Assembly (NCBI RefSeq): GCF_008831155.1
Contig: NZ_WBKB01000001.1
Location: 62,001 to 126,000 of the forward strand
Length of the DNA: 64,000 nucleotides
DNA from: Gulosibacter chungangensis
GTDB lineage: Bacteria > Actinomycetota > Actinomycetes > Actinomycetales > Microbacteriaceae
Direction: 5' to 3'
The notes under the pieces are model-generated. The model was not told where the DNA came from, did no database searches, and saw only the letters and a program-made list of their open reading frames with translations. The position numbers were made by a program, and so were the translations under genes. Positions 1-64,000 of this stretch are shown piece after piece (position 1 is the stretch's first letter; every line of letters begins with the position of its first letter).

Positions 1-262
1 CGAGGAGCCCGAGGCCCCAAGAGGTGGTGAGCATGAACAGCAGCGGCCCGCGCAGCACCAAAAACAGCAGCACCGCGACGAGAATCGCGATCACGACGTA
101 GAGCCATAGCCGCAGCCCCAACCGTCCGAAGCGACGGTTCCCTGCGAGCAGGGGTCCGGCCCCGGGAACAATCACGTTCGCCACGACGAGCCACCAGGCG
201 CGACGAGTCATGAACTCCGGATCGGTGGTGTCGGGTTGGCGCAGCGGCAGCGGTTTGTACAT
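1..262 (-). CDS. LCP (LytR-CpsA-Psr) family protein, N-terminal part
   Basis: The gene runs off the left edge, so only about 87 N-terminal residues are visible. They contain MTRRAWWLVV followed by a P-G-A-G-P-L-L-A-G-N-R-R-F-G-R stretch and then a long hydrophobic helix. This juxtamembrane head is typical of actinobacterial LCP proteins, which attach wall glycopolymers to peptidoglycan outside the membrane. The catalytic LCP domain would lie beyond the window, so the assignment rests on the N-terminus and on its position next to purE. The start is the ATG at 262; no Shine-Dalgarno sequence is visible. It lies 54 bp downstream of purE on the same strand. Confidence 0.6.
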   Translation of the reverse strand, partial: MYKPLPLRQPDTTDPEFMTRRAWWLVVANVIVPGAGPLLAGNRRFGRLGLRLWLYVVIAILVAVLLFLVLRGPLLFMLTTSWGLGLL

Positions 263-316
263 AGCTCGCTATAGGGTAGCGACCAAAAGTTGGATGCTCA
301 CCTTTGCCGCGGGCTT

Positions 317-823
317 TTAGCCGTTCACCTTTGCCTGTAGCGCAGCGTTCTTTTCGGCGACCATCGCCGTCAGACCGTCAGCGTAGTCCTGCAGCTTCGC
401 GGCGACCACAGCATCCGTCGAACCGATGATACGCGCCGCGAGGATGCCCGCGTTTTTCGCCCCGCCGATCGACACCGTGGCAACCGGAATCCCACCGGGC
501 ATCTGCACGATCGACAGCAGCGAATCCATCCCGTCGAGGTACTTCAGCGGCACAGGCACGCCAATCACCGGCAGCGTGGTCATGGATGCGACCATGCCCG
601 GCAGGTGCGCGGCCCCACCGGCGCCGGCAATGATCACCTGGATGCCGCGCTCGCGTGCCTGGCGCGCGTAGTCGACCATCTTGTCGGGGGTGCGGTGGGC
701 CGAGACGACCTCCACCTCGAATTCGATGCCGAATTCGCGCAGTGCCTCGGCGGCCTCGCTCATCACCGGCCAGTCGGAGTCCGAACCCATGATGATGCCC
801 ACGCGGATGCTTGCCTCAGCCAT
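317..823 (-). CDS. purE: N5-carboxyaminoimidazole ribonucleotide mutase
   Basis: Class I PurE moves the carboxyl group of N5-CAIR to give CAIR in de novo purine synthesis in the cytosol. At 168 residues it has the usual length. The N-terminal phosphate-binding motif GSDSDWPVM begins at residue 13, SAHRTP contains the catalytic-type His43, and [11 protein letters not shown] follows near residues 67-77. It starts 2 bp after the purK stop on the same strand, so the two are surely co-translated and the product of PurK is passed directly to PurE. Nothing is missing from the family motifs. Confidence 0.97.
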
Positions 824-825
824 GC

Positions 826-2001
826 TTAGGCCTCGCTTTCGATGTCGCTGCTTTCGATGTCACTGCTGTCGATGTCACTGAAGAATTCTGCGGCGGTACG
901 GGCGCGGTAGGTGACTTCGTCGAGGTCGTGGCCGGTGACCGTCACGTGGCCGACCTTGCGACCCGGGCGGGCCGATTTTCCGTAGGTGTGCAGTTTTGCT
1001 TCGGGGACGTGCGACATTGCGACCTCGAAGCGGTCGGTGATCGCTTCCTGCTGCGGGCCACCGAGGATGTTCACCATCACGGCGTGCGGGTCCAGGGCCG
1101 AGGGGTCACCGAGCGGCAGATCGAGTACGGCGCGCAGGTGCTGCTCGAATTGGCTCGTACGAGAGCCGTCGATGGTCCAGTGTCCCGAGTTGTGAGGGCG
1201 CATCGCGAGTTCGTTCACGAGCAAGCGCGAGTCGGTGGTCTCAAACATTTCGACCGCGAGGACGCCGGTGACTCCGAGACCTTCAGCGATGGATTCGGCA
1301 ATGTCGGTGGCCACTTCTGCCAGGCGCGAGGGGCCGCCCGCAACCCCCGGGGCAGGTGCGATGACTTCATTGCAGACGCCGTCGCGCTGCACGGTTTCGG
1401 CGACCGGCCAGACGCGAATCTCGCCGCTCGGACGGCGTGCGATCAACTGCGCAAGTTCCCGGCGGAAGTCGACGAGTTCTTCAACCAGCAGCTGTTCGAA
1501 GTTCTGGAACCAGTCGGCCCCTTCCTCCCCGGAACGTACGACCCGCACGCCGTGCCCGTCATAGCCACCGCGCGGGGTCTTCAGAATCGCGACCCCGTGG
1601 TGCGCGTCGATAAACTCCTGCAGTTCGGCCGGGTTCGAGACCGCTGCCCAGGCGGGAAGTGGCGCGCCGAGCTCTGCCAGGCGCTGGCGCATCCGCAGCT
1701 TGTCCTGTGCGAATTCCAGCGGGCCGGGGCCGGGCTGCACCGAGACACCGGCCGCCACGAGTGCCTGCAGCACGTCTTGCGGTACGTGCTCGTGGTCGAA
1801 GGTGACCACATCCACATCCTTGGCGAACGCCATGACGGTGTCGAGATCGCGATAGTCGCCGACCTGCGTGGCTGCCAACCGGGCCGATGATCCCTCGGCC
1901 TCGGCGAGCACGCGAATTTCGATCCCCAGCTCGAGGGCCGCTGGAATCATCATGCGGGCCAATTGCCCGCCGCCCACTACGCCTACGATCGGCACACCCA
2001 T
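826..2001 (-). CDS. purK: N5-carboxyaminoimidazole ribonucleotide synthase
   Basis: PurK is an ATP-grasp enzyme that carboxylates AIR with ATP and bicarbonate to give N5-CAIR, the substrate of PurE. The N-terminal [10 protein letters not shown] motif, the ATP-grasp segment with [10 protein letters not shown] and the C-terminal [14 protein letters not shown] segment are all visible. The ATG at 2001 is preferred over an in-frame TTG at 2007 because AGGAAGG lies 9 nt before the ATG and only 3 nt before the TTG. That gives 391 residues. The C-terminus ends in a low-complexity tail in which SDIES is repeated about three times, encoded by an 18-bp tandem repeat; this tail is not part of the enzyme fold. 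Confidence 0.96.
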
Positions 2002-2127
2002 GCGCAATTGCCTTCCTCTAAAACCTCTAAGTACCCCGCTATTGTCGCACCTGGGTTACTTTCTTGGGCACGTCGTGAAACAATCGTTGGGCGTCTTTGC
2101 GACGCGCAACCTTCTGAGAGAGCGCAT

Positions 2128-2748
2128 TTGACCGACGAACATAACGATCGTACTTGGCAAGATTCGCCCCACCCGCACTCCGGGGCACTTGCTGTCATCG
2201 CTGCCGCAGATGCCGACTCGAAAGCTCACCCCGGGTCAGCTCCGCGGCGTTTTTCGTTGCCCTGGTTCAAGATTCTCTTGGGGCAGCTCCTCAAGTTCGG
2301 GTTGATCGGTGGGCTCGGTATTTTCGTGGACCTCGGCGTCTACACGCTGCTGCGCACCACGATCCTCACGCCAGAAGCGCTCGCACTCGGGCCAATGATC
2401 GCGAAGGTCTTCGCAACTCTCGTGGCGATTCTGTGGAGCTGGCTTGGCAACCGGTTTTGGACCTTCCGCCACGACCGCGCCACCGGGCCGCAGGCCACCC
2501 GCGAGGGTCTGGAGTTTTTGAGCGTGAGCCTCGCCGGCATGGTGATCGGGCTCATCCCGCTGTGGCTGAGCCACTACATGCTCGGCTGGACTTCCCTGTT
2601 CGTCGACAATATTGCGAACCTGATCGGTATCGGCCTCGGCTCGATTTTCCGCTTCGTTCTCTACCGCTGGTGGGTGTATTCACCAGCGCGCTTGCACCGG
2701 CAGGCGGATGCGGTGGTTGGCGAACTGCAGCCGGCCCAGTCTCGCTAG
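2128..2748 (+). CDS. GtrA-like polytopic membrane protein
   Basis: A 206-residue protein with a hydrophilic N-terminal tail of about 45 residues and then four predicted membrane helices, the GtrA arrangement. Key segments are LLKFGLIGGLGIFVDLGVYT, then W-S-W-L-G-N-R-F-W-T-F between helices 2 and 3, and FVLYRWWVY at the end. GtrA proteins are linked to polyprenyl-phosphate sugar transfer across the membrane. The start is taken as TTG at 2128 because GAGAG lies 7 nt upstream; upstream in-frame starts overlap purK. It is divergent from purK, as in the corresponding mycobacterial block. The sugar or lipid substrate cannot be told from the sequence. Confidence 0.8.
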   Translation: MTDEHNDRTWQDSPHPHSGALAVIAAADADSKAHPGSAPRRFSLPWFKILLGQLLKFGLIGGLGIFVDLGVYTLLRTTILTPEALALGPMIAKVFATLVAILWSWLGNRFWTFRHDRATGPQATREGLEFLSVSLAGMVIGLIPLWLSHYMLGWTSLFVDNIANLIGIGLGSIFRFVLYRWWVYSPARLHRQADAVVGELQPAQSR

Positions 2749-2758
2749 TCCCGTCTCG

Positions 2759-3298
2759 TTAGCCCGCGTTCGTTTCCTCATGCCGGTTGACATTGCCGGT
2801 AAGTTCCCGCAGCGCTTGGGTCACCGTCACCGAGTTGGGGATGTCCTTGATTTCGAACACTCGACCGTTCACCGCGGTGAGCTGTATTGTGCCCGAGCCG
2901 AAGAGCGCCTGCCAGGGGTTACGTTTCATCTCGACGTTGACGACCTGGTGGTGCGCAATCTCCCGTTTCGCCGAACGGAACAGCCCGCGGCGCGAAATGG
3001 TCCGCACCGTGGTGATCTGATAGCGGTTGCGTAGCCACGCGAAGATCGGCACGAGACCGAAGAGGAGTGCGATGAACCCGGCGAGGATGCCCCACCACAG
3101 CCAGTCGCCCGGCTCACGCAAGCCGCGAAAGCAGTAGCCGATGAAGCCGGATGCGGCGATTAGTATCAGCGAGGGCAGGATCACTCGGCGTGCGTGCTGA
3201 CGAATCGCCGCCACGCGAATCTCGGGCCGGGCGGGCTGCGCCGGTGGTTGGCCCAAGCCTGGCGGTGGGCCCAAGCCTGGCTGTGGTAACTGGCTCAC
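2759..3298 (-). CDS. PH-domain (bPH2) membrane protein
   Basis: A 179-residue protein with a proline-rich N-terminus of about 25 residues, two membrane helices near residues 39-57 and 66-88, and then a bacterial PH-like domain. The last part contains the YQITTVRTISRRGLF strand pair and the I-A-H-H-Q-V-V-N-V-E element characteristic of the DUF304/bPH2 family. The gene overlaps birA by 4 bp (ATGA), so the two are translationally coupled. Homologues sit between GtrA and birA in other actinobacteria. No molecular function is established that I can name. Confidence 0.82.
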   Translation of the reverse strand: MSQLPQPGLGPPPGLGQPPAQPARPEIRVAAIRQHARRVILPSLILIAASGFIGYCFRGLREPGDWLWWGILAGFIALLFGLVPIFAWLRNRYQITTVRTISRRGLFRSAKREIAHHQVVNVEMKRNPWQALFGSGTIQLTAVNGRVFEIKDIPNSVTVTQALRELTGNVNRHEETNAG

Positions 3299-4131
3299 TC
3301 GACCTCCCTGGTGTCCCCGACCGGGCGCACGTGCTCGATATCGCCCACATTAATGGAGTGCATCTCGCCGTGGGTATCGCGAACCTCAAGATTGCCCTGA
3401 GCGTTCACTCCCGTGGCACGCCCGATCAGGTCCGCATCACCGGGCAGCATGACCCGCACATCCGTGCCGATGGTTGAGCAGTGCAGCAGCAGATCCGGTC
3501 GCAAGCCCGATGCTTCCGCGTCGCCGTTCGCTGCCGAGAGCGGCAGGATGCGGCTAGCCAGCTGCCGGACGAATGCCTCGGCCAGTTGCATGCCTTCGAT
3601 TTCAACACCGAGCGTGTCGAGAGCGATCGCGCGGTCAAAGGGCAAGCCACCCTCGGGGGTGCGCAGGTTCACGCCGACACCCACCGCGCAGGCAAACTTC
3701 TGCCCGCCGTCGATGACGCCGAGCATTTCGCCGAGGATGCCGGAGAGTTTTTTGCCGTCCAGCAGCAGATCATTGGGCCACTTGATCGTGAGCTTCGGCG
3801 CGAGTTCCGGCGCCAACTCGACCAGCGCATCCCGCAGCGCCACCCCCGCAGCCAACGGGACCCAACCGATCGACTCGCGTGCCGCATCCGCCGAAAATTC
3901 GATATAGGTGGAGATGGCCAGGGAGGTGCCAGCCGGTGCCACCCACTCGCGCTCCAGCCGACCGCGCCCCTTGGTTTGCGAGCCGGTGGCGATGCTGTGG
4001 AAGGGTGCGAAGGTGGTCTCTTCCGCAACGAATCGCTCGCGCATCAGCGCATTGGTCGACTCAACTTCATCGTGCCATTCGAGGGGTACCGTATTGCCCG
4101 CGCCGATTGGCAGGTCGATGAATTTCGGCAT
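3295..4131 (-). CDS. birA: Biotin-protein ligase (no HTH domain)
   Basis: This enzyme activates biotin with ATP and attaches it to the carrier lysine of acyl-CoA carboxylase. The 278-residue protein has the ligase core with GRGRLEREW at residues 55-63 and [17 protein letters not shown] further on, then a small C-terminal SH3-like domain. There is no N-terminal winged helix, so it should be a pure ligase and not a repressor. The ATG at 4131 is chosen because AGGAG lies about 8 nt upstream; the longer reading frame upstream has no such signal. It is divergent from accD, and its substrate AccA is encoded at 21.5 kb. Confidence 0.94.
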
Positions 4132-4294
4132 TCGTGCTCTCCTGTTGTTCTGCGGTCGATCCTCACCGCGATGTCGAGTTCTACGGTATCCGTTCACGGC
4201 CCCGGGTTCACTCGGCGGGCAGATTTGGAGATTCTCACAATCCTGCGCCGGGATCATTCGCGGTTTCGTCCACATTTACCGCGGGCCGCGCGTA

Positions 4295-4300
4295 TAGGCT
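4295..4300 (+). promoter_or_regulatory. -10 box of a leaderless accD transcript
   Basis: TAGGCT is followed by 7 nt and then the accD ATG at 4308, so transcription would start at or next to the start codon. One of nine similar arrangements in the window. Confidence 0.5.
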
Positions 4301-4307
4301 GGGGAGG

Positions 4308-5912
4308 ATGAACGACAACGCTGCTGCGAGTGACCAGCCAGATCTCACGACTGCTGGCCGCATCCAAGATCTCAAGCGCCGCTATGCGGAGGCCGTAACC
4401 GACGCGGAAGAACGCGCCGCCACGAAACAACACGCGAAGGGCAAGAACACCGCCCGGGAGCGCATTCAGGGCCTGGTTGACCCGGGTTCCTTTGTGGAGA
4501 TGGACGAGTTTGTCCGCCACCGCACGACCGCCTTCGGGATGGACAAGACCCGCCCCTACGGTGACTCGGTGGTGATCGGCACCGGCACGATTCACGGCCG
4601 CAACGTCGCCGTGTACTCGCAGAATTTCACCGTCTTTGGTGGTTCGCTCGGCGAGGTTGCCGGCGAGAAGATCGTCAAGATCATGGAGTACGCGCTCAAG
4701 GCGGGCGTGCCGATCATTGGCATTCTCGACTCGGGTGGGGCGCGCATCCAGGAGGGTGTGATCGCGCTCGGGAAGTACGGCGAAATCTTTAAGCTCAACA
4801 CGATGGCTTCGGGCGTGATCCCGCAGATTTCCATCATCATGGGGCCCGCCGCCGGCGGTGCCGTGTACTCCCCTGCCCTCACCGACGCGGTGATCATGGT
4901 CGACAAGACCAGCCACATGTTCGTCACCGGCCCGGATGTCATCAAGACCGTCACCGGTGAAGATGTCGGCATGGAGGAGCTCGGTGGTGCACTCTCGCAC
5001 AACCGCCAGTCGGGCGTGTCGCACTATCTCGCGGCGGACGAAGAGGATGCGCTCGACTTTGCGCGGAACCTCATCAGCTACCTGCCGGACAATAACCTCG
5101 CCGATCTCCCCCGCTATGACGCGGAGATCAACTACGAGATCACCGACCGCGACCGCCTGCTGAACGAGATCATCCCGGACTCGCCGACCCAGCCCTACGA
5201 CGTGCTCAAGGTGATTGAGACGATCGTGGACGATGGCGAGTTCCTCGAGTTCCAGGCGCTGTTTGCCCCGAACGTCGTGGTTGGTTTCGCGCGCATCGAC
5301 GGTTCCCCCATCGGCATCATCGCGAATCAGCCGAACCAGATGGCCGGCACGCTGAACATCGACGCCGGTGAGAAGGCGGCCCGCTTCCTGCGGATGTGCG
5401 ACTCCTTCTCGATTCCGATTCTTACTTTGGTGGATGTGCCGGGTTACCTGCCGGGTACCGACCAGGAGTGGTCGGGTGTGATCCGTCGCGGTGCGAAACT
5501 GCTTTACGCCTACGCTGAGGCGACGGTGCCGCTGGTGACCGTGATCCTGCGCAAGGCATACGGTGGTGCGTACATCGTGATGGGCTCGAAGCAGCTCGGT
5601 GCCGACTACAACGTGGCCTGGCCGACCGCGGAAATTGCCGTGATGGGTGGCCAGGGTGCGGTGAACATCCTCTACCGTCGCGATATTGCGGCGGCAGCGG
5701 AGAACGGTGAGGACCCGGCGGCGCTCGGCAAGAAGCTTGCCGATGAGTACACCTACAACGTTGCTTCCCCGTATCTTGCCGCGGAGCGCGGTGAGCTCGA
5801 CTCGATTATTGAGCCGGCGGCGACCCGCGTGGTTGTGACGAAGGCGCTGCGTTCGCTGGCGTCCAAGCGCGCGTCGATTCCGCCCAAGAAGCACGGGAAC
5901 ATTCCGCTCTAA
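4308..5912 (+). CDS. accD: Acyl-CoA carboxylase beta (carboxyltransferase) subunit
   Basis: The protein transfers carboxyl groups from carboxybiotin to acyl-CoA (acetyl- or propionyl-CoA) to make malonyl- or methylmalonyl-CoA. The 534 residues show both crotonase-like halves: [11 protein letters not shown] and [16 protein letters not shown] in the first, [14 protein letters not shown] and [14 protein letters not shown] in the second. The start at 4308 is chosen because the leaderless -10 box fits it and homology to the family begins shortly after; the frame is open further upstream. The accE start overlaps its stop by one base. The actual acyl-CoA preference cannot be read with certainty from sequence; pccB or accD5 would be equally fair names. 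Confidence 0.95.
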
Positions 5913-6190
5913 TGGCTATCGAACCTCGCGGCGGGCAGCCCCGCATCAATATCCCCGACCTCGACATCACCGACTCTCTCGAGCCGGGCGATGCCGCGCT
6001 CGTACGCGGTAACCCCACCGAAGAGGAACTCGGTGCGGTTGCCGCGACCCTCGCGGTGCTCTTCGAGGAGGGCGTCTCGGCCGACCGGCCGCGCGATATG
6101 CGCGAGAAGCTCTCGCCGTGGGCGCGCTCGCAGCGCTTCCTGCAGGGCGGGATGCGCTCCGGCGACCCCCTCTTCGGCCGCTACCGGTAG
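5912..6190 (+). CDS. accE: Acyl-CoA carboxylase epsilon subunit
   Basis: A 92-residue protein whose centre holds LVRGNPTEEELGAVAATLAVL, the R-G-N-P-T-x-E-E-L signature of the small actinobacterial epsilon subunit that stabilises the alpha-beta complex. It starts at the ATG inside TAATG, overlapping the accD stop, so it is translationally coupled. The basic C-terminus ending near W-A-R-S-Q-R-F is also typical. The N-terminal 25 residues are longer than in many homologues. Confidence 0.88.
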   Translation: MAIEPRGGQPRINIPDLDITDSLEPGDAALVRGNPTEEELGAVAATLAVLFEEGVSADRPRDMREKLSPWARSQRFLQGGMRSGDPLFGRYR

Positions 6191-6212
6191 CGCGCGCCCC
6201 ACCCCCTCCGCA

Positions 6213-6302
6213 AACTCGTCACTGGATGCTGTTTTTCCCACCTAAAACAGCATCCACCGACGAATTACCGAAGCACCTCCCGCAGACTCGTCACTCGATG
6301 CT
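6213..6302. repeat. 54-bp palindromic repeat, family B, cluster 1
   Basis: One complete unit lies at 6213-6266: AACTCGTC, a 4-nt internal loop, GATGCTGTTTT, a loop, AAAACAGCATC, 4 nt, GACGAATT. After exactly 18 nt a second unit begins at 6285 (left arm CTCGTCACTCGATGCT) but its right arm is lost. The cluster lies at the left border of the amine module, just after accE. The rest of the 6191-6428 gap holds no recognisable gene. Confidence 0.85.
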
Positions 6303-6428
6303 TGTGCCATATACACAGCTTGCTCAGTTGGGGCGTATCTAATAGCATCCGAAACAAGTTGAAATAACAGACCGAACGTTCAGGCCGCATGCTCAATGAC
6401 GATCTTGCCGGCCATCGAGGTGATTCGA

Positions 6429-7373
6429 ATGCAGTCCCAGTCAGCTCACGCCAAGGGAGTAGTGCGCACCGAGAATCTTGACGCCTACCGCACGGCCGTA
6501 AATTCTTCGTTTGTCCCGCTGCAAGTGGATGCGAGTGAAAATCGTCCTTTCAGTGCAACACTCTCTGCCGCTGCGGCCGGTGGTGTCGTATTCACCCAAA
6601 TCGATTCTGCATCCCAGCAGGTGCAACGGACCCCGGAGTCGATCAAACACGGCGGCAGCGGGTTCTACAAGGTAAGTTTGCTGCTCTCCGGCTCAAGCAT
6701 CCTCGTGCAAGACGGCCGCGAAGTTCTCATGCAGCCGGGCGATCTGACCTACTACGACACCTCCCGACCGTACTCGCTGCTGTTCGACGACAAATTCAGC
6801 AATCTCATCATGATGCTCCCGAAGGACCGTCTTGATTTCTTTCCGATTGTCGCGGATACCCTTACGGCGGTATCGCTCAACAAACAGCACGAACTCGCAA
6901 AGACAGTCGTCTCCCTCATCACGCAGGCCCACGCTCAGTTTCCTACCCTCAATTCGACCACCCGCACGAAGCTCGCGAACACGAGCGTAGAGCTGTTCAA
7001 TACGATGCTCTCGGCGATCTTCGACGTCGAAGCGGAACCGCACAACCCGCAGGTCCTGCTGCTACAAGAGATTTATGCCTATATAAACGCACATTTGGGT
7101 TCGACAGCGCTCTCACCGCGCACGATCGCCGAAGCACACTACATGTCAGTCAGGCGACTGCATACGCTCTTTGCAGAACTCGACACCACCGTGTCAACAG
7201 TAATTCGGCAACGGCGCCTCGAGCAGGCTCGGGCTGATTTAGCGGATCCCGCAACGACAAACCACACCATTGCCGCGATTGCCGCGAAGTGGGGATTTGT
7301 CGACGCTGCCCACTTCAGTCGGGTCTTCAAGCAAACATATGGAGTCACGCCCAGAGAATTCCGTTCCCGCTGA
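6429..7373 (+). CDS. AraC-family transcriptional activator, probably of the amine oxidase genes
   Basis: A 314-residue regulator. Residues 1 to about 190 form an AraC-type ligand-binding domain (LQPGDLTYYDTSRPYSLLF is recognisable), and the last 100 hold two helix-turn-helix motifs ending in WGFVDAAHFSRVFKQTYG and TPREFRSR, the AraC signature. The ATG at 6429 is chosen because GAGGTGA lies 5 nt upstream; an ATG at 6396 in the same frame has no such signal. It stands directly before the amine oxidase gene in the same orientation, like FeaR with its amine oxidase in enterobacteria, so it likely senses an amine or the aldehyde made from it (inference). Confidence 0.88.
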   Translation: MQSQSAHAKGVVRTENLDAYRTAVNSSFVPLQVDASENRPFSATLSAAAAGGVVFTQIDSASQQVQRTPESIKHGGSGFYKVSLLLSGSSILVQDGREVLMQPGDLTYYDTSRPYSLLFDDKFSNLIMMLPKDRLDFFPIVADTLTAVSLNKQHELAKTVVSLITQAHAQFPTLNSTTRTKLANTSVELFNTMLSAIFDVEAEPHNPQVLLLQEIYAYINAHLGSTALSPRTIAEAHYMSVRRLHTLFAELDTTVSTVIRQRRLEQARADLADPATTNHTIAAIAAKWGFVDAAHFSRVFKQTYGVTPREFRSR

Positions 7374-7512
7374 ACCGCACCGTCGCCGATGCGCCGTTGC
7401 GTGCCCAACATTTGCCCACCAGCGCATGAATCCGCACCGACCCATCCCTGCCAGCTCGTGGCTCGAGAGACTGAGCATACAACGGCGTAACTCTCGCGAA
7501 ATGAGGAATCCG

Positions 7513-9516
7513 ATGACGCATTCTCCTGACACAACGCATACGCACGGCAAGCGCGTGAGCACCCCGCTCGAGGCCGTGCATCCACTCGACCCGCTGAACG
7601 CAAATGAGATCACCACGGTTCGTGAGGTGCTCGACGAGGCCGGCCTCATGACCGAACACGTTCGCATGGCGCTGCTGCTGCCCGTCGAACCAAAGAAGAC
7701 GACGCTTGCGAAGTGGAAGCCCGGGAAATCCTTCGATCGTTCGGCGGTGGCAACACTGTTGGACCGTTCCGATGCAACACAAACCGAAGTTGTGGTTTCG
7801 ATAACGAAAAAGAAGGTCCTTAAAAAGACCGTGTTACCGAATACCCCTGAGCGCGGCCAGGCCCCAATCACGATGGAAGAGTTTTTCGAGGTCGGCGATA
7901 TCGTCCGAGCCAACCCGGAGTGGCAAGCCTCGATGAAACGGCGCGGACTCGAGCAGTACATGGAGACGGCGTTCTGCTCGCCGCTCGCGCCCGGGTACTT
8001 CGCGGAAGAAACTGAAGACGAGGGTCGACGATATTTCCGCTCGTTGACCTATCTCGTGCCGAATGAGGGTGACAGCCCCTGGGCGCATCCGGTCGAGGGC
8101 CTGATCGTGAAGGTCGATATGACCGAGCGAAAAGTCTTCGAGGTCTATGACGATCCGGATGCGGCAGCCACGCCAATGGCGCACGGCAACTACTCGCTCG
8201 AAGCGCAGGGACCGGTCCGCACGAGCCTCAAGCCAATTGACATCACGATGCCGGAAGGCCCGAGTTTCTCGGTGAACGGCAATGAAGTACAGTGGGAGAA
8301 TTGGAAGCTGCACGTGGGGTTCAACGCGCGTGAGGGTCTGGTGCTCAGTAATATTTCGTGGCGCGACGGCGACGAAGACCGCCCTGTCATCACCCGCGCC
8401 AGCGTCCCCGAAATGGTGGTGCCCTATGGGGATGTGGATGAGACCCGGTACTGGGTTAGTTACTTCGACGCGGGTGAATACCTGCTCGGTCGCCTCGCGA
8501 ATCCGCTCTCGCTCGGTTGCGATTGCCTCGGCGTGATCCACTATTTCGACGGCTTCGTGAATGATGACCTTGGCAACCCGATCAAAGTCGACCAGGTCAT
8601 CTGCATGCACGAGGAAGACTATGGAATCCAGTGGAAGCACACTGATCTCGAAGACCATCCGGACACCCGTCGCAGTCGTCGCCTCGTCATCAGTTTCTTC
8701 TCAACCATCGGTAACTACGACTACGGATTCTTTTGGTATTTCTACCTTGACGGGTCCATCCAGGTCGAGGCCAAAGCCACCGGTGTCGTATTTGCCGGTG
8801 CGGGCATCCCCGGGGAACCGAACGCTCATAACACCGAAATGGCGCCGGGACTCTTCGCACCGATACACCAACACATCTTCTCGGCACGCCTCGATGTCGC
8901 GATCGATGGTGAAGACAACACCCTGCACGAGGTTGAGGCGGTGGGGATTCCCACTGGCCCGCTCAACCCGCGAGGGAACGCCTTCACTTGGTCGAATAGG
9001 CAGCTTAAGAGTGAGCTCGATGCCCAGCGTTTGGCGAATGGTCTCACCGGTCGGGTGTGGGAGGTGCGTAGCGCTCACCGTAAGAACTACACCGGGGAGC
9101 CCACTGCCTATTGGCTCATTCCCGAGGGTAAGCCGGTGCTGATGGCGCAGCCGGATTCTTCCGTCTACGCGCGCGCAAACTTCGCGACCAAACACCTGTG
9201 GGGTACGCAATTCGGCGAGAATGAGGTGTACCCGGCGGGCATGTACCCGAGCCAGAGCTCGGGCTGGCAAGGACTCCCCACGTGGACCAAGGACGATCGC
9301 AGCCTCGACGGTGAAGATATTGTCCTCTGGCACCAGTTCGGGCCGACGCACATTGTGCGTACCGAGGATTGGCCGGTCATGCCGGTCGATTATTCCGGCT
9401 TCTGGTTTAAGCCGCACGGCTTCCTCGACCAGAACCCGGCGATGAATCTGCCTGAGGATGCTCGCTCGAAGGGCGAAGCGGGGCACGGGGGTGAAGGCGG
9501 CAGCTGTCACTGCTGA
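7513..9516 (+). CDS. Copper-containing primary-amine oxidase (TPQ enzyme)
   Basis: The enzyme oxidises primary amines to aldehydes with release of ammonia and hydrogen peroxide. It has 667 residues, normal for the cytosolic actinobacterial type. Tyr402 in TIGNYDY is the residue converted to topaquinone, Asp319 in YFDAGEY is the catalytic base, and His452, His454 (HQH) and His613 (GPTH) are the copper ligands; their spacing agrees with the Arthrobacter enzyme. The ATG at 7513 is preceded by GAGGA at 5 nt; longer in-frame starts reach into the AraC gene. There is no signal peptide. Neighbours (AraC regulator, permease) suggest use of tyramine, phenethylamine or a similar amine as nitrogen or carbon source. 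Confidence 0.95.
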   Translation: MTHSPDTTHTHGKRVSTPLEAVHPLDPLNANEITTVREVLDEAGLMTEHVRMALLLPVEPKKTTLAKWKPGKSFDRSAVATLLDRSDATQTEVVVSITKKKVLKKTVLPNTPERGQAPITMEEFFEVGDIVRANPEWQASMKRRGLEQYMETAFCSPLAPGYFAEETEDEGRRYFRSLTYLVPNEGDSPWAHPVEGLIVKVDMTERKVFEVYDDPDAAATPMAHGNYSLEAQGPVRTSLKPIDITMPEGPSFSVNGNEVQWENWKLHVGFNAREGLVLSNISWRDGDEDRPVITRASVPEMVVPYGDVDETRYWVSYFDAGEYLLGRLANPLSLGCDCLGVIHYFDGFVNDDLGNPIKVDQVICMHEEDYGIQWKHTDLEDHPDTRRSRRLVISFFSTIGNYDYGFFWYFYLDGSIQVEAKATGVVFAGAGIPGEPNAHNTEMAPGLFAPIHQHIFSARLDVAIDGEDNTLHEVEAVGIPTGPLNPRGNAFTWSNRQLKSELDAQRLANGLTGRVWEVRSAHRKNYTGEPTAYWLIPEGKPVLMAQPDSSVYARANFATKHLWGTQFGENEVYPAGMYPSQSSGWQGLPTWTKDDRSLDGEDIVLWHQFGPTHIVRTEDWPVMPVDYSGFWFKPHGFLDQNPAMNLPEDARSKGEAGHGGEGGSCHC

Positions 9517-9546
9517 GCGCATCCCTCGTGACTCGCTGAGCAGGAT

Positions 9547-9588
9547 AATTCCCGAACGCGCTGACCGCAGTCAGTGCGTTCGGGAATT
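9547..9588 (+). terminator. Hairpin after the amine oxidase gene
   Basis: Perfect 13-bp outer arms AATTCCCGAACGC and GCGTTCGGGAATT enclose a further 6-bp stem with a CGCA loop, giving a 19-bp hairpin followed by TTGCGTTT. It lies about 30 bp after the stop codon. It probably separates the oxidase gene from the permease gene, which has its own leader. Confidence 0.8.
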
Positions 9589-9759
9589 TGCGTTTCCCGG
9601 GGCGCGGTCTGCATAGGAAGACGCGTGCTGTTGTCTCAAAGCGCCAACACTATTCCAAGAATGCAGGTTTTGGTGCTCCCGCCGACCACCACGATCAGAG
9701 TGTGCTTGACTTCCGGCAACTCAATGGACTTGAGGAACCCTCCAACGAAGGAGACTTCC

Positions 9760-11250
9760 ATGGCAGAAGCAAATACCGATCTCGCCCGAAATAAACTCGG
9801 CGTCGGTTCAATCGTATTTCTCGTCCTGGCCGCGGTCGCACCCGTCACGGTGTTGATCGTCGTTCTCCCCCTCGCGGCCGCACTGGGCAATGGTGGTGGC
9901 CTGCCAATTTCGATCCTGCTCGTCGCTGCTGCGCTCCTCCTTTTTGCGGTTGGCTATGCCCAAATCACAAAAACAATGACCAATGCCGGTGGCTTCTACG
10001 CGATCGCAGTGAAAGGCCTCGGTAAGACCGCAGGGCTCATTACCGGCATCATCGCGACGATCGGATACAACGCGTTCGTCGCGGGTGCACTTGGCACGAT
10101 CGGTTTCTTCGCCGGCATGGTCGTGGCTCCCGAACTATTCGGCATCGAACTCGACTGGTTCTGGACCGGGCTGGTGCTGTTCCTCATCGTGTTCTTGCTT
10201 GCACGCTCAGGTATTCACGTCAGCGCAATCGTGCTGGGGGTCGCGCTCGTGCTTGAAATATTGCTCGTGTTCGCGTTCGGCTTCGCGGTGCTCTTCACGA
10301 CGGGCTTTGATGCAGCGATCTTCACTCCCGGCGTGATTACCGGCGGTTCGCTGTGGATCGGCCTGCTGCTGGCGGCGACCGCGTTCATCGGTTTCGAAGC
10401 GACCGCGCTGTTCGGCGAAGAGGCGAAGGACCCTCGCCGAACGATCCCCCGCGCTACCTACACCGCCATTATTGTGATCGGCCTCATGCACGCCTTTGCC
10501 GCTTGGGCCATGGTGAGTGCCATCGGTCTCGCGCAGACGCAGGATGTGGCGCTCGAGCATCTGGATGCGGGTGACCTAACGCTGATGCTCATCGGTGAGT
10601 ATCTCGGCCCATTCGGCGTGATTATCGCGCTGATTCTCGTGGTGGTCAGCCTCTTTGCGGCTCAGCTCGCGTTCCACAACTCGGCGGGACGCTATCTCTT
10701 CTCGCTCGGGCGCGCACGAGTGTTGCCGCACTGGCTGGCGAAAACCAACTCAAAGGGATCCCCCGAACGTGCGCTGTTCGTAAACCTCGCCTTCGCAATT
10801 ATCATCGCGGCAATCTTCCGATTCACGTTCCCCGACCAGCCGTCCATCCTCACGCTCGTACCCGTCGGACTCGGCTTCGCGACCCTGGCGATTATGATCG
10901 TGCAGGCGATTGCGGCGCTGTCAGTTGTTGCGTACTTCCGGAAGCAGCGTGACTCGCGATGGTGGGCGACCTTCATCGCACCAGGCCTCGGCTTCCTTGC
11001 GCTGGCCACTTTCAGCGTCATGGCGATCATCCACTTCCCCACCGTCGCCGGATCTGAAGAACCCTACGTCGTGGTGCTGCCTTGGATTCTCGTGGCTGCG
11101 GTGATCGGTGGCATCCTGTTTGGCGCCTACCTCAAGTCAAGAAGACCGCAGGTCTACTCGGCACTGTCTGATGATCTCGAGAACTTTGACGCGGAACTCG
11201 CCGAGGCCACCGCCGAAAAGCGGCGTCAACGTCCCGAAGGGGAGCGTTGA
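9760..11250 (+). CDS. APC-family amino acid/amine permease
   Basis: A 496-residue integral membrane protein with about 12 helices and the APC superfamily features NKLGVGSIVFLVLAAVAPVT at the N-terminus (unwound helix 1) and FIGFEATALFGEEAKDPRRTIPRA in the middle. The start at 9760 has AAGGAG 6 nt upstream. It follows the amine oxidase in the same direction, so it probably imports that enzyme's substrate. The C-terminal 35 residues are charged and cytoplasmic. Substrate specificity is inferred only from context. Confidence 0.88.
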   Translation: MAEANTDLARNKLGVGSIVFLVLAAVAPVTVLIVVLPLAAALGNGGGLPISILLVAAALLLFAVGYAQITKTMTNAGGFYAIAVKGLGKTAGLITGIIATIGYNAFVAGALGTIGFFAGMVVAPELFGIELDWFWTGLVLFLIVFLLARSGIHVSAIVLGVALVLEILLVFAFGFAVLFTTGFDAAIFTPGVITGGSLWIGLLLAATAFIGFEATALFGEEAKDPRRTIPRATYTAIIVIGLMHAFAAWAMVSAIGLAQTQDVALEHLDAGDLTLMLIGEYLGPFGVIIALILVVVSLFAAQLAFHNSAGRYLFSLGRARVLPHWLAKTNSKGSPERALFVNLAFAIIIAAIFRFTFPDQPSILTLVPVGLGFATLAIMIVQAIAALSVVAYFRKQRDSRWWATFIAPGLGFLALATFSVMAIIHFPTVAGSEEPYVVVLPWILVAAVIGGILFGAYLKSRRPQVYSALSDDLENFDAELAEATAEKRRQRPEGER

Positions 11251-11253
11251 GGG

Positions 11254-11331
11254 ATGCTGGGCGCGACCATTGACGGACACACCTTGCTCTCGGATTTCGA
11301 CGACACCGGCAAGTCATCGTTCCCGGCATAA
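11254..11331 (+). CDS. Possible 25-residue peptide (doubtful)
   Basis: Three bases after the permease stop, GGGGAGCGTTGAGGG precedes an ATG that opens a 25-codon frame ending in TAA at 11329-11331. The predicted peptide begins MLGATIDGHTLL and ends KSSFPA. It resembles nothing I recognise. It may be a chance frame or the remnant of a longer gene that followed the permease. Confidence 0.2.
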   Translation: MLGATIDGHTLLSDFDDTGKSSFPA

Positions 11332-11355
11332 GAGTTCGAGTGGGGCATTCGTGAG

Positions 11356-11919
11356 TTGGCGGCTGACTTGGTGTTCTTAGCAATCACTTCTGTTGCATTC
11401 GCAGTTGCGGGAATTTTTGCATGCACTGGCCCTGCAAAACGCGATCATTTCGGGGCATTCGCGATGCTGGTCATGGCATTAGCGATGACCGACACAATGC
11501 TCTTGGGCGACCGCATTATGTCTTGGATGCTCTGGTTCCTCGTTCTGGCCGGTGGGGGTCTGGCCATGCCGATTATTTATCGTCGAGACGAACTCATGCC
11601 GGAACGCGCGTTTCACTTCGGCGGCATGGCATTACTTTCCGCGGCAATGGGGAATATACCGGGGCACGGGGTAGCTCAGGAGCCGCAAGAACGAATTACC
11701 AGTGCGGTAGCCGCCGTCCAGCACCACAGCCACGCGGGTGCTTCCTCGGGCATAGATTTCCTCCCCGGAATCTCGCTGCTTGTCTCAGTCGTGTACTTTG
11801 CTTCGGTCGCTGTGGGCCTTGCCAAGCACTCCGCGAAATACCCATTCGAGCGAATCACTTCCGTCGGTTCGCTCCTGGCCATGGCACTCATGGTCGTGGT
11901 GCCGCATCCCGTGCCCTAA
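11356..11919 (+). CDS. Unknown membrane protein
   Basis: A frame of 187 residues with five or six hydrophobic segments, including LVFLAITSVAFAVAGIFAC at the start, three closely spaced helices up to residue 75, and two more after residue 135. A histidine-containing hydrophilic loop (QHHSHAG) lies near residues 121-127. No family is recognised with confidence; the size and His-rich loop recall small actinobacterial DUF5134-like proteins, but this is a weak guess. The start is TTG at 11356 or GTG at 11371, neither with a clear ribosome-binding site. The stop codon abuts the first arm of a family B repeat cluster, so the 3-prime end of the mRNA would contain these hairpins. Confidence 0.55.
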   Translation: MAADLVFLAITSVAFAVAGIFACTGPAKRDHFGAFAMLVMALAMTDTMLLGDRIMSWMLWFLVLAGGGLAMPIIYRRDELMPERAFHFGGMALLSAAMGNIPGHGVAQEPQERITSAVAAVQHHSHAGASSGIDFLPGISLLVSVVYFASVAVGLAKHSAKYPFERITSVGSLLAMALMVVVPHPVP

Positions 11920-11932
11920 CTCGTCGTGCCCC

Positions 11933-12130
11933 AACTCGTCACTCGATGCTGTTTTCTCCGGCGCAGAGAGCATCCATCGACGAGCTAGCAAGGCGATGCC
12001 CACTGGCTCGTCACTCGATGCTCCAATCACCGCCGCCCACAGCATCCATCGACGAACTACCGAAGCACCACCCACAAACCCGTCACTCAATGCTGTTTCC
12101 GCTGGTCCGCACAGCATCTAGCGACGAGTT
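11933..12130. repeat. Three tandem 54-bp palindromes, family B, cluster 2
   Basis: Units lie at 11933-11986, 12005-12058 and 12077-12130, each exactly 54 bp and separated by exactly 18 nt. The left arm is AACTCGTCACTCGATGCTG with small changes, and the right arm is AGCATCCATCGACGAGTT or similar. The second spacer (ACCGAAGCACC...) closely matches the spacer in cluster 1. A lone arm AACTCGTC lies at 11918. The cluster sits between the convergent unknown membrane gene and the RNA methyltransferase gene. Confidence 0.9.
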
Positions 12131-12149
12131 AGCGGGATGCATCCGCGGG

Positions 12150-13424
12150 TTAAGCGCGCAAGAAGGTCGCGACCGCTTCGACGTGGTGCGTGTTTGGGAA
12201 GAGGTCGTAGGAGCGCAGGCGCGTGAGCTCGTAGCCGCGCTCGCGCAGGAGCCCGGTGTCGCGGCCGAGCGCGACCGGATCGCAGGCCACGTAAATAATC
12301 TGCTGCGGCCCAAGCACAACGAGCGGCTCAATCACATCGGCCCGCGCACCGGAGCGCGGTGGGTCGAGCACCACAGTGCCCGCCCGGGATGCCGCGAGCG
12401 CATCCGCCCCGCCCTCGAGCACACCCTGCAGGTAGCGATCAACGCGCCCGGTCTTTGCGGTTGCGCCCGACCATTCGGAGAGGTTCCGCAGCGCGAGTTC
12501 CGTGGCAACCGCAGCGGCCTCGACCGACTCGACCCGAGCATCCGCCCCCGCGAGCTCGGCGACCGCGGCGGCAAGCAAGCCGACGCCACCGAAGAGGTCA
12601 TAGTGCTGCGCCTCGGCATCGAAGTGTTCCGGATCGATCGCCTCGCGCACCGCCTCGTAGAGCGTCGCCGCGGCAAGCCGGTGCACCTGCCAAAATCCGT
12701 CCTCAGAAACCGTGAACTCCCGCTCCCCTACCCGTTCTGTCAGCAGTTCCGGCTTCCGGGTGGATGTGCCTTTCACCCGGGCGCGCATCCGCACTTCCGA
12801 GTCGGCCGGCGCGACGAAATCAATACGGCCGGGGCCGCGGTGGCCCTTAGCGATAATCTGCTGGGCAAGTTCGTCGATATCTGCGTATGCGAGCGGCAGG
12901 CTCCCTACCCGAACCACGTCATGCGAGCGCGCGGCGAAGGGCCCGACCCGGCCCGCTTCATCCACGTGCAGTGTGACGCGGGTGCGCCAGCCACAGCCGC
13001 GCGTCGCGTCATCGTCCCCGAGGCCCACAACCTCGAAGTCCGGTTCGACGCCGCCAAAGCGAGAAAGTGCATCCGCCAATACCCGACGCTTCAGCTCACG
13101 GCCGAAGGCGACCGAGGTGTGCCCGAACTCGGCACCGCCCGGGCGTTCAGCGGGGTCACGCGAAACATCGGCTTCGGCCCAGACGTGCTCGAGTCGCTCG
13201 GGCGAAGCCTCGAGCACCTGCAGAGTTTCGGCGCGGGCGTGGCGCTTTTTGATCTCGGTGACCTGGGCGCGCACCCGCTCGCCGGGCAGCGCATCCGATA
13301 CAAACACCACCCGGCCGCTGGAGTGGCGGGCAACGAAAATACCGCCGTGGGCAACCTCGCCCACGGTCAACTCAACAATGTCGCCCTCGGCAAGTTCCGG
13401 GCTGGATGCATTTGATTCAGTCAC
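12150..13424 (-). CDS. TRAM-domain class I SAM-dependent RNA methyltransferase (TrmA/RlmD family)
   Basis: The enzyme methylates a uridine at C5 in rRNA or tRNA. The 424-residue protein begins with a TRAM RNA-binding domain (about residues 15-70), then has the SAM-binding DLFGGVGLLA motif, VLDPPRSGA, YVACDP with the nucleophilic Cys, and DLFPNTHHVE at the end. The N-terminal cysteine set for a 4Fe-4S cluster seen in RlmD is absent, as is usual in actinobacteria. GTG at 13424 is chosen because TAGGCT lies 7 nt upstream, giving a leaderless message; a GTG at 13430 in the same frame lies between the two. Which RNA is modified is not decided. Confidence 0.9.
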   Translation of the reverse strand: MTESNASSPELAEGDIVELTVGEVAHGGIFVARHSSGRVVFVSDALPGERVRAQVTEIKKRHARAETLQVLEASPERLEHVWAEADVSRDPAERPGGAEFGHTSVAFGRELKRRVLADALSRFGGVEPDFEVVGLGDDDATRGCGWRTRVTLHVDEAGRVGPFAARSHDVVRVGSLPLAYADIDELAQQIIAKGHRGPGRIDFVAPADSEVRMRARVKGTSTRKPELLTERVGEREFTVSEDGFWQVHRLAAATLYEAVREAIDPEHFDAEAQHYDLFGGVGLLAAAVAELAGADARVESVEAAAVATELALRNLSEWSGATAKTGRVDRYLQGVLEGGADALAASRAGTVVLDPPRSGARADVIEPLVVLGPQQIIYVACDPVALGRDTGLLRERGYELTRLRSYDLFPNTHHVEAVATFLRA

Positions 13425-13431
13425 AGGCACC

Positions 13432-13437
13432 AGCCTA
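13432..13437 (-). promoter_or_regulatory. -10 box of a leaderless methyltransferase transcript
   Basis: On the minus strand TAGGCT is followed by GGTGCCT and then the GTG start at 13424, a 7-nt spacing. Confidence 0.5.
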
Positions 13438-13467
13438 GTTGGCGGTGCAGCGGACGGTATCGCTTGC

Positions 13468-13657
13468 TATAGTCAGACTCGCCGAAAACCATGAGGTGAT
13501 CCTGCTGGTACGTTTGGGTCTTCGGGGCTCGCGCCCACTACATGGCGAGGAAAGTCCTGCGCCACGGCAGTCAATTCGCAACCACTAAGGTTGGGCTGAC
13601 TGCCGCGCGCCCGTGTTCTGGCTCGCTCAGTCTCCCCGACTGTGAAAGAGCAGCACC
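13468..13657 (+). ncRNA. Structured 5-prime leader of the efflux pump gene
   Basis: A good -10 box, TATAGT, lies at 13468-13473, leaving a leader of about 180 nt. It can form a small GGGC-TCGC-GCCC hairpin (13525-13536), a hairpin at 13543-13564 (TGGCG/CGCCA and AGGA/TCCT, loop AAG) and directly after it a hairpin at 13565-13605 (CGGCAGTC/GACTGCCG with an inner AACC/GGTT). I could not match it to a known riboswitch. It may act in attenuation of the drug pump, or together with the small frame at 13542. Confidence 0.45.
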
Positions 13658-13661
13658 GTGA
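13542..13661 (+). CDS. Possible leader peptide overlapping the efflux pump start
   Basis: An ATG inside the second leader hairpin opens a 39-codon frame (MARKVLRHGS... ending ERAAP) whose TGA overlaps the pump GTG as GTGA. Such an overlap allows translational coupling, and leader peptides before drug-resistance genes are known in actinobacteria. There is no good ribosome-binding site and the residue composition is not distinctive, so the frame may be accidental. Confidence 0.3.
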   Translation: MARKVLRHGSQFATTKVGLTAARPCSGSLSLPDCERAAP

Positions 13662-15130
13662 ACCAATCTGAATCCGCCAATCCGCAGTTCCGCCCCTGGG
13701 CCGCGCTGTGGACGATGGTGCTGGGTTTCTTCATGATCCTGGTGGATACGACGATCGTGTCCGTCGCGAATCCGACGATCATGGCGGAGCTCGAAACGTC
13801 GATGACCGCCACGCTGTGGGCCACGAGTGCGTTCCTGCTCGCCTACGCCGTGCCGCTGCTGATTACCGGACGACTCGGCGACCGCTTCGGGCCGCGTCGG
13901 CTTTACGTCTCAGGGCTCGTCACCTTCACCCTCGCTTCGCTGCTCTGCGGTCTGTCCCCGAATATCGAAGTGCTGATCGCCGCCCGCGTTGTGCAAGGGC
14001 TCGGCGCTTCCATGATGACCCCGCAGACTATGGCGGTCATCACCCGCATCTTCGAACCCGAAGAGCGCGGTTCCGCGATGGCGGTGTGGGGCGTGACCGC
14101 GGGAGTCGCCACACTCTTCGGACCGATACTCGGCGGCTTCCTCCTCGACGGGCTCGGCTGGGAATGGATCTTCTTTATCAACGTCCCGGTCGGGATCATC
14201 GCAATCATCCTCGCGATGCGGTACATCCCGAAACTTTCCACCAGCCCGCACCGCTTCGACTGGCTCGGCGTGGCGCTCAGCGCCGTCGGGATGTTCCTGG
14301 TGGTCTTTGCGATTCAAGAGGGTGAAACCTTCAACTGGGGCACCATCTGGGGGCCGATCACCGTCTGGCTGCTGATCGTGGTGGGTGCGGTGTTCCTGGT
14401 GCTTTTCGTGATCTGGCAACACTTCCAACGCGGCGAACCGCTCATCCCCCTGCGCATTTTCAAGGATCGGAATTTTTCGGTCGGCACCGTCGCCATCATC
14501 ACCGTCGGGTTCTCGATGACGAGCCAGTCACTGCCCCTGATGTTCTACCTGCAGCTGGTGCAGGGGCTCACCCCAACCCAGTCCGCGCTGATGATGGCGC
14601 CAATGGCGATACTGTCCATCGCGCTGGCACGCCCAGTCGGCAAACTCATCGACAGCAGCGATCCGCGCCGTCTGCCAATCATTGGCCTCGCCACCGTGGC
14701 CGGAAGCCTCCTGCTGTATTCCTTCATGGCCGTGCCGGAGATCTCGATCTGGTGGCTGCTGCTGCCGAGCGCGGTCTCGGGCTTTGGCCAGGCGTTCATG
14801 TGGGGTCCACTCGCGACCTTGACCACCTTCAGCCTGGAGCGGTCGCTCGCCGGCGCCGGATCGGGCGTCTACAACACCAGCCGTCAGGTCGGCGCGGTGC
14901 TCGGCTCCTCGGCCATGGCCGCGCTGATGGCCACTCGCCTGAGCGCGCAGTTCGGTGAGTCGGCCGCGGACATCGATCGCTATTCCTCGGGCGCAGCCGA
15001 ACAGCTACCGGAGGCGCTGCAGGCGGGATTTGCGGCCGCGATGGGACAGTCCTTCCTAATGCCCGCAATCGCGCTCGGGGTGGGTGCGATTGTTGCGTTT
15101 CTCTTCATGCGAAGGGCCACGACTCCCTAG
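13658..15130 (+). CDS. DHA2-family (EmrB/QacA) drug:H+ antiporter
   Basis: A 490-residue major facilitator protein with about 14 helices. Motif A is seen as GRLGDRFGPRRLY after helix 2, the DHA2 motif around VDTTIVSVANPTI lies in helix 1, and motif C is seen in helix 5 as VTAGVATLFGPILGGFLLDG. These features mark multidrug exporters driven by proton exchange. The GTG start at 13658 follows GAAAGAG at 7 nt. The long structured leader suggests regulated expression. Substrates cannot be deduced. Confidence 0.9.
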   Translation: MNQSESANPQFRPWAALWTMVLGFFMILVDTTIVSVANPTIMAELETSMTATLWATSAFLLAYAVPLLITGRLGDRFGPRRLYVSGLVTFTLASLLCGLSPNIEVLIAARVVQGLGASMMTPQTMAVITRIFEPEERGSAMAVWGVTAGVATLFGPILGGFLLDGLGWEWIFFINVPVGIIAIILAMRYIPKLSTSPHRFDWLGVALSAVGMFLVVFAIQEGETFNWGTIWGPITVWLLIVVGAVFLVLFVIWQHFQRGEPLIPLRIFKDRNFSVGTVAIITVGFSMTSQSLPLMFYLQLVQGLTPTQSALMMAPMAILSIALARPVGKLIDSSDPRRLPIIGLATVAGSLLLYSFMAVPEISIWWLLLPSAVSGFGQAFMWGPLATLTTFSLERSLAGAGSGVYNTSRQVGAVLGSSAMAALMATRLSAQFGESAADIDRYSSGAAEQLPEALQAGFAAAMGQSFLMPAIALGVGAIVAFLFMRRATTP

Positions 15131-15176
15131 GTCCAGGCCGCAAAGCTGCGGTCATTTTGCGTTCAGGTTCACGAAC

Positions 15177-15195
15177 CCGCGCAGTATCTGCGCGG
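15177..15195 (+). terminator. Possible terminator hairpin after the efflux pump
   Basis: CCGCGCAG and CTGCGCGG form a perfect 8-bp stem with a 3-nt TAT loop. No T run follows. A weaker 5-bp stem followed by TCATTTT lies just before it at 15138-15158. Confidence 0.4.
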
Positions 15196-15268
15196 ATCTG
15201 GCCGTCGACGGGGTTAGAGTGTGCCCGTCCTCGTCTTGCTCCACACTCGAGGCTGCCGGAATGGAAAG

Positions 15269-16624
15269 GTGAGACTCTTGCCACACGCCCCTCATGCATC
15301 CCGCTTAAGGTGGCGACGGATGCTCATACCCGCCGTCACCGTACTGGTCACCTTAGGCCTCGTGAACGGGCCTGGGTTCACTGCCCTCGCGAAAGATCTC
15401 GACGAATACGCGACCTGGGATGACGTGGTCGCAGCACAGGGCGATGTGGATGCGCAAAACGCGCTGATCGATGAAATCAACGCGCAGATTGACCAGCTCA
15501 ATAGCGATGTCGCGGAAGCGGAGATCCTCGCCCAGCAGGCGGGTGACCGGTATAACGACGCCGAACAGGCCGCGACCGCGCAAAGCGAAGTGGTCTACGG
15601 CCTGCAGGTGCAAGTCGATGAGGCCGAGGAACTTGCGACCGAAGCGGAGACCACCGCGGGCGAGATCGTGGCCGCGATGAACGGCCGCGTCACCCTCGAC
15701 CCCACCATCGCGCTGCTCATGAGCCCCGGCGATGCCGACGACTTCCTGATGGGAATGTCCACCCTCTCGAGCCTCGGGATGACCAATGGGATGCAGTACG
15801 AGGAAGCAACCGCCGCCCGAAATAACGCCAACCAGCTGCAAGAACAGGCCGATACTGCGCTCGAGGAGCTCGAAACGCTCGAAGCCGAAGCGCAGGCAGA
15901 ATACGACAGCGCCGTAGCCGCGCAGCTCGACCTGCAAGAAAAGCGCGATGCGGCCGTGAATGAGGGCGCCGAACTTGAGGCCATGCTCATCCCGCTGCAG
16001 GAGCACCGCGATGTCGTGCAGGCCGACTACGAAGTGGGCGAACAGCTGCGCGAGGAAGAACGGCAACGCCAAGAGCAGGAGCGGGCCGAGGCGGCAGCGG
16101 CCGCCGCAGCAGCCGCGCAGGGCAGCACCTCCGATGTCAGCGCGGTCGATCCCAGCGGCAGCTCCGCAAGCAGCAGCGGCGCGACTGCGGCCAGCGGCTA
16201 CGCCTACCCCATCGCGACCAATGCCTACGTGACTTCCCTGTATGGCATGCGTCTGCATCCGATCTACAACTATTGGCGCTTGCACGCCGGCACCGACCTG
16301 GTGGTCCCCAGCGGTACCTGCTGGACTCCGCTCTACGCCGTCACCTCCGGCACCGTCACCTATGCCGGTTGGATGGACGGCTGGGGTTATATCGTCATGT
16401 TCCGGGCCGGTGATGGCACGGTATTCCGGTATCCGCATATCTCCGAGGGCGGGATCAACGTGTACCCCGGTCAGCAGGTATCTGCCGGCCAAACCATCGC
16501 CTACGCCGGCACCACCGGGCCTTCCACCGGTTGTCACCTGCACTTCCAGGTGGAAATCAACGGCAGCCCGGTAGACTCCGACGCCTGGCTGATCAACCAC
16601 GGGCTCTGGTTCTCGGGGCTATAA
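15269..16624 (+). CDS. Secreted M23-family peptidase with coiled coil
   Basis: A wall-hydrolase-type protein of 451 residues. A signal sequence (basic RLRWRR, then about 20 hydrophobic residues ending near FTALAK) is followed by a long coiled coil of roughly residues 40-270 rich in A, E and Q, a Ser/Ala linker, and a C-terminal LytM domain. The zinc ligands are visible in RLHAGTDL and in HLHFQVE. The arrangement resembles EnvC/RipA-like division proteins that cut peptide cross-links. GTG at 15269 is preferred since GGAA-rich sequence lies just before it and the signal peptide follows closely. A -10-like TAGAGT lies at 15212-15217. Confidence 0.88.
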   Translation: MRLLPHAPHASRLRWRRMLIPAVTVLVTLGLVNGPGFTALAKDLDEYATWDDVVAAQGDVDAQNALIDEINAQIDQLNSDVAEAEILAQQAGDRYNDAEQAATAQSEVVYGLQVQVDEAEELATEAETTAGEIVAAMNGRVTLDPTIALLMSPGDADDFLMGMSTLSSLGMTNGMQYEEATAARNNANQLQEQADTALEELETLEAEAQAEYDSAVAAQLDLQEKRDAAVNEGAELEAMLIPLQEHRDVVQADYEVGEQLREEERQRQEQERAEAAAAAAAAAQGSTSDVSAVDPSGSSASSSGATAASGYAYPIATNAYVTSLYGMRLHPIYNYWRLHAGTDLVVPSGTCWTPLYAVTSGTVTYAGWMDGWGYIVMFRAGDGTVFRYPHISEGGINVYPGQQVSAGQTIAYAGTTGPSTGCHLHFQVEINGSPVDSDAWLINHGLWFSGL

Positions 16625-16662
16625 GCGTCGCAGGTCAATCCCAGCACCCATCCCCGCGCCCG

Positions 16663-16668
16663 TACGCT
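16663..16668 (+). promoter_or_regulatory. -10 box of a leaderless maf transcript
   Basis: TACGCT is followed by 7 nt and the maf ATG at 16676. Confidence 0.5.
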
Positions 16669-16675
16669 AGAGCCC

Positions 16676-17350
16676 ATGCGTCTTATCCTCGCCTCGACCT
16701 CGCCCGCCCGCCTCGCCGTCTTGCAAAACGCAGGCATCGAACCGCTCGTTCGCCCCTCGGCGGTCGATGAGGATGCGGTGCTCGCGGCGAATGGTCCGCT
16801 CTCGCCCGCGCAGACGGTACTGACGCTCGCTCGCGCGAAGGCGCTCGCGGTCGCCGATGGCGATGAGCGGGATGCGCTTAACGGCTTGGTGCTCGGGGGC
16901 GATTCCATGTTCGAGATTGATGGCGAGATTTATGGCAAACCGGGTTCGCCGGAGGTTGCTCGCGAGCGCTGGGAGATGCAGCGCGGCCGCACCGGGACCC
17001 TGTGGTCGGGACACTGGCTCGTGGACCGCATAAAGGGCGCGAGCAGCGAGGGCGTCGGTGAGGACGGCGGCGAGGGTATCGGTGAGGGTGTCGGCGCCGT
17101 GAAGTCCGCCGAAGTGACCTTCGTGGACGACCTCAGCGACACCGAAATCGACGCCTATATTGCTTCCGGTGAGCCACTCTGGGTTGCGGGTGCTTTCACA
17201 ATCGACTCGCTCGGCGGCGCGTTCATTGAGCGCATCTCGGGCGACCCGTCGACCGTGATCGGCATCTCGCTGCCCGTCGTACGCGATCTCACGAAACAGC
17301 TTGGCTATGACTGGCCGAGCCTATGGAATCGGCCTGGGGCCGCATCCTGA
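16676..17350 (+). CDS. maf: Maf-family nucleoside triphosphate pyrophosphatase
   Basis: Maf proteins hydrolyse modified or canonical NTPs (for example dTTP or UTP) to monophosphates. The signature LILASTSPARLAVLQNAG is at the N-terminus, GGDSMFEIDGEIYGKP in the middle and AGAFTIDSLGGAFIERISGDPSTVIGISLP (shown here only as landmarks AGAF and GDPSTVIG) towards the end. At 224 residues it is slightly long because of a Gly/Glu-rich insert near residues 122-140, in which GEG and GVG are repeated; this lies in the loop after the R-x-G-x-L-W-S-G-H segment. It follows accD/accE in the ancestral actinobacterial order. Confidence 0.92.
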   Translation: MRLILASTSPARLAVLQNAGIEPLVRPSAVDEDAVLAANGPLSPAQTVLTLARAKALAVADGDERDALNGLVLGGDSMFEIDGEIYGKPGSPEVARERWEMQRGRTGTLWSGHWLVDRIKGASSEGVGEDGGEGIGEGVGAVKSAEVTFVDDLSDTEIDAYIASGEPLWVAGAFTIDSLGGAFIERISGDPSTVIGISLPVVRDLTKQLGYDWPSLWNRPGAAS

Positions 17351-17382
17351 ATCTTGCCCGCTTTCTTCCCTAGGAGCAGGGG

Positions 17383-19503
17383 TTAGGCGTCCGGGTTCAC
17401 CGTCGGGATCGGTCCAGTCGTCGGTGGCGTCGCGCCGGGCGCAGTCGGCAGGCTGCCGGTCGAAACGCCGCCCGTCGCAGTCGACACGACACCCGTGAGC
17501 GCCTGCTCTTCCGCATCCAGATCAACCGCCGCGCCCGAGAACTGCGACTGGTAGAGCCGCCAATACGCGCCCTGGGCCTCGAGCAGCGACTCATGATCAC
17601 CCTTTTCAACGATCCGGCCGTTCTCCATCACAAGAATCAAATCGGCGTCGCGGATCGTTGAGAGGCGGTGGGCGATCACGAAGCTCGTGCGGCCCTCACG
17701 CAGCGCGTTCATCGCGTGCTGCAGAAGCAGCTCGGTGCGGGTGTCGACCGAGCTCGTGGCCTCGTCGAGGATGAGCACGGCCGGATCGGCGACGAAGGCG
17801 CGCGCGATCGTGATCAGCTGCTTCTCACCGGCAGAGACATTGGATGCTTCCTCGTCGAGCACCGTGTCGTAGCCATCCGGCAGGGCCCGCACGAAACGAT
17901 CCACGAAGGTGGCCTCGGCCGCGGCCATAACCTGCGCATCCGTCGCCTCTTGGTGGCCGTAGCGGATGTTTTCCATGATCGAGCCCTGGAAGAGCCACGG
18001 ATCCTGCAGCACCATGCCGGTGCGCGCGCGAACATCGTGACGACGGAGCTCGCCGGTGACCTGACCGTCGAGTTCGATTGCGCCGCCGTCGAGTTCGTAG
18101 AAGCGCATGATGAGGTTCACGAGCGTGGTCTTACCGGCGCCGGTCGGGCCAACAATCGCGACGGTCTGACCGGGCTCCACCGCGAAGTTGAGGTCCTGGA
18201 TGAGCTCGCGCTCGGGGTCGTAGGAGAACTCGACGTCCTTGAACTCGATCCGGCCGGGACCGGGCTCGAGCGGCGGCGCATCCGCAGTGTCTGGCTCTTC
18301 TTCTTCGGCGTCGAGCAGTTCGAAGACGCGCTCTGCCGAGGCCGTTGCCGACTGCACGGTGGTCGCCATGCCGCCGAGCTGGGCCAGCGGCTGCGTGAAC
18401 TGCTGCGAGTACTGAATGAAGGCCTGCACGTCGCCGAGGCGAATCTGGCCGCTCGCGACCTGCAGGCCGCCGAGCACCGCGATGCCAACGTAGGCGAGGT
18501 TCCCGGCGAACATCATCAGCGGCATCATCATGCCGCTGAGGAACTGCGCCCGGAAGGAGGCTTCAAAGAGGTCGTCGTTTTCCTTCGCGAACTGCGCGCG
18601 AATGTCGTCCTCGCGACCGTAGACGCGCACCAGCGCGTGCCCGGCGAAGGACTCCTCCACCCGGCTGTTCAGTCGCCCGGTGGACTTCCACTGCTGCGCG
18701 AAATTCTTCTGCGAGCGCGGCCCGATCACCGCGAAAATGCCACCGGTGATCGGCAGCACAACGAGCGCCACGAGCGCCAGCTGCCAGGAGATCGAGAACA
18801 TCATCACCAACACACCGATCACCGTGAGCACCGAGGTGATCGCGTAGATCAGCGACTGCTGCAGGGCGTTGGTGATGTTGTCGATGTCGTTGGTGACGCG
18901 GCTGAGCAGTTCACCGCGCTTCACCCGGTCGAAATAGCTCAGCGGCAGCCGGTGAATTTTCTCTTCCACGCTTCGGCGCAGCGCAAACATGGCCTTCACC
19001 ACGACCCCGTTTAAGAGGTAGCCGGATGCCCAGTCAAAGATATTCGCGAGCGCGTAGACCCCGAGCGTGAGCAGCAGCATTTGCGAGAGGGCATAGAAGT
19101 CCACGCCCTGACCGGGCACGAAGTTCTGCATCGCTTCGACCATCGAGGCGAATTCATCCTCGCCCGCGGCTCGCAGTCCGTCGGCCACTTCCTGCTGCGA
19201 AACACCCGCTGGCATCTGCGAGGCGATGGCGCCCTCAAAGACGATATTCGTCGCCTCACCGAGCAGCTTCGGCGCGGTGACAGTCAGGGCAACCCAAATA
19301 ATGCCGAGCAGGGTTGCGATCCCAAAGACCCATGCCCAGGGCCTCAGTAAGCCGATCAGCCGTTTGAAGCTCGGCCAAAAGTGTTCTGCCGGACGCGTAT
19401 CGGCCCCGCCTTCATGAAAGCCGCCGGAGTTCGCGGCCGCGGCAATCGCCTGCTCATCAAACTCGTCCTCGACGGCAGCTTGTACGGGCTTCTTCTCGCT
19501 CAT
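17383..19503 (-). CDS. Heterodimeric ABC exporter, catalytic subunit
   Basis: A 706-residue half transporter with six membrane helices and a C-terminal ATPase domain. The nucleotide-binding domain has Walker A GPTGAGKT, a canonical Walker B LILDEATSSVD with the catalytic Glu, and the switch His in IAHRLST, but a degenerate signature NVSAGEKQ. Together with the partner gene this gives one competent ATP site, as in TM287/288 and BmrCD. The C-terminus carries a Pro/Thr/Gly-rich tail of about 45 residues. Its start overlaps the stop of the partner by 4 bp. Such pumps export drugs or lipids; the substrate is unknown. Confidence 0.92.
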   Translation of the reverse strand: MSEKKPVQAAVEDEFDEQAIAAAANSGGFHEGGADTRPAEHFWPSFKRLIGLLRPWAWVFGIATLLGIIWVALTVTAPKLLGEATNIVFEGAIASQMPAGVSQQEVADGLRAAGEDEFASMVEAMQNFVPGQGVDFYALSQMLLLTLGVYALANIFDWASGYLLNGVVVKAMFALRRSVEEKIHRLPLSYFDRVKRGELLSRVTNDIDNITNALQQSLIYAITSVLTVIGVLVMMFSISWQLALVALVVLPITGGIFAVIGPRSQKNFAQQWKSTGRLNSRVEESFAGHALVRVYGREDDIRAQFAKENDDLFEASFRAQFLSGMMMPLMMFAGNLAYVGIAVLGGLQVASGQIRLGDVQAFIQYSQQFTQPLAQLGGMATTVQSATASAERVFELLDAEEEEPDTADAPPLEPGPGRIEFKDVEFSYDPERELIQDLNFAVEPGQTVAIVGPTGAGKTTLVNLIMRFYELDGGAIELDGQVTGELRRHDVRARTGMVLQDPWLFQGSIMENIRYGHQEATDAQVMAAAEATFVDRFVRALPDGYDTVLDEEASNVSAGEKQLITIARAFVADPAVLILDEATSSVDTRTELLLQHAMNALREGRTSFVIAHRLSTIRDADLILVMENGRIVEKGDHESLLEAQGAYWRLYQSQFSGAAVDLDAEEQALTGVVSTATGGVSTGSLPTAPGATPPTTGPIPTVNPDA

Positions 19504-21233
19504 CGCTGTTCCTCCGCCGAAAGCTGCGACTCAACAATTTCTTGATAGGTGGTACTCGTCGTGAGGAGCTCCTCGTGGGTACCCGTCCCGACGATGCGCC
19601 CGTTGTCGAGCACGATGATCCGGTCGGCGTCGATAATCGTCGATACCCGCTGGGCAACCACGAGCTTGGTCACCTCGGGAAGCTCCCGCCACAGTGCGGC
19701 CCGCAGCCGTGCATCCGTGGTGAGGTCAAGCGCCGAGAAGGAGTCGTCGAACACCAACAGTTTGGGTTGGTGAATCACCGCCCGAGCAATCGACAGTCGC
19801 TGGCGCTGGCCACCCGAGACGTTCGTGCCGCCCTGGGCAATTTTCGCCTCGAGCCCACCCGGCATCTCACGCACGAAATCCGCCGCCTGCGCGATTTCGA
19901 GCGCGTGCCACATCTCCGCTTCGCTGGCATCCTCACGACCAAATTCGAGGTTGGACGCGACGGTTCCGGAAAAGAGGAAGGGCCGCTGTGGCACCAGGCC
20001 GATGGAATCCCAGAGCACCTTGGCATCCGCATCCTTCACCGGCACACCGCCGACCCGCACCTGCCCCGAGGTGGCGTCGAACAACCGCGGCACAAGGTTC
20101 ACGAGGGTGGTCTTACCCGCCCCGGTCGAACCGATCACGGCAACCGTTTGGCCGGGTTCCGCGCGGAAACTGATGTCCTCAAGCACCGGTTTCTCGGCGC
20201 CCGGATAGGTGAACCCGACCCGGTCAAATTCGAGCAGGCCAGGTGCCGGCTGCTTGGCCACGCCGTTCTCCGCGAGCTTCAACGAGCTATCGGTCGCGAG
20301 CACCTCACCGATGCGCTCTGCACAGACCGCGGCGCGCGGAATCATCATTGTCAGGAAGCTGACCATGATCACGCCCATGAGGATCTGCATCACATACGCG
20401 ATATAGGCGAAGAGTGAGCCGATCTCAACGGTGCCGCGGTCAACATCCATGCCACCGAACCAGATCACCGCAACGATCGCGAGGTTCATCACCATGGATG
20501 CGCCGGGGAAGACAATGATGAAGAGGTTACCGACGCGGCGCCCGGTGTCCATGATCTTGTCGTTGGCGTCACGGAAACGGTCGCGTTCAATGTTTTCGCG
20601 CACGAAGGCACGCACCACGCGGATGCCGGTGAGCTGTTCGCGCAGGATGCGGTTGATGTTGTCGAGTCGTTCCTGATAGGCGCTGAAGAGCGGCACCATG
20701 CGCCACACAATGAAGCCCACAAACAGCAGCAGAATCGGGGCCGCGACCGCGATGATCCAGCTGAGCCCGACATCCTCTCGCAGCGCCATAATCACGCCAC
20801 CGATCGCGAGCATTGGCGCGGAGACCATCATCGTGCAGGTCATGAAGATCAGCATCTGCACCTGCTGGACGTCATTGGTGTTGCGGGTAATCAGCGAGCC
20901 CGCACCGAACTGGCTCACCTCCCGCTCCGAAAAGGCGCCCACCCGGTCGAAGACATCGCGGCGAATCAGCTGCCCCGCGCGCATCGAGGCGCGCGCACCG
21001 CACCAAATCGCGATGATATTCGCGGCCACCTGCAGGAACGCGACCAGCAACATGAAGGAGCCGACCCGCCAGATATAGCCCACGTCACCCTGCGCGACAC
21101 CGTTATTGATAATGTCTGCGTTGAGCGTCGGCAGGTAGAGCGCACCCAAGGCCTGGAGCATCTGGAAGACCAGCACTCCCACCACAAAGGGCAAGCTCGG
21201 GCGCAGATACTGCACCAGTAATTTCCAGAGCAT
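19500..21233 (-). CDS. Heterodimeric ABC exporter, degenerate-site subunit
   Basis: A 577-residue half transporter with six helices and an ATPase domain. Here the signature is canonical (NVSGGQRQ) but Walker B reads LLVFDDSFSALD, with Asp in place of the catalytic Glu, and the switch His is Gln (VAQRVST). These changes are the exact complement of the partner at 17383, which supports a heterodimer. ATG at 21233 is chosen because AAGGAA lies about 6 nt upstream; an ATG at 21269 has no such signal. It is first in the two-gene operon. Confidence 0.92.
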   Translation of the reverse strand: MLWKLLVQYLRPSLPFVVGVLVFQMLQALGALYLPTLNADIINNGVAQGDVGYIWRVGSFMLLVAFLQVAANIIAIWCGARASMRAGQLIRRDVFDRVGAFSEREVSQFGAGSLITRNTNDVQQVQMLIFMTCTMMVSAPMLAIGGVIMALREDVGLSWIIAVAAPILLLFVGFIVWRMVPLFSAYQERLDNINRILREQLTGIRVVRAFVRENIERDRFRDANDKIMDTGRRVGNLFIIVFPGASMVMNLAIVAVIWFGGMDVDRGTVEIGSLFAYIAYVMQILMGVIMVSFLTMMIPRAAVCAERIGEVLATDSSLKLAENGVAKQPAPGLLEFDRVGFTYPGAEKPVLEDISFRAEPGQTVAVIGSTGAGKTTLVNLVPRLFDATSGQVRVGGVPVKDADAKVLWDSIGLVPQRPFLFSGTVASNLEFGREDASEAEMWHALEIAQAADFVREMPGGLEAKIAQGGTNVSGGQRQRLSIARAVIHQPKLLVFDDSFSALDLTTDARLRAALWRELPEVTKLVVAQRVSTIIDADRIIVLDNGRIVGTGTHEELLTTSTTYQEIVESQLSAEEQR

Positions 21234-21475
21234 GAGCGATTCCTTCGACGATTCTTTGCGAGCATTCATTTTCGAGCAACGTTCTATCCTCGCAGATTGA
21301 CGTTGCCTCCGCCTCACGAGCAGATGTACGGTTGCTGGCCGAATACTATGGGCCGCCAACGACACGGCAACTTTGCCTTATGCCACCGACACAAATGCAC
21401 GGCACAGGAGGAATCCACAGTCGTGGACGGTCGAAGATTGTGGAGAGTTGCCAAGCCCGAGCATCCAATCCGCCC

Positions 21476-21481
21476 TAGGCT
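21476..21481 (+). promoter_or_regulatory. -10 box of a leaderless accA transcript
   Basis: TAGGCT is followed by 8 nt (AGGGAATT) and the accA ATG at 21490. The remainder of the 21234-21489 gap holds a CCACAG box at 21415-21420 and an inverted TGTGGAG near 21440, but no gene. Confidence 0.5.
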
Positions 21482-21489
21482 AGGGAATT

Positions 21490-23271
<1,782 letters not shown>

Positions 23272-23285
23272 TTCCTTTGACTTCA

Positions 23286-23328
23286 TTGTGGCCTGGTCGC
23301 GAACGTAAAGTTCACGCCCAGGCCACAA
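23286..23328 (+). terminator. Hairpin after accA
   Basis: TTGTGGCCTGG and CCAGGCCACAA form an 11-bp stem; inside it GAAC and GTTC pair around GTAAA. It begins 14 bp after the stop codon. There is no T run. Confidence 0.7.
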
Positions 23329-23474
23329 CTGCATCTACTCGGTGCAAACTCACGCCATCCCAGTGCACTCTTATCGCCAGTTTGCGTTCAACTCTGCACT
23401 GCGCTCACGTCCGCACATCGTCCGACGCCGCGCTGCGACCTGCCCGGCGCTATGACCCGCTGCGCGCAACGCAT

Positions 23475-23610
23475 CCATTGCCGTTATCTCTAGTGCTTGC
23501 CGAAATACCGCCCCCATTTACAACTAATGGCAATGGCTCTGTTCGCAACTATTGCCATTAGCGCCAACCATGGCCTCTGTAACGACCCGGGGTGCAGATA
23601 ATTGCATTGG
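23475..23610. repeat. 62-bp palindromic repeats, family A, upstream cluster
   Basis: A complete unit at 23475-23536 begins CCATTGCC and ends GGCAATGG, 62 bp in all. After 12 nt a decayed unit follows at 23549-23610 (CTATTGCC ... TGCATTGG), also 62 bp. After another 12 nt CTATCGCC at 23623 may start a third, more decayed unit. The non-coding stretch 23272-23740 otherwise holds the accA hairpin, about 140 bp with no visible signal (23330-23470) and the paired boxes before the next gene. Confidence 0.85.
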
Positions 23611-23675
23611 GCCCTTGCAGCGCTATCGCCATTACGTATAAGAGTGCTGTTCTACCGGCAGGTAAACGTGCCAAA

Positions 23676-23713
23676 TTATCCACAGTGCGGCTCGGTTTTC
23701 GAATCATCCACAG
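23676..23713 (+). promoter_or_regulatory. Paired CCACAG boxes before AbiEi-like gene 1
   Basis: TTATCCACAG (23676-23685) and TCATCCACAG (23704-23713) are direct repeats 28 bp apart, ending 28 bp before the ATG at 23741. The first is a perfect E. coli-type DnaA box. The second AbiEi-like gene has the same pair at the same spacing. Confidence 0.6.
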
Positions 23714-23740
23714 TCGCGAAGCCTCTCTCGCCCTGCGACA

Positions 23741-24778
23741 ATGAGTGTCGGTTGTACTGGCCTCGTGAAAATTCTCTTTGCTCAAGAAGTGACGGCCAGG
23801 CCCACTCCAGTGCCACCATTGCACGTCACTGCCAAGAAAAATGGTTGGCTGCGAATCTACCGGGGCGCGTATCTAGACCCGCGGGGACAAGATCTCGACA
23901 AGGTGGCCAAGACATCTATGCATGCAGCCAAAGTGATCGCGTTGGCAGCATCAACTCCTGTGGCCGTCATCAGCGGGCTCAGTGCTGCAGTCATGCACGA
24001 TCTACCGCTCCTACAAAGACGAATTCCCGATCGAGTCCAGGTGTCTCGCAGTTCGAAGTCGGCACCAGGAAAATGGGTTACAACCCGAGAATCAAAGTTG
24101 AGTGACGAGGAAATCGCGGAAGTTTCGGGAGTTCGCTGCACGAGCATCCTTCGCACTATTCGCGATCTCGTCGATCAAGTTGAATTAGACGAACTCCTGG
24201 CGCTGGCCGACGCCGCGAAGGCACGCGGAGTCGATCTCACGCCGTTACAGAGCATCCGTCGTCACGGCCGATATTTTCGTTGGTTGGTCCAACACGCATC
24301 CGACCGATCCGAGAGCTTCGCAGAATCCAGAAGCCGTTTCTTGCTCCTACAAGCGGGCATGGAACTGCCGATCCTGCAGCCGTCACTGTATTCCGCGCAA
24401 GGTCTCTTCTTAGGACGGGGTGATTTTGCGACGAAAAGCGGCCTGGTCGGGGAGTTCGATGGCAAATTGAAGTACGAACAATTCCTCCGCCCTGGAGAAA
24501 CGCTCGCGGATGCGGTGATGAAGGAAAAGCGTCGGGAGAACTCGATCCGTGATGCGGGATTTGAGGTTTTTCGCTGGGACTGGCAGCTCCTGAATACGCC
24601 AAAGGTATTCATTGAGAGGTGGAAAAGCGCGCTTTCGCGTGCCGCATTGCTCCCACCTCCAAGTGGAAGTATTCGGATAGAACAGCTGCGTCCTCCGACC
24701 GTCACCCTCTGGGAGGACGTTTTCACCTGGACAAACCCGAGCGAGACTCCGGATCTAGCTGTCACAGCTCGTAGTTGA
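23741..24778 (+). CDS. AbiEi-like/DUF559 family protein 1
   Basis: The 345-residue protein is of a type common in actinobacteria: an N-terminal part resembling AbiEi antitoxins (GWLRIYRGAYLDP near residues 35-47), a middle helical region, and a C-terminal Vsr-like nuclease fold. In the last part E191/E195 (ESFAES), D228, E238-F-D-G-K and EKRRENSIRDAGFEVFRW are visible, so the putative metal-binding residues are retained. ATG at 23741 or GTG at 23765 could start it. It stands alone, with no toxin gene beside it, between two arrays of family A palindromes. Function is unknown; nuclease activity is inferred from the fold only. Confidence 0.65.
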   Translation: MSVGCTGLVKILFAQEVTARPTPVPPLHVTAKKNGWLRIYRGAYLDPRGQDLDKVAKTSMHAAKVIALAASTPVAVISGLSAAVMHDLPLLQRRIPDRVQVSRSSKSAPGKWVTTRESKLSDEEIAEVSGVRCTSILRTIRDLVDQVELDELLALADAAKARGVDLTPLQSIRRHGRYFRWLVQHASDRSESFAESRSRFLLLQAGMELPILQPSLYSAQGLFLGRGDFATKSGLVGEFDGKLKYEQFLRPGETLADAVMKEKRRENSIRDAGFEVFRWDWQLLNTPKVFIERWKSALSRAALLPPPSGSIRIEQLRPPTVTLWEDVFTWTNPSETPDLAVTARS

Positions 24779-24853
24779 ACGAACACTGCGTCATTGCGTC
24801 ATTGCGTCAACAGGCCAGTAAGAAGCAACAACGTGACCCTGTTCGTTCCGCAA

Positions 24854-25265
24854 CCATTGCCAATAACCGCAAGCCGGGTCGGTAGGCCAGCAATATTTGC
24901 AGATAGCGGCAATGGGTCGTGCCGCAGCCATTGCCAATAGCTGTAAGCCGGGTCGACACAACAGCAATGCATACGGACAACGGCAATGGTTCACCCAGCT
25001 ACAACGAAGCGCTCAGCCACAAAGGCTCGCGCCGTATCCATTGCCGCTAACCGCAAGTCCGGTCGCTGGGCCAGCAGTACTTACAGGTAACGGCAATGGG
25101 TCGCGCCGCAACCATTGCCGCTATCCGCACGCCGGGTGGGTATAACGGCAATGCTTACAGTTAACGGCAATGGATGGCGCAACAGCAGCAGGTAGCGCTG
25201 TAGCCATTGCCGCTAGCTGCACGCCAGGTCGGTACAACGGCAATACAAACAGCTAACGGCAATGG
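24854..25265. repeat. Five 62-bp palindromes, family A, downstream cluster
   Basis: Units lie at 24854-24915, 24928-24989, 25038-25099, 25112-25173 and 25204-25265. Each is exactly 62 bp and is bounded by CCATTGCC and GGCAATGG. Spacers are 12, 48, 12 and 30 nt, and the 12 nt before each unit resemble GTCGCGCCGCAA. Inside, GCTAACCGCAAGCCGGGTCG is a recurrent left half, and ACAGnTAAC precedes the right end. The array fills most of the 541-bp gap between the AbiEi-like gene and lpdA; nothing else was found in the gap. Confidence 0.92.
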
Positions 25266-25319
25266 GAAGCGCAACAGCGGCGTCGCGAGCGGGCGGCAGC
25301 GGCGACGGCGCGCGCGGCG

Positions 25320-26753
25320 CTACTCGATGCGGCGGTGCATGGCGCGGGCGGCGTCGACCATGGAGCCCGATAGCGAGGGGTAGACCGCCCAGGAGTCGGC
25401 GATTTCGTCGACGGTGAGGCGCTGTTCGATCGCAATCGAGAGCGCGAGCAGTAGCTCCGAGGCACGCGGCGCCACGATCACGCCGCCGATGATGGTGCCG
25501 AGGTTATTGCCTGCGATGAGTTTCACGAAACCATCGCGGAATCCCTGCATCTTCGCGCGGGGGTTCCCGGCGAGGTCGAGCTTGTACACGCGGCCGCTAC
25601 GGATCTGCTCCCGCACATCCTTTTCTTGCCAGCCCACGGTGGCAATCTCGGGGTACGTGAAGACGTTCGAAGCGACATTGCGGCGGCTAATCGGATGCAC
25701 CTGGTCACCCAGCGCGTGGAATACGGCGGTGCGCCCCTGGGTCGAGGCGACCGAGGCCAGCGGCAGGAAGTCCGAGCAGTCACCGGCCGCGTACACGTTC
25801 GGCAAAGAGGTGCGAGCGACCCGGTTGACCACGATGTGGCCGGAGTCGGTGGTCTTCACGCCAATCTTCTCCAGGCCCAGGTCAGCGGTGTTCGGAATCG
25901 ACCCGACCGCCATCAGGCAGTGAGTACCGCGCACTTCGGTGCCGTCCGAGAGGGTCGCGACAACCTCATCCCCCTCGCGCACGACCGATTCGGCGCGGGT
26001 CTGCGAGAGCACGTTCATGCCGTTACGCATGAACACCTCTTCGATCACATCGGCAGCGTCGGTGTCCTCGCCCGGCAGCACGCGATCACGCGAAGAAATC
26101 AGCGTCACCTCCACACCGAGTGCGTTATACGCCGAAGCAAACTCGGCACCGGTGACACCTGAACCGACCACGATGAGGTGCTGCGGAAGGCTCTCGAGAT
26201 CGTAGAGCTGCTTCCAGGTGAGGATGCGTTCCCCATCGGGCTTCGCCGAGTCAAGCTCCCGAGGGCTCGCCCCGACCGAGATCACGAGCGAGTCGTACTC
26301 CACCCGGTCAAACTCTTCGCCCGCGGTACCCGCGGTGATCGCAACCTCGCCGTCGGCCACGATGCGACCGTGGCCTTCGATGATGCGCACCCCAGCATCC
26401 TTCAGCTGACGACGAATATCGTCCGACTGGTTCTGCGCGAGGCGCAGCAGACGCTGGTTGAGCTTCCCAAGGTTGACGGCAATTTCCGGACGGCGCGGCT
26501 TTTCGTTGTCGTCGCGAACGAAAAACTGGATGCCGAGCTCGTCGGCATCTTGAATCGACACGGCAGCTTCGGCGGAGGCAATGAGCGCCTTCGAAGGGAC
26601 GACGTCGGTGAGCACCGCGGAACCGCCGATTCCGGTCCGCTCAATGAGGGTCACGTCAGCGCCAAGTTGAGCGCCGGCAATTGCGGATTCGTATCCGCCG
26701 GGTCCGCCACCGATCACGACGATGCGGTGTTTGTCCGAGTTTTGTGCAGCCAT
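25320..26753 (-). CDS. lpdA: NAD(P)H-quinone dehydrogenase of the LpdA type
   Basis: A flavoprotein of the pyridine nucleotide-disulfide reductase family, 477 residues. The FAD site VIGGGPGGYESAIAGAQLG is at the N-terminus, the NAD(P) site VVGSGVTGAEFASAY in the middle, and YAAGDCSDFLPLASVA follows. The redox-active cysteine pair is missing: the usual G-G-T-C-L-N-V-G-C-I-P-S-K is GGSAVLTDVVPSKAL here, so it cannot be a lipoamide dehydrogenase. This matches M. tuberculosis LpdA (Rv3303c), a quinone reductase, which also lies near deoD/punA. It is divergent from punA. Confidence 0.9.
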   Translation of the reverse strand: MAAQNSDKHRIVVIGGGPGGYESAIAGAQLGADVTLIERTGIGGSAVLTDVVPSKALIASAEAAVSIQDADELGIQFFVRDDNEKPRRPEIAVNLGKLNQRLLRLAQNQSDDIRRQLKDAGVRIIEGHGRIVADGEVAITAGTAGEEFDRVEYDSLVISVGASPRELDSAKPDGERILTWKQLYDLESLPQHLIVVGSGVTGAEFASAYNALGVEVTLISSRDRVLPGEDTDAADVIEEVFMRNGMNVLSQTRAESVVREGDEVVATLSDGTEVRGTHCLMAVGSIPNTADLGLEKIGVKTTDSGHIVVNRVARTSLPNVYAAGDCSDFLPLASVASTQGRTAVFHALGDQVHPISRRNVASNVFTYPEIATVGWQEKDVREQIRSGRVYKLDLAGNPRAKMQGFRDGFVKLIAGNNLGTIIGGVIVAPRASELLLALSIAIEQRLTVDEIADSWAVYPSLSGSMVDAARAMHRRIE

Positions 26754-26789
26754 GCCCTCAATCTTGCCACGCTCTGAGGAACCCTCCCC

Positions 26790-26795
26790 TACGCT
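26790..26795 (+). promoter_or_regulatory. -10 box of a leaderless punA transcript
   Basis: TACGCT is followed by 6 nt and the punA ATG at 26802. Confidence 0.5.
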
Positions 26796-26801
26796 GGCAA
26801 C

Positions 26802-27647
26802 ATGTCACAAACGCATCCGACTGATTCTGTGCATCCGCTCGACAATCCGGGCGTCGATCCGCGGGCCATCGCCGCTGAGGCCGCCGCGGTGATCGCCGAT
26901 AAGACCGGCGTGGCACAGCACGATATTGCGCTCACGCTCGGCTCCGGATGGGGACAGGCAGCGAGTTCGATTGGGGAGCTCATTGCGGAGTTTCCCGCTT
27001 CCGAGGTGCCGGGCTTTTCGAAGCCCGCGTTGGAAGGCCACACCGGCACGATCAAGTCGATCAAGCTTCCTTCGGGCCGGCACGCGCTCATCATCGGTGC
27101 CCGCACGCACTTCTATGAGGGCCACGGCGTACGTCGCGTCGTCCATTCGGTACGCACCGCTGCGGCTACCGGCGCAAAAATCATGGTGCTCACCAACGGC
27201 GCCGGTGGCCTCAACCCCGCTTGGCAGCCGGGCACCCCGGTGCTGATCCGCGATCACATCAACTTGACCGCAGCATCCCCCCTCGAGGGCGCGACCTTCG
27301 TTGATCTCACCGACCTGTACTCGCAGCGGCTGCGCGACGTGGTGCAGGGCCTTGAGCCGCTCGACGAGGGTGTGTATGTCCAGTTCCGCGGGCCGCACTA
27401 CGAGACTCCGGCGGAAGTGAAGATGGCCGGCATCATCGGCGGGGATATCGTTGGGATGTCGACCGCACTGGAGGCGATCGCAGCTCGCGAGGCGGGGATG
27501 GAGATCCTCGGGCTATCGCTCATCACGAACCCGGCGGCTGGCATCTCCCCGACTCCGCTCAATCACGAAGAAGTCATTGCTGCTGGCAAGGCTGCCGAGA
27601 CTCGGCTTGCGGCGCTGCTCGCTCGCATCGTCAAGGAGATCGCATGA
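26802..27647 (+). CDS. punA: Purine nucleoside phosphorylase
   Basis: The enzyme splits purine nucleosides with phosphate into free base and (deoxy)ribose 1-phosphate. At 281 residues it is a trimeric-type PNP: LGSGWGQ for phosphate binding near residue 47, TNGAGGLNP, YVQFRGPHYETPAEV and GMSTALEAIAARE, then ITNPAAGIS are all in order. Its stop overlaps the pmmB start by 4 bp. It belongs functionally with the add, deoA and cdd genes 5-8 kb downstream. Confidence 0.96.
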   Translation: MSQTHPTDSVHPLDNPGVDPRAIAAEAAAVIADKTGVAQHDIALTLGSGWGQAASSIGELIAEFPASEVPGFSKPALEGHTGTIKSIKLPSGRHALIIGARTHFYEGHGVRRVVHSVRTAAATGAKIMVLTNGAGGLNPAWQPGTPVLIRDHINLTAASPLEGATFVDLTDLYSQRLRDVVQGLEPLDEGVYVQFRGPHYETPAEVKMAGIIGGDIVGMSTALEAIAAREAGMEILGLSLITNPAAGISPTPLNHEEVIAAGKAAETRLAALLARIVKEIA

Positions 27648-29374
27648 CCCTGCCACTGATTCGAGAATCGCAGGTCGCTTTGCAGCACGCGGCCAAGCAT
27701 TGGCTTGAGCAGGATCCGGACCCGGCAACCCGCGCCGAGTTGGAATCTTTGCTCGCTCAGGCGGGCGACGTGAACGAGCCCCATCAGGAAATTCAGGATG
27801 CGGACGATTCGCCGCGTGCGCAGGCCTGGCGGGAGATTCGTGACCGATTCGGCACGCGGCTGCAGTTCGGTACGGCCGGTCTTCGCGGTCGGCAAGAAGC
27901 GGGCCCGAACCGGATGAACCGGGTTACGGTCGCGCAGGCAGCTCGCGGGCTTGCCGACTATTTGATCGCTCGTGAGGATGCGCCGAGCATCGTGATCGGC
28001 TACGACGCGCGAATCAATTCGGATATTTATGCACGGGACACCGCCGAACTCATGCAGGCGGCAGGGGTCAACGCCACTATCTTGCCGCGGCCGCTACCGA
28101 CCCCGGTGCTCGCCTTCGCGGTGCGCCATCTCGATGCTTCGGCGGGTGTGATGGTCACCGCTTCGCACAATCCCAAGTGGGATAACGGCTACAAGGTTTA
28201 CCTCGGCAAGCAGGATCAGGGTTCGCAAATCGTGCCTCCCGCGGACCGGGAGATCGCCACCGCCATCGAGGCTGTCGCGAAGCACCAGCGCGTGCCCGAT
28301 CTGCCTCGATCGCATGACTATCAGACCGCATCCGAGTCGCTCATCGACTCCTATGTCACCGAGACCGCCGCGCTCTTCAACGCGCCCGTGACGCCGCTCA
28401 AGGTCGCATACACTCCCCTCCACGGCGTGGGACGCGATACCTTCCACCGCGTCTTGGAAACCGCGGGCATCCCGCTCCCCCAGATCGTCCCCGAGCAGGC
28501 CGATCCGGACGGAACCTTCCCCACCGTTGAGTTCCCGAACCCCGAGGAACCGGGAGCGCTCGACCTCGCCTACGCAACCGGGGATGCATCCGACGCCGAC
28601 CTCATCCTCGCGCACGACCCCGACGCCGACCGGCTCGCGGTCGCGGTACCTGCCGAAGGCGGCTGGCGCCTGTTCGGTGGGAACGAGATCGGGCGGATGC
28701 TCGGCTGGCGAGCAGCGAAGGCTGCGGCAGCTGCGGGGCAGCTCGAGGGCACACTCGCGACCTCGCTCGTGTCATCCCCCGCGCTCTCGAAGGTCGCCGC
28801 GCACTACGGGCTCGGCTACGCGGAAACCCAGACCGGCTTCAAGTGGATCTCCCGCGCCGAGGGCATCATTTACGGCTACGAAGAGGCGCTCGGCTACCTC
28901 GTGAACCCCGAGACCGTGCGCGACAAGGATGGCGTCTCGGCGGCGCTCGCGATTCTTGAACTCGCGATGCTTGAGGCCGCTGAAGGCCGTACGCTTGCCG
29001 ATCTCGACAATGAATTCACGGTGCAGTTTGGGGCGTTCGAGTCGCGCCAGGTCGCGCTGCGCTACGACTCGGTGCAGGTGCTGCCGAAGGTGATGGATGC
29101 GCTGCGCGCCGAGTTCCCGGCCACGGTCGGCGAGGTCGCAGTGTCCGCCGTCTACGACTTCGAGACCGCCCCGCAACCGGCGAACATCCTTCGCGTTGAA
29201 CTCGCCGACGAGACGCGCATCATGATCCGTCCATCCGGTACCGAACCGAAGATCAAGGTGTACATCGATGCGAATAGCACCGAGGGCACGGTTTCGGAGC
29301 GCAAGGTTTCGGCGGCAAGTCGGGCGGATGCGGCGGCTACCGCGATGCGCGCCCTCCTCACCCCGACGGAGTGA
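27644..29374 (+). CDS. pmmB: Phosphohexomutase/phosphopentomutase family protein
   Basis: An alpha-D-phosphohexomutase of 576 residues. The catalytic serine is in VTASHNPKWDNGYKVY, the metal loop is AHDPDADRLAVAV, the sugar-binding loop is GYEEALGYLV, and the phosphate-binding loop is RPSGTEPKIKVY near the C-terminus. In actinobacteria it follows punA, so besides mannose or glucose phosphates it may convert the ribose 1-phosphate that PunA makes to ribose 5-phosphate (inference from context). It overlaps its neighbours by ATGA upstream and GTGA downstream, so all three genes are one translational unit. Confidence 0.92.
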   Translation: MTLPLIRESQVALQHAAKHWLEQDPDPATRAELESLLAQAGDVNEPHQEIQDADDSPRAQAWREIRDRFGTRLQFGTAGLRGRQEAGPNRMNRVTVAQAARGLADYLIAREDAPSIVIGYDARINSDIYARDTAELMQAAGVNATILPRPLPTPVLAFAVRHLDASAGVMVTASHNPKWDNGYKVYLGKQDQGSQIVPPADREIATAIEAVAKHQRVPDLPRSHDYQTASESLIDSYVTETAALFNAPVTPLKVAYTPLHGVGRDTFHRVLETAGIPLPQIVPEQADPDGTFPTVEFPNPEEPGALDLAYATGDASDADLILAHDPDADRLAVAVPAEGGWRLFGGNEIGRMLGWRAAKAAAAAGQLEGTLATSLVSSPALSKVAAHYGLGYAETQTGFKWISRAEGIIYGYEEALGYLVNPETVRDKDGVSAALAILELAMLEAAEGRTLADLDNEFTVQFGAFESRQVALRYDSVQVLPKVMDALRAEFPATVGEVAVSAVYDFETAPQPANILRVELADETRIMIRPSGTEPKIKVYIDANSTEGTVSERKVSAASRADAAATAMRALLTPTE

Positions 29375-30327
29375 CACGCCAGTTGACTTCGATCCCATAC
29401 CTCGACGCCGCGACGGTGTCCGCGCTGATGAGCCCAGCGGACGCCGTTGCGGCTCTGCAGGATGCGCTTCGAGAGGGTTTCGATCCCGCTACCGATCACC
29501 AGCGCATCGCGGATCCACTCGCGAACGGCGAGTTCCTCATTATGCCCTCGGAGACAGCGAGCGCTGCGGGACTCAAGGTACTCACGGTCACCCCGGATAA
29601 CCCGGCCCGCGGCCTCGAGCGGATTCAGGGGTTGTTCGTCTTATTCGACGCCGAAACGCTGACGCCGACCCACCTGATCGACGGCGCTGAACTCACGGCG
29701 CTTCGCACCCCGGCGGTGTCATTCGCGGCGACTGCCGACCGGCTACTCGACGCCACCGATCCGCTTCGGGTCGTGGTCTATGGCGCCGGTCCCCAGGCGG
29801 TCGGACACGTAAACACCCTTCGGTCAATCACCACGCACCGGCGCGAAATCGACTCGGTCATTGCGGTCGTGCGATCTCCGGAAGGTGTGGCCGATCCTGG
29901 CCCGTTCCAAAGCATCCTGTGTAGCGGGAGTGCCGAGGCACTCGAAGCGACCGCCGCAGCCAATCTCATCATCTGCACCACCACTGCGCGAAGCCCGCTA
30001 TTTGATGGGGCACTCGTGCGGGACGATGCGGTCGTCATCGCGGTCGGCTCGCACGTGCCCGACGCCCGCGAACTCGACGGCGGCCTGTTGGGACGCGCGA
30101 ATGTCGTCGTCGAGTCGATTGATGTCGCGCTTCGCGAGTGCGGGGATGTCGTAATGGCGATCGCCGAGAATGCGCTCGAGGCTCGTTCGCTCATCCCCAT
30201 GCGGGAGGTCGTGACCGGTCAAGTCAAGCTCGCCGCGGATAAGCCGCTGGTGTTTAAGAGCGCCGGGATGCCCTGGCAAGATCTTGTGATCGCCGAAGCC
30301 GCGGCGCGAGCGTTTGAGCGCAGTTAG
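29371..30327 (+). CDS. Ornithine cyclodeaminase/mu-crystallin family protein
   Basis: A 318-residue NAD(P)-dependent enzyme with the Rossmann motif VVVYGAGPQAVGHVNTL and a C-terminal KSAGMPWQDLVIAEAAARA segment typical of the family, which includes ornithine cyclodeaminase, ketimine reductases and alanine dehydrogenases. The GTG start lies in a GTGA overlap with pmmB. Substrate cannot be fixed from sequence, and its coupling to nucleoside genes is unexplained. Confidence 0.85.
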   Translation: MTRQLTSIPYLDAATVSALMSPADAVAALQDALREGFDPATDHQRIADPLANGEFLIMPSETASAAGLKVLTVTPDNPARGLERIQGLFVLFDAETLTPTHLIDGAELTALRTPAVSFAATADRLLDATDPLRVVVYGAGPQAVGHVNTLRSITTHRREIDSVIAVVRSPEGVADPGPFQSILCSGSAEALEATAAANLIICTTTARSPLFDGALVRDDAVVIAVGSHVPDARELDGGLLGRANVVVESIDVALRECGDVVMAIAENALEARSLIPMREVVTGQVKLAADKPLVFKSAGMPWQDLVIAEAAARAFERS

Positions 30328-30450
30328 CCGGTCACTGAGTAGGAGTGAAGCGACACGGGCAGCCGGTCACTGCGTAGGAGTGAAGCGACATATCGAAGTG
30401 ACCAATACGCAAGCCGCTTCGATACGCTCCGCTACTCAGCGATCAGTGAC
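30326..30450. repeat. Imperfect repeat block, family C
   Basis: Two 30-bp direct copies at 30326-30355 and 30361-30390 share AGCCGGTCACTG, then GTAGGAGTGAAGCGACA. A partly complementary stretch with TTCGATACGCTCCGCTACTC follows at 30418-30437, so the block can fold back on itself. Similar CACTGAGTAG/TTCGATACGCT elements are frequent between genes in Microbacteriaceae genomes. It starts at the last codon of the preceding gene. Confidence 0.7.
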
Positions 30451-30452
30451 GC

Positions 30453-31166
30453 CTAGGCTGCACGGCGAAACACGAGCAGCCGGTCGGCGATGAGGTCGTG
30501 CGGGTACTGATCCCACACGATCTCGCTCGTGCCCACCGGGTGGAGGTGTTGGGCCAACACGGCGGCGCAGTCGTCAATCAAGTGCGTGGTCACATCCCGG
30601 TAGTGAATATCAGCGAGATTCCACACCAGCAGCCCACCTGGGACGAGCAGCCAGGCGCATTGTGCGGCAACGACGCTGAGCTCTGCGAGATAGCGATCGT
30701 AGTCGCCGGTGTTCTCTTCGTACCCCGTGAGCGGATCGGCCTCGTGATCGTTGCGGGTCATGTACGGGGGCGAGCTGAGGATGAGGTCGACGGACCCAGC
30801 AGCCACTGGCGGTTCATCGTTCGACAGCACCGTGCGGAGGTCACGGGCGTCACCTTTGATGATGCGCGCGGCGGGTACCCGGTGTCGCAGGTAGGCGGCA
30901 CGTTCAGGCAGCAATTCAACGCCAACTGCTTTCCGGCCAAGCGCTACGGCGCGAACGAGCGTCGTGCCAAAACCCGCGAAGGGGTCGAGCACAACGTCCC
31001 CCGGCTCGCTGCAGCGCTCAATCACGTGGTCGACGACCGCAGCAAGCATGTGCACGTCTTCGTCGGCATCGCGCGGACGCTCGGCGATGAAGTCCGCATG
31101 CCGAGCGTGGATGCGCGCCGCGAGCAACAGTTCTTTCGCTCGGTCAGCGTTGTCGAGTCCGTTCAT
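30453..31166 (-). CDS. SPPY-type amino-methyltransferase, probably acting on DNA
   Basis: A 237-residue SAM-dependent methyltransferase. DPFAGFGTTLVRA (motif I, residues 61-73) comes before LSSPPYMTRND (motif IV). SPPY is the signature of N4-cytosine or related amino-methyltransferases. The order I then IV and the compact size suggest a solitary enzyme; no restriction gene is adjacent. A TRM11-like RNA methyltransferase cannot be excluded. It is followed by the repeat block C and preceded by DUF3073 on the same strand. Confidence 0.75.
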   Translation of the reverse strand: MNGLDNADRAKELLLAARIHARHADFIAERPRDADEDVHMLAAVVDHVIERCSEPGDVVLDPFAGFGTTLVRAVALGRKAVGVELLPERAAYLRHRVPAARIIKGDARDLRTVLSNDEPPVAAGSVDLILSSPPYMTRNDHEADPLTGYEENTGDYDRYLAELSVVAAQCAWLLVPGGLLVWNLADIHYRDVTTHLIDDCAAVLAQHLHPVGTSEIVWDQYPHDLIADRLLVFRRAA

Positions 31167-31226
31167 CGTTCGGAAGTGTAGCGGTGGAGCGCCGCGTTCA
31201 AGAGAAATGATCCAGCGGCTTTCGAC

Positions 31227-31475
31227 CTACGTGCGAGAGCTACCGCGGCCTTCGCCTTCGGCTTCATCCTCGTCGGAAACATCCTCTTCGTCGTCGATGT
31301 ATTCGGCCCACTTGGCGAGCTCATCGTCGTAGTCGACATGGGATTCGAGACCCTCGGCATGCGATTTGGCGCCATTCAGCTCGCGTTGGAGTTGCTCGTA
31401 ATCGGTCTCGTTAACGCTGTATTTCAGTTCCCGAGCGATCTTGGTGTGCTTTGCCTTCTGTCGGCCACGCCCCAT
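31227..31475 (-). CDS. DUF3073 family protein
   Basis: An 82-residue protein beginning MGRGRQKAKHTKIARELKY, the invariant start of this actinobacteria-specific family, and ending in a very acidic tail (DDEEDVSDEDEAEGEG). The basic head could bind nucleic acid, but no function is known to me. The ATG at 31475 has GAGGGTG 6 nt upstream, which rules out the TTG five codons earlier. Confidence 0.88.
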   Translation of the reverse strand: MGRGRQKAKHTKIARELKYSVNETDYEQLQRELNGAKSHAEGLESHVDYDDELAKWAEYIDDEEDVSDEDEAEGEGRGSSRT

Positions 31476-31638
31476 ACGTAACACCCTCACAGCTCGCTGG
31501 CCGTGGAGACATGAGTCCAGCAGCCAAAGTGATCACGGTAGAAATCCGTTGCCCCGAACTTACCACGCGGCAACGTCACCCGAGGTGCACAGGCTCGAGG
31601 TACCCGACCTGCGGCGGAGGCTTAGGGGAGGCCCCGGC

Positions 31639-32118
31639 CTAAGTGAAGTTCAAGTCGGGCAGGTGGGTTTGGATGAGTTCGACGAGCTCCGCATCCGAAC
31701 TCGCGCGCACCGCCTTGGACACGAGCGTGTCGTCGCCGTCGAGGCCGTTGGCGATGCCTGCCACCACGTCGAGGTGCTGCGAGGCGTTCATCGTGCTGAT
31801 TGCCACAACCAGACCCACCGGGTCATTGTGGGCGTGACCAAAATTCACCCCGTCGGGGAAGGTTACCGCCACGAGCCCCCGCTGCAGCGAATCGCTCGAG
31901 GGCTGCGCATGCACAAGGGCAAGACCGGGCGCGATCACGATATACGGACCGAACTTATCGATCACATCGATCAGCTTCCGAATGTATCCCGGGCGCACGC
32001 AACGCGCACCGACCAGCAATTCGCCAGCAATTTCAACCGCCCCGCGCCAGTTCACAGCCTTCGCGCCTCGACGCACCATCGTCTCGTCAAAGCGCAGGTC
32101 TAATTCAGCAGTGCTCAT
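31639..32118 (-). CDS. PTS EIIA component, fructose/mannitol (type 2) family
   Basis: A 159-residue cytosolic phosphocarrier. The phospho-acceptor is His70 in IAPGLALVHAQP, and the region after it (VAVTFPDGVNFGHAHNDPVGLVVAIST) has the usual EIIA-2 shape. No EIIB or EIIC gene is near. Its start overlaps the add stop by ATGA, so it is co-translated with adenosine deaminase. It could serve a distant permease or act as a regulatory phosphocarrier. PTS enzyme I is at 61.3 kb. Confidence 0.88.
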   Translation of the reverse strand: MSTAELDLRFDETMVRRGAKAVNWRGAVEIAGELLVGARCVRPGYIRKLIDVIDKFGPYIVIAPGLALVHAQPSSDSLQRGLVAVTFPDGVNFGHAHNDPVGLVVAISTMNASQHLDVVAGIANGLDGDDTLVSKAVRASSDAELVELIQTHLPDLNFT

Positions 32119-33236
32119 ATTCTCGCTTCATCAAATCCATCGGCGACTCGGTCAGCAAGCCGATCGCGGTCTTCCACTGGCAGGAACGCAGCCTCACAGG
32201 CGGCAAATTGAAACTCCTCGAGGTCGTCGAGGTCGTAATCAAATTCATTCGCCAACCGTGCCAATTCCAGCGACGCGGTTGTGGAGCTCATGAGTCGATT
32301 ATCCGTGTTCACGGTTACGGCAAACCCAAGTTCATACAGCAGATTAAAGGGATGCGCGGCCAGGCTCGGCACTCCACCGGTCTGCAGATTCGAGGTGGGC
32401 GCGATTTCAAGCGCAATGCGCCGGTTCTTCACCCACTCGGCAAGGTCCCCGAGTTGCGCGAAGGTGCCGTCGGCATCCTCATCGTGCAGTTCGATATCGT
32501 CGGCGATCCGGATGCCGTGGCCCAGTCGCAGCGCCCGGGCATCCAGCACCGCAGATTCGATTGAGTCGAGACCGTCCGCTTCACCGGCATGCACCGTGAC
32601 CGGCACGAATTCCTCGGCGCAATAATCAAAGGCTGCGGCATGGTCGGCGGCCGGGAATCCCGCTTCCGGGCCCGCCAGATCGAAACCGCACACTCCACCT
32701 GGCACCAGGTGCGAGTCGTAGCGTTCCACGACCAGCTCGGCGATCTCATCCGATCGGTGGGCCTGGCGCATCGCGCAGAGAATCTGTTGCGCACGAATCC
32801 AGCCGCCAGTCGCCTCGACATCCGCGATGCCTTGCGCAATACCCTCGGCCACAGCATCCACCGCTTCACCAAGCGTCAGCCCGCGACCGAGGTGCTGCTC
32901 GGGTGCCCAGCGAAGTTCCGCGTAAATCACGCCATCCGCGGCGAGATCAACCACGGCTTCGCGGGCGATTCGGCGCAGCGCCTGCGCGGTTTGCATGACA
33001 CCGACCGTGACCGAGAAGGTGGCCAAATAGCTCGGCAGTGAGCCGGAGTCTGCCGAGTCTCGAAACCACTTCGCCAGCAGTTCGGGGTCTGATTCGGGCA
33101 GCTCGAAATCGATCTCTTCCGCGAGTTCAACGATGGTGTTCGGCCGCAGCCCACCGTCGAGATGGTCGTGCAGCAACACTTTCGGCAGGCGACGCGCATC
33201 CACCCCATCGGGCAGGATGAAGTCTTCCTCAGTCAT
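32115..33236 (-). CDS. add: Adenosine deaminase
   Basis: The enzyme deaminates adenosine and deoxyadenosine to inosine and deoxyinosine. In 373 residues the zinc ligands His23 and His25 (LHDHLDGGLRP), VTVHAGEADG with a further His, and LGHGIRI can be recognised, with IALEIAPTSNLQTG and VTVNTDNRL near the C-terminus. Inosine can then be split by PunA. It forms one translational unit with the EIIA gene and lies 135 bp after deoA. Confidence 0.96.
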   Translation of the reverse strand: MTEEDFILPDGVDARRLPKVLLHDHLDGGLRPNTIVELAEEIDFELPESDPELLAKWFRDSADSGSLPSYLATFSVTVGVMQTAQALRRIAREAVVDLAADGVIYAELRWAPEQHLGRGLTLGEAVDAVAEGIAQGIADVEATGGWIRAQQILCAMRQAHRSDEIAELVVERYDSHLVPGGVCGFDLAGPEAGFPAADHAAAFDYCAEEFVPVTVHAGEADGLDSIESAVLDARALRLGHGIRIADDIELHDEDADGTFAQLGDLAEWVKNRRIALEIAPTSNLQTGGVPSLAAHPFNLLYELGFAVTVNTDNRLMSSTTASLELARLANEFDYDLDDLEEFQFAACEAAFLPVEDRDRLADRVADGFDEARI

Positions 33237-33371
33237 GGTGCACTGCTTCGCTTTCTCCGTTGAACCAACATTAGCCCGGTAACTGAATACCGAAGTTCAG
33301 CGTAGCGCTTGCCAGCGACACAGAGTCGGGCGTGCGCTGAACATTACGCATTCGGCAGGAATTCCGGCCAA

Positions 33372-34667
33372 CTATTCGGCCGTAATTTTCTCTGCGATCA
33401 GCGGTTCCGCCGTAAACACCGTACCCGGCTCGGCCAGCTCCCACGCGCCCTCAAGGTCCGCGAGCGCCCCCGCAAATCGCGAAGCATCCTCCGCATGCAA
33501 GGTCCACAAGAGGTCTCCCGCCTTGATCGCATCCCCCGGCTTCACCGCGAGATCAATACCGGCCGAATGCACCACGGGATCCTCCTTGCGAGCCCGCCCC
33601 GCACCCAAGCGCCACGCGGCCACCCCGAACTGGTACGCATCCTGCGCCACCAAGACACCGTCACGATCTGCCCGCACCTCGAGCGACTCGGCGGGAACCG
33701 GCAGGGGTGCATCCGGGTCACCGCCCTGGGCAGCGATGGTCTTGCGCCACACATCCATCGCCTGACCGCCCTTGAGATGCGCCTCGACATCAACATCGGG
33801 CTGCCCGGCCAGGGCGAGCATTTCGCGAGCGAGCGCACAGGTGAGCTCCACGATATCGGCGGGCCCTCCCCCGGCGAGCACCTCGACCGACTCGCGCACC
33901 TCATTCGCATTGCCGATCGCGAGCCCCAGGGGCACATTCATATTGGTGAGAAGGGCCGACACGTTCACCCCGGCATCCGTCCCCAACTCGACCATCGTGC
34001 GCGCGAGCTCCCGCGCACGGTCGAGGTCTTTCATGAACGCACCCGAACCGTATTTCACGTCGAGCACGAGGGCGCCGGTGCCCTCGGCAATCTTCTTCGA
34101 CATGATTGAGGATGCGATCAGCGGTATCGCTTCCACCGTCCCGGTGATATCGCGCAGGGCATAGAGCTTCTTATCGGCGGGGGCGAGCTCCGCGCCAGCC
34201 GCGCAGATCACCCCGCCGAGTTCCTGCAGCTGCGCGAACATCGCCTCGTTCGTGAGTTCCGCGCGCCAGCCCGGAATCGACTCGAGCTTGTCGAGGGTGC
34301 CGCCGGTGTGCCCGAGCCCGCGGCCTGAAAGCTGCGGGACCGCGACCTCGAAGGAAGCCACCAGCGGCATCAGCGGCAGGGTGATCTTGTCGCCCACCCC
34401 GCCGGTGGAGTGCTTATCGGAGGTGGGCCGGCCGAGATTCGAGTAGTCTAGCCGCTCCCCCGACGCGATCATGGCGTTCGTGAGATCGAGGATCTCGTGC
34501 CGTGTCATCCCGTTGAGGAAGATCGCCATCGCCATCGCGGCCATCTGCTCGTCCCCGACGTAGCCGGAGGTGTAGCGGGAAATGAGCCAGTTGATTTCCT
34601 CGGTGTCGAGGCTTCCGCCATCGCGCTTGTGACGGATGAGGTCAACGGCGGCAAAGGGTTCGATCAC
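33372..34667 (-). CDS. deoA: Thymidine phosphorylase
   Basis: A 431-residue pyrimidine nucleoside phosphorylase which converts thymidine or deoxyuridine and phosphate to base and deoxyribose 1-phosphate. The signature SGRGLGHTGGTLDKLE is intact, and DKHSTGGVGDKITLPL binds phosphate. The C-terminal domain (DLLWTLHAEDASR) is present. The start is GTG at 34667 with AGGAGC about 8 nt upstream. It lies 24 bp downstream of cdd. Confidence 0.95.
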   Translation of the reverse strand: MIEPFAAVDLIRHKRDGGSLDTEEINWLISRYTSGYVGDEQMAAMAMAIFLNGMTRHEILDLTNAMIASGERLDYSNLGRPTSDKHSTGGVGDKITLPLMPLVASFEVAVPQLSGRGLGHTGGTLDKLESIPGWRAELTNEAMFAQLQELGGVICAAGAELAPADKKLYALRDITGTVEAIPLIASSIMSKKIAEGTGALVLDVKYGSGAFMKDLDRARELARTMVELGTDAGVNVSALLTNMNVPLGLAIGNANEVRESVEVLAGGGPADIVELTCALAREMLALAGQPDVDVEAHLKGGQAMDVWRKTIAAQGGDPDAPLPVPAESLEVRADRDGVLVAQDAYQFGVAAWRLGAGRARKEDPVVHSAGIDLAVKPGDAIKAGDLLWTLHAEDASRFAGALADLEGAWELAEPGTVFTAEPLIAEKITAE

Positions 34668-34691
34668 TACTTGCTCCTGGTGCGGTTGGGG

Positions 34692-35093
34692 TTAGCGGCC
34701 GAGGTGGGAGGGGCCGAAGGACTGCGGCAGGATCGCGTCGAAGGGGAGGATGCCCTGCGGGGTGTCGATCAGCATCTGCGGGGTCTTGAACTCATTGAGC
34801 AACTGTCGGCAGCGGCCGCAGGGCATCAGTGTTTCGCCGAGCCCGTCACAGCAGGTGAACGCTACGAGGCGCCCACCGCCTCCGCGCGCGAGTTCGGAGA
34901 TCAGTCCGCATTCGGCGCACAGGCCAACCCCATAGCTCGCGTTTTCGACATTGCAGCCGGTGACGATGCGGCCATCTTCGGTGAGGGCAGCCGCACCAAC
35001 CGGGTAGTTCGAATACGGCACGTATGCCTGCTGCATCACGGCCCGTGCCGCCTCGCGCAGTGGCTCCCACTCGATCTCGTCTAGCCCGTCCAT
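34692..35093 (-). CDS. cdd: Cytidine deaminase
   Basis: A 133-residue tetrameric-type enzyme turning cytidine and deoxycytidine into uridine and deoxyuridine. Zinc ligands are Cys59 (GLCAECGL), Cys92 and Cys95 (PCGRCRQL), and the proton-shuttling Glu61 is present. CNVENASYG binds the ribose. It lies 10 bp after the permease gene and is clearly part of the nucleoside operon. Confidence 0.96.
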   Translation of the reverse strand: MDGLDEIEWEPLREAARAVMQQAYVPYSNYPVGAAALTEDGRIVTGCNVENASYGVGLCAECGLISELARGGGGRLVAFTCCDGLGETLMPCGRCRQLLNEFKTPQMLIDTPQGILPFDAILPQSFGPSHLGR

Positions 35094-35103
35094 GCTGGCT
35101 CCC

Positions 35104-36393
35104 TCACTTGATGTAAGGCACCCCGTCGGCGGCGGGTGCCCGTGACTGTCCGACGAATCCGATCACCGCGAGCACGGTCACGATGTACGGCACCATCGAT
35201 AGCAGTTCTGAAGGAACATTTGCACCGACCTGGGTAGCGAGGGTACGGAAGTTCGATGCGAAACCAAACAACAGTGCGGCACAGGTCGCGTAGACCGGAT
35301 GCCAGCGGCCAAATATAAGCGCCGCAAGCGCAATATATCCCTGGCCACTGGTGACTTCCTGGTTGAACGCGCCGACCGAGCCGAGCGTGTAGAAAGAGCC
35401 GCCAACCCCGGCAATCGCGCCCGAGAGAAGCACATTGAACCAGCGCATCCCGTTCACATTGATACCCACGGTATCGGCCGCCTTGGGATGCTCACCCACC
35501 GAGCGGGTGCGCAGACCCCACTTGGTGTTGAACAGCGCCCAGGTCAATAGCGGCACGAGGATGAACATCAGGTACGTGATGATCGAGTGTGAGAAGAACA
35601 CCGGACCGATCACCGGGATGCTCGACAGCAGCGGAATCGGCCAGGTGGAGTAGGTTTCGGGGCTGTTGTACAGTTCGCGGTTGCTCGACATCAACCCGGA
35701 ATACAGGTAGTTGGTCAGGCCGATCACGATCATATTGATCACCACACCGACGACCACTTGCTCGACCCAGTACGTGATCGAGAACAGCGCCAAGATCACC
35801 GAGACGAGCACCCCCGCAATAAGCGCCGCGAGGATGCCAGCGATCCAGCTGCCGGTCATCGAGGAGACGAGGGCCCCCGCGAAGGCACCGGCAAGCAGCT
35901 GACCTTCGATAGCGATGTTCACGACACCGGCGCGTTCGGAGACAAGGCCCGCCATGGAACCAAAGACCAGCGGCGTGGAGATTGCCAGGGTTCCGGTCAA
36001 CAGCCACACAAACGGCACATTCGCACCGGCACCCACCCAGACGATCAGTGCGATGACCCACAGGGCCGCGAAGATGGTGATACCCCACATCGGCACAGGC
36101 TTGCGGTCGTAGGCGAGCTTCACCGAGTATGCGGCGAAGGCGAGCATGAGCACCGAGAGGATGAGGTTGGTCAGCATCGTCGGCAGAATCAGCGGTGGTA
36201 GCTCGATCGCGACATTACGGTTATTGAGATCGATGCGGGTAGAGACGTCGGCGGCCGCGTCGATGGCGAATACCAGCAGCGCGATCAGCGCGAAGACCAC
36301 GAGCATGATCGGGGTCTTCCACTTGCGTGGCGCGAGGGCGGTCTCGGTCGGTTCCGGGTTTCCCGGAGTCTTCGGCGTAACGATGGCGGTCAT
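35104..36393 (-). CDS. Nucleoside ABC transporter permease (NupQ-like)
   Basis: A 429-residue membrane protein of the BPD_transp_2 family with about ten helices and an additional N-terminal segment. ALTWALFNTKWGLRTRSVGEHPKAADTVGIN is the cytoplasmic coupling region (quoted as landmarks RSVGEHPKAADTVGIN). It forms the translocation pore with the permease encoded 1 bp upstream. The context with BMP-type lipoprotein and deaminases points to nucleosides. Confidence 0.9.
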   Translation of the reverse strand: MTAIVTPKTPGNPEPTETALAPRKWKTPIMLVVFALIALLVFAIDAAADVSTRIDLNNRNVAIELPPLILPTMLTNLILSVLMLAFAAYSVKLAYDRKPVPMWGITIFAALWVIALIVWVGAGANVPFVWLLTGTLAISTPLVFGSMAGLVSERAGVVNIAIEGQLLAGAFAGALVSSMTGSWIAGILAALIAGVLVSVILALFSITYWVEQVVVGVVINMIVIGLTNYLYSGLMSSNRELYNSPETYSTWPIPLLSSIPVIGPVFFSHSIITYLMFILVPLLTWALFNTKWGLRTRSVGEHPKAADTVGINVNGMRWFNVLLSGAIAGVGGSFYTLGSVGAFNQEVTSGQGYIALAALIFGRWHPVYATCAALLFGFASNFRTLATQVGANVPSELLSMVPYIVTVLAVIGFVGQSRAPAADGVPYIK

Positions 36394-36394
36394 G

Positions 36395-37651
36395 TTAGCT
36401 CCTCACCTTTGCAGCAGCGACACGGTCGCGGAACTTGATGCCCGTCGGTCGTGGGAGGAAGCCGAGGAATCTCGGCGCGGCAACGAAGAGCACGATGAGG
36501 CCCTGAATTACCGGGATGATGTCTCGCGGGATGCCGGCCTGGATTTCCATGGTCACCGCGCCCGCTTTGAGGAGGCCAAAGAGAAGTGCCGCGAGCACGA
36601 TTCCCACGGGGCTATTGCCACCGAGGAGGGCGACGGTGATCGCGTCAAAGCCGATTCCCGCGTGGATGCTCGGTTCGATTCCGCTGGGGTGCACCTCGAG
36701 GGTCTGGGTGGCGGCGGCCAAACCGATAAAGGCACCGGAGATGGCCATCGTGGTGACCGTGACTGCCTTCACGCTGATGCCAGCGGTGCGTGCTGCGCTC
36801 GGGTTGATCCCCACCGCGCGGATCTTAAAGCCGACCGTTGAGCGGTCCATGATCCACCAGTAGAGCACCGCCGCAAGGAGCACCAGCACAAACCCAAGGC
36901 CGAAGGTGTTGAAGAGCTGCGGCATCACCGCGGTCGCATCCACCGCCTTCGATTTCGCGAAGCCGGGAGCATTCGGAGATTGGAACATCGGCTGCTTGAG
37001 CAGGTAGGTGACGCCCCAGTGCGCAATCCAGTTGAACATGATGGTGAGAATCACCTCGTGTGCCCCGGTTTGTGCCTTCAAGAAACCGACGATCGCGGCC
37101 CACATGGCACCACCGAGGATGGCCGCGAGGATCGCGACAATCAGGTGCAGGCCAGCGGGCAAGTGCCAGCTCGCGCCGACATAGCTCGCGAAGAGCGCGC
37201 CGACGAGCATCTGACCTTGACCACCAATGTTGAACAGGCCCGCGCGAAAGGCCACGCCGAGGCCAAGACCGGCAGCCAGCAGCGGGGTGGCCCACTGCAG
37301 CGTGGTCAATAAGGGTTGGAAGCCACGAGTGGGGCTGTACACCGCGCCCGAGATCATGGCGCGCACCGCATCCCCAATGAGCTCGGTTGCTACCCGGAAG
37401 AAGTCACCGGGGCGGGAGAAGAAGTACCCGAGGGTCTCCTGCACCTCTTTATTGGTGAAGACCGCGATGAGCATCCCGACAAAGAGCGCCAAAATGATCG
37501 CGACCACCGAGCGAACCACACTGCCGCCGAGGACATCCCGCCAGGCGGCGCGCCACGGATGCTCGGCAAGAGCATTGGTTGAGCCGCCGGCTGTTTTGTC
37601 TACGGGGGCTTTGGGCTCCGGCGGGGTGAGGGAGGCATTACTGCTGGTCAT
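36395..37651 (-). CDS. Nucleoside ABC transporter permease (NupP-like)
   Basis: A 418-residue permease of the same family. FNIGGQGQMLVGALFASYVG is the typical motif after helix 3, and KIRAVGINPSAARTAGIS is the coupling region. Its start overlaps the ATPase gene end by 14 bp. An N-terminal hydrophilic stretch of about 35 residues precedes the first helix. Confidence 0.9.
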   Translation of the reverse strand: MTSSNASLTPPEPKAPVDKTAGGSTNALAEHPWRAAWRDVLGGSVVRSVVAIILALFVGMLIAVFTNKEVQETLGYFFSRPGDFFRVATELIGDAVRAMISGAVYSPTRGFQPLLTTLQWATPLLAAGLGLGVAFRAGLFNIGGQGQMLVGALFASYVGASWHLPAGLHLIVAILAAILGGAMWAAIVGFLKAQTGAHEVILTIMFNWIAHWGVTYLLKQPMFQSPNAPGFAKSKAVDATAVMPQLFNTFGLGFVLVLLAAVLYWWIMDRSTVGFKIRAVGINPSAARTAGISVKAVTVTTMAISGAFIGLAAATQTLEVHPSGIEPSIHAGIGFDAITVALLGGNSPVGIVLAALLFGLLKAGAVTMEIQAGIPRDIIPVIQGLIVLFVAAPRFLGFLPRPTGIKFRDRVAAAKVRS

Positions 37652-39146
37652 ACGGGACTCCTGCCATCATCTTGCCAAGCTCTTCGCGGGTGGTGGTGGG
37701 CGGGACGATACCCATGCTGCGACCGCCGTACATCACCATGATTCGATCGGCGAGTTGGGTGACTTCATCAAGTTCGGTCGAGACGATCAGCACCGGGATG
37801 CCCGAGTCTCGGGCCGCAACAATCTGCTTGTGCACGAATTCAATCGAGCCAACGTCAAGCCCGCGGGTGGGCTGCGAGGCCACGAACATTTTGAGTTCAC
37901 GTCCGAGCTCTCGCGCGAGCACCACCTTCTGCTGGTTTCCGCCCGAGAGCCGTCCGGCGTGGGTTTCAATCGACGGGGTGCGGATATCGAAGTCTTCCAC
38001 CGCCTCATCGGCGAACTCGCGAATTGAGCTGAGACTCAGCGAGCCAAATTTCGAGAAGGGTTGCTGATCGATGCGGTCGAGCACGACGTTCTCGGAGATC
38101 GTGAACTCGCCGACCAGGCCGTCTTCGGTGCGGTCTTCGGGCACAAAGCCCAGGCCCCAGTCGAGGTTCTTGCGCACCGACTGGCCGAGCATTTCCTTGC
38201 CGAGCAGTGTGATCGAGCCGCTGGTCGTCGCGCTCAACCCGAGGATCGCCTCGGCCAATTCGGTCTGCCCGTTCCCCTGCACACCGGCTACGACCAGGAT
38301 TTCGCCGCCGTGAATATCGAAGGAGAGTTTGTCGATCAGCACCGAGCCGGTTTTGCTGAAGACCGTGAGGTCTTGCACCCGGAAGTCGGCATTGCCGGGT
38401 TTCGCGGGTGCCTTGTTGACCGAGAGGCCGACGTCCCGGCCCACCATCAGCGAGGCGAGTTCCTCATTGGATGCGCTGGGGTCGGCTTCCCCAACCACCT
38501 TGCCGCGGCGGATGACGGAGATTTTGTCGCTGACTTGCCGTACTTCGCGCAGTTTGTGGGAGATAAAGACGATCGAGGTGCCCTGCTTGCGCAGTTGATC
38601 CATGATCGACATGAGTTCGTCGGTTTCTTGCGGCGTGAGCACGGCAGTGGGCTCATCGAGCACCAGGATGCTCGCCTCTTGTGAGAGCGCCTTGATGATT
38701 TCGACGCGTTGCTGGGCGCCGACGGAAAGGTCTTCAATTTTGTCGTCCGGGTCAATGTGGAACCCGAATCGATCGGAGATCTCGCGCACGCGCTCGCGCG
38801 CGGCGTTCAGATCGAGGATGCCGAAGCCGCGAGTGGGTTCGCGGCCCAGCATCAAGTTTTCGGCGACGGTGAACACGGGAATCAGCATGAAGTGCTGGTG
38901 CACCATGCCGATTCCCGCATCGATCGCGTCGCCAGGCCCGGAGAATTTCTGTTCCACCCCATCCAGCAAGATCTGTCCTTCATCCGGCTCATAGAGGCCG
39001 TAGAGAACGTTCATCAGGGTGGATTTACCCGCACCGTTTTCGCCGAGCAGACTGTGGATTTCTCCGGACTCGACGGTGAGGTCAATCTTGTCGTTGGCGG
39101 TGAAGGTACCGAAGCGCTTCGTAATGCCGCGTAGCTCGAGTTTCAT
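37638..39146 (-). CDS. Nucleoside ABC transporter ATP-binding protein (NupO-like)
   Basis: A 502-residue protein with two fused ATPase domains, as in sugar and nucleoside importers. The first has Walker A GENGAGKST, signature SVGAQQR and Walker B ILVLDEPTAVL. The second has a degenerate Walker A (GVQGNGQTE) and signature LSGGNQQK. It energises the two permeases encoded downstream. Confidence 0.93.
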   Translation of the reverse strand: MKLELRGITKRFGTFTANDKIDLTVESGEIHSLLGENGAGKSTLMNVLYGLYEPDEGQILLDGVEQKFSGPGDAIDAGIGMVHQHFMLIPVFTVAENLMLGREPTRGFGILDLNAARERVREISDRFGFHIDPDDKIEDLSVGAQQRVEIIKALSQEASILVLDEPTAVLTPQETDELMSIMDQLRKQGTSIVFISHKLREVRQVSDKISVIRRGKVVGEADPSASNEELASLMVGRDVGLSVNKAPAKPGNADFRVQDLTVFSKTGSVLIDKLSFDIHGGEILVVAGVQGNGQTELAEAILGLSATTSGSITLLGKEMLGQSVRKNLDWGLGFVPEDRTEDGLVGEFTISENVVLDRIDQQPFSKFGSLSLSSIREFADEAVEDFDIRTPSIETHAGRLSGGNQQKVVLARELGRELKMFVASQPTRGLDVGSIEFVHKQIVAARDSGIPVLIVSTELDEVTQLADRIMVMYGGRSMGIVPPTTTREELGKMMAGVPYDQQ

Positions 39147-39227
39147 CTTCTCGCTTCTTCTCCGGGCGGACTATGTGTGGGACTGCGTGCGGGTATGGAT
39201 GCAGGTTTGGGCCGGCGGGGACCTGAC

Positions 39228-39260
39228 GCCCCCGCGCGAGCGTGTTACTCACGCGGGGGC
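39228..39260 (-). terminator. GC-rich hairpin between lipoprotein and ATPase genes
   Basis: GCCCCCGCG and CGCGGGGGC form a 9-bp stem, with GAG/CTC pairing inside. It lies inside the operon 18 bp after the lipoprotein stop and has no T run, so it may be a partial terminator or an mRNA stabiliser that keeps the binding protein in excess over the membrane parts. Confidence 0.6.
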
Positions 39261-39278
39261 TGCGGGATGTCCGGGTGC

Positions 39279-40382
39279 CTACTCTGCCTGGCTGGGCGAG
39301 GAAGGCGACTCGACGACGATCTCACCAGAGATGATCTGCTGCTTGATCGTGTCGAGCTCTTCCAGCATGCCGTCCGGCAGTTGCGATTCGAACTCACCAA
39401 AGCCCGAAATGCCAACGCCTTCGTTCTCGAGCGTGCCGGTGTAGATCGTGCCGCCCGCGAAGGTGCCGTTGAGGGCATTCTCGATCGCGTCGAAGACGGT
39501 CACGTCGAGACCCTTCAGGATCGACACGAAGATGATGTCCGAGTAACCGGGCTCACCGATGGTCAGGTCGCTGTCCACACCGAGCAGGACTGCCGAGTCA
39601 CCGTCCGCGCGGATAGCTTCGGCGGCACCCTGGTACAGCGGGCCACCCACCGGCAAGATGACGTCAGCACCCTGGGCGAGGAAGCCCTCGGTGATCTGCT
39701 TTGCCTTGGTGTTGTCGGTGAAGTTACCGACGAACTCACCCGTCTGCGACTCCACGTTCCAACCGAGGACCTGAACGTCAGCGCCCTTCTGTTCGTTGTA
39801 GTAGGCGACGCCGTCTGCAAAACCATCCATGAAGATGGTCACGGAAGGAATCTGCGAACCACCGTAGGTTGCGACAATGCCGGACTCCGAGAAGCCAGCG
39901 GATGCGTAGCCAGCGAGGAAGGCTGCCTGTGCCGTGTCGTAGTTGATCTGCAGGATGTTGTCACCCTCGAGGTAGTCAACGTCGATGATCGCGAAGTGCG
40001 TCTCCGGGTTGGCGTCCGCGACGGCCTGGGTGGCGTCCGCGAGCATGAAGCCAACGGGGATGATGATGTTGCAGCTCTGGTCGACCATGGTCTGGAGGTT
40101 TGGGGTGAAGTCATCGGGGCTGGTCGACTCGGCCTCGAGCGTGTTGACCCCGAGTTCAGTCTCGGCCTGGACGAGACCGTCGTGGGCGAGCTGGTTGAAC
40201 GACTTGTCGTCAAACCCGCCCTCATCCGAAACCATGCAGGCGGTGAAGTCGCCGGCGTCAGCACCACCGCCGGCGCCCTCGGTGGAAGTGGTGTCTTCAG
40301 GAGCCTGGCCACAAGCGCTCAATACGAGGGCGCTCACCGCCGCGATACTGAGAAGTGGAATCAACTTTTTGCGTGTTGGCAC
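39279..40382 (-). CDS. BMP-family nucleoside-binding lipoprotein
   Basis: The substrate-binding protein of the importer, 367 residues. A lipoprotein signal (PTRKKLIPLLSIAAVSALV, then LSACGQ) puts the lipid-modified residue at Cys24. A Thr/Gly-rich linker follows, then a PnrA/Med-like domain with DEGGFDDKSFNQ at its start. The GTG at 40382 is chosen because AGGAGG lies 7 nt upstream. It is the first gene of the operon and probably binds purine nucleosides. Confidence 0.92.
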   Translation of the reverse strand: MPTRKKLIPLLSIAAVSALVLSACGQAPEDTTSTEGAGGGADAGDFTACMVSDEGGFDDKSFNQLAHDGLVQAETELGVNTLEAESTSPDDFTPNLQTMVDQSCNIIIPVGFMLADATQAVADANPETHFAIIDVDYLEGDNILQINYDTAQAAFLAGYASAGFSESGIVATYGGSQIPSVTIFMDGFADGVAYYNEQKGADVQVLGWNVESQTGEFVGNFTDNTKAKQITEGFLAQGADVILPVGGPLYQGAAEAIRADGDSAVLLGVDSDLTIGEPGYSDIIFVSILKGLDVTVFDAIENALNGTFAGGTIYTGTLENEGVGISGFGEFESQLPDGMLEELDTIKQQIISGEIVVESPSSPSQAE

Positions 40383-40434
40383 GGTAGAACCTCCTAGGTC
40401 GTTCCGCTCCGATGCGGAAAACGGTATTGCGGGG

Positions 40435-40440
40435 ATTCTA
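40435..40440 (-). promoter_or_regulatory. -10 box of the nucleoside importer operon
   Basis: TAGAAT on the minus strand fits the actinobacterial -10 consensus and would give a leader of about 45 nt before the lipoprotein GTG. No good -35 box is visible. Confidence 0.4.
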
Positions 40441-40482
40441 ACGCCCAATCAGCACTTTTCGTTGTCCTTTTAGCTCGCGACG

Positions 40483-41604
40483 CTACAAAACTTCCGGATG
40501 CTCGGAAGATTTCAGGAGGTTAACAATGTCTTTGACTTGTTGTGCGTTCGAGCGGTCGGTAATCAACAGTGCATCCTCGGTGTCCACCACGATGATGTTC
40601 TTAATCCCCGCCACCGCGATTACCCGGTCGGTTTCCGAAATCACAATCCCCGTAGCATTTGTCGAGACCACCCGATCCGCTTCACCGATCACCTGCACCT
40701 CGTGCGCACAAGCCGCGGCAGCCTGGTGAACCCGAGTGATTGCCGCAAAATCGCCCACGTCATCCCACCCGAAAAAGCCTGGAATCACGGCGAGCGCACC
40801 CTTTTTGGCTGCGGGCTCGGCAACCGTGTAGTCGATCGCGATCTTCTCCAGGGTCGGCCAGATTTCTGCCACCACGGAATCCCGATTCTCAGTGTCCCAA
40901 GCATCCGCAATTGCGTTAATTCCGACGGCGAGTTCGGGGGCGTTCTCGGCCAGTTCATCGAGCAGGCGGGAAGCTTTGGCAATAAACATGCCGGCATTCC
41001 AGAGGTATTCACCCGAGGCGACATAGCGACTAGCAGTGGCCGAATTCGGTTTCTCGACGAACTCATCCACCTGTCGGGCGGAAGGGGCGCCGTGAATTTC
41101 GAATGGCTCGCCCGCGCGAATATAGCCAAAGGCGGTGGATGCGGCCATCGGCTGGATGCCGATGGTCACGATATGCCCTTCGTCGGCAGCGCGCACCGCT
41201 TCCCGGACCGCGCGCCGAAATCGGCCACCCGCGCTAATGAGATGGTCGGCTGCGAAAGAGCCGACGACTGCGCCTGGGTGACGCCGTTCCAAAATGGCGG
41301 CGGCGAGGCCGATCGCGACGGTGGAATCGCGCCCTTCGGATTCGAGCACGATGTTTTCGTCTTGCAACTCGGGCAATTGCTCGCGAACCTCTGCGGCGTG
41401 CGACTGCCCGGTGACCACCATGATGCGGTCCTCACCCGTCAGCGGCACCAGTCGTTCCCAAGTCGACCGCAGCAGCGTGGAACCGGTCCCGGCGATATCG
41501 CGGAGGAATTTCGGCCGGTCAGCGCGACTCAACGGCCAGAGCCTCGAACCGACACCTCCCGCGGGAATCACGGCATAAAAGTGGTCGGGATTAGAAGCGA
41601 GCAT
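40483..41604 (-). CDS. manC: Mannose-1-phosphate guanylyltransferase
   Basis: The enzyme makes GDP-mannose from mannose 1-phosphate and GTP. The nucleotide-binding motif VIPAGGVGSRLWPLSRADRPKF begins near residue 13 (landmark GGVGSRLWPLSR), and VEKPNSATA and NAGMFIAKAS are the sugar-binding elements. At 373 residues there is no fused isomerase domain. ATG at 41604 is chosen because TACGCT lies 7 nt before it; a TTG two codons upstream lies inside that spacing. It is divergent from a mannosyltransferase that would use its product. Confidence 0.93.
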   Translation of the reverse strand: MLASNPDHFYAVIPAGGVGSRLWPLSRADRPKFLRDIAGTGSTLLRSTWERLVPLTGEDRIMVVTGQSHAAEVREQLPELQDENIVLESEGRDSTVAIGLAAAILERRHPGAVVGSFAADHLISAGGRFRRAVREAVRAADEGHIVTIGIQPMAASTAFGYIRAGEPFEIHGAPSARQVDEFVEKPNSATASRYVASGEYLWNAGMFIAKASRLLDELAENAPELAVGINAIADAWDTENRDSVVAEIWPTLEKIAIDYTVAEPAAKKGALAVIPGFFGWDDVGDFAAITRVHQAAAACAHEVQVIGEADRVVSTNATGIVISETDRVIAVAGIKNIIVVDTEDALLITDRSNAQQVKDIVNLLKSSEHPEVL

Positions 41605-41611
41605 GCGCAAG

Positions 41612-41617
41612 AGCGTA
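41612..41617 (-). promoter_or_regulatory. -10 box of a leaderless manC transcript
   Basis: TACGCT on the minus strand is followed by CTTGCGC and the ATG at 41604, a 7-nt spacing. Confidence 0.5.
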
Positions 41618-41703
41618 ACCCGTCAGTGGTGTAAATCCGGGGATTCCGCGACATTTGCGCGCGAAGTCCGAGATCTGTTTACTCCGCAGTAACCATTCCC
41701 CCT

Positions 41704-41709
41704 TAGCCT
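41704..41709 (+). promoter_or_regulatory. -10 box of a leaderless mannosyltransferase transcript
   Basis: TAGCCT is followed by 8 nt and the ATG at 41718. Confidence 0.45.
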
Positions 41710-41717
41710 CTGGTGTT

Positions 41718-42884
41718 ATGCGCGTTGCCGTTGTGACTGAAAGTTTCCTCCCGACTGTCAACGGCGTCACCAATTCGGTGAAGAAGGTGCTCGACCATCT
41801 CGCGCTGCGCGGGCACGAGGCAATCGTGATTTGTCCCGCTGCCGGAGCACCCGCCGACTATGCCGGGTTTCCAGTGCACGAGGTCGCTACCTTTAACTAT
41901 CGGCAATTCCCGGTGGGGCTGCCGACCCTGCAGGTGCAGCGCATCCTCGACGATTTCAAGCCGGACGTGCTGCATGCGGCCTCTCCTGCCTTTCTCGGCG
42001 GCCACGCGATTGCCGCGGCGCGGCGACGGGGTATTCCCACGGTCGCAATCTTTCAAACCGATATCGCCGGCTATACCGAAAAAAATGGCCTCGGGTTCAT
42101 GCGCGAAGCGACCTGGTCGCTCCTGCGCCATGTGCACAATCAGGCCGACCGCACCCTCGCACCGTCCAGCGCATCCATTCGCGATTTGACGCGACAGCGG
42201 ATCGAACGGGTCGCGCGCTGGGGCCGCGGAGTCGACCTCGATACCTACCACCCCGATAACCGCGACACGAGCGATGCGCGAGCCCTGCGCGCGAGTATCG
42301 CCGGGCCGGATGAGGTCGTCGTCGGCTATGTGGGGCGACTCGCGCCCGAAAAGCAGGTGGAGAAGCTCGCGGAATTGCGCGGTATCCCGAACCTGCAGCT
42401 CGCGATCGTCGGTGACGGCCCCTCGCAGGATGCGCTGCGGCAGCAGTTGCGGGGGCTTCCGGTCCACTTCCTCGGCCGGAAGGGTGGACGCGATCTCGCG
42501 ATGGCCTACGCGGCGTTTGATGTCTTCGTCCATACCGGCACCGAGGAAACCTTTGGCCAAACCCTGCAAGAGGCCCACGCATCCGGCACCCCGGTGGTGG
42601 CCCCGCTCGCGGGAGGCCCGATCGATCTGGTGACCCACGGCGGGGATGGATTCCTCTTCGACCCGTCCCAGTCTCGTGGCGCCGATTCGCTGCGCCGATA
42701 CGTGGCTCGGCTCGCTGCCGACGCCGGTTTGCGAGCCCGGATGGGTGAGGCCGGTCGTCGTCGTGTCCTTGGTCGATCTTGGGCCGGAATTTGCGATGAA
42801 TTGCTCGGGCATTACCAAGCTGTGATGGACCAAAAACGAGGTGTTCGCGAGCTCGCGATGACGGGCTCCATCGAGGCGCTCTAG
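41718..42884 (+). CDS. GT4-family glycosyltransferase, probably GDP-mannose-dependent (MgtA-like)
   Basis: A 388-residue GT-B glycosyltransferase. MRVAVVTESFLPTVNGVTNSV at the start is close to mycobacterial and corynebacterial MgtA, which mannosylates a glucuronosyl glycolipid. The GT4 E-x7-E region is seen as TGTEETFGQTLQEAHASG, and GYVGRLAPEKQVEKL is the donor-domain start. The neighbour manC supplies the donor. The acceptor in this organism (glycolipid or lipomannan) is inferred. ATG at 41718 fits both family and promoter. Confidence 0.85.
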   Translation: MRVAVVTESFLPTVNGVTNSVKKVLDHLALRGHEAIVICPAAGAPADYAGFPVHEVATFNYRQFPVGLPTLQVQRILDDFKPDVLHAASPAFLGGHAIAAARRRGIPTVAIFQTDIAGYTEKNGLGFMREATWSLLRHVHNQADRTLAPSSASIRDLTRQRIERVARWGRGVDLDTYHPDNRDTSDARALRASIAGPDEVVVGYVGRLAPEKQVEKLAELRGIPNLQLAIVGDGPSQDALRQQLRGLPVHFLGRKGGRDLAMAYAAFDVFVHTGTEETFGQTLQEAHASGTPVVAPLAGGPIDLVTHGGDGFLFDPSQSRGADSLRRYVARLAADAGLRARMGEAGRRRVLGRSWAGICDELLGHYQAVMDQKRGVRELAMTGSIEAL

Positions 42885-42899
42885 TAAGGCTTGCCTTAC
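42884..42899. promoter_or_regulatory. Palindrome resembling a DtxR/IdeR iron box
   Basis: GTAAGGC-TT-GCCTTAC is a perfect 7+2+7 palindrome immediately after the mannosyltransferase stop and about 135 bp before sdhC. Its AGGC..GCCT core resembles iron-dependent repressor sites. A -10-like TACAGT lies between it and sdhC at 42943-42948. Confidence 0.35.
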
Positions 42900-43032
42900 C
42901 ACAACCTGCCTCGAGCCGCCTGAATTCGCGGTAGAGTTGGCATACAGTTTCGGGCGTATTCGTGTATGCGCAAGTCTCCGCCCCGAGCGACACCACTGCC
43001 GCCGGGTCACATCAACACAGAAGGGTAGTTCC

Positions 43033-43455
43033 GTGTCAGCTGTTCAGACGGGCACCCCGACTTCACCTCAACCCGGGAAGAAGAAGTCCCTCGGTGGGAC
43101 GCTTTACCGCGGCAATGAGGGTATGTGGTCGTGGGTACTTCACCGCATCACTGGTGTAGCAATTTTCTTCTTCCTCCTCGTGCACGTGCTCGACAGTGCA
43201 CTGCTGCTGGTCAGTCCCGAGGTTTACAACGCCGTAATCGGCGCGTACAAGACTCCGATCATGGGGATCGGTGAGCTCGGCCTCGTCGGCGCGATCGTGT
43301 ACCACGCCTTCAACGGTCTGCGCATCATCGTGGTCGACTTTGTGCCCGGCGGTACGCGCATCCAGAAGCTGCTGTTCTGGATCGTAATCGGCATCTGGGT
43401 AGTGGTGATGGCGGGCTTCGCCTTCATCCACCTGCAGAACGTATTCGGTCACTAG
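43033..43455 (+). CDS. sdhC: Succinate dehydrogenase cytochrome b556 subunit
   Basis: A 140-residue membrane anchor with three helices. GMWSWVLHRITGVAIFFFLLVHVLD holds the Ser/Arg quinone-site residues and the heme-ligand His region (landmarks HRITG and LLVHVLD). It anchors SdhAB and passes electrons to menaquinone. GTG at 43033 is preferred since AGAAGGG lies 7 nt upstream. First gene of sdhCDAB. Confidence 0.93.
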   Translation: MSAVQTGTPTSPQPGKKKSLGGTLYRGNEGMWSWVLHRITGVAIFFFLLVHVLDSALLLVSPEVYNAVIGAYKTPIMGIGELGLVGAIVYHAFNGLRIIVVDFVPGGTRIQKLLFWIVIGIWVVVMAGFAFIHLQNVFGH

Positions 43456-43475
43456 GAAAGTAGGGAGATCGAAAA

Positions 43476-43916
43476 ATGACTATTGAAGCTGTCGAATATC
43501 CGCGTACCCCGCTTTCCGAACGCAAGAAGAGCGCCCAGAACTGGGAGCGCGCCGGTTGGGCGTTCATGCGCATCTCGGGTGTGCTGCTCATCTTCCTCGT
43601 GTTCGTACACCTGTACTCGAACCTGATCGCCGGTGACGGTGTGCACCAGATCGACTACCAGTTCGTGGTCGCCGAGAAGTTCGCGGTGCCGTTCTGGCTG
43701 ATCTGGGATGCGCTGCTCCTCGTGCTCGCGCTCATCCACGGCACGAACGGTATGCGCACCATCGTCAACGACTACGTCTACAAGCCGGGCCCCCGCAAGG
43801 CACTCGTCGCGACCCTTTGGATCGCCTGCATCGTCGAGATTGTCCTCGGCATGATCGTGCTGATCGTCTTCGCCGTGGAGCCTTGCTTCCAGGGCGGCGC
43901 CTCGATCTGCTCGTAG
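43476..43916 (+). CDS. sdhD: Succinate dehydrogenase membrane anchor subunit
   Basis: A 146-residue protein with three helices; AFMRISGVLLIFLVFVHLYS and LALIHGTNGMRTIVNDY hold the heme and quinone contacts. It starts 20 bp after sdhC with GGGAG about 10 nt upstream. Confidence 0.92.
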   Translation: MTIEAVEYPRTPLSERKKSAQNWERAGWAFMRISGVLLIFLVFVHLYSNLIAGDGVHQIDYQFVVAEKFAVPFWLIWDALLLVLALIHGTNGMRTIVNDYVYKPGPRKALVATLWIACIVEIVLGMIVLIVFAVEPCFQGGASICS

Positions 43917-43953
43917 TTCCGGTTCAACGCGTTTAGGAAGAGAATTTAGACAT

Positions 43954-45783
43954 ATGGCTGCAGAACAGCTCAAGGACACCGTCAAGGTCATCGACGGCGT
44001 GAAGATTCACTACCACCGCAACGAAGTGGTCATCGTTGGTGCGGGTGGTGCGGGGATGCGCGCCGCAATTGAAGCGGCTGAAACTGCCGGTACCGGCGCC
44101 GTCGTCGACGTCGTGACCAAGCTTTACCCGACTCGTTCGCACACCGGAGCTGCCCAGGGTGGCATGGCCGCGGCACTCGCGAACGTGGAGGAAGACAACT
44201 GGGAGTGGCACACCTACGACACCGTCAAGGGTGGCGACTACCTCGTCGACCAGGACTCCGCGGAGATCCTCGCGAAGGAAGCAATTGAAGCGGTACTCGA
44301 CCTCGAGAACATGGGTCTGCCCTTCAACCGCACGCCGGAAGGCAAGATCGACCAGCGCCGCTTCGGTGGTCACACTCGTGACCACGGTAAGGCTCCGGTT
44401 CGTCGTGCCTGCTACGCCGCTGACCGTACCGGTCACATGATTCTGCAGACGCTGTACCAAAACTGCGTCAAGCACAACATCCGCTTCTTCAACGAGTACT
44501 ACGCGCTCGACGTGGCTTTCACCGAAGTTGACGGTGTGAAGACCCCCTCGGCTGTTGTGGCGTACGAGCTCAAGACCGGTGACCTGCACGTCTTCCAGGG
44601 CAAGTCCATCGTCTTCGCGACCGGTGGTTTCGGCAAGGTCTTCAAGACCACGTCGAACGCCCACACCCTCACCGGTGACGGCGTCGGCATCATCTGGCGC
44701 AACGGCCTGCCGCTCGAGGACATGGAGTTCTTCCAGTTCCACCCGACCGGCCTCGCCGGCCTCGGCATCCTGCTTACCGAGGGTGCCCGTGGTGAAGGTG
44801 CAATCCTGCGTAATGACTCGGGTGAGCGCTTCATGGAACGCTACGCGCCAACCATTAAGGACCTCGCCCCGCGTGACATCGTGGCGCGCTCGATGGTGCA
44901 GGAAGTGCTCGAAGGCCGCGGCGCCGGCCCGAACAAGGACTACGTCTACCTCGACTGCACCCACCTGGGTGCCGAGGTGCTCGAGACGAAGCTGCCGGAC
45001 ATCACCGAGTTCGCCCGCACCTACCTCGGCGTTGACCCGGTCACCGAACCGGTACCGGTATACCCGACCGCGCACTACGCCATGGGCGGCATCCCCACCA
45101 ATAACGACGCGCAGGTCATCTCAGATGAAGACGACACCGTCGTTCCCGGCCTCTTCGCCGCTGGTGAGTGCGCTTGCGTCTCGGTGCACGGCTCGAACCG
45201 TCTGGGCACCAACTCGCTGCTGGACATCAACGTCTTCGGTAAGCGCGCCGGCCGCAACGCCGTCAAGTACGCACAAACCGCCGACTACGCACCGCTTCCC
45301 GATGACGCCGACGAGTTCGTGCGCACCCTGGTGAAGAACATGCGCGACTCGCACGGCACCGAATCGGTCGCCGACCTGCGCCGCGAACTGCAGGAAACCA
45401 TGGACACGAACGTCCAGGTGTTCCGCACCGAAGAGACCCTCACCGAAGCGACCAAGGTCATCCACTCGCTGCGTGAGCGCTACCGCGACATTCACGTCAA
45501 CGACAAGGGCCTTCGCTACAACACCGAGCTCCTCGAAGCGATTGAGCTGGGCTTCCTGCTCGACCTCGCCGAGGTTGTCACCTACACGGCGCTGAACCGT
45601 CAGGAGTCGCGCGGTGGTCACATGCGTGACGACTTCCCCAAGCGTGACGACGAGAACTGGATGCACCACACCATGGCATACCTGAGCGGCGACCGTCGCT
45701 CGGCTGACCCCGCCGACCACATCACCCTCGGCAAGAAGCCCGTGCGTATGACGCACTACGTGCCGCAGGAACGAAAGTACTAA
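43954..45783 (+). CDS. sdhA: Succinate dehydrogenase flavoprotein subunit
   Basis: The catalytic subunit oxidising succinate to fumarate in the TCA cycle, 609 residues. VVIVGAGGAGMRAAIEAAE binds FAD, SHTGAAQGGMAAAL contains the His region for covalent FAD, and RRFGGHTRDHGKAPVRRACYA plus the HPTGL segment and the catalytic Arg region of RGEGAILRND are present. It is the third gene of the operon and has the best codon bias of the region, as expected for an abundant enzyme. Confidence 0.97.
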   Translation: MAAEQLKDTVKVIDGVKIHYHRNEVVIVGAGGAGMRAAIEAAETAGTGAVVDVVTKLYPTRSHTGAAQGGMAAALANVEEDNWEWHTYDTVKGGDYLVDQDSAEILAKEAIEAVLDLENMGLPFNRTPEGKIDQRRFGGHTRDHGKAPVRRACYAADRTGHMILQTLYQNCVKHNIRFFNEYYALDVAFTEVDGVKTPSAVVAYELKTGDLHVFQGKSIVFATGGFGKVFKTTSNAHTLTGDGVGIIWRNGLPLEDMEFFQFHPTGLAGLGILLTEGARGEGAILRNDSGERFMERYAPTIKDLAPRDIVARSMVQEVLEGRGAGPNKDYVYLDCTHLGAEVLETKLPDITEFARTYLGVDPVTEPVPVYPTAHYAMGGIPTNNDAQVISDEDDTVVPGLFAAGECACVSVHGSNRLGTNSLLDINVFGKRAGRNAVKYAQTADYAPLPDDADEFVRTLVKNMRDSHGTESVADLRRELQETMDTNVQVFRTEETLTEATKVIHSLRERYRDIHVNDKGLRYNTELLEAIELGFLLDLAEVVTYTALNRQESRGGHMRDDFPKRDDENWMHHTMAYLSGDRRSADPADHITLGKKPVRMTHYVPQERKY

Positions 45784-45798
45784 GAAGGGAGAACCGTC

Positions 45799-46557
45799 AT
45801 GACTACTGCTACCGCAAATGTTGACGAGCGTAAGACTGAAGAGCCGGAGAAGCCCTTCAAGGTTCAAATCAAGCTGCGTCGCTACGACCCCGAGACCCGT
45901 CCGGATGCGTACTGGGAGACCTTCGAGGTCGACATGTACTCGACCGACCGCATCCTCGACGCCCTCCACTCGATTAAGTGGGACCAGGACTCGACCCTCG
46001 CGTTCCGCCGCTCCTGCGCGCACGGTATTTGCGGTTCGGATGCCATGCGCATCAACGGCCGCAACCGCCTGGCTTGCAAGACCCTCGTGAAGGACCTCGA
46101 CATCACGAAGCCCGTGACCGTGGAAGCGATCAAGGGCCTTCCGCTCGAGCGCGACCTCATCGTCGACATGGACCCCTTCTTCGAGGCTTACAAGGAGATC
46201 CACCCCTTCCTGGTGGCTTCCGACAAGCCCGAGAAGGAGCGCATCCAGTCGATCGCGGACCGCGACATCTTCGACGACACGACCAAGTGCATCCTCTGCG
46301 CAGCATGCACCACCTCGTGCCCTGTGTTCTGGACCGACGGCCAGTACTTCGGCCCGGCAGCGATCGTGAACGCACACCGCTTCATCTTCGACTCGCGTGA
46401 CGAAGACGCCAAGACCCGCCTCGACATCCTCAACGACAAGGAAGGCGTGTGGCGCTGCCGCACCACCTTCAACTGCACCGAGGCATGCCCCCGCGGCATC
46501 GAGGTCACCAAGGCAATCGCCGAAGTGAAGCAGGCCATTCTGCGAGGCAAGCGCTAA
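45799..46557 (+). CDS. sdhB: Succinate dehydrogenase iron-sulfur subunit
   Basis: A 252-residue protein with a 2Fe-2S site (SCAHGICGSDAMRINGRNRLAC; landmarks CAHGICGSD, with Asp as in the E. coli protein at one ligand position), then 4Fe-4S and 3Fe-4S sites in CILCAACTTSCP and FNCTEACPRGI. It carries electrons from SdhA to the quinone site. It starts 15 bp after sdhA and is followed by a strong terminator. Confidence 0.97.
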   Translation: MTTATANVDERKTEEPEKPFKVQIKLRRYDPETRPDAYWETFEVDMYSTDRILDALHSIKWDQDSTLAFRRSCAHGICGSDAMRINGRNRLACKTLVKDLDITKPVTVEAIKGLPLERDLIVDMDPFFEAYKEIHPFLVASDKPEKERIQSIADRDIFDDTTKCILCAACTTSCPVFWTDGQYFGPAAIVNAHRFIFDSRDEDAKTRLDILNDKEGVWRCRTTFNCTEACPRGIEVTKAIAEVKQAILRGKR

Positions 46558-46600
46558 TTGCTTGCTGAGGTGCGCTAACTTCTCGCACCAACCGCAAAAG

Positions 46601-46631
46601 GGGGCTCCGACACTTTTCGTGTCGGAGCCCC
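46601..46631 (+). terminator. Terminator of sdhCDAB
   Basis: GGGGCTCCGACAC and GTGTCGGAGCCCC form a perfect 13-bp stem with a TTTTC loop, 43 bp after sdhB; only CTCTGCGTTT follows instead of a long T run. Confidence 0.85.
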
Positions 46632-46716
46632 TCTGCGTTTCCCGCGGCGTTTCGACCGCGAGCTCCCTCCGCCGCGTTCCCACCGCCGCCGCGCGTTCCC
46701 ACTCCCACTCTCAACT

Positions 46717-46914
46717 AACTCGTCACTCGACGTCGCATCGGGGGCTCGCAACAGCATCCATTGACGAACGAACGAGACACCCCTAGCTAACTCGTCACTC
46801 GACGTCGATCCCGGGCCCCGGAACTGCATCTATCGACGAGTTGCGCAGCGGCGCTCACGCGACTCGTCGATGGATGTTGTTGGGGCACGGGTGGGGAGCA
46901 TCCGGTGACGAGTC
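46717..46914. repeat. Three 54-bp palindromes, family B, cluster 3
   Basis: Units lie at 46717-46770, 46789-46842 and 46861-46914, each 54 bp with 18-nt spacers. The first two have the left arm AACTCGTCACTCGACGTCG; the third is in the opposite orientation (left arm GACTCGTCGATGGATG). The cluster ends 70 bp after the stop of AbiEi-like gene 2. The 427-bp gap 46558-46984 holds only this and the sdh terminator. Confidence 0.9.
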
Positions 46915-46984
46915 TGCGACGAGCCTCTGGGCGGCTCGCTCGGTGTCGGCCAGAACTCGCACTCGCGTTCGCGGGGCGCGCCGT

Positions 46985-47926
46985 TCAAATAACCGCGCTT
47001 CGCGCAAGTTGCACGCGAATTGAACGAACCAGTTCATGCCACCGCTTGCCGTTGAGGTCCGTCTTCACAACATGCATCAGCCGCATACCAGCTTCCTGAA
47101 ATTGTCGATCGCGCAGAACGTCCGCGTCGATCGTTGCCTGATCAGTGAAGTGGAAATCACCGTCGTAATTGAGGTACAGGCCTGCTTCTGGATATCCGAG
47201 ATCTGGGCGATAAAGGGTGCCATCGTCAAGAAAGACTTCCGGCTGAACCTCTGGCTCTGGCAGCCCAGCATCGACAAATTGCAGTCGCGCAACCGACTCC
47301 ATGGGTGATTCCACACGAGGACGAGCGCGCACCACAGCTTGACGCAATGTACGGATCCCTCGCATCCGTTCGAACTTCGCGAGTATCGCGGGGAGATCCG
47401 CCGGCACCAAGAGCGGACGCTCCGCGAAATTTAGACTGGGGTATTTATTGAAATCCGTGAGCAGCGCATCCAACATCACCGTGATGTCAAACGCATTGAG
47501 GTGCATCGCCGACGTCAATACCGCCAGCACGGGTGACACAACTGGGACGCTTCCGAGCCTTGAAGCTCGAAAGAAATCGTCTCGGATAGCGCGGCTTTTC
47601 ACACCGCCTATTCGAACTCTCGAGACGGATGCGCGGGTCAATACTTCGATGTCGGCAGAGCGAGTGTTCGCCAGGTTGGGGATTCGCAAGCCCCACAACT
47701 CTGCGGCAGCCAGACCCGAGATCGCCTGTCCATCGCTCAGCCGTTGGCCAAGAGCGATAGCACGCTCGCGTCTCGAAATAGGTTCGGTGTGTGAGCGAAC
47801 ACCCACGAACGGCGCATGGAGTTTCGGATTGCGTAGTTTTCCCGGTGTCACGCCCGCTGCGACAGCCGCGGACACGCTGAAGGCGCCACTCTGGAATTGC
47901 GGTGGCAGGCTCAATTCATCACGCAT
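46985..47926 (-). CDS. AbiEi-like/DUF559 family protein 2
   Basis: A 313-residue protein of the same broad class as the gene at 23741 but only distantly similar. The N-terminal half is AbiEi-like (SGLAAAELWGLRIP near residues 70-83), and the C-terminal third is DUF559/Vsr-like: E206-S-P-M-E210-S, D242 in RPDLGYP, then YLNYDGDFHF and LRDRQFQEAGMRLMHV. The usual Glu of the E-x-D-G motif is Asn253, so catalysis may be impaired. The ATG at 47926 has a -10-like TAGCGT 7 nt upstream. It lies between family B arrays; no toxin partner is adjacent. Confidence 0.65.
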   Translation of the reverse strand: MRDELSLPPQFQSGAFSVSAAVAAGVTPGKLRNPKLHAPFVGVRSHTEPISRRERAIALGQRLSDGQAISGLAAAELWGLRIPNLANTRSADIEVLTRASVSRVRIGGVKSRAIRDDFFRASRLGSVPVVSPVLAVLTSAMHLNAFDITVMLDALLTDFNKYPSLNFAERPLLVPADLPAILAKFERMRGIRTLRQAVVRARPRVESPMESVARLQFVDAGLPEPEVQPEVFLDDGTLYRPDLGYPEAGLYLNYDGDFHFTDQATIDADVLRDRQFQEAGMRLMHVVKTDLNGKRWHELVRSIRVQLARSAVI

Positions 47927-47933
47927 AGCTCGA

Positions 47934-47939
47934 ACGCTA
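47934..47939 (-). promoter_or_regulatory. -10 box of a leaderless AbiEi-like gene 2 transcript
   Basis: TAGCGT on the minus strand is followed by TCGAGCT and the ATG at 47926. Confidence 0.4.
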
Positions 47940-47977
47940 CGTCTTGTCGTAATTCCGGGTTTTTCTGGGGCGGTGAA

Positions 47978-48015
47978 CTGTGGAGAACACCTTCAGCTCG
48001 ATGATCTGTGGAGAA
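47978..48015 (-). promoter_or_regulatory. Paired CCACAG boxes before AbiEi-like gene 2
   Basis: On the minus strand TTCTCCACAG occurs at 48015-48006 and again at 47987-47978. The two copies are identical over 10 bp and 28 bp apart, the same spacing as in front of AbiEi-like gene 1. Confidence 0.6.
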
Positions 48016-48047
48016 CTCGCGCGCCTCGCGCCCTTCGCGCACCCACA

Positions 48048-48173
48048 GACTCGTCGATGGATGCTGTTTTGTGGCGGTGTGACGACATCCAATGACGAGT
48101 TGGTTGAGGGTGTTGCATTCGTTCGTCGATGGATGCTGTTCCGAGGTCCGGAATCGACGTCGAGTGACGAGTT
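48048..48173. repeat. Two 54-bp palindromes, family B, cluster 4
   Basis: Units at 48048-48101 and 48120-48173, each 54 bp, are separated by 18 nt. Both are in the opposite orientation to clusters 1 and 2 (left arm TCGTCGATGGATGCTG, right arm AATGACGAGTT or AGTGACGAGTT). The 447-bp gap 47927-48373 holds these, the paired boxes, about 150 bp without visible signals and the operator before the next gene. Confidence 0.9.
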
Positions 48174-48329
48174 AGGCGCGGGGCTTTGACCGACCGATGG
48201 ATCGAGGCCGTGATCGGAGAGGGGAGATCGGAGAGAGGGCGATTACCCGACTGCGCACCTTCGACCTCCGGGTCACGGTTCGCTAAGGGAGCACGAAAGT
48301 TGCTGCAATACGCGCATCAAAATGATAGG

Positions 48330-48341
48330 TTGTCAGGACAT
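48330..48341. promoter_or_regulatory. Predicted IolR operator before the Gfo/Idh gene
   Basis: TTGTCAGGACAT contains TGTCAGGACA, the reverse complement of TGTCCTGACA. It overlaps a possible -35 box TTGTCA, 18 nt before AATACT, so a bound repressor would block RNA polymerase. Confidence 0.55.
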
Positions 48342-48373
48342 ATAACCTTGGGCAATACTGCACAGGAGGAACC

Positions 48374-50562
<2,189 letters not shown>

Positions 50563-50620
50563 CGTTCGCCTGCCAAGCACCACCGAGAGGCACAGCACTC
50601 ATCGCTGATCAGGCATAACT

Positions 50621-50663
50621 GGATGCTGGGCTCACGCAACTGCGTGAGCCCAGCATCCTTTTT
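50621..50663 (+). terminator. Rho-independent terminator of gap
   Basis: GGATGCTGGGCTCACGC and its perfect complement form a 17-bp stem with a 4-nt AACT loop, followed by TTTTT. Confidence 0.95.
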
Positions 50664-50696
50664 CGCAGCTTAAATTCTCAGCCAAAGAACCATATG

Positions 50697-50725
50697 TTCA
50701 ATTGTTAGGACAATAGGTGTATGCT
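50697..50725 (+). promoter_or_regulatory. iolC promoter with predicted IolR operator
   Basis: ATTGTTAGGACAAT (50701-50714) is a near-palindrome whose complement contains TGTCCTAACA. It lies between a weak -35 (TTCAAT, 50697-50702) and a good -10 (TATGCT, 50720-50725) that are 17 nt apart, the classic place for a repressor. The leader to the GTG at 50776 would be about 44 nt. Confidence 0.6.
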
Positions 50726-50775
50726 GTCACAAAGCCTCCCGGATCCGATCACCGTAGAAAGTTGAAGAGAGACTC

Positions 50776-51735
50776 GTGACTTCCCCATCCACACCGAACA
50801 TTGACGTCCTAACCTTCGGCCGCGTCGGTATCGACATTTACCCACTGCAAGACGGCCTGAGCCTCGAAGACGTCGAGACCTTCGGCAAGTACCTCGGCGG
50901 CAGTGCCGGAAACGTTGCGGTCGCCGCAGCGAAGCACGGCCACAGCGCGGCACTAATTTCGGGACGCGGTGGCGACTCCTTCGGTCGCTTCGTCACTCGC
51001 GAACTCGAACGACTCGGTGTCTCCTCCGAGTACGTGATCACCGTTGAGGACCTGCAGACCCCGGTGACCTTCTGCGAAATTTTCCCGCCGGATGACTTCC
51101 CGCTGTACTTCTACCGCAAGCCCAAGGCTCCGGACCTCGCAGTCCCCACCGAGGCGCTTGACCTCGACGCGATTCGTAACGCCAAGATTTTCTGGACCAC
51201 GGTAACCGGCCTCAGCGAAGAGCCGAGCCGCTCGGCACACCACGCCGCCTGGGCCGCCCGTGCGCGCAAGCCTCACACCATCCTGGACCTCGACTTCCGC
51301 GAGGTGTTCTGGAACTCTCGTGAAGAGGCCTCCGAAGAGGTTGGCAAGGCCCTCGAGCACGTCACGGTCGCCGTGGGCAACAAGGAAGAGTGCGAGGTCG
51401 CGGTCGGCGAGACCGAGCCGATTCGTGCGGCGGATGCGCTGCTCGAGCGCGGTGTCGAGCTCGCGATTGTGAAGCAGGGGCCCAAGGGAGTCCTTGCGAA
51501 GACCAAGGATGAGTTCGTCGAGGTGCCGCCGTACGCCGTTGAGGTCATTAATGGCCTCGGTGCCGGCGACAGCTTCGGTGGCGCGCTCTGCCACGGCCTG
51601 CTCGAAGGCTGGGAACTCAAGAAGATTCTGCGTTTCGCAAATATTGCCGGTGCGCTCGTAGCCTCGCGTCGCGAGTGCTCGACCGCTATGCCCACCACCG
51701 AGGAAATCCTCGCAATCATGGACGGGAACAACTGA
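50776..51735 (+). CDS. iolC: 5-dehydro-2-deoxygluconokinase
   Basis: A PfkB-family sugar kinase of 319 residues that phosphorylates 2-deoxy-5-keto-gluconate in myo-inositol breakdown. The N-terminal GGSAGNVAVAAAKHG and the C-terminal anion hole with catalytic Asp, NGLGAGDSFGGALCHG, are both clear. The GTG start has AAGAGAG upstream. First gene of the iol operon, with its stop overlapping the next start (TGATG). Confidence 0.92.
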   Translation: MTSPSTPNIDVLTFGRVGIDIYPLQDGLSLEDVETFGKYLGGSAGNVAVAAAKHGHSAALISGRGGDSFGRFVTRELERLGVSSEYVITVEDLQTPVTFCEIFPPDDFPLYFYRKPKAPDLAVPTEALDLDAIRNAKIFWTTVTGLSEEPSRSAHHAAWAARARKPHTILDLDFREVFWNSREEASEEVGKALEHVTVAVGNKEECEVAVGETEPIRAADALLERGVELAIVKQGPKGVLAKTKDEFVEVPPYAVEVINGLGAGDSFGGALCHGLLEGWELKKILRFANIAGALVASRRECSTAMPTTEEILAIMDGNN

Positions 51736-52661
51736 TGACCACAGCCCCAACAAGCATCCCCGAGGCCCTCGAGTACTACGCGTCTGCCTTCGAAGAAATC
51801 CGTCGGGTACGGGCGGAATCGCCCGAGGCCGTAGCGCAGAAGCTGCAGGCACGCCGCCGCCGCCCGCTACTGCAGGGCGACGGAAAACTGATGCTCGTGG
51901 CAGCTGACCACCCGGCTCGCGGTGCCCTCGGGGTGCGCGATCAGGCTACCGCCATGGCGGACCGCTACGAACTGCTCGCCCGCCTCGCAATTGCGCTGTC
52001 GCGTCCCGGCGTCGACGGCGTGCTCGGTACCCCCGACATCATCGATGACCTCGCGCTGATGGGCCTCCTCGACGACAAGATCGTGGTCGGTTCGATGAAC
52101 CGTGGCGGGCTGCGCGGCGCTGCCTTCGAGATGGATGACCGCTTCACCGGCTATGACATCGACAGCATCAAGCGCGATGGTCTGGACTTTGCCAAGACCC
52201 TCGTGCGCGTGAACCTGGAAGACCCCGCCACCGTGGCAACCCTCGAGGCAAACGCTCGCGCGGTGGATGACGCTTACCGCGCCCAACTGCCGATCATGCT
52301 TGAGCCGTTTATGAGCAACTGGGTTGACGGCAAGATTGTCAACGACCTGAGCACCGAGGAAGTCATCAAGTCCGTCGCGATCGCTTCGGGCCTCGGCAAT
52401 AGCTCGGCCTACACCTGGATGAAGCTGCCGGTGGTCGAAAACATGGAAGCCGTGATGGCATCCACGACCCTGCCGACCCTGCTTCTCGGTGGCGAGCCCA
52501 AGGGCACCCCGGAGGAAGTTTTCGCAAGCTGGCAGAAGACTCTCGCCCTGCCGGGTGTGCGGGGACTCGTGGTCGGTCGCACCCTGATCTACCCGCACGA
52601 CGACAATGTCGCTGGCGCTGTAGATACTGCCGTTGCGATGGTTCACGGAACGGCGTCCTAG
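51735..52661 (+). CDS. Cgl0159-family TIM-barrel aldolase
   Basis: A 308-residue (beta/alpha)8 protein of the type found after iolC in Corynebacterium (Cgl0159) and Arthrobacter, related to DeoC/LacD class I aldolases. LMLVAADHPARGA near residue 53 and LLLGGEPKGTPEEVF are recognisable. It probably performs the IolJ step, cleaving 2-deoxy-5-keto-gluconate 6-phosphate to dihydroxyacetone phosphate and malonic semialdehyde (inference from place in cluster). Start at the ATG overlapping the iolC stop. Confidence 0.82.
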   Translation: MTTAPTSIPEALEYYASAFEEIRRVRAESPEAVAQKLQARRRRPLLQGDGKLMLVAADHPARGALGVRDQATAMADRYELLARLAIALSRPGVDGVLGTPDIIDDLALMGLLDDKIVVGSMNRGGLRGAAFEMDDRFTGYDIDSIKRDGLDFAKTLVRVNLEDPATVATLEANARAVDDAYRAQLPIMLEPFMSNWVDGKIVNDLSTEEVIKSVAIASGLGNSSAYTWMKLPVVENMEAVMASTTLPTLLLGGEPKGTPEEVFASWQKTLALPGVRGLVVGRTLIYPHDDNVAGAVDTAVAMVHGTAS

Positions 52662-52724
52662 CATCCACTAGCAAGTCTGCTGACGCTACAAACAGACCCA
52701 AGTAGAACAGGAAAGGTGACCCCA

Positions 52725-53636
52725 ATGGCACAGAACAACGAATGGTTCTTTGAACGCGGCGAACTCGCCAAGGACGGCTGGGAGTCAGTCGTCGATTCCT
52801 CGCTCGAAGGCTGGGCGCACACGGGCCTGCGCGTGGCCAACCTCGCCGAATCGGGCTCGCTTGAGCTTGCCGCTGGCGAGGTTGAACGCATCATCATCCC
52901 GCTCGATGGCCCCGCCACGGTTCAGTGGTCGGATGCTGAGGGCAACTCCGGTACGCAGGAACTGATCGGTCGTCCCTCGGTGTTCGATGGCCCGACGGAT
53001 GTGCTCTACCTCGGTGTGGGCGCGAAGGCGACGCTGAGCGGCAAGGCTCGCGTTTCGGTAGCTGAGGCTCCCGCAACGGAGACCTTCCCCACTCGTTACA
53101 TCGCGAAGGAAGAGGTCCCGGTAGAGCTGCGTGGCGCTGGGCGCTCGAGCCGTCAGGTGCACAACTTCGGCACCCCGGCTGCGCTGGATGCATCCAAGTT
53201 CATCGTCTGCGAGGTCATCACCCCCTCGGAGAACTGGTCCTCCTTCCCCGCGCACAAGCACGACGAGCACGTACCCGGCCACGAGTCGCGCCTCGAAGAG
53301 ATCTACTACTTCGAATCGGCCGTCTCCAAGGGTGTCGACGCCCCCGCGGAGGCCGACCCCTTCGGCATGTTCGCGACGTATTCCTCCTCGGCCGGTGACA
53401 TCAACATCAACGCGATCGTGCGCACCGGTGATGTGGCACTCGTGCCCTACGGCTACCACGGCCCCGCCGTTGCTGCCCCGGGCTACGACCTCTACTACCT
53501 GAACGTCATGGCCGGTCCCGACAAGGAACGCGTCTGGCACATTCAGGACGACCCCGCGCACGGCTGGGTGCGCGACACTTGGGAGAACGAAGAGTTCGAC
53601 TCGCGTCTTCCCTACACCGACCCCAGCAACTCCTAG
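52725..53636 (+). CDS. iolB: 5-deoxy-glucuronate isomerase
   Basis: A 303-residue bicupin enzyme converting 5-deoxy-glucuronate into 2-deoxy-5-keto-gluconate. The metal-binding region is in SSFPAHKHDEHVPGHESRLEEIYYFE, with HKHDE and Glu ligands (landmarks only), and LVPYGYHGP lies in the second cupin half. ATG at 52725 has GGAAAGGTGA 5 nt upstream. In C. glutamicum iolA separates it from the Cgl0159 gene; here there are only 63 bp between them. Confidence 0.93.
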   Translation: MAQNNEWFFERGELAKDGWESVVDSSLEGWAHTGLRVANLAESGSLELAAGEVERIIIPLDGPATVQWSDAEGNSGTQELIGRPSVFDGPTDVLYLGVGAKATLSGKARVSVAEAPATETFPTRYIAKEEVPVELRGAGRSSRQVHNFGTPAALDASKFIVCEVITPSENWSSFPAHKHDEHVPGHESRLEEIYYFESAVSKGVDAPAEADPFGMFATYSSSAGDININAIVRTGDVALVPYGYHGPAVAAPGYDLYYLNVMAGPDKERVWHIQDDPAHGWVRDTWENEEFDSRLPYTDPSNS

Positions 53637-53673
53637 TTCGCATCCCTAAGCACTAATAAAGAGGACAGTACCG

Positions 53674-55596
53674 ATGGCAGTGACGCCAGAAACCAAGCGG
53701 ATGACAGTCAGCCAGGCGCTCATTGAGTTCCTTGGACACCAGTGGACGGTTGACGGAGATCACCGTGAACGAACTATTGCCGGAACCTTTGGCATTTTTG
53801 GGCACGGGAATGTCGCTGGCATCGGTCAGGCCCTCAAGCAGTACAACGAGACCGACCCGACCCTGATGCCCTACTACCAGGCCCGCAATGAGCAGGCCAT
53901 GGTGCATCAGGCGGTCGGCTACGCGCGCATGCACCGCCGCCTCGGCACCTACGCCTCGGCCGCCTCGGTCGGCCCGGGAGCCGCGAACATGCTGACGGCG
54001 GCGGCGCTCGCGACCACCAACCGCTTGCCAGCGCTCTTGCTGCCGAGCGACACCTTCGCCACCCGTGTGGCGGACCCGGTGCTGCAGCAAATGGAGCTGC
54101 CGCACGACACGAGCATCACCGTAAACGACGCGTTCCGTCCGCTCTCGCGCTTCTTCGACCGCGTAGACCGCCCCGAGAAGCTCTTCTCGATCGCGCTGTC
54201 GGCAATGCGGGTGCTCACCGACCCGGTTGAGACCGGAGCGGTGACCATCTCGCTCCCGGAGGACGTCCAGGCCGAGGTGCTGGATGTTCCGGTCGAGTTC
54301 CTGCAGGACCGCGAGTGGCACCTGCGCCGCCCGCTGCCCGAGCGCGCCGCACTCGCGCGCGCGGTTGCCGCAATCCGCGGCGCCAAGCGTCCGATCATCG
54401 TCGCCGGTGGTGGCGTGATCTACTCGAACGCTGAGGATGCGCTGCGTCAGCTTGTTGAGGCAACCGGCATCCCGGTTGGCACCTCGCAGGCCGGTGGCGG
54501 TGCCCTGAACTGGGATCACCCGCAGTACCTCGGTGGTATCGGTGCCACCGGCACCACCGCCGCAAACCGGGTTGCTGCCGAGGCCGATGTGGTCATCGGT
54601 ATCGGTACCCGCTACAGCGACTTCACCACGGCGAGCCGCACGGCATTCCAGAACCCGAACGTCACCTTCGTGAACATTAACGTTGCGAGCTTCGACGCCT
54701 ACAAGCACGGCACACAGATCGCCGTCGTGGCCGATGCACGCGAAACCATCGAGGCACTCCAGGCCGAGCTTTCACGGTTCCAGGTAGAGCCGGAATTCGC
54801 CGAGACCATTCGCCGCGAGAAGGCGACCTGGGATGCTGCCGTGGACAAGGCCTTCGAGCCCTCGGGCCTCGCGCTTCCCGGCCAGCCCGAGATCATCGGT
54901 GCCGTGCAGTCCTCGACCGACCCCGAAGACGTCATTGTGCAGGCCGCGGGCTCGCTCCCGGGTGACCTCCACAAGCTGTGGCGCGTACGCGACCCACTCG
55001 GCTACCACGTGGAATACGCGTTCTCGTGCATGGGGTACGAGATCGCCGGTGGCCTGGGTGCCAAGCGCGGTGCCCTCGCATCCGGTTCCGACCGCGAAAT
55101 CGTGGTGATGGTGGGCGACGGCTCCTACCTGATGCTGCACACGGAGCTCGTCACTGCGGTGGCTGAAGGAATCAAGCTCATCGTGGTGCTCATCCAGAAC
55201 CACGGCTACGCATCCATCGGTCACCTCTCGGAGACCGTCGGTTCGCAGCGCTTCGGTACCTGGTACCGCGAGTACGACGATGTCGCCAAGAACTTCCAAG
55301 GCGAAGACATCCTGCCGATCGATCTCGCTGCCAACGCGCGCAGCTACGGTATCGACGTCATCGAAGTCGAGCCCAGTGCATCCGCCATCGAAGATCTCAA
55401 GGCAGCCATGGCCGCAGCCAAGGCTTCGGACCGCAGCACGCTGATTCACATCAACAGCGATCCGCTCATCTACGCACCCGACGGTGAGGGCTGGTGGGAT
55501 GTGCCAGTCTCCGAAGTCTCCGAACTCGACAGCACGCAACAGGCGTACACCGAGTACCTCGAGCAGAAGTCACACCAAAAGCCGCTCCTCGGCTAA
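53674..55596 (+). CDS. iolD: 3D-(3,5/4)-trihydroxycyclohexane-1,2-dione hydrolase
   Basis: A 640-residue thiamine-diphosphate enzyme which opens the ring of the dione to 5-deoxy-glucuronate. ARNEQAMVHQAVGYARM has the cofactor-activating Glu, and VGDGSYLMLHTEL...QNHGYASIG is the ThDP/Mg motif (GDG to N). SQAGGGALNWDHPQYLGGIG is the central domain. It is 37 bp after iolB. Confidence 0.95.
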   Translation: MAVTPETKRMTVSQALIEFLGHQWTVDGDHRERTIAGTFGIFGHGNVAGIGQALKQYNETDPTLMPYYQARNEQAMVHQAVGYARMHRRLGTYASAASVGPGAANMLTAAALATTNRLPALLLPSDTFATRVADPVLQQMELPHDTSITVNDAFRPLSRFFDRVDRPEKLFSIALSAMRVLTDPVETGAVTISLPEDVQAEVLDVPVEFLQDREWHLRRPLPERAALARAVAAIRGAKRPIIVAGGGVIYSNAEDALRQLVEATGIPVGTSQAGGGALNWDHPQYLGGIGATGTTAANRVAAEADVVIGIGTRYSDFTTASRTAFQNPNVTFVNINVASFDAYKHGTQIAVVADARETIEALQAELSRFQVEPEFAETIRREKATWDAAVDKAFEPSGLALPGQPEIIGAVQSSTDPEDVIVQAAGSLPGDLHKLWRVRDPLGYHVEYAFSCMGYEIAGGLGAKRGALASGSDREIVVMVGDGSYLMLHTELVTAVAEGIKLIVVLIQNHGYASIGHLSETVGSQRFGTWYREYDDVAKNFQGEDILPIDLAANARSYGIDVIEVEPSASAIEDLKAAMAAAKASDRSTLIHINSDPLIYAPDGEGWWDVPVSEVSELDSTQQAYTEYLEQKSHQKPLLG

Positions 55597-55625
55597 TCCT
55601 GAAACCAACGAAGGAGATTCAGCGA

Positions 55626-56546
55626 ATGACCCAAACCGAAACCCCGTCCATCCGGATCGGTACCGCGCCCGACTCTTGGGGAGTTTGGTTTCCGAACGAC
55701 CCCGGCCAGGTGCCCTGGAAGCGCTTCCTCGACGAAGTCGTCGAAGCCGGCTACGAGTGGATCGAGCTCGGGCCCTACGGTTACCTGCCCACCGACCCAA
55801 ACGAGCTCGAGGATGAACTCGGCTCGCGCGGTCTGAAGCTCTCGGCGGGTACCGTATTCACCGGTTTCCACAAGGGTGAAGACCAGTGGCAGCGTGCCTG
55901 GGACCAGGCCCTTGAGGTTGCCGGTCTCGCCTCGAAGCTCGGCGCCGAGCACCTCGTGGTGATCCCCGACCTGTGGCGCAGCGACGCCACCAGCGAGGTG
56001 CTCGAGTCGCGCACCCTCGACGACGAGCAGTGGCAGAAGCTCGCTGCTGGTCACGACCGCCTCGGTAAGGCCCTGCTCGAAGAGTTCGGCATGAAGCAGC
56101 AGTTCCACTCGCACGCGGACAGCCACATCGGCACCACGCGTGAGGTGCTGCGTTTCCTCGCCGAAACCGACGAGCGCTACACGAACCTGTGCCTGGACAC
56201 CGGCCACTATTCCTACTACGGCGGCGACAACCTCAAGCTCATCGAGGACCACCCCGAGCGCATCGGCTACCTGCACCTCAAGCAGGTTGACCCGACGCTG
56301 CTGTTCGACATTCTCAAGAACGACGTACCGTTTGCCGAGGCTGTCGCGCAGGACATCATGGTCGAGCCGCCCCACGGCATCCCCGAACTCGCGCCGATCA
56401 TCGAGCGCGTAGCCCAGATCGACCCGAATATCTTCGGCATTGTCGAGCACGATATGTACGGCTGCTCGGTCGACCGCCCCGGCCCCATCGCGAAGCGCAC
56501 TCGCGACCACATTTTCAGCTGCACCCGCGCGGCACGCGTGAACTAG
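55626..56546 (+). CDS. iolE: Myo-inosose-2 dehydratase
   Basis: A 306-residue TIM-barrel protein. It begins with RIGTAPDSWGVWFPND, and HSHADSHIGT, CLDTGHYSYYGGD and YLHLKQVDP carry the metal ligands of the AP-endonuclease-2-like fold. In the cluster order known from C. glutamicum this position is iolE, which dehydrates 2-keto-myo-inositol. ATG at 55626 follows AAGGAGATT; the longer frame overlaps iolD. Confidence 0.88.
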   Translation: MTQTETPSIRIGTAPDSWGVWFPNDPGQVPWKRFLDEVVEAGYEWIELGPYGYLPTDPNELEDELGSRGLKLSAGTVFTGFHKGEDQWQRAWDQALEVAGLASKLGAEHLVVIPDLWRSDATSEVLESRTLDDEQWQKLAAGHDRLGKALLEEFGMKQQFHSHADSHIGTTREVLRFLAETDERYTNLCLDTGHYSYYGGDNLKLIEDHPERIGYLHLKQVDPTLLFDILKNDVPFAEAVAQDIMVEPPHGIPELAPIIERVAQIDPNIFGIVEHDMYGCSVDRPGPIAKRTRDHIFSCTRAARVN

Positions 56547-56558
56547 GAGATTCAAATC

Positions 56559-57593
56559 ATGACCAACACCACTGGAGTAACCCCAGACCTGCGCGTCGGC
56601 GTCGTTGGCGCCGGCATGATGGGTGCCGACCACGTCAAGCGCATTACCGAACGCATCAAGGGCGCGGTTGTCTCCGCGATCATTGAGCCGGATGCCGGGC
56701 GCGCGGCGGCAGCCGTCGAAAACGCTCCCGGGGCCCAGGCTTTCACCCGCATCGAGGACGCCATCGAAGCAGATGCCGTCGACGCGGTACTCATCGCCAC
56801 CCCGGGCCAGTTCCACGAGCCGGTGCTGATGCCGGCGCTGGAAGCGAAGCTCCCCATCCTCTGCGAAAAGCCGCTCACCCCGGACTCCGAGTCCTCGCTG
56901 AAGGTTCTCGAAGCCGAGCAGAAGCTCGACAAGCCGCACATCCAGGTCGGTTTCATGCGTCGCTTCGACAAGGAGTACGCGCAGCTGCGGGAACTTGTCA
57001 CCGCGGGTGACGCTGGCGAGCTGATCATGCTGCGCGCCGCGCACCGCAACCCCTCGGTGCCCGAGTCCTACACCCAGAAGATGCTCATCACCGACTCGGT
57101 GGTGCACGAGTTTGACGTGCTGCCGTGGCTCGCGGGCTCGCCCGTGAAGAGCGTTGAGGTGAAGTACCCCCGCCGCAACGAGCTCGCCCCCGAGCGCCTG
57201 CGCGAGCCGATCCTGGTGATCATGGAACTCGAAAACGGTGTCCTCGTTGACCTCGAAATGAACGTCAGCGTGCAGTTCGGCTACCAGGTTGCCACCGAGG
57301 CCGTCTTCGCCGAGGGCATCGCTCGCATCGGTCAGCCCAGCGGCCTCGAGCTCTGGAAGAGCGCCACCTACTCGCGTGCCGAGCACACCTCCTTCGTGAC
57401 CCGCTTCGCCGACGCCTACGACGAACAGCTGCAGCGCTGGGTCAACGCGGTTCGCGCTGGCACCCTGGTTGACGGCCCGAACTCATGGGACGGCTACCTC
57501 GTCGCCCTCGCCTGCGAGGCGGGCGTTGCAGCCCTCGAGCAGAGCGGCCCCGTCTCAATCGAGTCCGCCGAGCGTCCCGCGTTCTACGCGTAG
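56559..57593 (+). CDS. iolG: Inositol 2-dehydrogenase
   Basis: A 344-residue Gfo/Idh/MocA-family enzyme that oxidises myo-inositol to 2-keto-myo-inositol with NAD. VGVVGAGMMGADHVKRI binds NAD, CEKPLTPD has the catalytic Lys region, and the ITDSVVHEFDVLPWL segment has the Asp/His pair typical of IolG. It begins 12 bp after iolE. Confidence 0.92.
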   Translation: MTNTTGVTPDLRVGVVGAGMMGADHVKRITERIKGAVVSAIIEPDAGRAAAAVENAPGAQAFTRIEDAIEADAVDAVLIATPGQFHEPVLMPALEAKLPILCEKPLTPDSESSLKVLEAEQKLDKPHIQVGFMRRFDKEYAQLRELVTAGDAGELIMLRAAHRNPSVPESYTQKMLITDSVVHEFDVLPWLAGSPVKSVEVKYPRRNELAPERLREPILVIMELENGVLVDLEMNVSVQFGYQVATEAVFAEGIARIGQPSGLELWKSATYSRAEHTSFVTRFADAYDEQLQRWVNAVRAGTLVDGPNSWDGYLVALACEAGVAALEQSGPVSIESAERPAFYA

Positions 57594-57656
57594 CCGCTGC
57601 TACGCCTAAACCGCGTTCTCACTACCGATTCCCACCCACGAGATTAGGAGATCACG

Positions 57657-58535
57657 TTGGTTCGCATCGCATATGACCCGACGCCGTATCACTTCAACCA
57701 CGGCGTCCTCGAGTTGCCCGATATCGTCGCCCGGCTGGGTTACGAATACATGCAACTCACCCCGCACCCCGAGTTCGGTCCCTTCCACCGCATGCCCAAG
57801 GCCGACGACGAGCTCGTCGCCGCGCTGAAGAAGCGGGCGGCGGATGCCGGTGTCAAGATCGTCGCCCTGCAGCCGGTGCAGCGCATTTCCTGGCCAGAAG
57901 AACCGCAGCGTGAGGCTGCGGTGCGCAACTTCAAGCGGGTCATCGAAATCACCGCACAGCTCGGTGTCGACACGATCAACACCGAGTTCTCGGGCCGCCC
58001 CGAGCGTTCGGAAGACTCGGAAGCCGGGTTCTATCGGTCCATGGAGGAGCTCATCCCCGTGGCCGAGAAGGAAGGCGTCCGCATCAACATCGACCCGCAC
58101 CCCGACGACTTTGTCGAAGACGGGCTCGAGGCCTGGCGCGTGATTCGCGGGCTGAACTCGAAGCAGGTCGGTTTCGTGTACGTCGGCTCGCACAGCTTCC
58201 ACATGGGTAACCAGGCTGCCACGCTCCTCCCCCAGGTGGGCGACCGCCTCGGTGCCGTGTTCGCCGCTGACACCTACGACCACCACCGCTCGAACGGCCT
58301 GCGCTACATCACCAACCCGCCAGGCAACTCGGTGCGCGTGCACCAGCACCAGGAAATCGGCAACGGTGACGTGGACTGGAACGAGCTGTTCGACACGCTG
58401 GGCAAGATCGGCTACCTCGACCGTGAGGACGCCGTGATCGTCTCGAACGTGTTCGGTGAGAACGAGGATGCGGAGGGCTCGGCACTTCGCCAGCTCGACA
58501 AGATCCGCGAGCTCATCTCGGGCGCAGCGCGCTAG
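57657..58535 (+). CDS. iolH: IolH-like TIM-barrel isomerase
   Basis: A 292-residue sugar phosphate isomerase/epimerase-like protein beginning VRIAYDPTPYHF. INTEFSGRPE, INIDPHPDDFVEDG and VFAADTYDHHRSNG carry possible metal ligands. It occupies the iolH position after iolG. The TTG start has AGGAG 6 nt upstream. Its precise reaction is not established. Last gene of the operon. Confidence 0.88.
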   Translation: MVRIAYDPTPYHFNHGVLELPDIVARLGYEYMQLTPHPEFGPFHRMPKADDELVAALKKRAADAGVKIVALQPVQRISWPEEPQREAAVRNFKRVIEITAQLGVDTINTEFSGRPERSEDSEAGFYRSMEELIPVAEKEGVRINIDPHPDDFVEDGLEAWRVIRGLNSKQVGFVYVGSHSFHMGNQAATLLPQVGDRLGAVFAADTYDHHRSNGLRYITNPPGNSVRVHQHQEIGNGDVDWNELFDTLGKIGYLDREDAVIVSNVFGENEDAEGSALRQLDKIRELISGAAR

Positions 58536-58552
58536 CCCTAAGACATTAAAGT

Positions 58553-58587
58553 AGGCGGCCACACTCTTTCGAGTGTGGCCGCCTTTG
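58553..58587 (+). terminator. Terminator of the iol operon
   Basis: AGGCGGCCACACTC and GAGTGTGGCCGCCT form a 14-bp perfect stem with TTTC loop, followed by TTGTGCTTT. The opposite-strand gene at 58636 may also use it. Confidence 0.9.
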
Positions 58588-58635
58588 TGCTTTCCGGCTT
58601 TCGCTTTCCAGCACCGTGTCAGCGGAAGATACCGG

Positions 58636-59649
58636 CTAGCTGTTCAGGCTCGCGGTGAGAGCGGCATCCGCCCGCTTGAGCACATCTGCGGCGATCTCGA
58701 GGCCCTCGACGCGGCCCAGGGACACGTCTTCGTGCTCGATATTGACGAGCATGTTCGGGTCTACTTCGTAGAGCGCACGGAGGAATTCGGTCCAGAACTC
58801 GACGTCGTGTCCGCGACCGAGCGCCACGAAGTCCCAGGCCGAGTTCTTCGGCCACTCGTTGGCGTACTCGTCGCCACCGAGGTTCGTGCGAGGCTCGTCC
58901 GCACCGAGGCGACGGAAGCTGTTGTCGAGCACGCCGTTAATGGCTGCGTATTCGGGGTTCACGCGTACATCCTTCGCGGCGGCCTGCACCACGTGCTCAC
59001 CGAGGTAGCGAACCACCGCGACCGGGTCCATCTGCTGCCAGAACAGGTGCGAAGCGTCGAGCTCCACGCCCACGTTCTTCGACCCCGCACGCTCGATCAG
59101 TTCGAGGAAGTTGGCGGAGTTGAAGGCCACGTTCTGCGGGTGCAGTTCGAGGGCAACCTTCACGCCATTGTCCTGCGCAAGCTTGTCGGTCTCGCTCCAG
59201 AACTTGGCGGCGAGCTCCATCTGGTAGTCGATAACGTCCAACGCGGCCGAGTTCCAGGCGTTTACGACCCAGCTGACCTGCTTCGTACCCGGCTCGCTGC
59301 CCGGCAGACCCGACATGGTGACCACGCGGTTCTGGCCGAGACGGTTCGCCAAGCGAATCGAGCGACGAATGTCCTCGGCGTGCTTGTCACCAATCAGCGA
59401 GTTCGGGTGCAGCGGATTGCCGTTGCAGTTGAGACCGGCGATCTTGACGCCGGTGCCCTCGAAGAGCCCGAGGTAGTCGTCACGCGCGGTATCGCTCTCG
59501 AGAATGTCATCGAAGTTCGGCACGTGCACGGCCGGCAGAAACCCACCGGTGTTGATTTCGATACCGGTAAGTCCGAGATCCCCGATTACCTTCAGGGCCT
59601 CGGGGAGCGAACGGTCGTGGAGGATGGCGTTGTACACACCGAGTTGCAT
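58636..59649 (-). CDS. Sugar phosphate isomerase/epimerase (TIM barrel)
   Basis: A 337-residue protein of the AP-endonuclease-2-like fold. GIEINTGGFLPAVH, LELHPQNVAFNSANF, VGVELDASHLFWQQMDP and VNIEHEDVSLGRVEG give the pattern of Glu/His/Asp metal ligands of cyclitol and ketose 3-epimerases. AAGGAGAG lies 3 nt before the ATG. A predicted IolR site lies in the divergent promoter region, so it probably interconverts inosose isomers or related sugars (inference). Confidence 0.85.
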   Translation of the reverse strand: MQLGVYNAILHDRSLPEALKVIGDLGLTGIEINTGGFLPAVHVPNFDDILESDTARDDYLGLFEGTGVKIAGLNCNGNPLHPNSLIGDKHAEDIRRSIRLANRLGQNRVVTMSGLPGSEPGTKQVSWVVNAWNSAALDVIDYQMELAAKFWSETDKLAQDNGVKVALELHPQNVAFNSANFLELIERAGSKNVGVELDASHLFWQQMDPVAVVRYLGEHVVQAAAKDVRVNPEYAAINGVLDNSFRRLGADEPRTNLGGDEYANEWPKNSAWDFVALGRGHDVEFWTEFLRALYEVDPNMLVNIEHEDVSLGRVEGLEIAADVLKRADAALTASLNS

Positions 59650-59702
59650 GATCTCTCCTTCGAGACGGTAGATCGGGAATAGATAGTGGTGTAAATGTCT
59701 TT

Positions 59703-59714
59703 ATGTCAGTACAT
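59703..59714. promoter_or_regulatory. Possible IolR operator in the epimerase/tautomerase divergent promoter
   Basis: ATGTCAGTACAT is the least perfect of the four sites (its complement TGTACTGACA has one change from TGTCCTGACA). It lies midway between the two divergent genes. Confidence 0.4.
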
Positions 59715-59757
59715 TCAAAATAAGCGTATCACCTCAAGCGCTGAGATTGGAGCCCTA

Positions 59758-60162
59758 ATGCCACTGGTAAGAATTGACCTGAACGAGGGTCGCACGAACG
59801 CTGAAATCCAGGCAATCACTGACGCCATTCACGAGGCGATTGTGGCGGAATACGGCATCCCGCCGCGTGACCGCTTCCAGATCGTCACCGAGCACCGCGC
59901 CGGCCAGATTATTGCGCAGGATGCAGGGCTCGGCTTCGAGCGCACCGGCGGCGTCGTGATGATCCAGATTTTCACCCAGCGCGGCCGCAGCGACGAGCAG
60001 AAGCAGGCACTCTACGCGCGAATCGCGAGCAGCCTAGAGGCCGTGGGAGTCGCCGGCGAGGATGTGTTCATCGGCTATGTCGAAAACGGCGCCCAGGACT
60101 GGTCCTTCGGTTTCGGCCGCGCCCAATACATGACCGGCGAGCTCGGCATCCCCAAGGCTTAG
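59758..60162 (+). CDS. Tautomerase family protein
   Basis: A 134-residue protein of the 4-oxalocrotonate tautomerase superfamily (YusQ-like). The start MPLVRIDLNEGRT leaves Pro1 as catalytic base after removal of Met. DRFQIVTEH and VMIQIFTQRGRSDEQKQALY fit the family. ATG at 59758 is fixed by this Pro and by TTGGAG 5 nt upstream. It may tautomerise an enol intermediate of inositol breakdown. Confidence 0.85.
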   Translation: MPLVRIDLNEGRTNAEIQAITDAIHEAIVAEYGIPPRDRFQIVTEHRAGQIIAQDAGLGFERTGGVVMIQIFTQRGRSDEQKQALYARIASSLEAVGVAGEDVFIGYVENGAQDWSFGFGRAQYMTGELGIPKA

Positions 60163-60217
60163 CGCCGCAGCCCCGCGCCTCATCCCAGCCCAGCGGAGCG
60201 CATCCCACCACAGCGCC

Positions 60218-60283
60218 GAATACCACCCGCAGTGCAGTTGACCACTTTCCTGAAAGTGGCCGACTCCACTTCGGGTGGTATTC
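60218..60283. repeat. 66-bp near-palindrome between convergent genes
   Basis: Two 32-nt arms (60218-60249 and 60252-60283) are complementary with about five mismatches, starting GAATACCACCCG and ending CGGGTGGTATTC. Inside, CCACTTTC and GAAAGTGG close a very small loop. No T run follows on either side. It may be a bidirectional terminator for the tautomerase and the regulator gene or a solitary member of another repeat family. Confidence 0.6.
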
Positions 60284-60332
60284 CGCAGGAGAAGCGTGAG
60301 CCAAGGCAGCAGCGTGAGCCGCGGCGCCGCGG

Positions 60333-61094
60333 CTAGCGGTCGACGACGGTGATCTCGAACTGGTAGAGCTCGGGGCGGTAGACGTGCTGGCCGTACTCGA
60401 TGGCGCGGCCGGAGCTGTCGAAGGCGGTCCGGTCCATGGTGAGCAGGGCCCCGCCCTTGCGCACCGCCAGCAGTTCGCCCTCGGTGGCGGTCGCCTCGCG
60501 GGCACCGATCTTCTGCTTCGCCACGCGCAGCGTCACTCCGCGAGCGCGCAGTAACTGGTAGAGCGCATGTGACTGCAGTGCCTCAATTTCGAGGTCAATG
60601 AAGTCGGCCGGCAGGATGTTGTCGAGAATCGCAATCGGCGCTCCGTCAGCGCTGCGCAGTCGCTTAATGTGCAGCACGTCGCTGCCGACTTCCACACCCA
60701 ATGCTTCGACCACCGTCTCGTTCGCGGGTTCAGTCTCCGCGGACAGGATCCGGGTTTCAGGCTTCTGACCGGTGCGCTGCAGGTCTTCGAAAAGGCTAGT
60801 CAGGTCAACGTTGCGGTGCACTTTGCCGTGCACGACCTGGGTACCAACACCCCGACGTCGAACCAGCAGCCCCTTGTCGACTAGCTCTTGGATGGCGCGT
60901 CGAATTGTCGGGCGTGAAATACCGAGCCGTTGCCCGAGCGCCACTTCATTCTCAAGTCTCGCTCCGGAGGGCAGGATCTCTTCGTAGATGGCCTGCTCGA
61001 GACGCTTCGCCACCTGGTGGTAGAGCGGCACAGGCCCCGAACGGTCGAGATCGATAAAGAGATCGACGGGCAATTGATGTTCAGGTTGAGCCAA
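60333..61094 (-). CDS. iolR: GntR/HutC-family repressor, probable IolR
   Basis: A 253-residue regulator. The N-terminal winged helix (residues about 18-85) shows PLYHQVAKRLEQAI, ENEVALGQRLGISRPTIRRAI and QELVDKGLLVRRRGVGTQV, and the rest is a UTRA ligand domain ending VYRPELYQFEITV. TTG at 61094 has GAGGAGGGAG 5 nt upstream. Its location beside the inositol genes and the site TTGTCCTGACAA before its own gene make it the likely repressor of the regulon; the inducer may be an inositol intermediate. Confidence 0.82.
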   Translation of the reverse strand: MAQPEHQLPVDLFIDLDRSGPVPLYHQVAKRLEQAIYEEILPSGARLENEVALGQRLGISRPTIRRAIQELVDKGLLVRRRGVGTQVVHGKVHRNVDLTSLFEDLQRTGQKPETRILSAETEPANETVVEALGVEVGSDVLHIKRLRSADGAPIAILDNILPADFIDLEIEALQSHALYQLLRARGVTLRVAKQKIGAREATATEGELLAVRKGGALLTMDRTAFDSSGRAIEYGQHVYRPELYQFEITVVDR

Positions 61095-61207
61095 GTCGAC
61101 TCCCTCCTCGGTACTACGGACTCCAGCGCCATGGTTCTCCGCGTGCCGCGGGTTGAGCTGAGCTCAGCGACGCAACACTGCGCTGACAAGCCAACGCCTT
61201 TGCGCGC

Positions 61208-61219
61208 TTGTCCTGACAA
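61208..61219. promoter_or_regulatory. Predicted IolR operator before the regulator gene
   Basis: TTGTCCTGACAA is a palindromic site (TTGTC/GACAA) about 115 bp upstream of the regulator start, suggesting autoregulation. Three related sites lie upstream of other genes in the cluster. Confidence 0.6.
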
Positions 61220-61282
61220 TAGTACCTAAGTTTTGGCGTCTGTGCGAGTCACCTCCAGCAAGAAACCACTACCGGCCAGGGA

Positions 61283-62923
61283 TTACCCATCAAAGAGGGC
61301 CCGCGCGTGTTCCGCAGAGGTCGCCTGCAATACCCGGGCACCGATCTCGCGCGCCTGCTCCAGGGTGTAGTCCTTGAGCGCCGCGCGCACTCCCGCCAGA
61401 GCCGGCGGAGCCATCGAGAGCGAGGTGACCCCAAGCCCCACGAGCACCACTGCCAGGCGCGGATCAGACGCTGCCTCGCCACAGACCCCGACGGGCTTGC
61501 CGAGCTGCTTCCCCGCCACACCGATCATCGAAATAAGTCGCAGCACGGCCGGGTGCCAGGGGTCTTGATAGTTCGCCACCGTCCCGAGCACACGGTCGGC
61601 AGCCAGCGCATACTGCGTGAGGTCATTCGTACCGATCGACACGAAATCGCTCGTGGCCAGCACCTGCTCCGCGACCACCGCGGCGCTCGGCACCTCGACC
61701 ATCGACCCCACCACGTTCAGCCCGATTTCACGCCCGAGGGCGGTGAAGTATTCCGAGTCCGCGGCATCCGCAACCATCGGCGCCATCACCCACAGCTCGG
61801 TTCCGGTGGCGGCCTGCGCATCCCGCAGGGCCTCGAGTTGTTCCCGCAGCAGGTGCTCCTTTTCGCGCAGGATGCGGATTCCTCGCATCCCGAGCGCCGG
61901 GTTCGCTTCTTCTGCGTCGTTGAGGAACGGCAGCGGCTTATCTGCGCCGGCATCCAGCACGCGGGCAACAACTTTTTTGCCGGTGAAGGGAGCCAGGAGC
62001 GCCGTGTAGTACTCGGTCTGCTGTTCCTTGGACGGCGCTTCATCGCGGTCTAGGAACATGAATTCGGTGCGGAAGAGTCCGACACCCTCGGCGCCGTGCG
62101 CGAGCGCGACCTCCGCATCCGCGGGCTTGCCCACATTGGCGAGCAATGCGACCGGCGTGCCATCGGCCAGCGCACCGGGTGAGAGCGGGGCCGATTCGAT
62201 TTCAGCCTGGCGCTGCTGTTCGGCCCGCGCCGCGGCAAGTTCTTCCTCGGTCGGGTCCACGATCACGAGGTTGCGCCCCGCATCCACCACGAGCTGCTGC
62301 CCCTCGGTAATCTCATCGGCGCCCGCCACCGCAACCACGGCCGGAAGCCCCTTCTCAGCAGCAATAATCCCGGTGTGCGCCTTCGGGGAGCCGTCGCGAG
62401 TCACGAAGGCGAGGACCTTATCGAGGTCGAGCTTGGAGGTATCCGCCGGGGCAAGATCCACCGCCACGAGGATGAACGGCTCATTTCGCGAGGGCACCTC
62501 GGGTACCGGCACGCCACTGAGGTGCGCGCGGATGCGCTGCGAAATGTCATTCAGGTCGGTCGCGCGCTCCGCCATATACCCGCCAAGCGCCTTGAGCGTT
62601 TCGGCGTATGAGGCAAACGATTCAAAGACGGCCCGTTCCGCCGTCTTGCCGCCCGCAATCCCATCCCCCACTAGCTGCGCAATGGACGGGTCCGCCGCCA
62701 TCATCGACTGCGCATCCAGCACCTCTTTGAGCGAACCATCGGCCTCGGCTGCGCGGGCCGCAAGATCGGCCTGCACCACAGCGATGGATGCATTCGCCCT
62801 CTGCTGCTCCGCGCTCACGTCACCGGTAAAGGCGACATCCTTTGGTTCCGGCAAAGGTGCGGGCATTCGCACCGCAGCCCCGATTGCAACTCGTGATCCA
62901 ACACCAAAACCCTGTAGGTCCAT
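61283..62923 (-). CDS. ptsI: PTS enzyme I (PEP-protein phosphotransferase)
   Basis: The general PTS protein which takes phosphate from PEP and passes it to HPr, 546 residues. His183 in SPKAHTGIIAAEKGLPAVV is the phosphorylated residue (the usual T-S-H-T is K-A-H-T here). GVGLFRTEFMFLDRDEAPS and VCGEAASDP with the catalytic Cys are in the C-terminal PEP-binding barrel. ptsH is not adjacent. GAGG lies 5 nt before the ATG. Confidence 0.94.
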   Translation of the reverse strand: MDLQGFGVGSRVAIGAAVRMPAPLPEPKDVAFTGDVSAEQQRANASIAVVQADLAARAAEADGSLKEVLDAQSMMAADPSIAQLVGDGIAGGKTAERAVFESFASYAETLKALGGYMAERATDLNDISQRIRAHLSGVPVPEVPSRNEPFILVAVDLAPADTSKLDLDKVLAFVTRDGSPKAHTGIIAAEKGLPAVVAVAGADEITEGQQLVVDAGRNLVIVDPTEEELAAARAEQQRQAEIESAPLSPGALADGTPVALLANVGKPADAEVALAHGAEGVGLFRTEFMFLDRDEAPSKEQQTEYYTALLAPFTGKKVVARVLDAGADKPLPFLNDAEEANPALGMRGIRILREKEHLLREQLEALRDAQAATGTELWVMAPMVADAADSEYFTALGREIGLNVVGSMVEVPSAAVVAEQVLATSDFVSIGTNDLTQYALAADRVLGTVANYQDPWHPAVLRLISMIGVAGKQLGKPVGVCGEAASDPRLAVVLVGLGVTSLSMAPPALAGVRAALKDYTLEQAREIGARVLQATSAEHARALFDG

Positions 62924-62982
62924 GTTTGCCTCGCGTCCTCGCCAGTTAACAGATCGTCATGCGAGTGTAAGGATTTACCTCG

Positions 62983-62988
62983 TACGCT
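62983..62988 (+). promoter_or_regulatory. -10 box of a leaderless YihY transcript
   Basis: TACGCT is followed by 6 nt and GTG at 62995. Confidence 0.45.
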
Positions 62989-62994
62989 GGCTGG

Positions 62995-64000
62995 GTGAGT
63001 GATAATCGGGAACACGAATTGTCAACCGCGCGGGCCACCATCTTTCCGCCCTATCCCAACGTCGAGGAAGACGCCGGGTTGGGTAAGAAGCTGGGGGCAT
63101 TCGTCCAGTGGGTGCAAGCAACGCGCCCGCTTCGCGCGATACAGCACTGGACCGCGCGAAGAGGCGGTACCCTCGCCGGTGGTATGGCCTATTCCGGGTT
63201 GTTTTCGGCCTTTGCCGCACTGCTGGTGTTTTTCTCGGTCGCGGGACTGGTGCTCGCCAAGAACGAAGACCTGTTGCTGCGGATCATCGATTCAATCGCC
63301 GAGTCCGTCCCCGGGCTGATCGGTGAAACCGGGGTCATTAGCACCGACACCCTGCTCAGCCTCGAGACCACCGCATCCTTCACCGCCGCCGGTATTCTCG
63401 CGCTGGTCTCCACGCTGTGGACCGCGCTCAATTTCTTGAACGGTGCGCGGCTGTCGATACGTGCGATGTTTGATCTGCCCACCAAGACCGAGCGCAGCTT
63501 CGTCAAGATGAAGCTCGTCGATTTGCTGCTGCTCGTGCTCTTCGGGGTGGGGCTCGCGATCTCGGCGGTGCTGACCGCCGCCAGTTACGGTGTCGTGGCC
63601 TGGCTGCTGCGGGATGTGCTGCACCTTGAGATCTCGGGCTTTGTGAATGGTGTGATCGGCTTCGGTTCGATCATCATCACCCTGCTCTTTGATGCGCTCG
63701 TGGTCGCCGCGATGCTGCGCACGCTTTCGGAGGTGCGCATCCCGCTGAACACTCTCTGGCAAGCGGCGCTGCTCGGGGGCATCGCAATCACCGTCCTCAA
63801 GCAGCTCGGTTCACTGCTGCTGGGCGGTGCCTCATCCAACCCGCTGCTGGCGACCTTCGCGACCCTCATCGGTGTGCTGATCTTCTTCAATTTCATCTGC
63901 ATGGTGCTGCTGATTTCGGCGGCCTGGGCGAAGGTGACGATGGATGATGTGGGTCAGGCTCCGAGGCTGCTCACGGCTGAAGAGGCGGATGCGATTGCCT
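62995..64000 (+). CDS. YihY/BrkB-family membrane protein, C-terminus cut off
   Basis: At least 335 residues are visible and the gene continues past the right edge. After a hydrophilic N-terminus of about 50 residues come GGTLAGGMAYSGLFSAFAALLVFF, a long segment with E-S-V-P-G-L-I, and four further helices, which is the YihY pattern. The family (once called ribonuclease BN) has no certain function. The GTG start at 62995 agrees with the promoter. Confidence 0.85.
   Translation, partial: MSDNREHELSTARATIFPPYPNVEEDAGLGKKLGAFVQWVQATRPLRAIQHWTARRGGTLAGGMAYSGLFSAFAALLVFFSVAGLVLAKNEDLLLRIIDSIAESVPGLIGETGVISTDTLLSLETTASFTAAGILALVSTLWTALNFLNGARLSIRAMFDLPTKTERSFVKMKLVDLLLLVLFGVGLAISAVLTAASYGVVAWLLRDVLHLEISGFVNGVIGFGSIIITLLFDALVVAAMLRTLSEVRIPLNTLWQAALLGGIAITVLKQLGSLLLGGASSNPLLATFATLIGVLIFFNFICMVLLISAAWAKVTMDDVGQAPRLLTAEEADAIA

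Follow-up and report, generated by a model that had tools for sequence, protein, structure and literature searches.

Proposed REP/RAYT-like palindrome units around AbiEi/Vsr-nuclease-like genes of Gulosibacter chungangensis

Two genes in a 64-kb window, the whole stretch of DNA that was analysed, are bracketed by palindromes that recur elsewhere in the genome. With moderate confidence, we interpret them as REP/RAYT-like units around an unrelated enzyme, AbiEi/Vsr-nuclease-like, with a single-copy gene and palindromes dispersed in the same genome. The bracketing is frequent in Micrococcales relatives. The palindromes are dispersed and nearly restricted to genomes with a close orthologue, the closest protein and palindrome pairs are co-similar, and positions differ between species. 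The protein may move the repeats. Each protein may act on its own palindrome, which is supported by the co-divergence of the sequences.

Two bracketed genes and their proteins

Gene 1 (23741-24778, plus strand) encodes P0001 with 345 amino acids, and gene 2 (46985-47926, minus strand) encodes P0002 with 313 amino acids, a member of the same superfamily. Both reading frames are intact and both genes are present once in the host genome. An earlier note on this DNA had described the two genes as framed by palindromes of unrelated families, and the analysis bore this out: the sequences of the two families, named A and B, are unrelated. Gene 1 is preceded by two A palindromes (23471-23538 and 23545-23612, plus strand, period 74) and followed by five (24850-24917, 24924-24991, 25034-25101, 25108-25175 and 25200-25267, plus strand) at spacings of 74, 110, 74 and 92. 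The first downstream CCATTGCC core lies 75 bp past the stop codon. Gene 2 has three B palindromes downstream (46717-46769 and 46789-46842 on the plus strand, 46861-46914 on the minus strand, period 72), the first 70 bp from the gene, and two upstream (48048-48101 and 48121-48173, minus strand). The window units, including these seven A and five B copies, had nhmmer E-values of 2.4e-18 to 4.9e-9 on the best strand, with profiles seeded with these copies. The repeats of gene 1 are real but diverged.

The paired boxes of the earlier note were also found. Two TCCACAG boxes precede gene 1 (23680-23713, plus strand), the first inside TTATCCACAG, and two TTCTCCACAG boxes precede gene 2 (47978-48011, minus strand). 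Both pairs have a 28-bp spacing, with CCACAG at 23680 and 23708 for gene 1 and CTGTGG at 47978 and 48006 for gene 2. Beyond that note, the window holds four more B units, none near such a nuclease gene: a lone palindrome (6213-6266, plus strand) with a partial second unit near 6287 and an array of three (11933-11986, 12005-12058 and 12077-12130, plus strand, period 72). A known RNA family was rejected as the identity of the repeats; Rfam at the gathering threshold had no match within the window.

Judged by sequence, the proteins probably combine an AbiEi-like part with a C-terminal Vsr-fold (PD-(D/E)XK) nuclease-like part. A padloc AbiEi model matched P0001 (E 2.8e-12), and none matched P0002. 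PF13338 was matched by one of ten gene-1-like proteins (E 0.0024). The Vsr-fold DUF559 type proposed earlier is upheld through relatives: PF04480 was matched by 5 and PF18741 by 7 of 13 gene-2-like proteins (E up to 0.01), while P0001 and P0002 themselves matched no Pfam model. The two families align to each other with 99.8% probability. In the PDB, P0002 had no relatives by sequence, and the gene-1 profile had four matches that are not useful (E 0.38-0.92). D228, E238 and D240 are all present in P0001 and invariant in 10/10 aligned gene-1-like proteins. These residues and their gene-2-like equivalents are the presumed catalytic acidic residues. The aspartate is invariant in the gene-2-like proteins; the glutamate position is occupied by Glu in nine, Asp in two and Asn in two (n=13). 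P0002 and its orthologue in a second genome, G003, have Asn at this presumed catalytic position.

Relatives have padloc AbiEi matches and a REase domain whose name comes from conflict systems, in line with a conflict system. Palindromes would then mark self DNA or be addiction or protection sites for a nuclease attacking unmarked DNA. This is quite improbable. Genes 1 and 2 have four direct neighbours, which all encode metabolic enzymes (biotin carboxylase, pyridine nucleotide-disulphide oxidoreductase, iron-sulfur protein and GFO/IDH oxidoreductase); no AbiEii-like nucleotidyltransferase toxin, methylase or defence gene is among them, and protection has no direct evidence. Carriage of the genes by plasmids or phages was rejected, as tblastn searches with P0002 against plasmids (E 1e-8) and P0001 against phages (E 1e-5) were both blank.

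Dispersed palindromes in the host and in G003

In the host genome, B occurs at no fewer than 47 places and A at 27 or more; G003 has B at 30 places and A at 24. A search of 60 genomes, both strands counted, gave 75 B rows in the host, 40 in G003 and, weakly, one in G006 and one in G039, with none in the other 56. For A, 50 rows were in the host and 37 in G003, and 58 genomes had none. G003 has the closest orthologues of the two proteins (60% and 55% identity), and more distant relatives are encoded in 47/60 and 39/60 genomes. A and B are thus nearly restricted to genomes with a close orthologue of the protein, and the tie between palindrome and protein proposed in the earlier note withstood this survey: clear recurrence was limited to the holder of the closest orthologues. 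A profile search of genome contigs with a three-sequence alignment found one locus, in Gulosibacter sp. 10. Two palindromes of relatives behave similarly. p81 occurs at 15 places in G035 and p83 at 15 places in G013 (at least 38 with a longer query); each was unmatched in the 59 other genomes. All four families searched in their own genomes (A, B, p81, p83) were dispersed, and regular arrays were seen for A and B. Extragenic position was judged at the sites read. By eye, the dispersed p81 and p83 units have sharp ends and differing neighbours, and no target duplication is evident at 31 copies. The Asn in P0002 and its G003 orthologue counts against a mobiliser, although B copies outnumber A copies in the host.

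Genes 1 and 2 are located at orthologous sites in G003, and the dispersed arrays differ in position between these two species. Where the host has a B array (576572-576769), G003 has 24 bp, a clean empty site. A repeat-free site of 32 bp between host ORFs (17351-17382) has a B array in the orthologous G003 gap, with period 71 and starting about 20 bp or less past the stop codon of a Maf-like gene. In the 400-kb comparison, five of ten G003 arrays were without alignable flanks on both sides and unscored, and a weak B match at 2509093 was left out. Mobility itself was not observed; the evidence is the difference in position between two species.

B arrays also border insertions, a 5.7-kb block in the host and a 2.8-kb block in G003. 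The nuclease genes could have inserted into existing arrays, as IS elements do into REPs, with no functional tie. This is very improbable: the other 58 genomes have no A, and just two of them have a single weak B row, different genes are in different repeat families, and the most similar palindromes go with the most similar proteins. A classical transposon with terminal inverted repeats, with the dispersed palindromes as internal-deletion derivatives (MITEs), finds a point of support at gene 2, whose flanks pair as 127-nt inverted arms with 78% complementarity. The flank test described below also picked up an IS630-like transposase gene. Nevertheless, this origin is improbable, since each gene is single-copy in the host, unlike an insertion sequence, while the repeats occur in dozens, the genes are orthologously placed in G003 and no target duplication was seen at the p81 and p83 copies. 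A fixed array period (71-74) is also unlike MITEs.

A hidden RAYT was rejected as the mobiliser: the Y1 transposase (PF01797) was matched in none of four genomes tested and in 5 of 14 control genomes, E. coli among them.

Units in relatives and their co-divergence

Matching flanks were found in 36 of 56 homologous loci and in none of 91 control genes (Fisher p 3e-20), whose intergenic flanks may be shorter than those of the nuclease genes. Five of the 61 homologous loci were excluded, cut at contig edges (L064, L074, L087, L089, L098). Among the genes of the host and G003, 2/238 had matching flanks. Other DUF559 genes often have flanking palindromes, in agreement with the earlier note. Twenty loci failed the test, gene 1 included (19.5 versus a threshold of 20.1). 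Outside Micrococcales the signal fades to 3/7 loci within the class and 3/14 in other classes, where matches were scored irrespective of palindromic form and some look like plain direct repeats. This wider survey comprises 30 loci minus L275 (the host gene) and L299 (contig edge); L276 and L277 duplicate L061 and L058, which were counted before.

Co-divergence was analysed for the 36 loci, with the P0001 palindromes added by hand. The palindrome pairs ranking first to fourth in similarity belong to the four protein pairs of highest identity (61-74%). Palindrome similarity tracks protein identity (Mantel p 0.0015) with a weak overall correlation of 0.14. Protein pairs at 54-59% identity have palindrome similarities of 11.5-13.0, and unrelated pairs reach 13.5; in these pairs, a covariance model alone revealed the likeness. 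Because the members of each co-divergent pair belong to one genus, common ancestry of the locus is enough to account for them, and binding need not be invoked. Many of the loci have a TCCACA-type box upstream, even though their palindromes differ. These promoter boxes (TTNTCCACAG) are putatively DnaA-box-like.

The form of the repeats bears on a regulator-only function. Here an AbiEi-like repressor or nucleoid-binding protein would bind the palindromes, which would spread by another route (recombination, replication slippage or a different enzyme) and be retained through that binding. AbiEi sets a precedent, as it binds 23-bp inverted repeats (PMC7319586). B has conserved arms and a variable loop, and 47 copies had no compensatory excess in the arms (34 cells versus 41.7 in shuffles), the look of protein-binding half-sites. 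An 11-bp motif is repeated 19 bp apart in 4/36 flank segments, and P0002 lacks the presumed catalytic residue. Against a mere regulator, the acidic residues are kept in all aligned gene-1-like proteins, repeats lie on both sides of the gene, beyond the promoter, and dispersed copies have unrelated neighbours, with one array starting just past a stop codon. Taken together, this function is possible but unlikely. Without compensatory changes, a hairpin substrate is unsupported for B, and hairpin selection was rejected for this family. Pairing in p81 exceeded all 1000 shuffles; in p83 it did not.

Known systems and a possible mechanism

REP/RAYT systems, as the parts of the sources considered here present them, place a gene between inverted palindromes; these are scattered through that genome and form BIME arrays, repeat and protein co-evolve, RAYTs are IS200/IS605-related tyrosine transposases and REPs have a GT(A/G)G head (PMC2817692, PMC3116915). 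The resemblance to REP/RAYT suggested in the earlier note holds for the organisation: like the REPtrons and REPINs of Gammaproteobacteria, the units have palindromes on both sides, genome dispersal, arrays and repeat-protein co-evolution. The enzyme is unrelated. In contrast to REP/RAYT, the protein is AbiEi/Vsr-like, the hosts are Actinomycetes, the four genomes tested have no Y1 gene, and by eye neither the A nor the B consensus has a GT(A/G)G head at its ends. CGTC-tagged REPs are also dispersed palindromes, and B arms hold CGTC as well. The passages considered describe them from five phyla, Actinobacteria not included, as repeats that "apparently lack a dedicated transposase" (PMC3733652). 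The AbiE type IV toxin-antitoxin system is similar in the AbiEi model match of P0001 and in an antitoxin that binds inverted repeats. It differs in that genes 1 and 2 have no adjacent AbiEii-like gene, a nuclease-like C-terminal part is present, and the repeats are also downstream and dispersed. Some of the gene-2-like relatives resemble DUF559/REase_MTES_1575 proteins by their Vsr-fold domains. The MTES_1575 REase is described as fused in a large HEPN protein, and these passages state no palindrome link (PMC3710099). No earlier report of these palindrome-nuclease units was found in the literature searched.

In the favoured REP/RAYT-like reading, the protein would recognise its own palindrome, read as a pair of inverted half-sites, and would nick or cut at the palindrome or at the target. 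The binding of AbiEi to inverted repeats (PMC7319586) also speaks for this reading. Repair or replication may then copy palindromes to new sites and lengthen arrays, and the TCCACA-type promoter boxes could couple expression to replication or a host regulator. The chances are evenly balanced that, more broadly, a Vsr-like family with an AbiEi-type DNA-binding part drives REP-like palindromes across Actinomycetes independently of HUH transposases. Each member would spread its own palindrome, protein and palindrome would drift into new specificities, and DnaA-box-like elements would time expression. The RAYT transposase is the known enzyme partner of dispersed bacterial palindromes, and the CGTC REPs are recorded as apparently without a dedicated enzyme (PMC3733652). 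Were another, unrelated protein family shown to be organised in this way, gene-plus-palindrome partnerships would have arisen more than once, many 'DUF559/AbiEi-domain' proteins of unknown role would gain a function, and many natural protein/DNA-site pairs would become available for the study of recognition change. The host genome encodes three further AbiEi/DUF559-like genes, each with a repeat common to both flanks.

Genes 1 and 2 and their relatives in the genome

Gene 1 (23741–24778, + strand; protein P0001), gene 2 (46985–47926, − strand; P0002) and all repeats that the earlier note had listed were found at their positions within this genome of 3.24 Mb, in which the window spans G000:C1:62001–126000. 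The A unit flanking gene 1 is about 66–68 bp long with the core CCATTGCC...GGCAATGG; downstream units follow at spacings of 74, 110, 74 and 92. The B unit flanking gene 2 has 54 bp, composed of AACTCGTCACTnGATGCTG, about 14 variable bases and AACAGCATCCATCGACGAGT, with a period of 72. Four gene-less B units, absent from the earlier note, start at 6213, 11933, 12005 and 12077. The paired upstream boxes are two TCCACAG, 28 bp apart, before each gene.

Three further relatives are encoded in the same genome (C4:19625, C18:1747 and C15:183499), and all five have a repeat common to both flanks. At C4 it is a palindrome of about 60 nt with a TACCACC arm. On its longest reading, the ORF includes the upstream copy, and the true start must therefore lie beyond that copy. 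The C18 copies, also palindromic, are 98% alike over 52 nt, and the C15 copies, 25 nt long, 96%.

Bracketing across the protein family

Other homologous genes also have matching flanks. The 700 bp upstream were locally matched to the 700 bp downstream for 56 of 61 homologous loci; five at contig edges were dropped. The threshold of 20.1 was set at the 99th percentile of scores from 336 mismatched pairs, one of which reached 65.5; 36 of the 56 loci exceeded it, including congeneric orthologue pairs that are not independent. None of 91 control ORFs of 250–460 aa passed (20 stretches of 20 kb, one per genome, 20 genomes), the controls being unmatched for coding or intergenic flank type. Gene-2-like loci passed in 20 of 28 cases and gene-1-like loci in 14 of 25; gene 1 itself, at 19.5, counts as a miss. 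Among control ORFs of the same size in the host genome and in G003, the relative with the closest orthologues, 2/238 passed. The one in G003 (L223:3410–4501) is an IS630-like transposase gene and a fair, unplanned positive control. The other, in the host genome (L252:12253–13461, score 30.5), encodes a permease-like protein. The common flank segments are palindromic: 26 of 36 pair at least 12 of the 14 outer bases (shuffled mean 9.6).

In a phylum-wide draw of 28 loci, 6/7 passed within the same family or order (two repeating earlier loci), 3/7 within the class and 3/14 beyond. Since the passing share drops outside family and order, bracketing is, on present evidence, chiefly a Micrococcales arrangement. 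Gene-2 relatives of two congeners (L045, L046) have stop codons within the match; L046 keeps matching flanks (36.0) and L045 fails (18.5).

Of the 56 loci, 40 have TCCACA on either strand in the 250 bp upstream and 4 have it downstream; for TTNTCCACA, the numbers were 22 and 1. Forward CCACAG occurred within 300 bp upstream of 24/56 loci versus 5/184 control ORFs, with control starts taken from the longest reading. Reverse boxes occupy −46 to −50 in 10 loci and forward boxes −56 to −58 in 9; 5 of these 9 forward-box loci have boxes paired in inverted orientation (74 or 75 and 56 or 57). Because the box is common to proteins with unrelated palindromes, it is separate from them. It is presumably read by a conserved reader. 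We take its resemblance to a DnaA box as a lead only.

Dispersal and divergence of the palindromes

Covariance models of B (nine window copies) and A (seven copies) were run on the host genome and 59 relatives. At most 96 or 85 candidates were scored per genome, and all counts are lower bounds. The host genome has at least 75 B matches on both strands, representing at least 47 places in 21 clusters, and at least 50 A matches at 27 or more places. G003 has at least 40 B matches (at least 30 places) and at least 37 A matches (at least 24 places). Among the matches listed, B was otherwise represented by one weak match each in G006 and G039 and was absent from 56/60 genomes; A was absent from 58/60. 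Relatives of P0002 are present in 47/60 genomes and of P0001 in 39/60. G003 is closest by far, with orthologues of 60% (P0002) and 55% (P0001) identity; the next best have 49% and 42%. The one locus found by a search of genome contigs, in Gulosibacter sp. 10, codes for a protein related to P0002 at 49%. The near-restriction of A and B to two genomes, with protein relatives widespread, indicates that a palindrome family tracks the close orthologue and not the wider protein family. The coupling of palindrome and protein proposed in the earlier note agrees with this distribution.

Two more palindromes, next to homologues in G035 (p81) and in G013 (p83), were searched over the same 60 genomes. Each was found at 15 or more places in its own genome (15 of 33 and 15 of 55 candidates scored) and in 0/59 others at E up to 0.001 among candidates scored. 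A longer p83 query detected at least 38 places in G013. In 31 p81 and p83 copies inspected by eye, the units end sharply, their neighbours are unrelated and no target duplication is visible.

Divergence was compared in the 666 pairs formed by 37 loci. The four pairs with the most alike palindromes are exactly the four with the most alike proteins (61–74% identity), all congeneric. At 54–59% identity, palindrome scores of 11.5–13.0 do not exceed what unrelated pairs reach (up to 13.5); covariance models do recognise the families of these pairs. Below 54%, no palindrome likeness stands out among the 666 pairs. Almost every pair is already unrelated, which leaves a weak correlation over the whole set (Spearman 0.14, Mantel p 0.0015).

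B is locally concentrated. In the host genome, 10/21 clusters are on C18, which has 7% of the bases (p ~3e-7, computed as 10/20). In G003, 14/15 detected clusters lie within C1 2.33–3.34 Mb, 1 Mb that also contains the gene. Local spread and region-limited survival are candidate readings.

A collinear, inverted counterpart of the window lies at 3.07–3.12 Mb in G003. Genes 1 and 2 are single-copy and orthologously placed there, repeats included. One B array of G003 starts no more than about 20 bp from the stop codon of a Maf-like gene; the window equivalent is a repeat-free 32 bp between ORFs. In a further 400 kb, seven distinct dispersed loci had flanks alignable in both genomes, and at none of the seven did a profile search (E up to 1e-3) show one family shared by the two. 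Where the host genome has the B array C1:576572–576769, G003 has 24 bp; in place of the host B array at 730291, it has an A element. Dispersed positions thus differ between the two species. One array, at 11.9 kb in the window, has a degenerate counterpart in G003. With two species compared, either gain or loss may explain a difference.

Proteins, known systems and a possible mechanism

No Pfam model matched P0001 or P0002. Padloc AbiEi models match P0001 (best E 2.8e-12) and not P0002. Relatives of P0002 match PF18741 REase_MTES_1575 (7/13) and PF04480 DUF559 (5/13), and the two subfamilies align over 238 columns with 99.8% probability. The namesake of PF18741 is described as a Vsr-fold REase (PMC3710099). 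The sequence relation suggests a Vsr-like fold for both families; the earlier assignment to a Vsr-fold DUF559 type holds for the relatives of P0002 and lacks a Pfam match in the two proteins themselves.

The organisation is that of REP/RAYT systems, as the earlier note had remarked, with a different enzyme. The Y1 transposase model PF01797 had no match in the host genome, G003, G013 or G035 and matched 5/14 control genomes. REPINs are described as dispersed extragenic doublets (PMC3116915). Organisation alone is of the REPtron kind, and novelty rests on the unrelated enzyme. The RepRanger survey lists at least three Actinomycetota, and its text has neither 'transposase' nor 'endonuclease' (PMC12306157). 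Among the matches listed, no literature linked DUF559, AbiEi, Vsr or MTES_1575 proteins with palindromic or REP repeats, a weak negative given that few subscription journals or bioRxiv texts were covered.

The AbiEi-like part may read the palindrome as inverted half-sites; AbiEi itself is described as binding 23-bp inverted repeats (PMC7319586). In 4/36 flank segments, copies of an 11-bp motif are spaced by 19 bp, as expected for pairs of bound subunits. The Vsr-like part would nick at the palindrome or the target, and repair or replication would copy the unit and lengthen arrays. The B arms vary, with no compensatory change over 47 copies, which counts against a hairpin substrate. Compared with 1000 shuffles, p81 pairs better than all and p83 does not.

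D228, E238 and D240 are invariant in 10/10 aligned gene-1-like proteins. From the PD-(D/E)XK pattern, we take these residues and their gene-2-like equivalents to be catalytic. At the Glu position, 9 of 13 gene-2-like proteins have E and 2 have D; the other 2, P0002 and its G003 orthologue, have N. Asn for Glu in P0002 counts against catalysis in every case, and a protein acting as a regulator only is conceivable, if rather unlikely. Nicking and copying by a putative nuclease is the preferred reading.

Rearrangements adjoining B arrays

A 5.7-kb block of the window (6.2–11.9 kb) is absent from G003 and has B units at both borders. By eye, its ORFs encode an AraC-like regulator, an amine-oxidase-like protein and a permease. 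G003 has its own 2.8-kb insertion within the gene-2 B array, and the host genome has 13 kb extra beside gene 2 (48.2 to 61.3 kb). B arrays are candidate hot spots of recombination. At G000:C1:730050–730650 in the host genome, the B array is flanked on either side by a second type of repeat (GTTTCGATACGCT..CGCTACTCAACG), with a similar stretch near the G003 site. Other palindrome families (GATTGGTCGCATACCGGGG..., GTGACCAATTTGCGGAGG...) adjoin B arrays at G003:C1:3108250–3109280 and 3112150–3112650 and perhaps belong to further nuclease genes in G003. At G003:C1:3330303–3331712, a 239-aa lipoprotein-like ORF, and no nuclease gene, lies between B arrays in a layout like that of gene 2.
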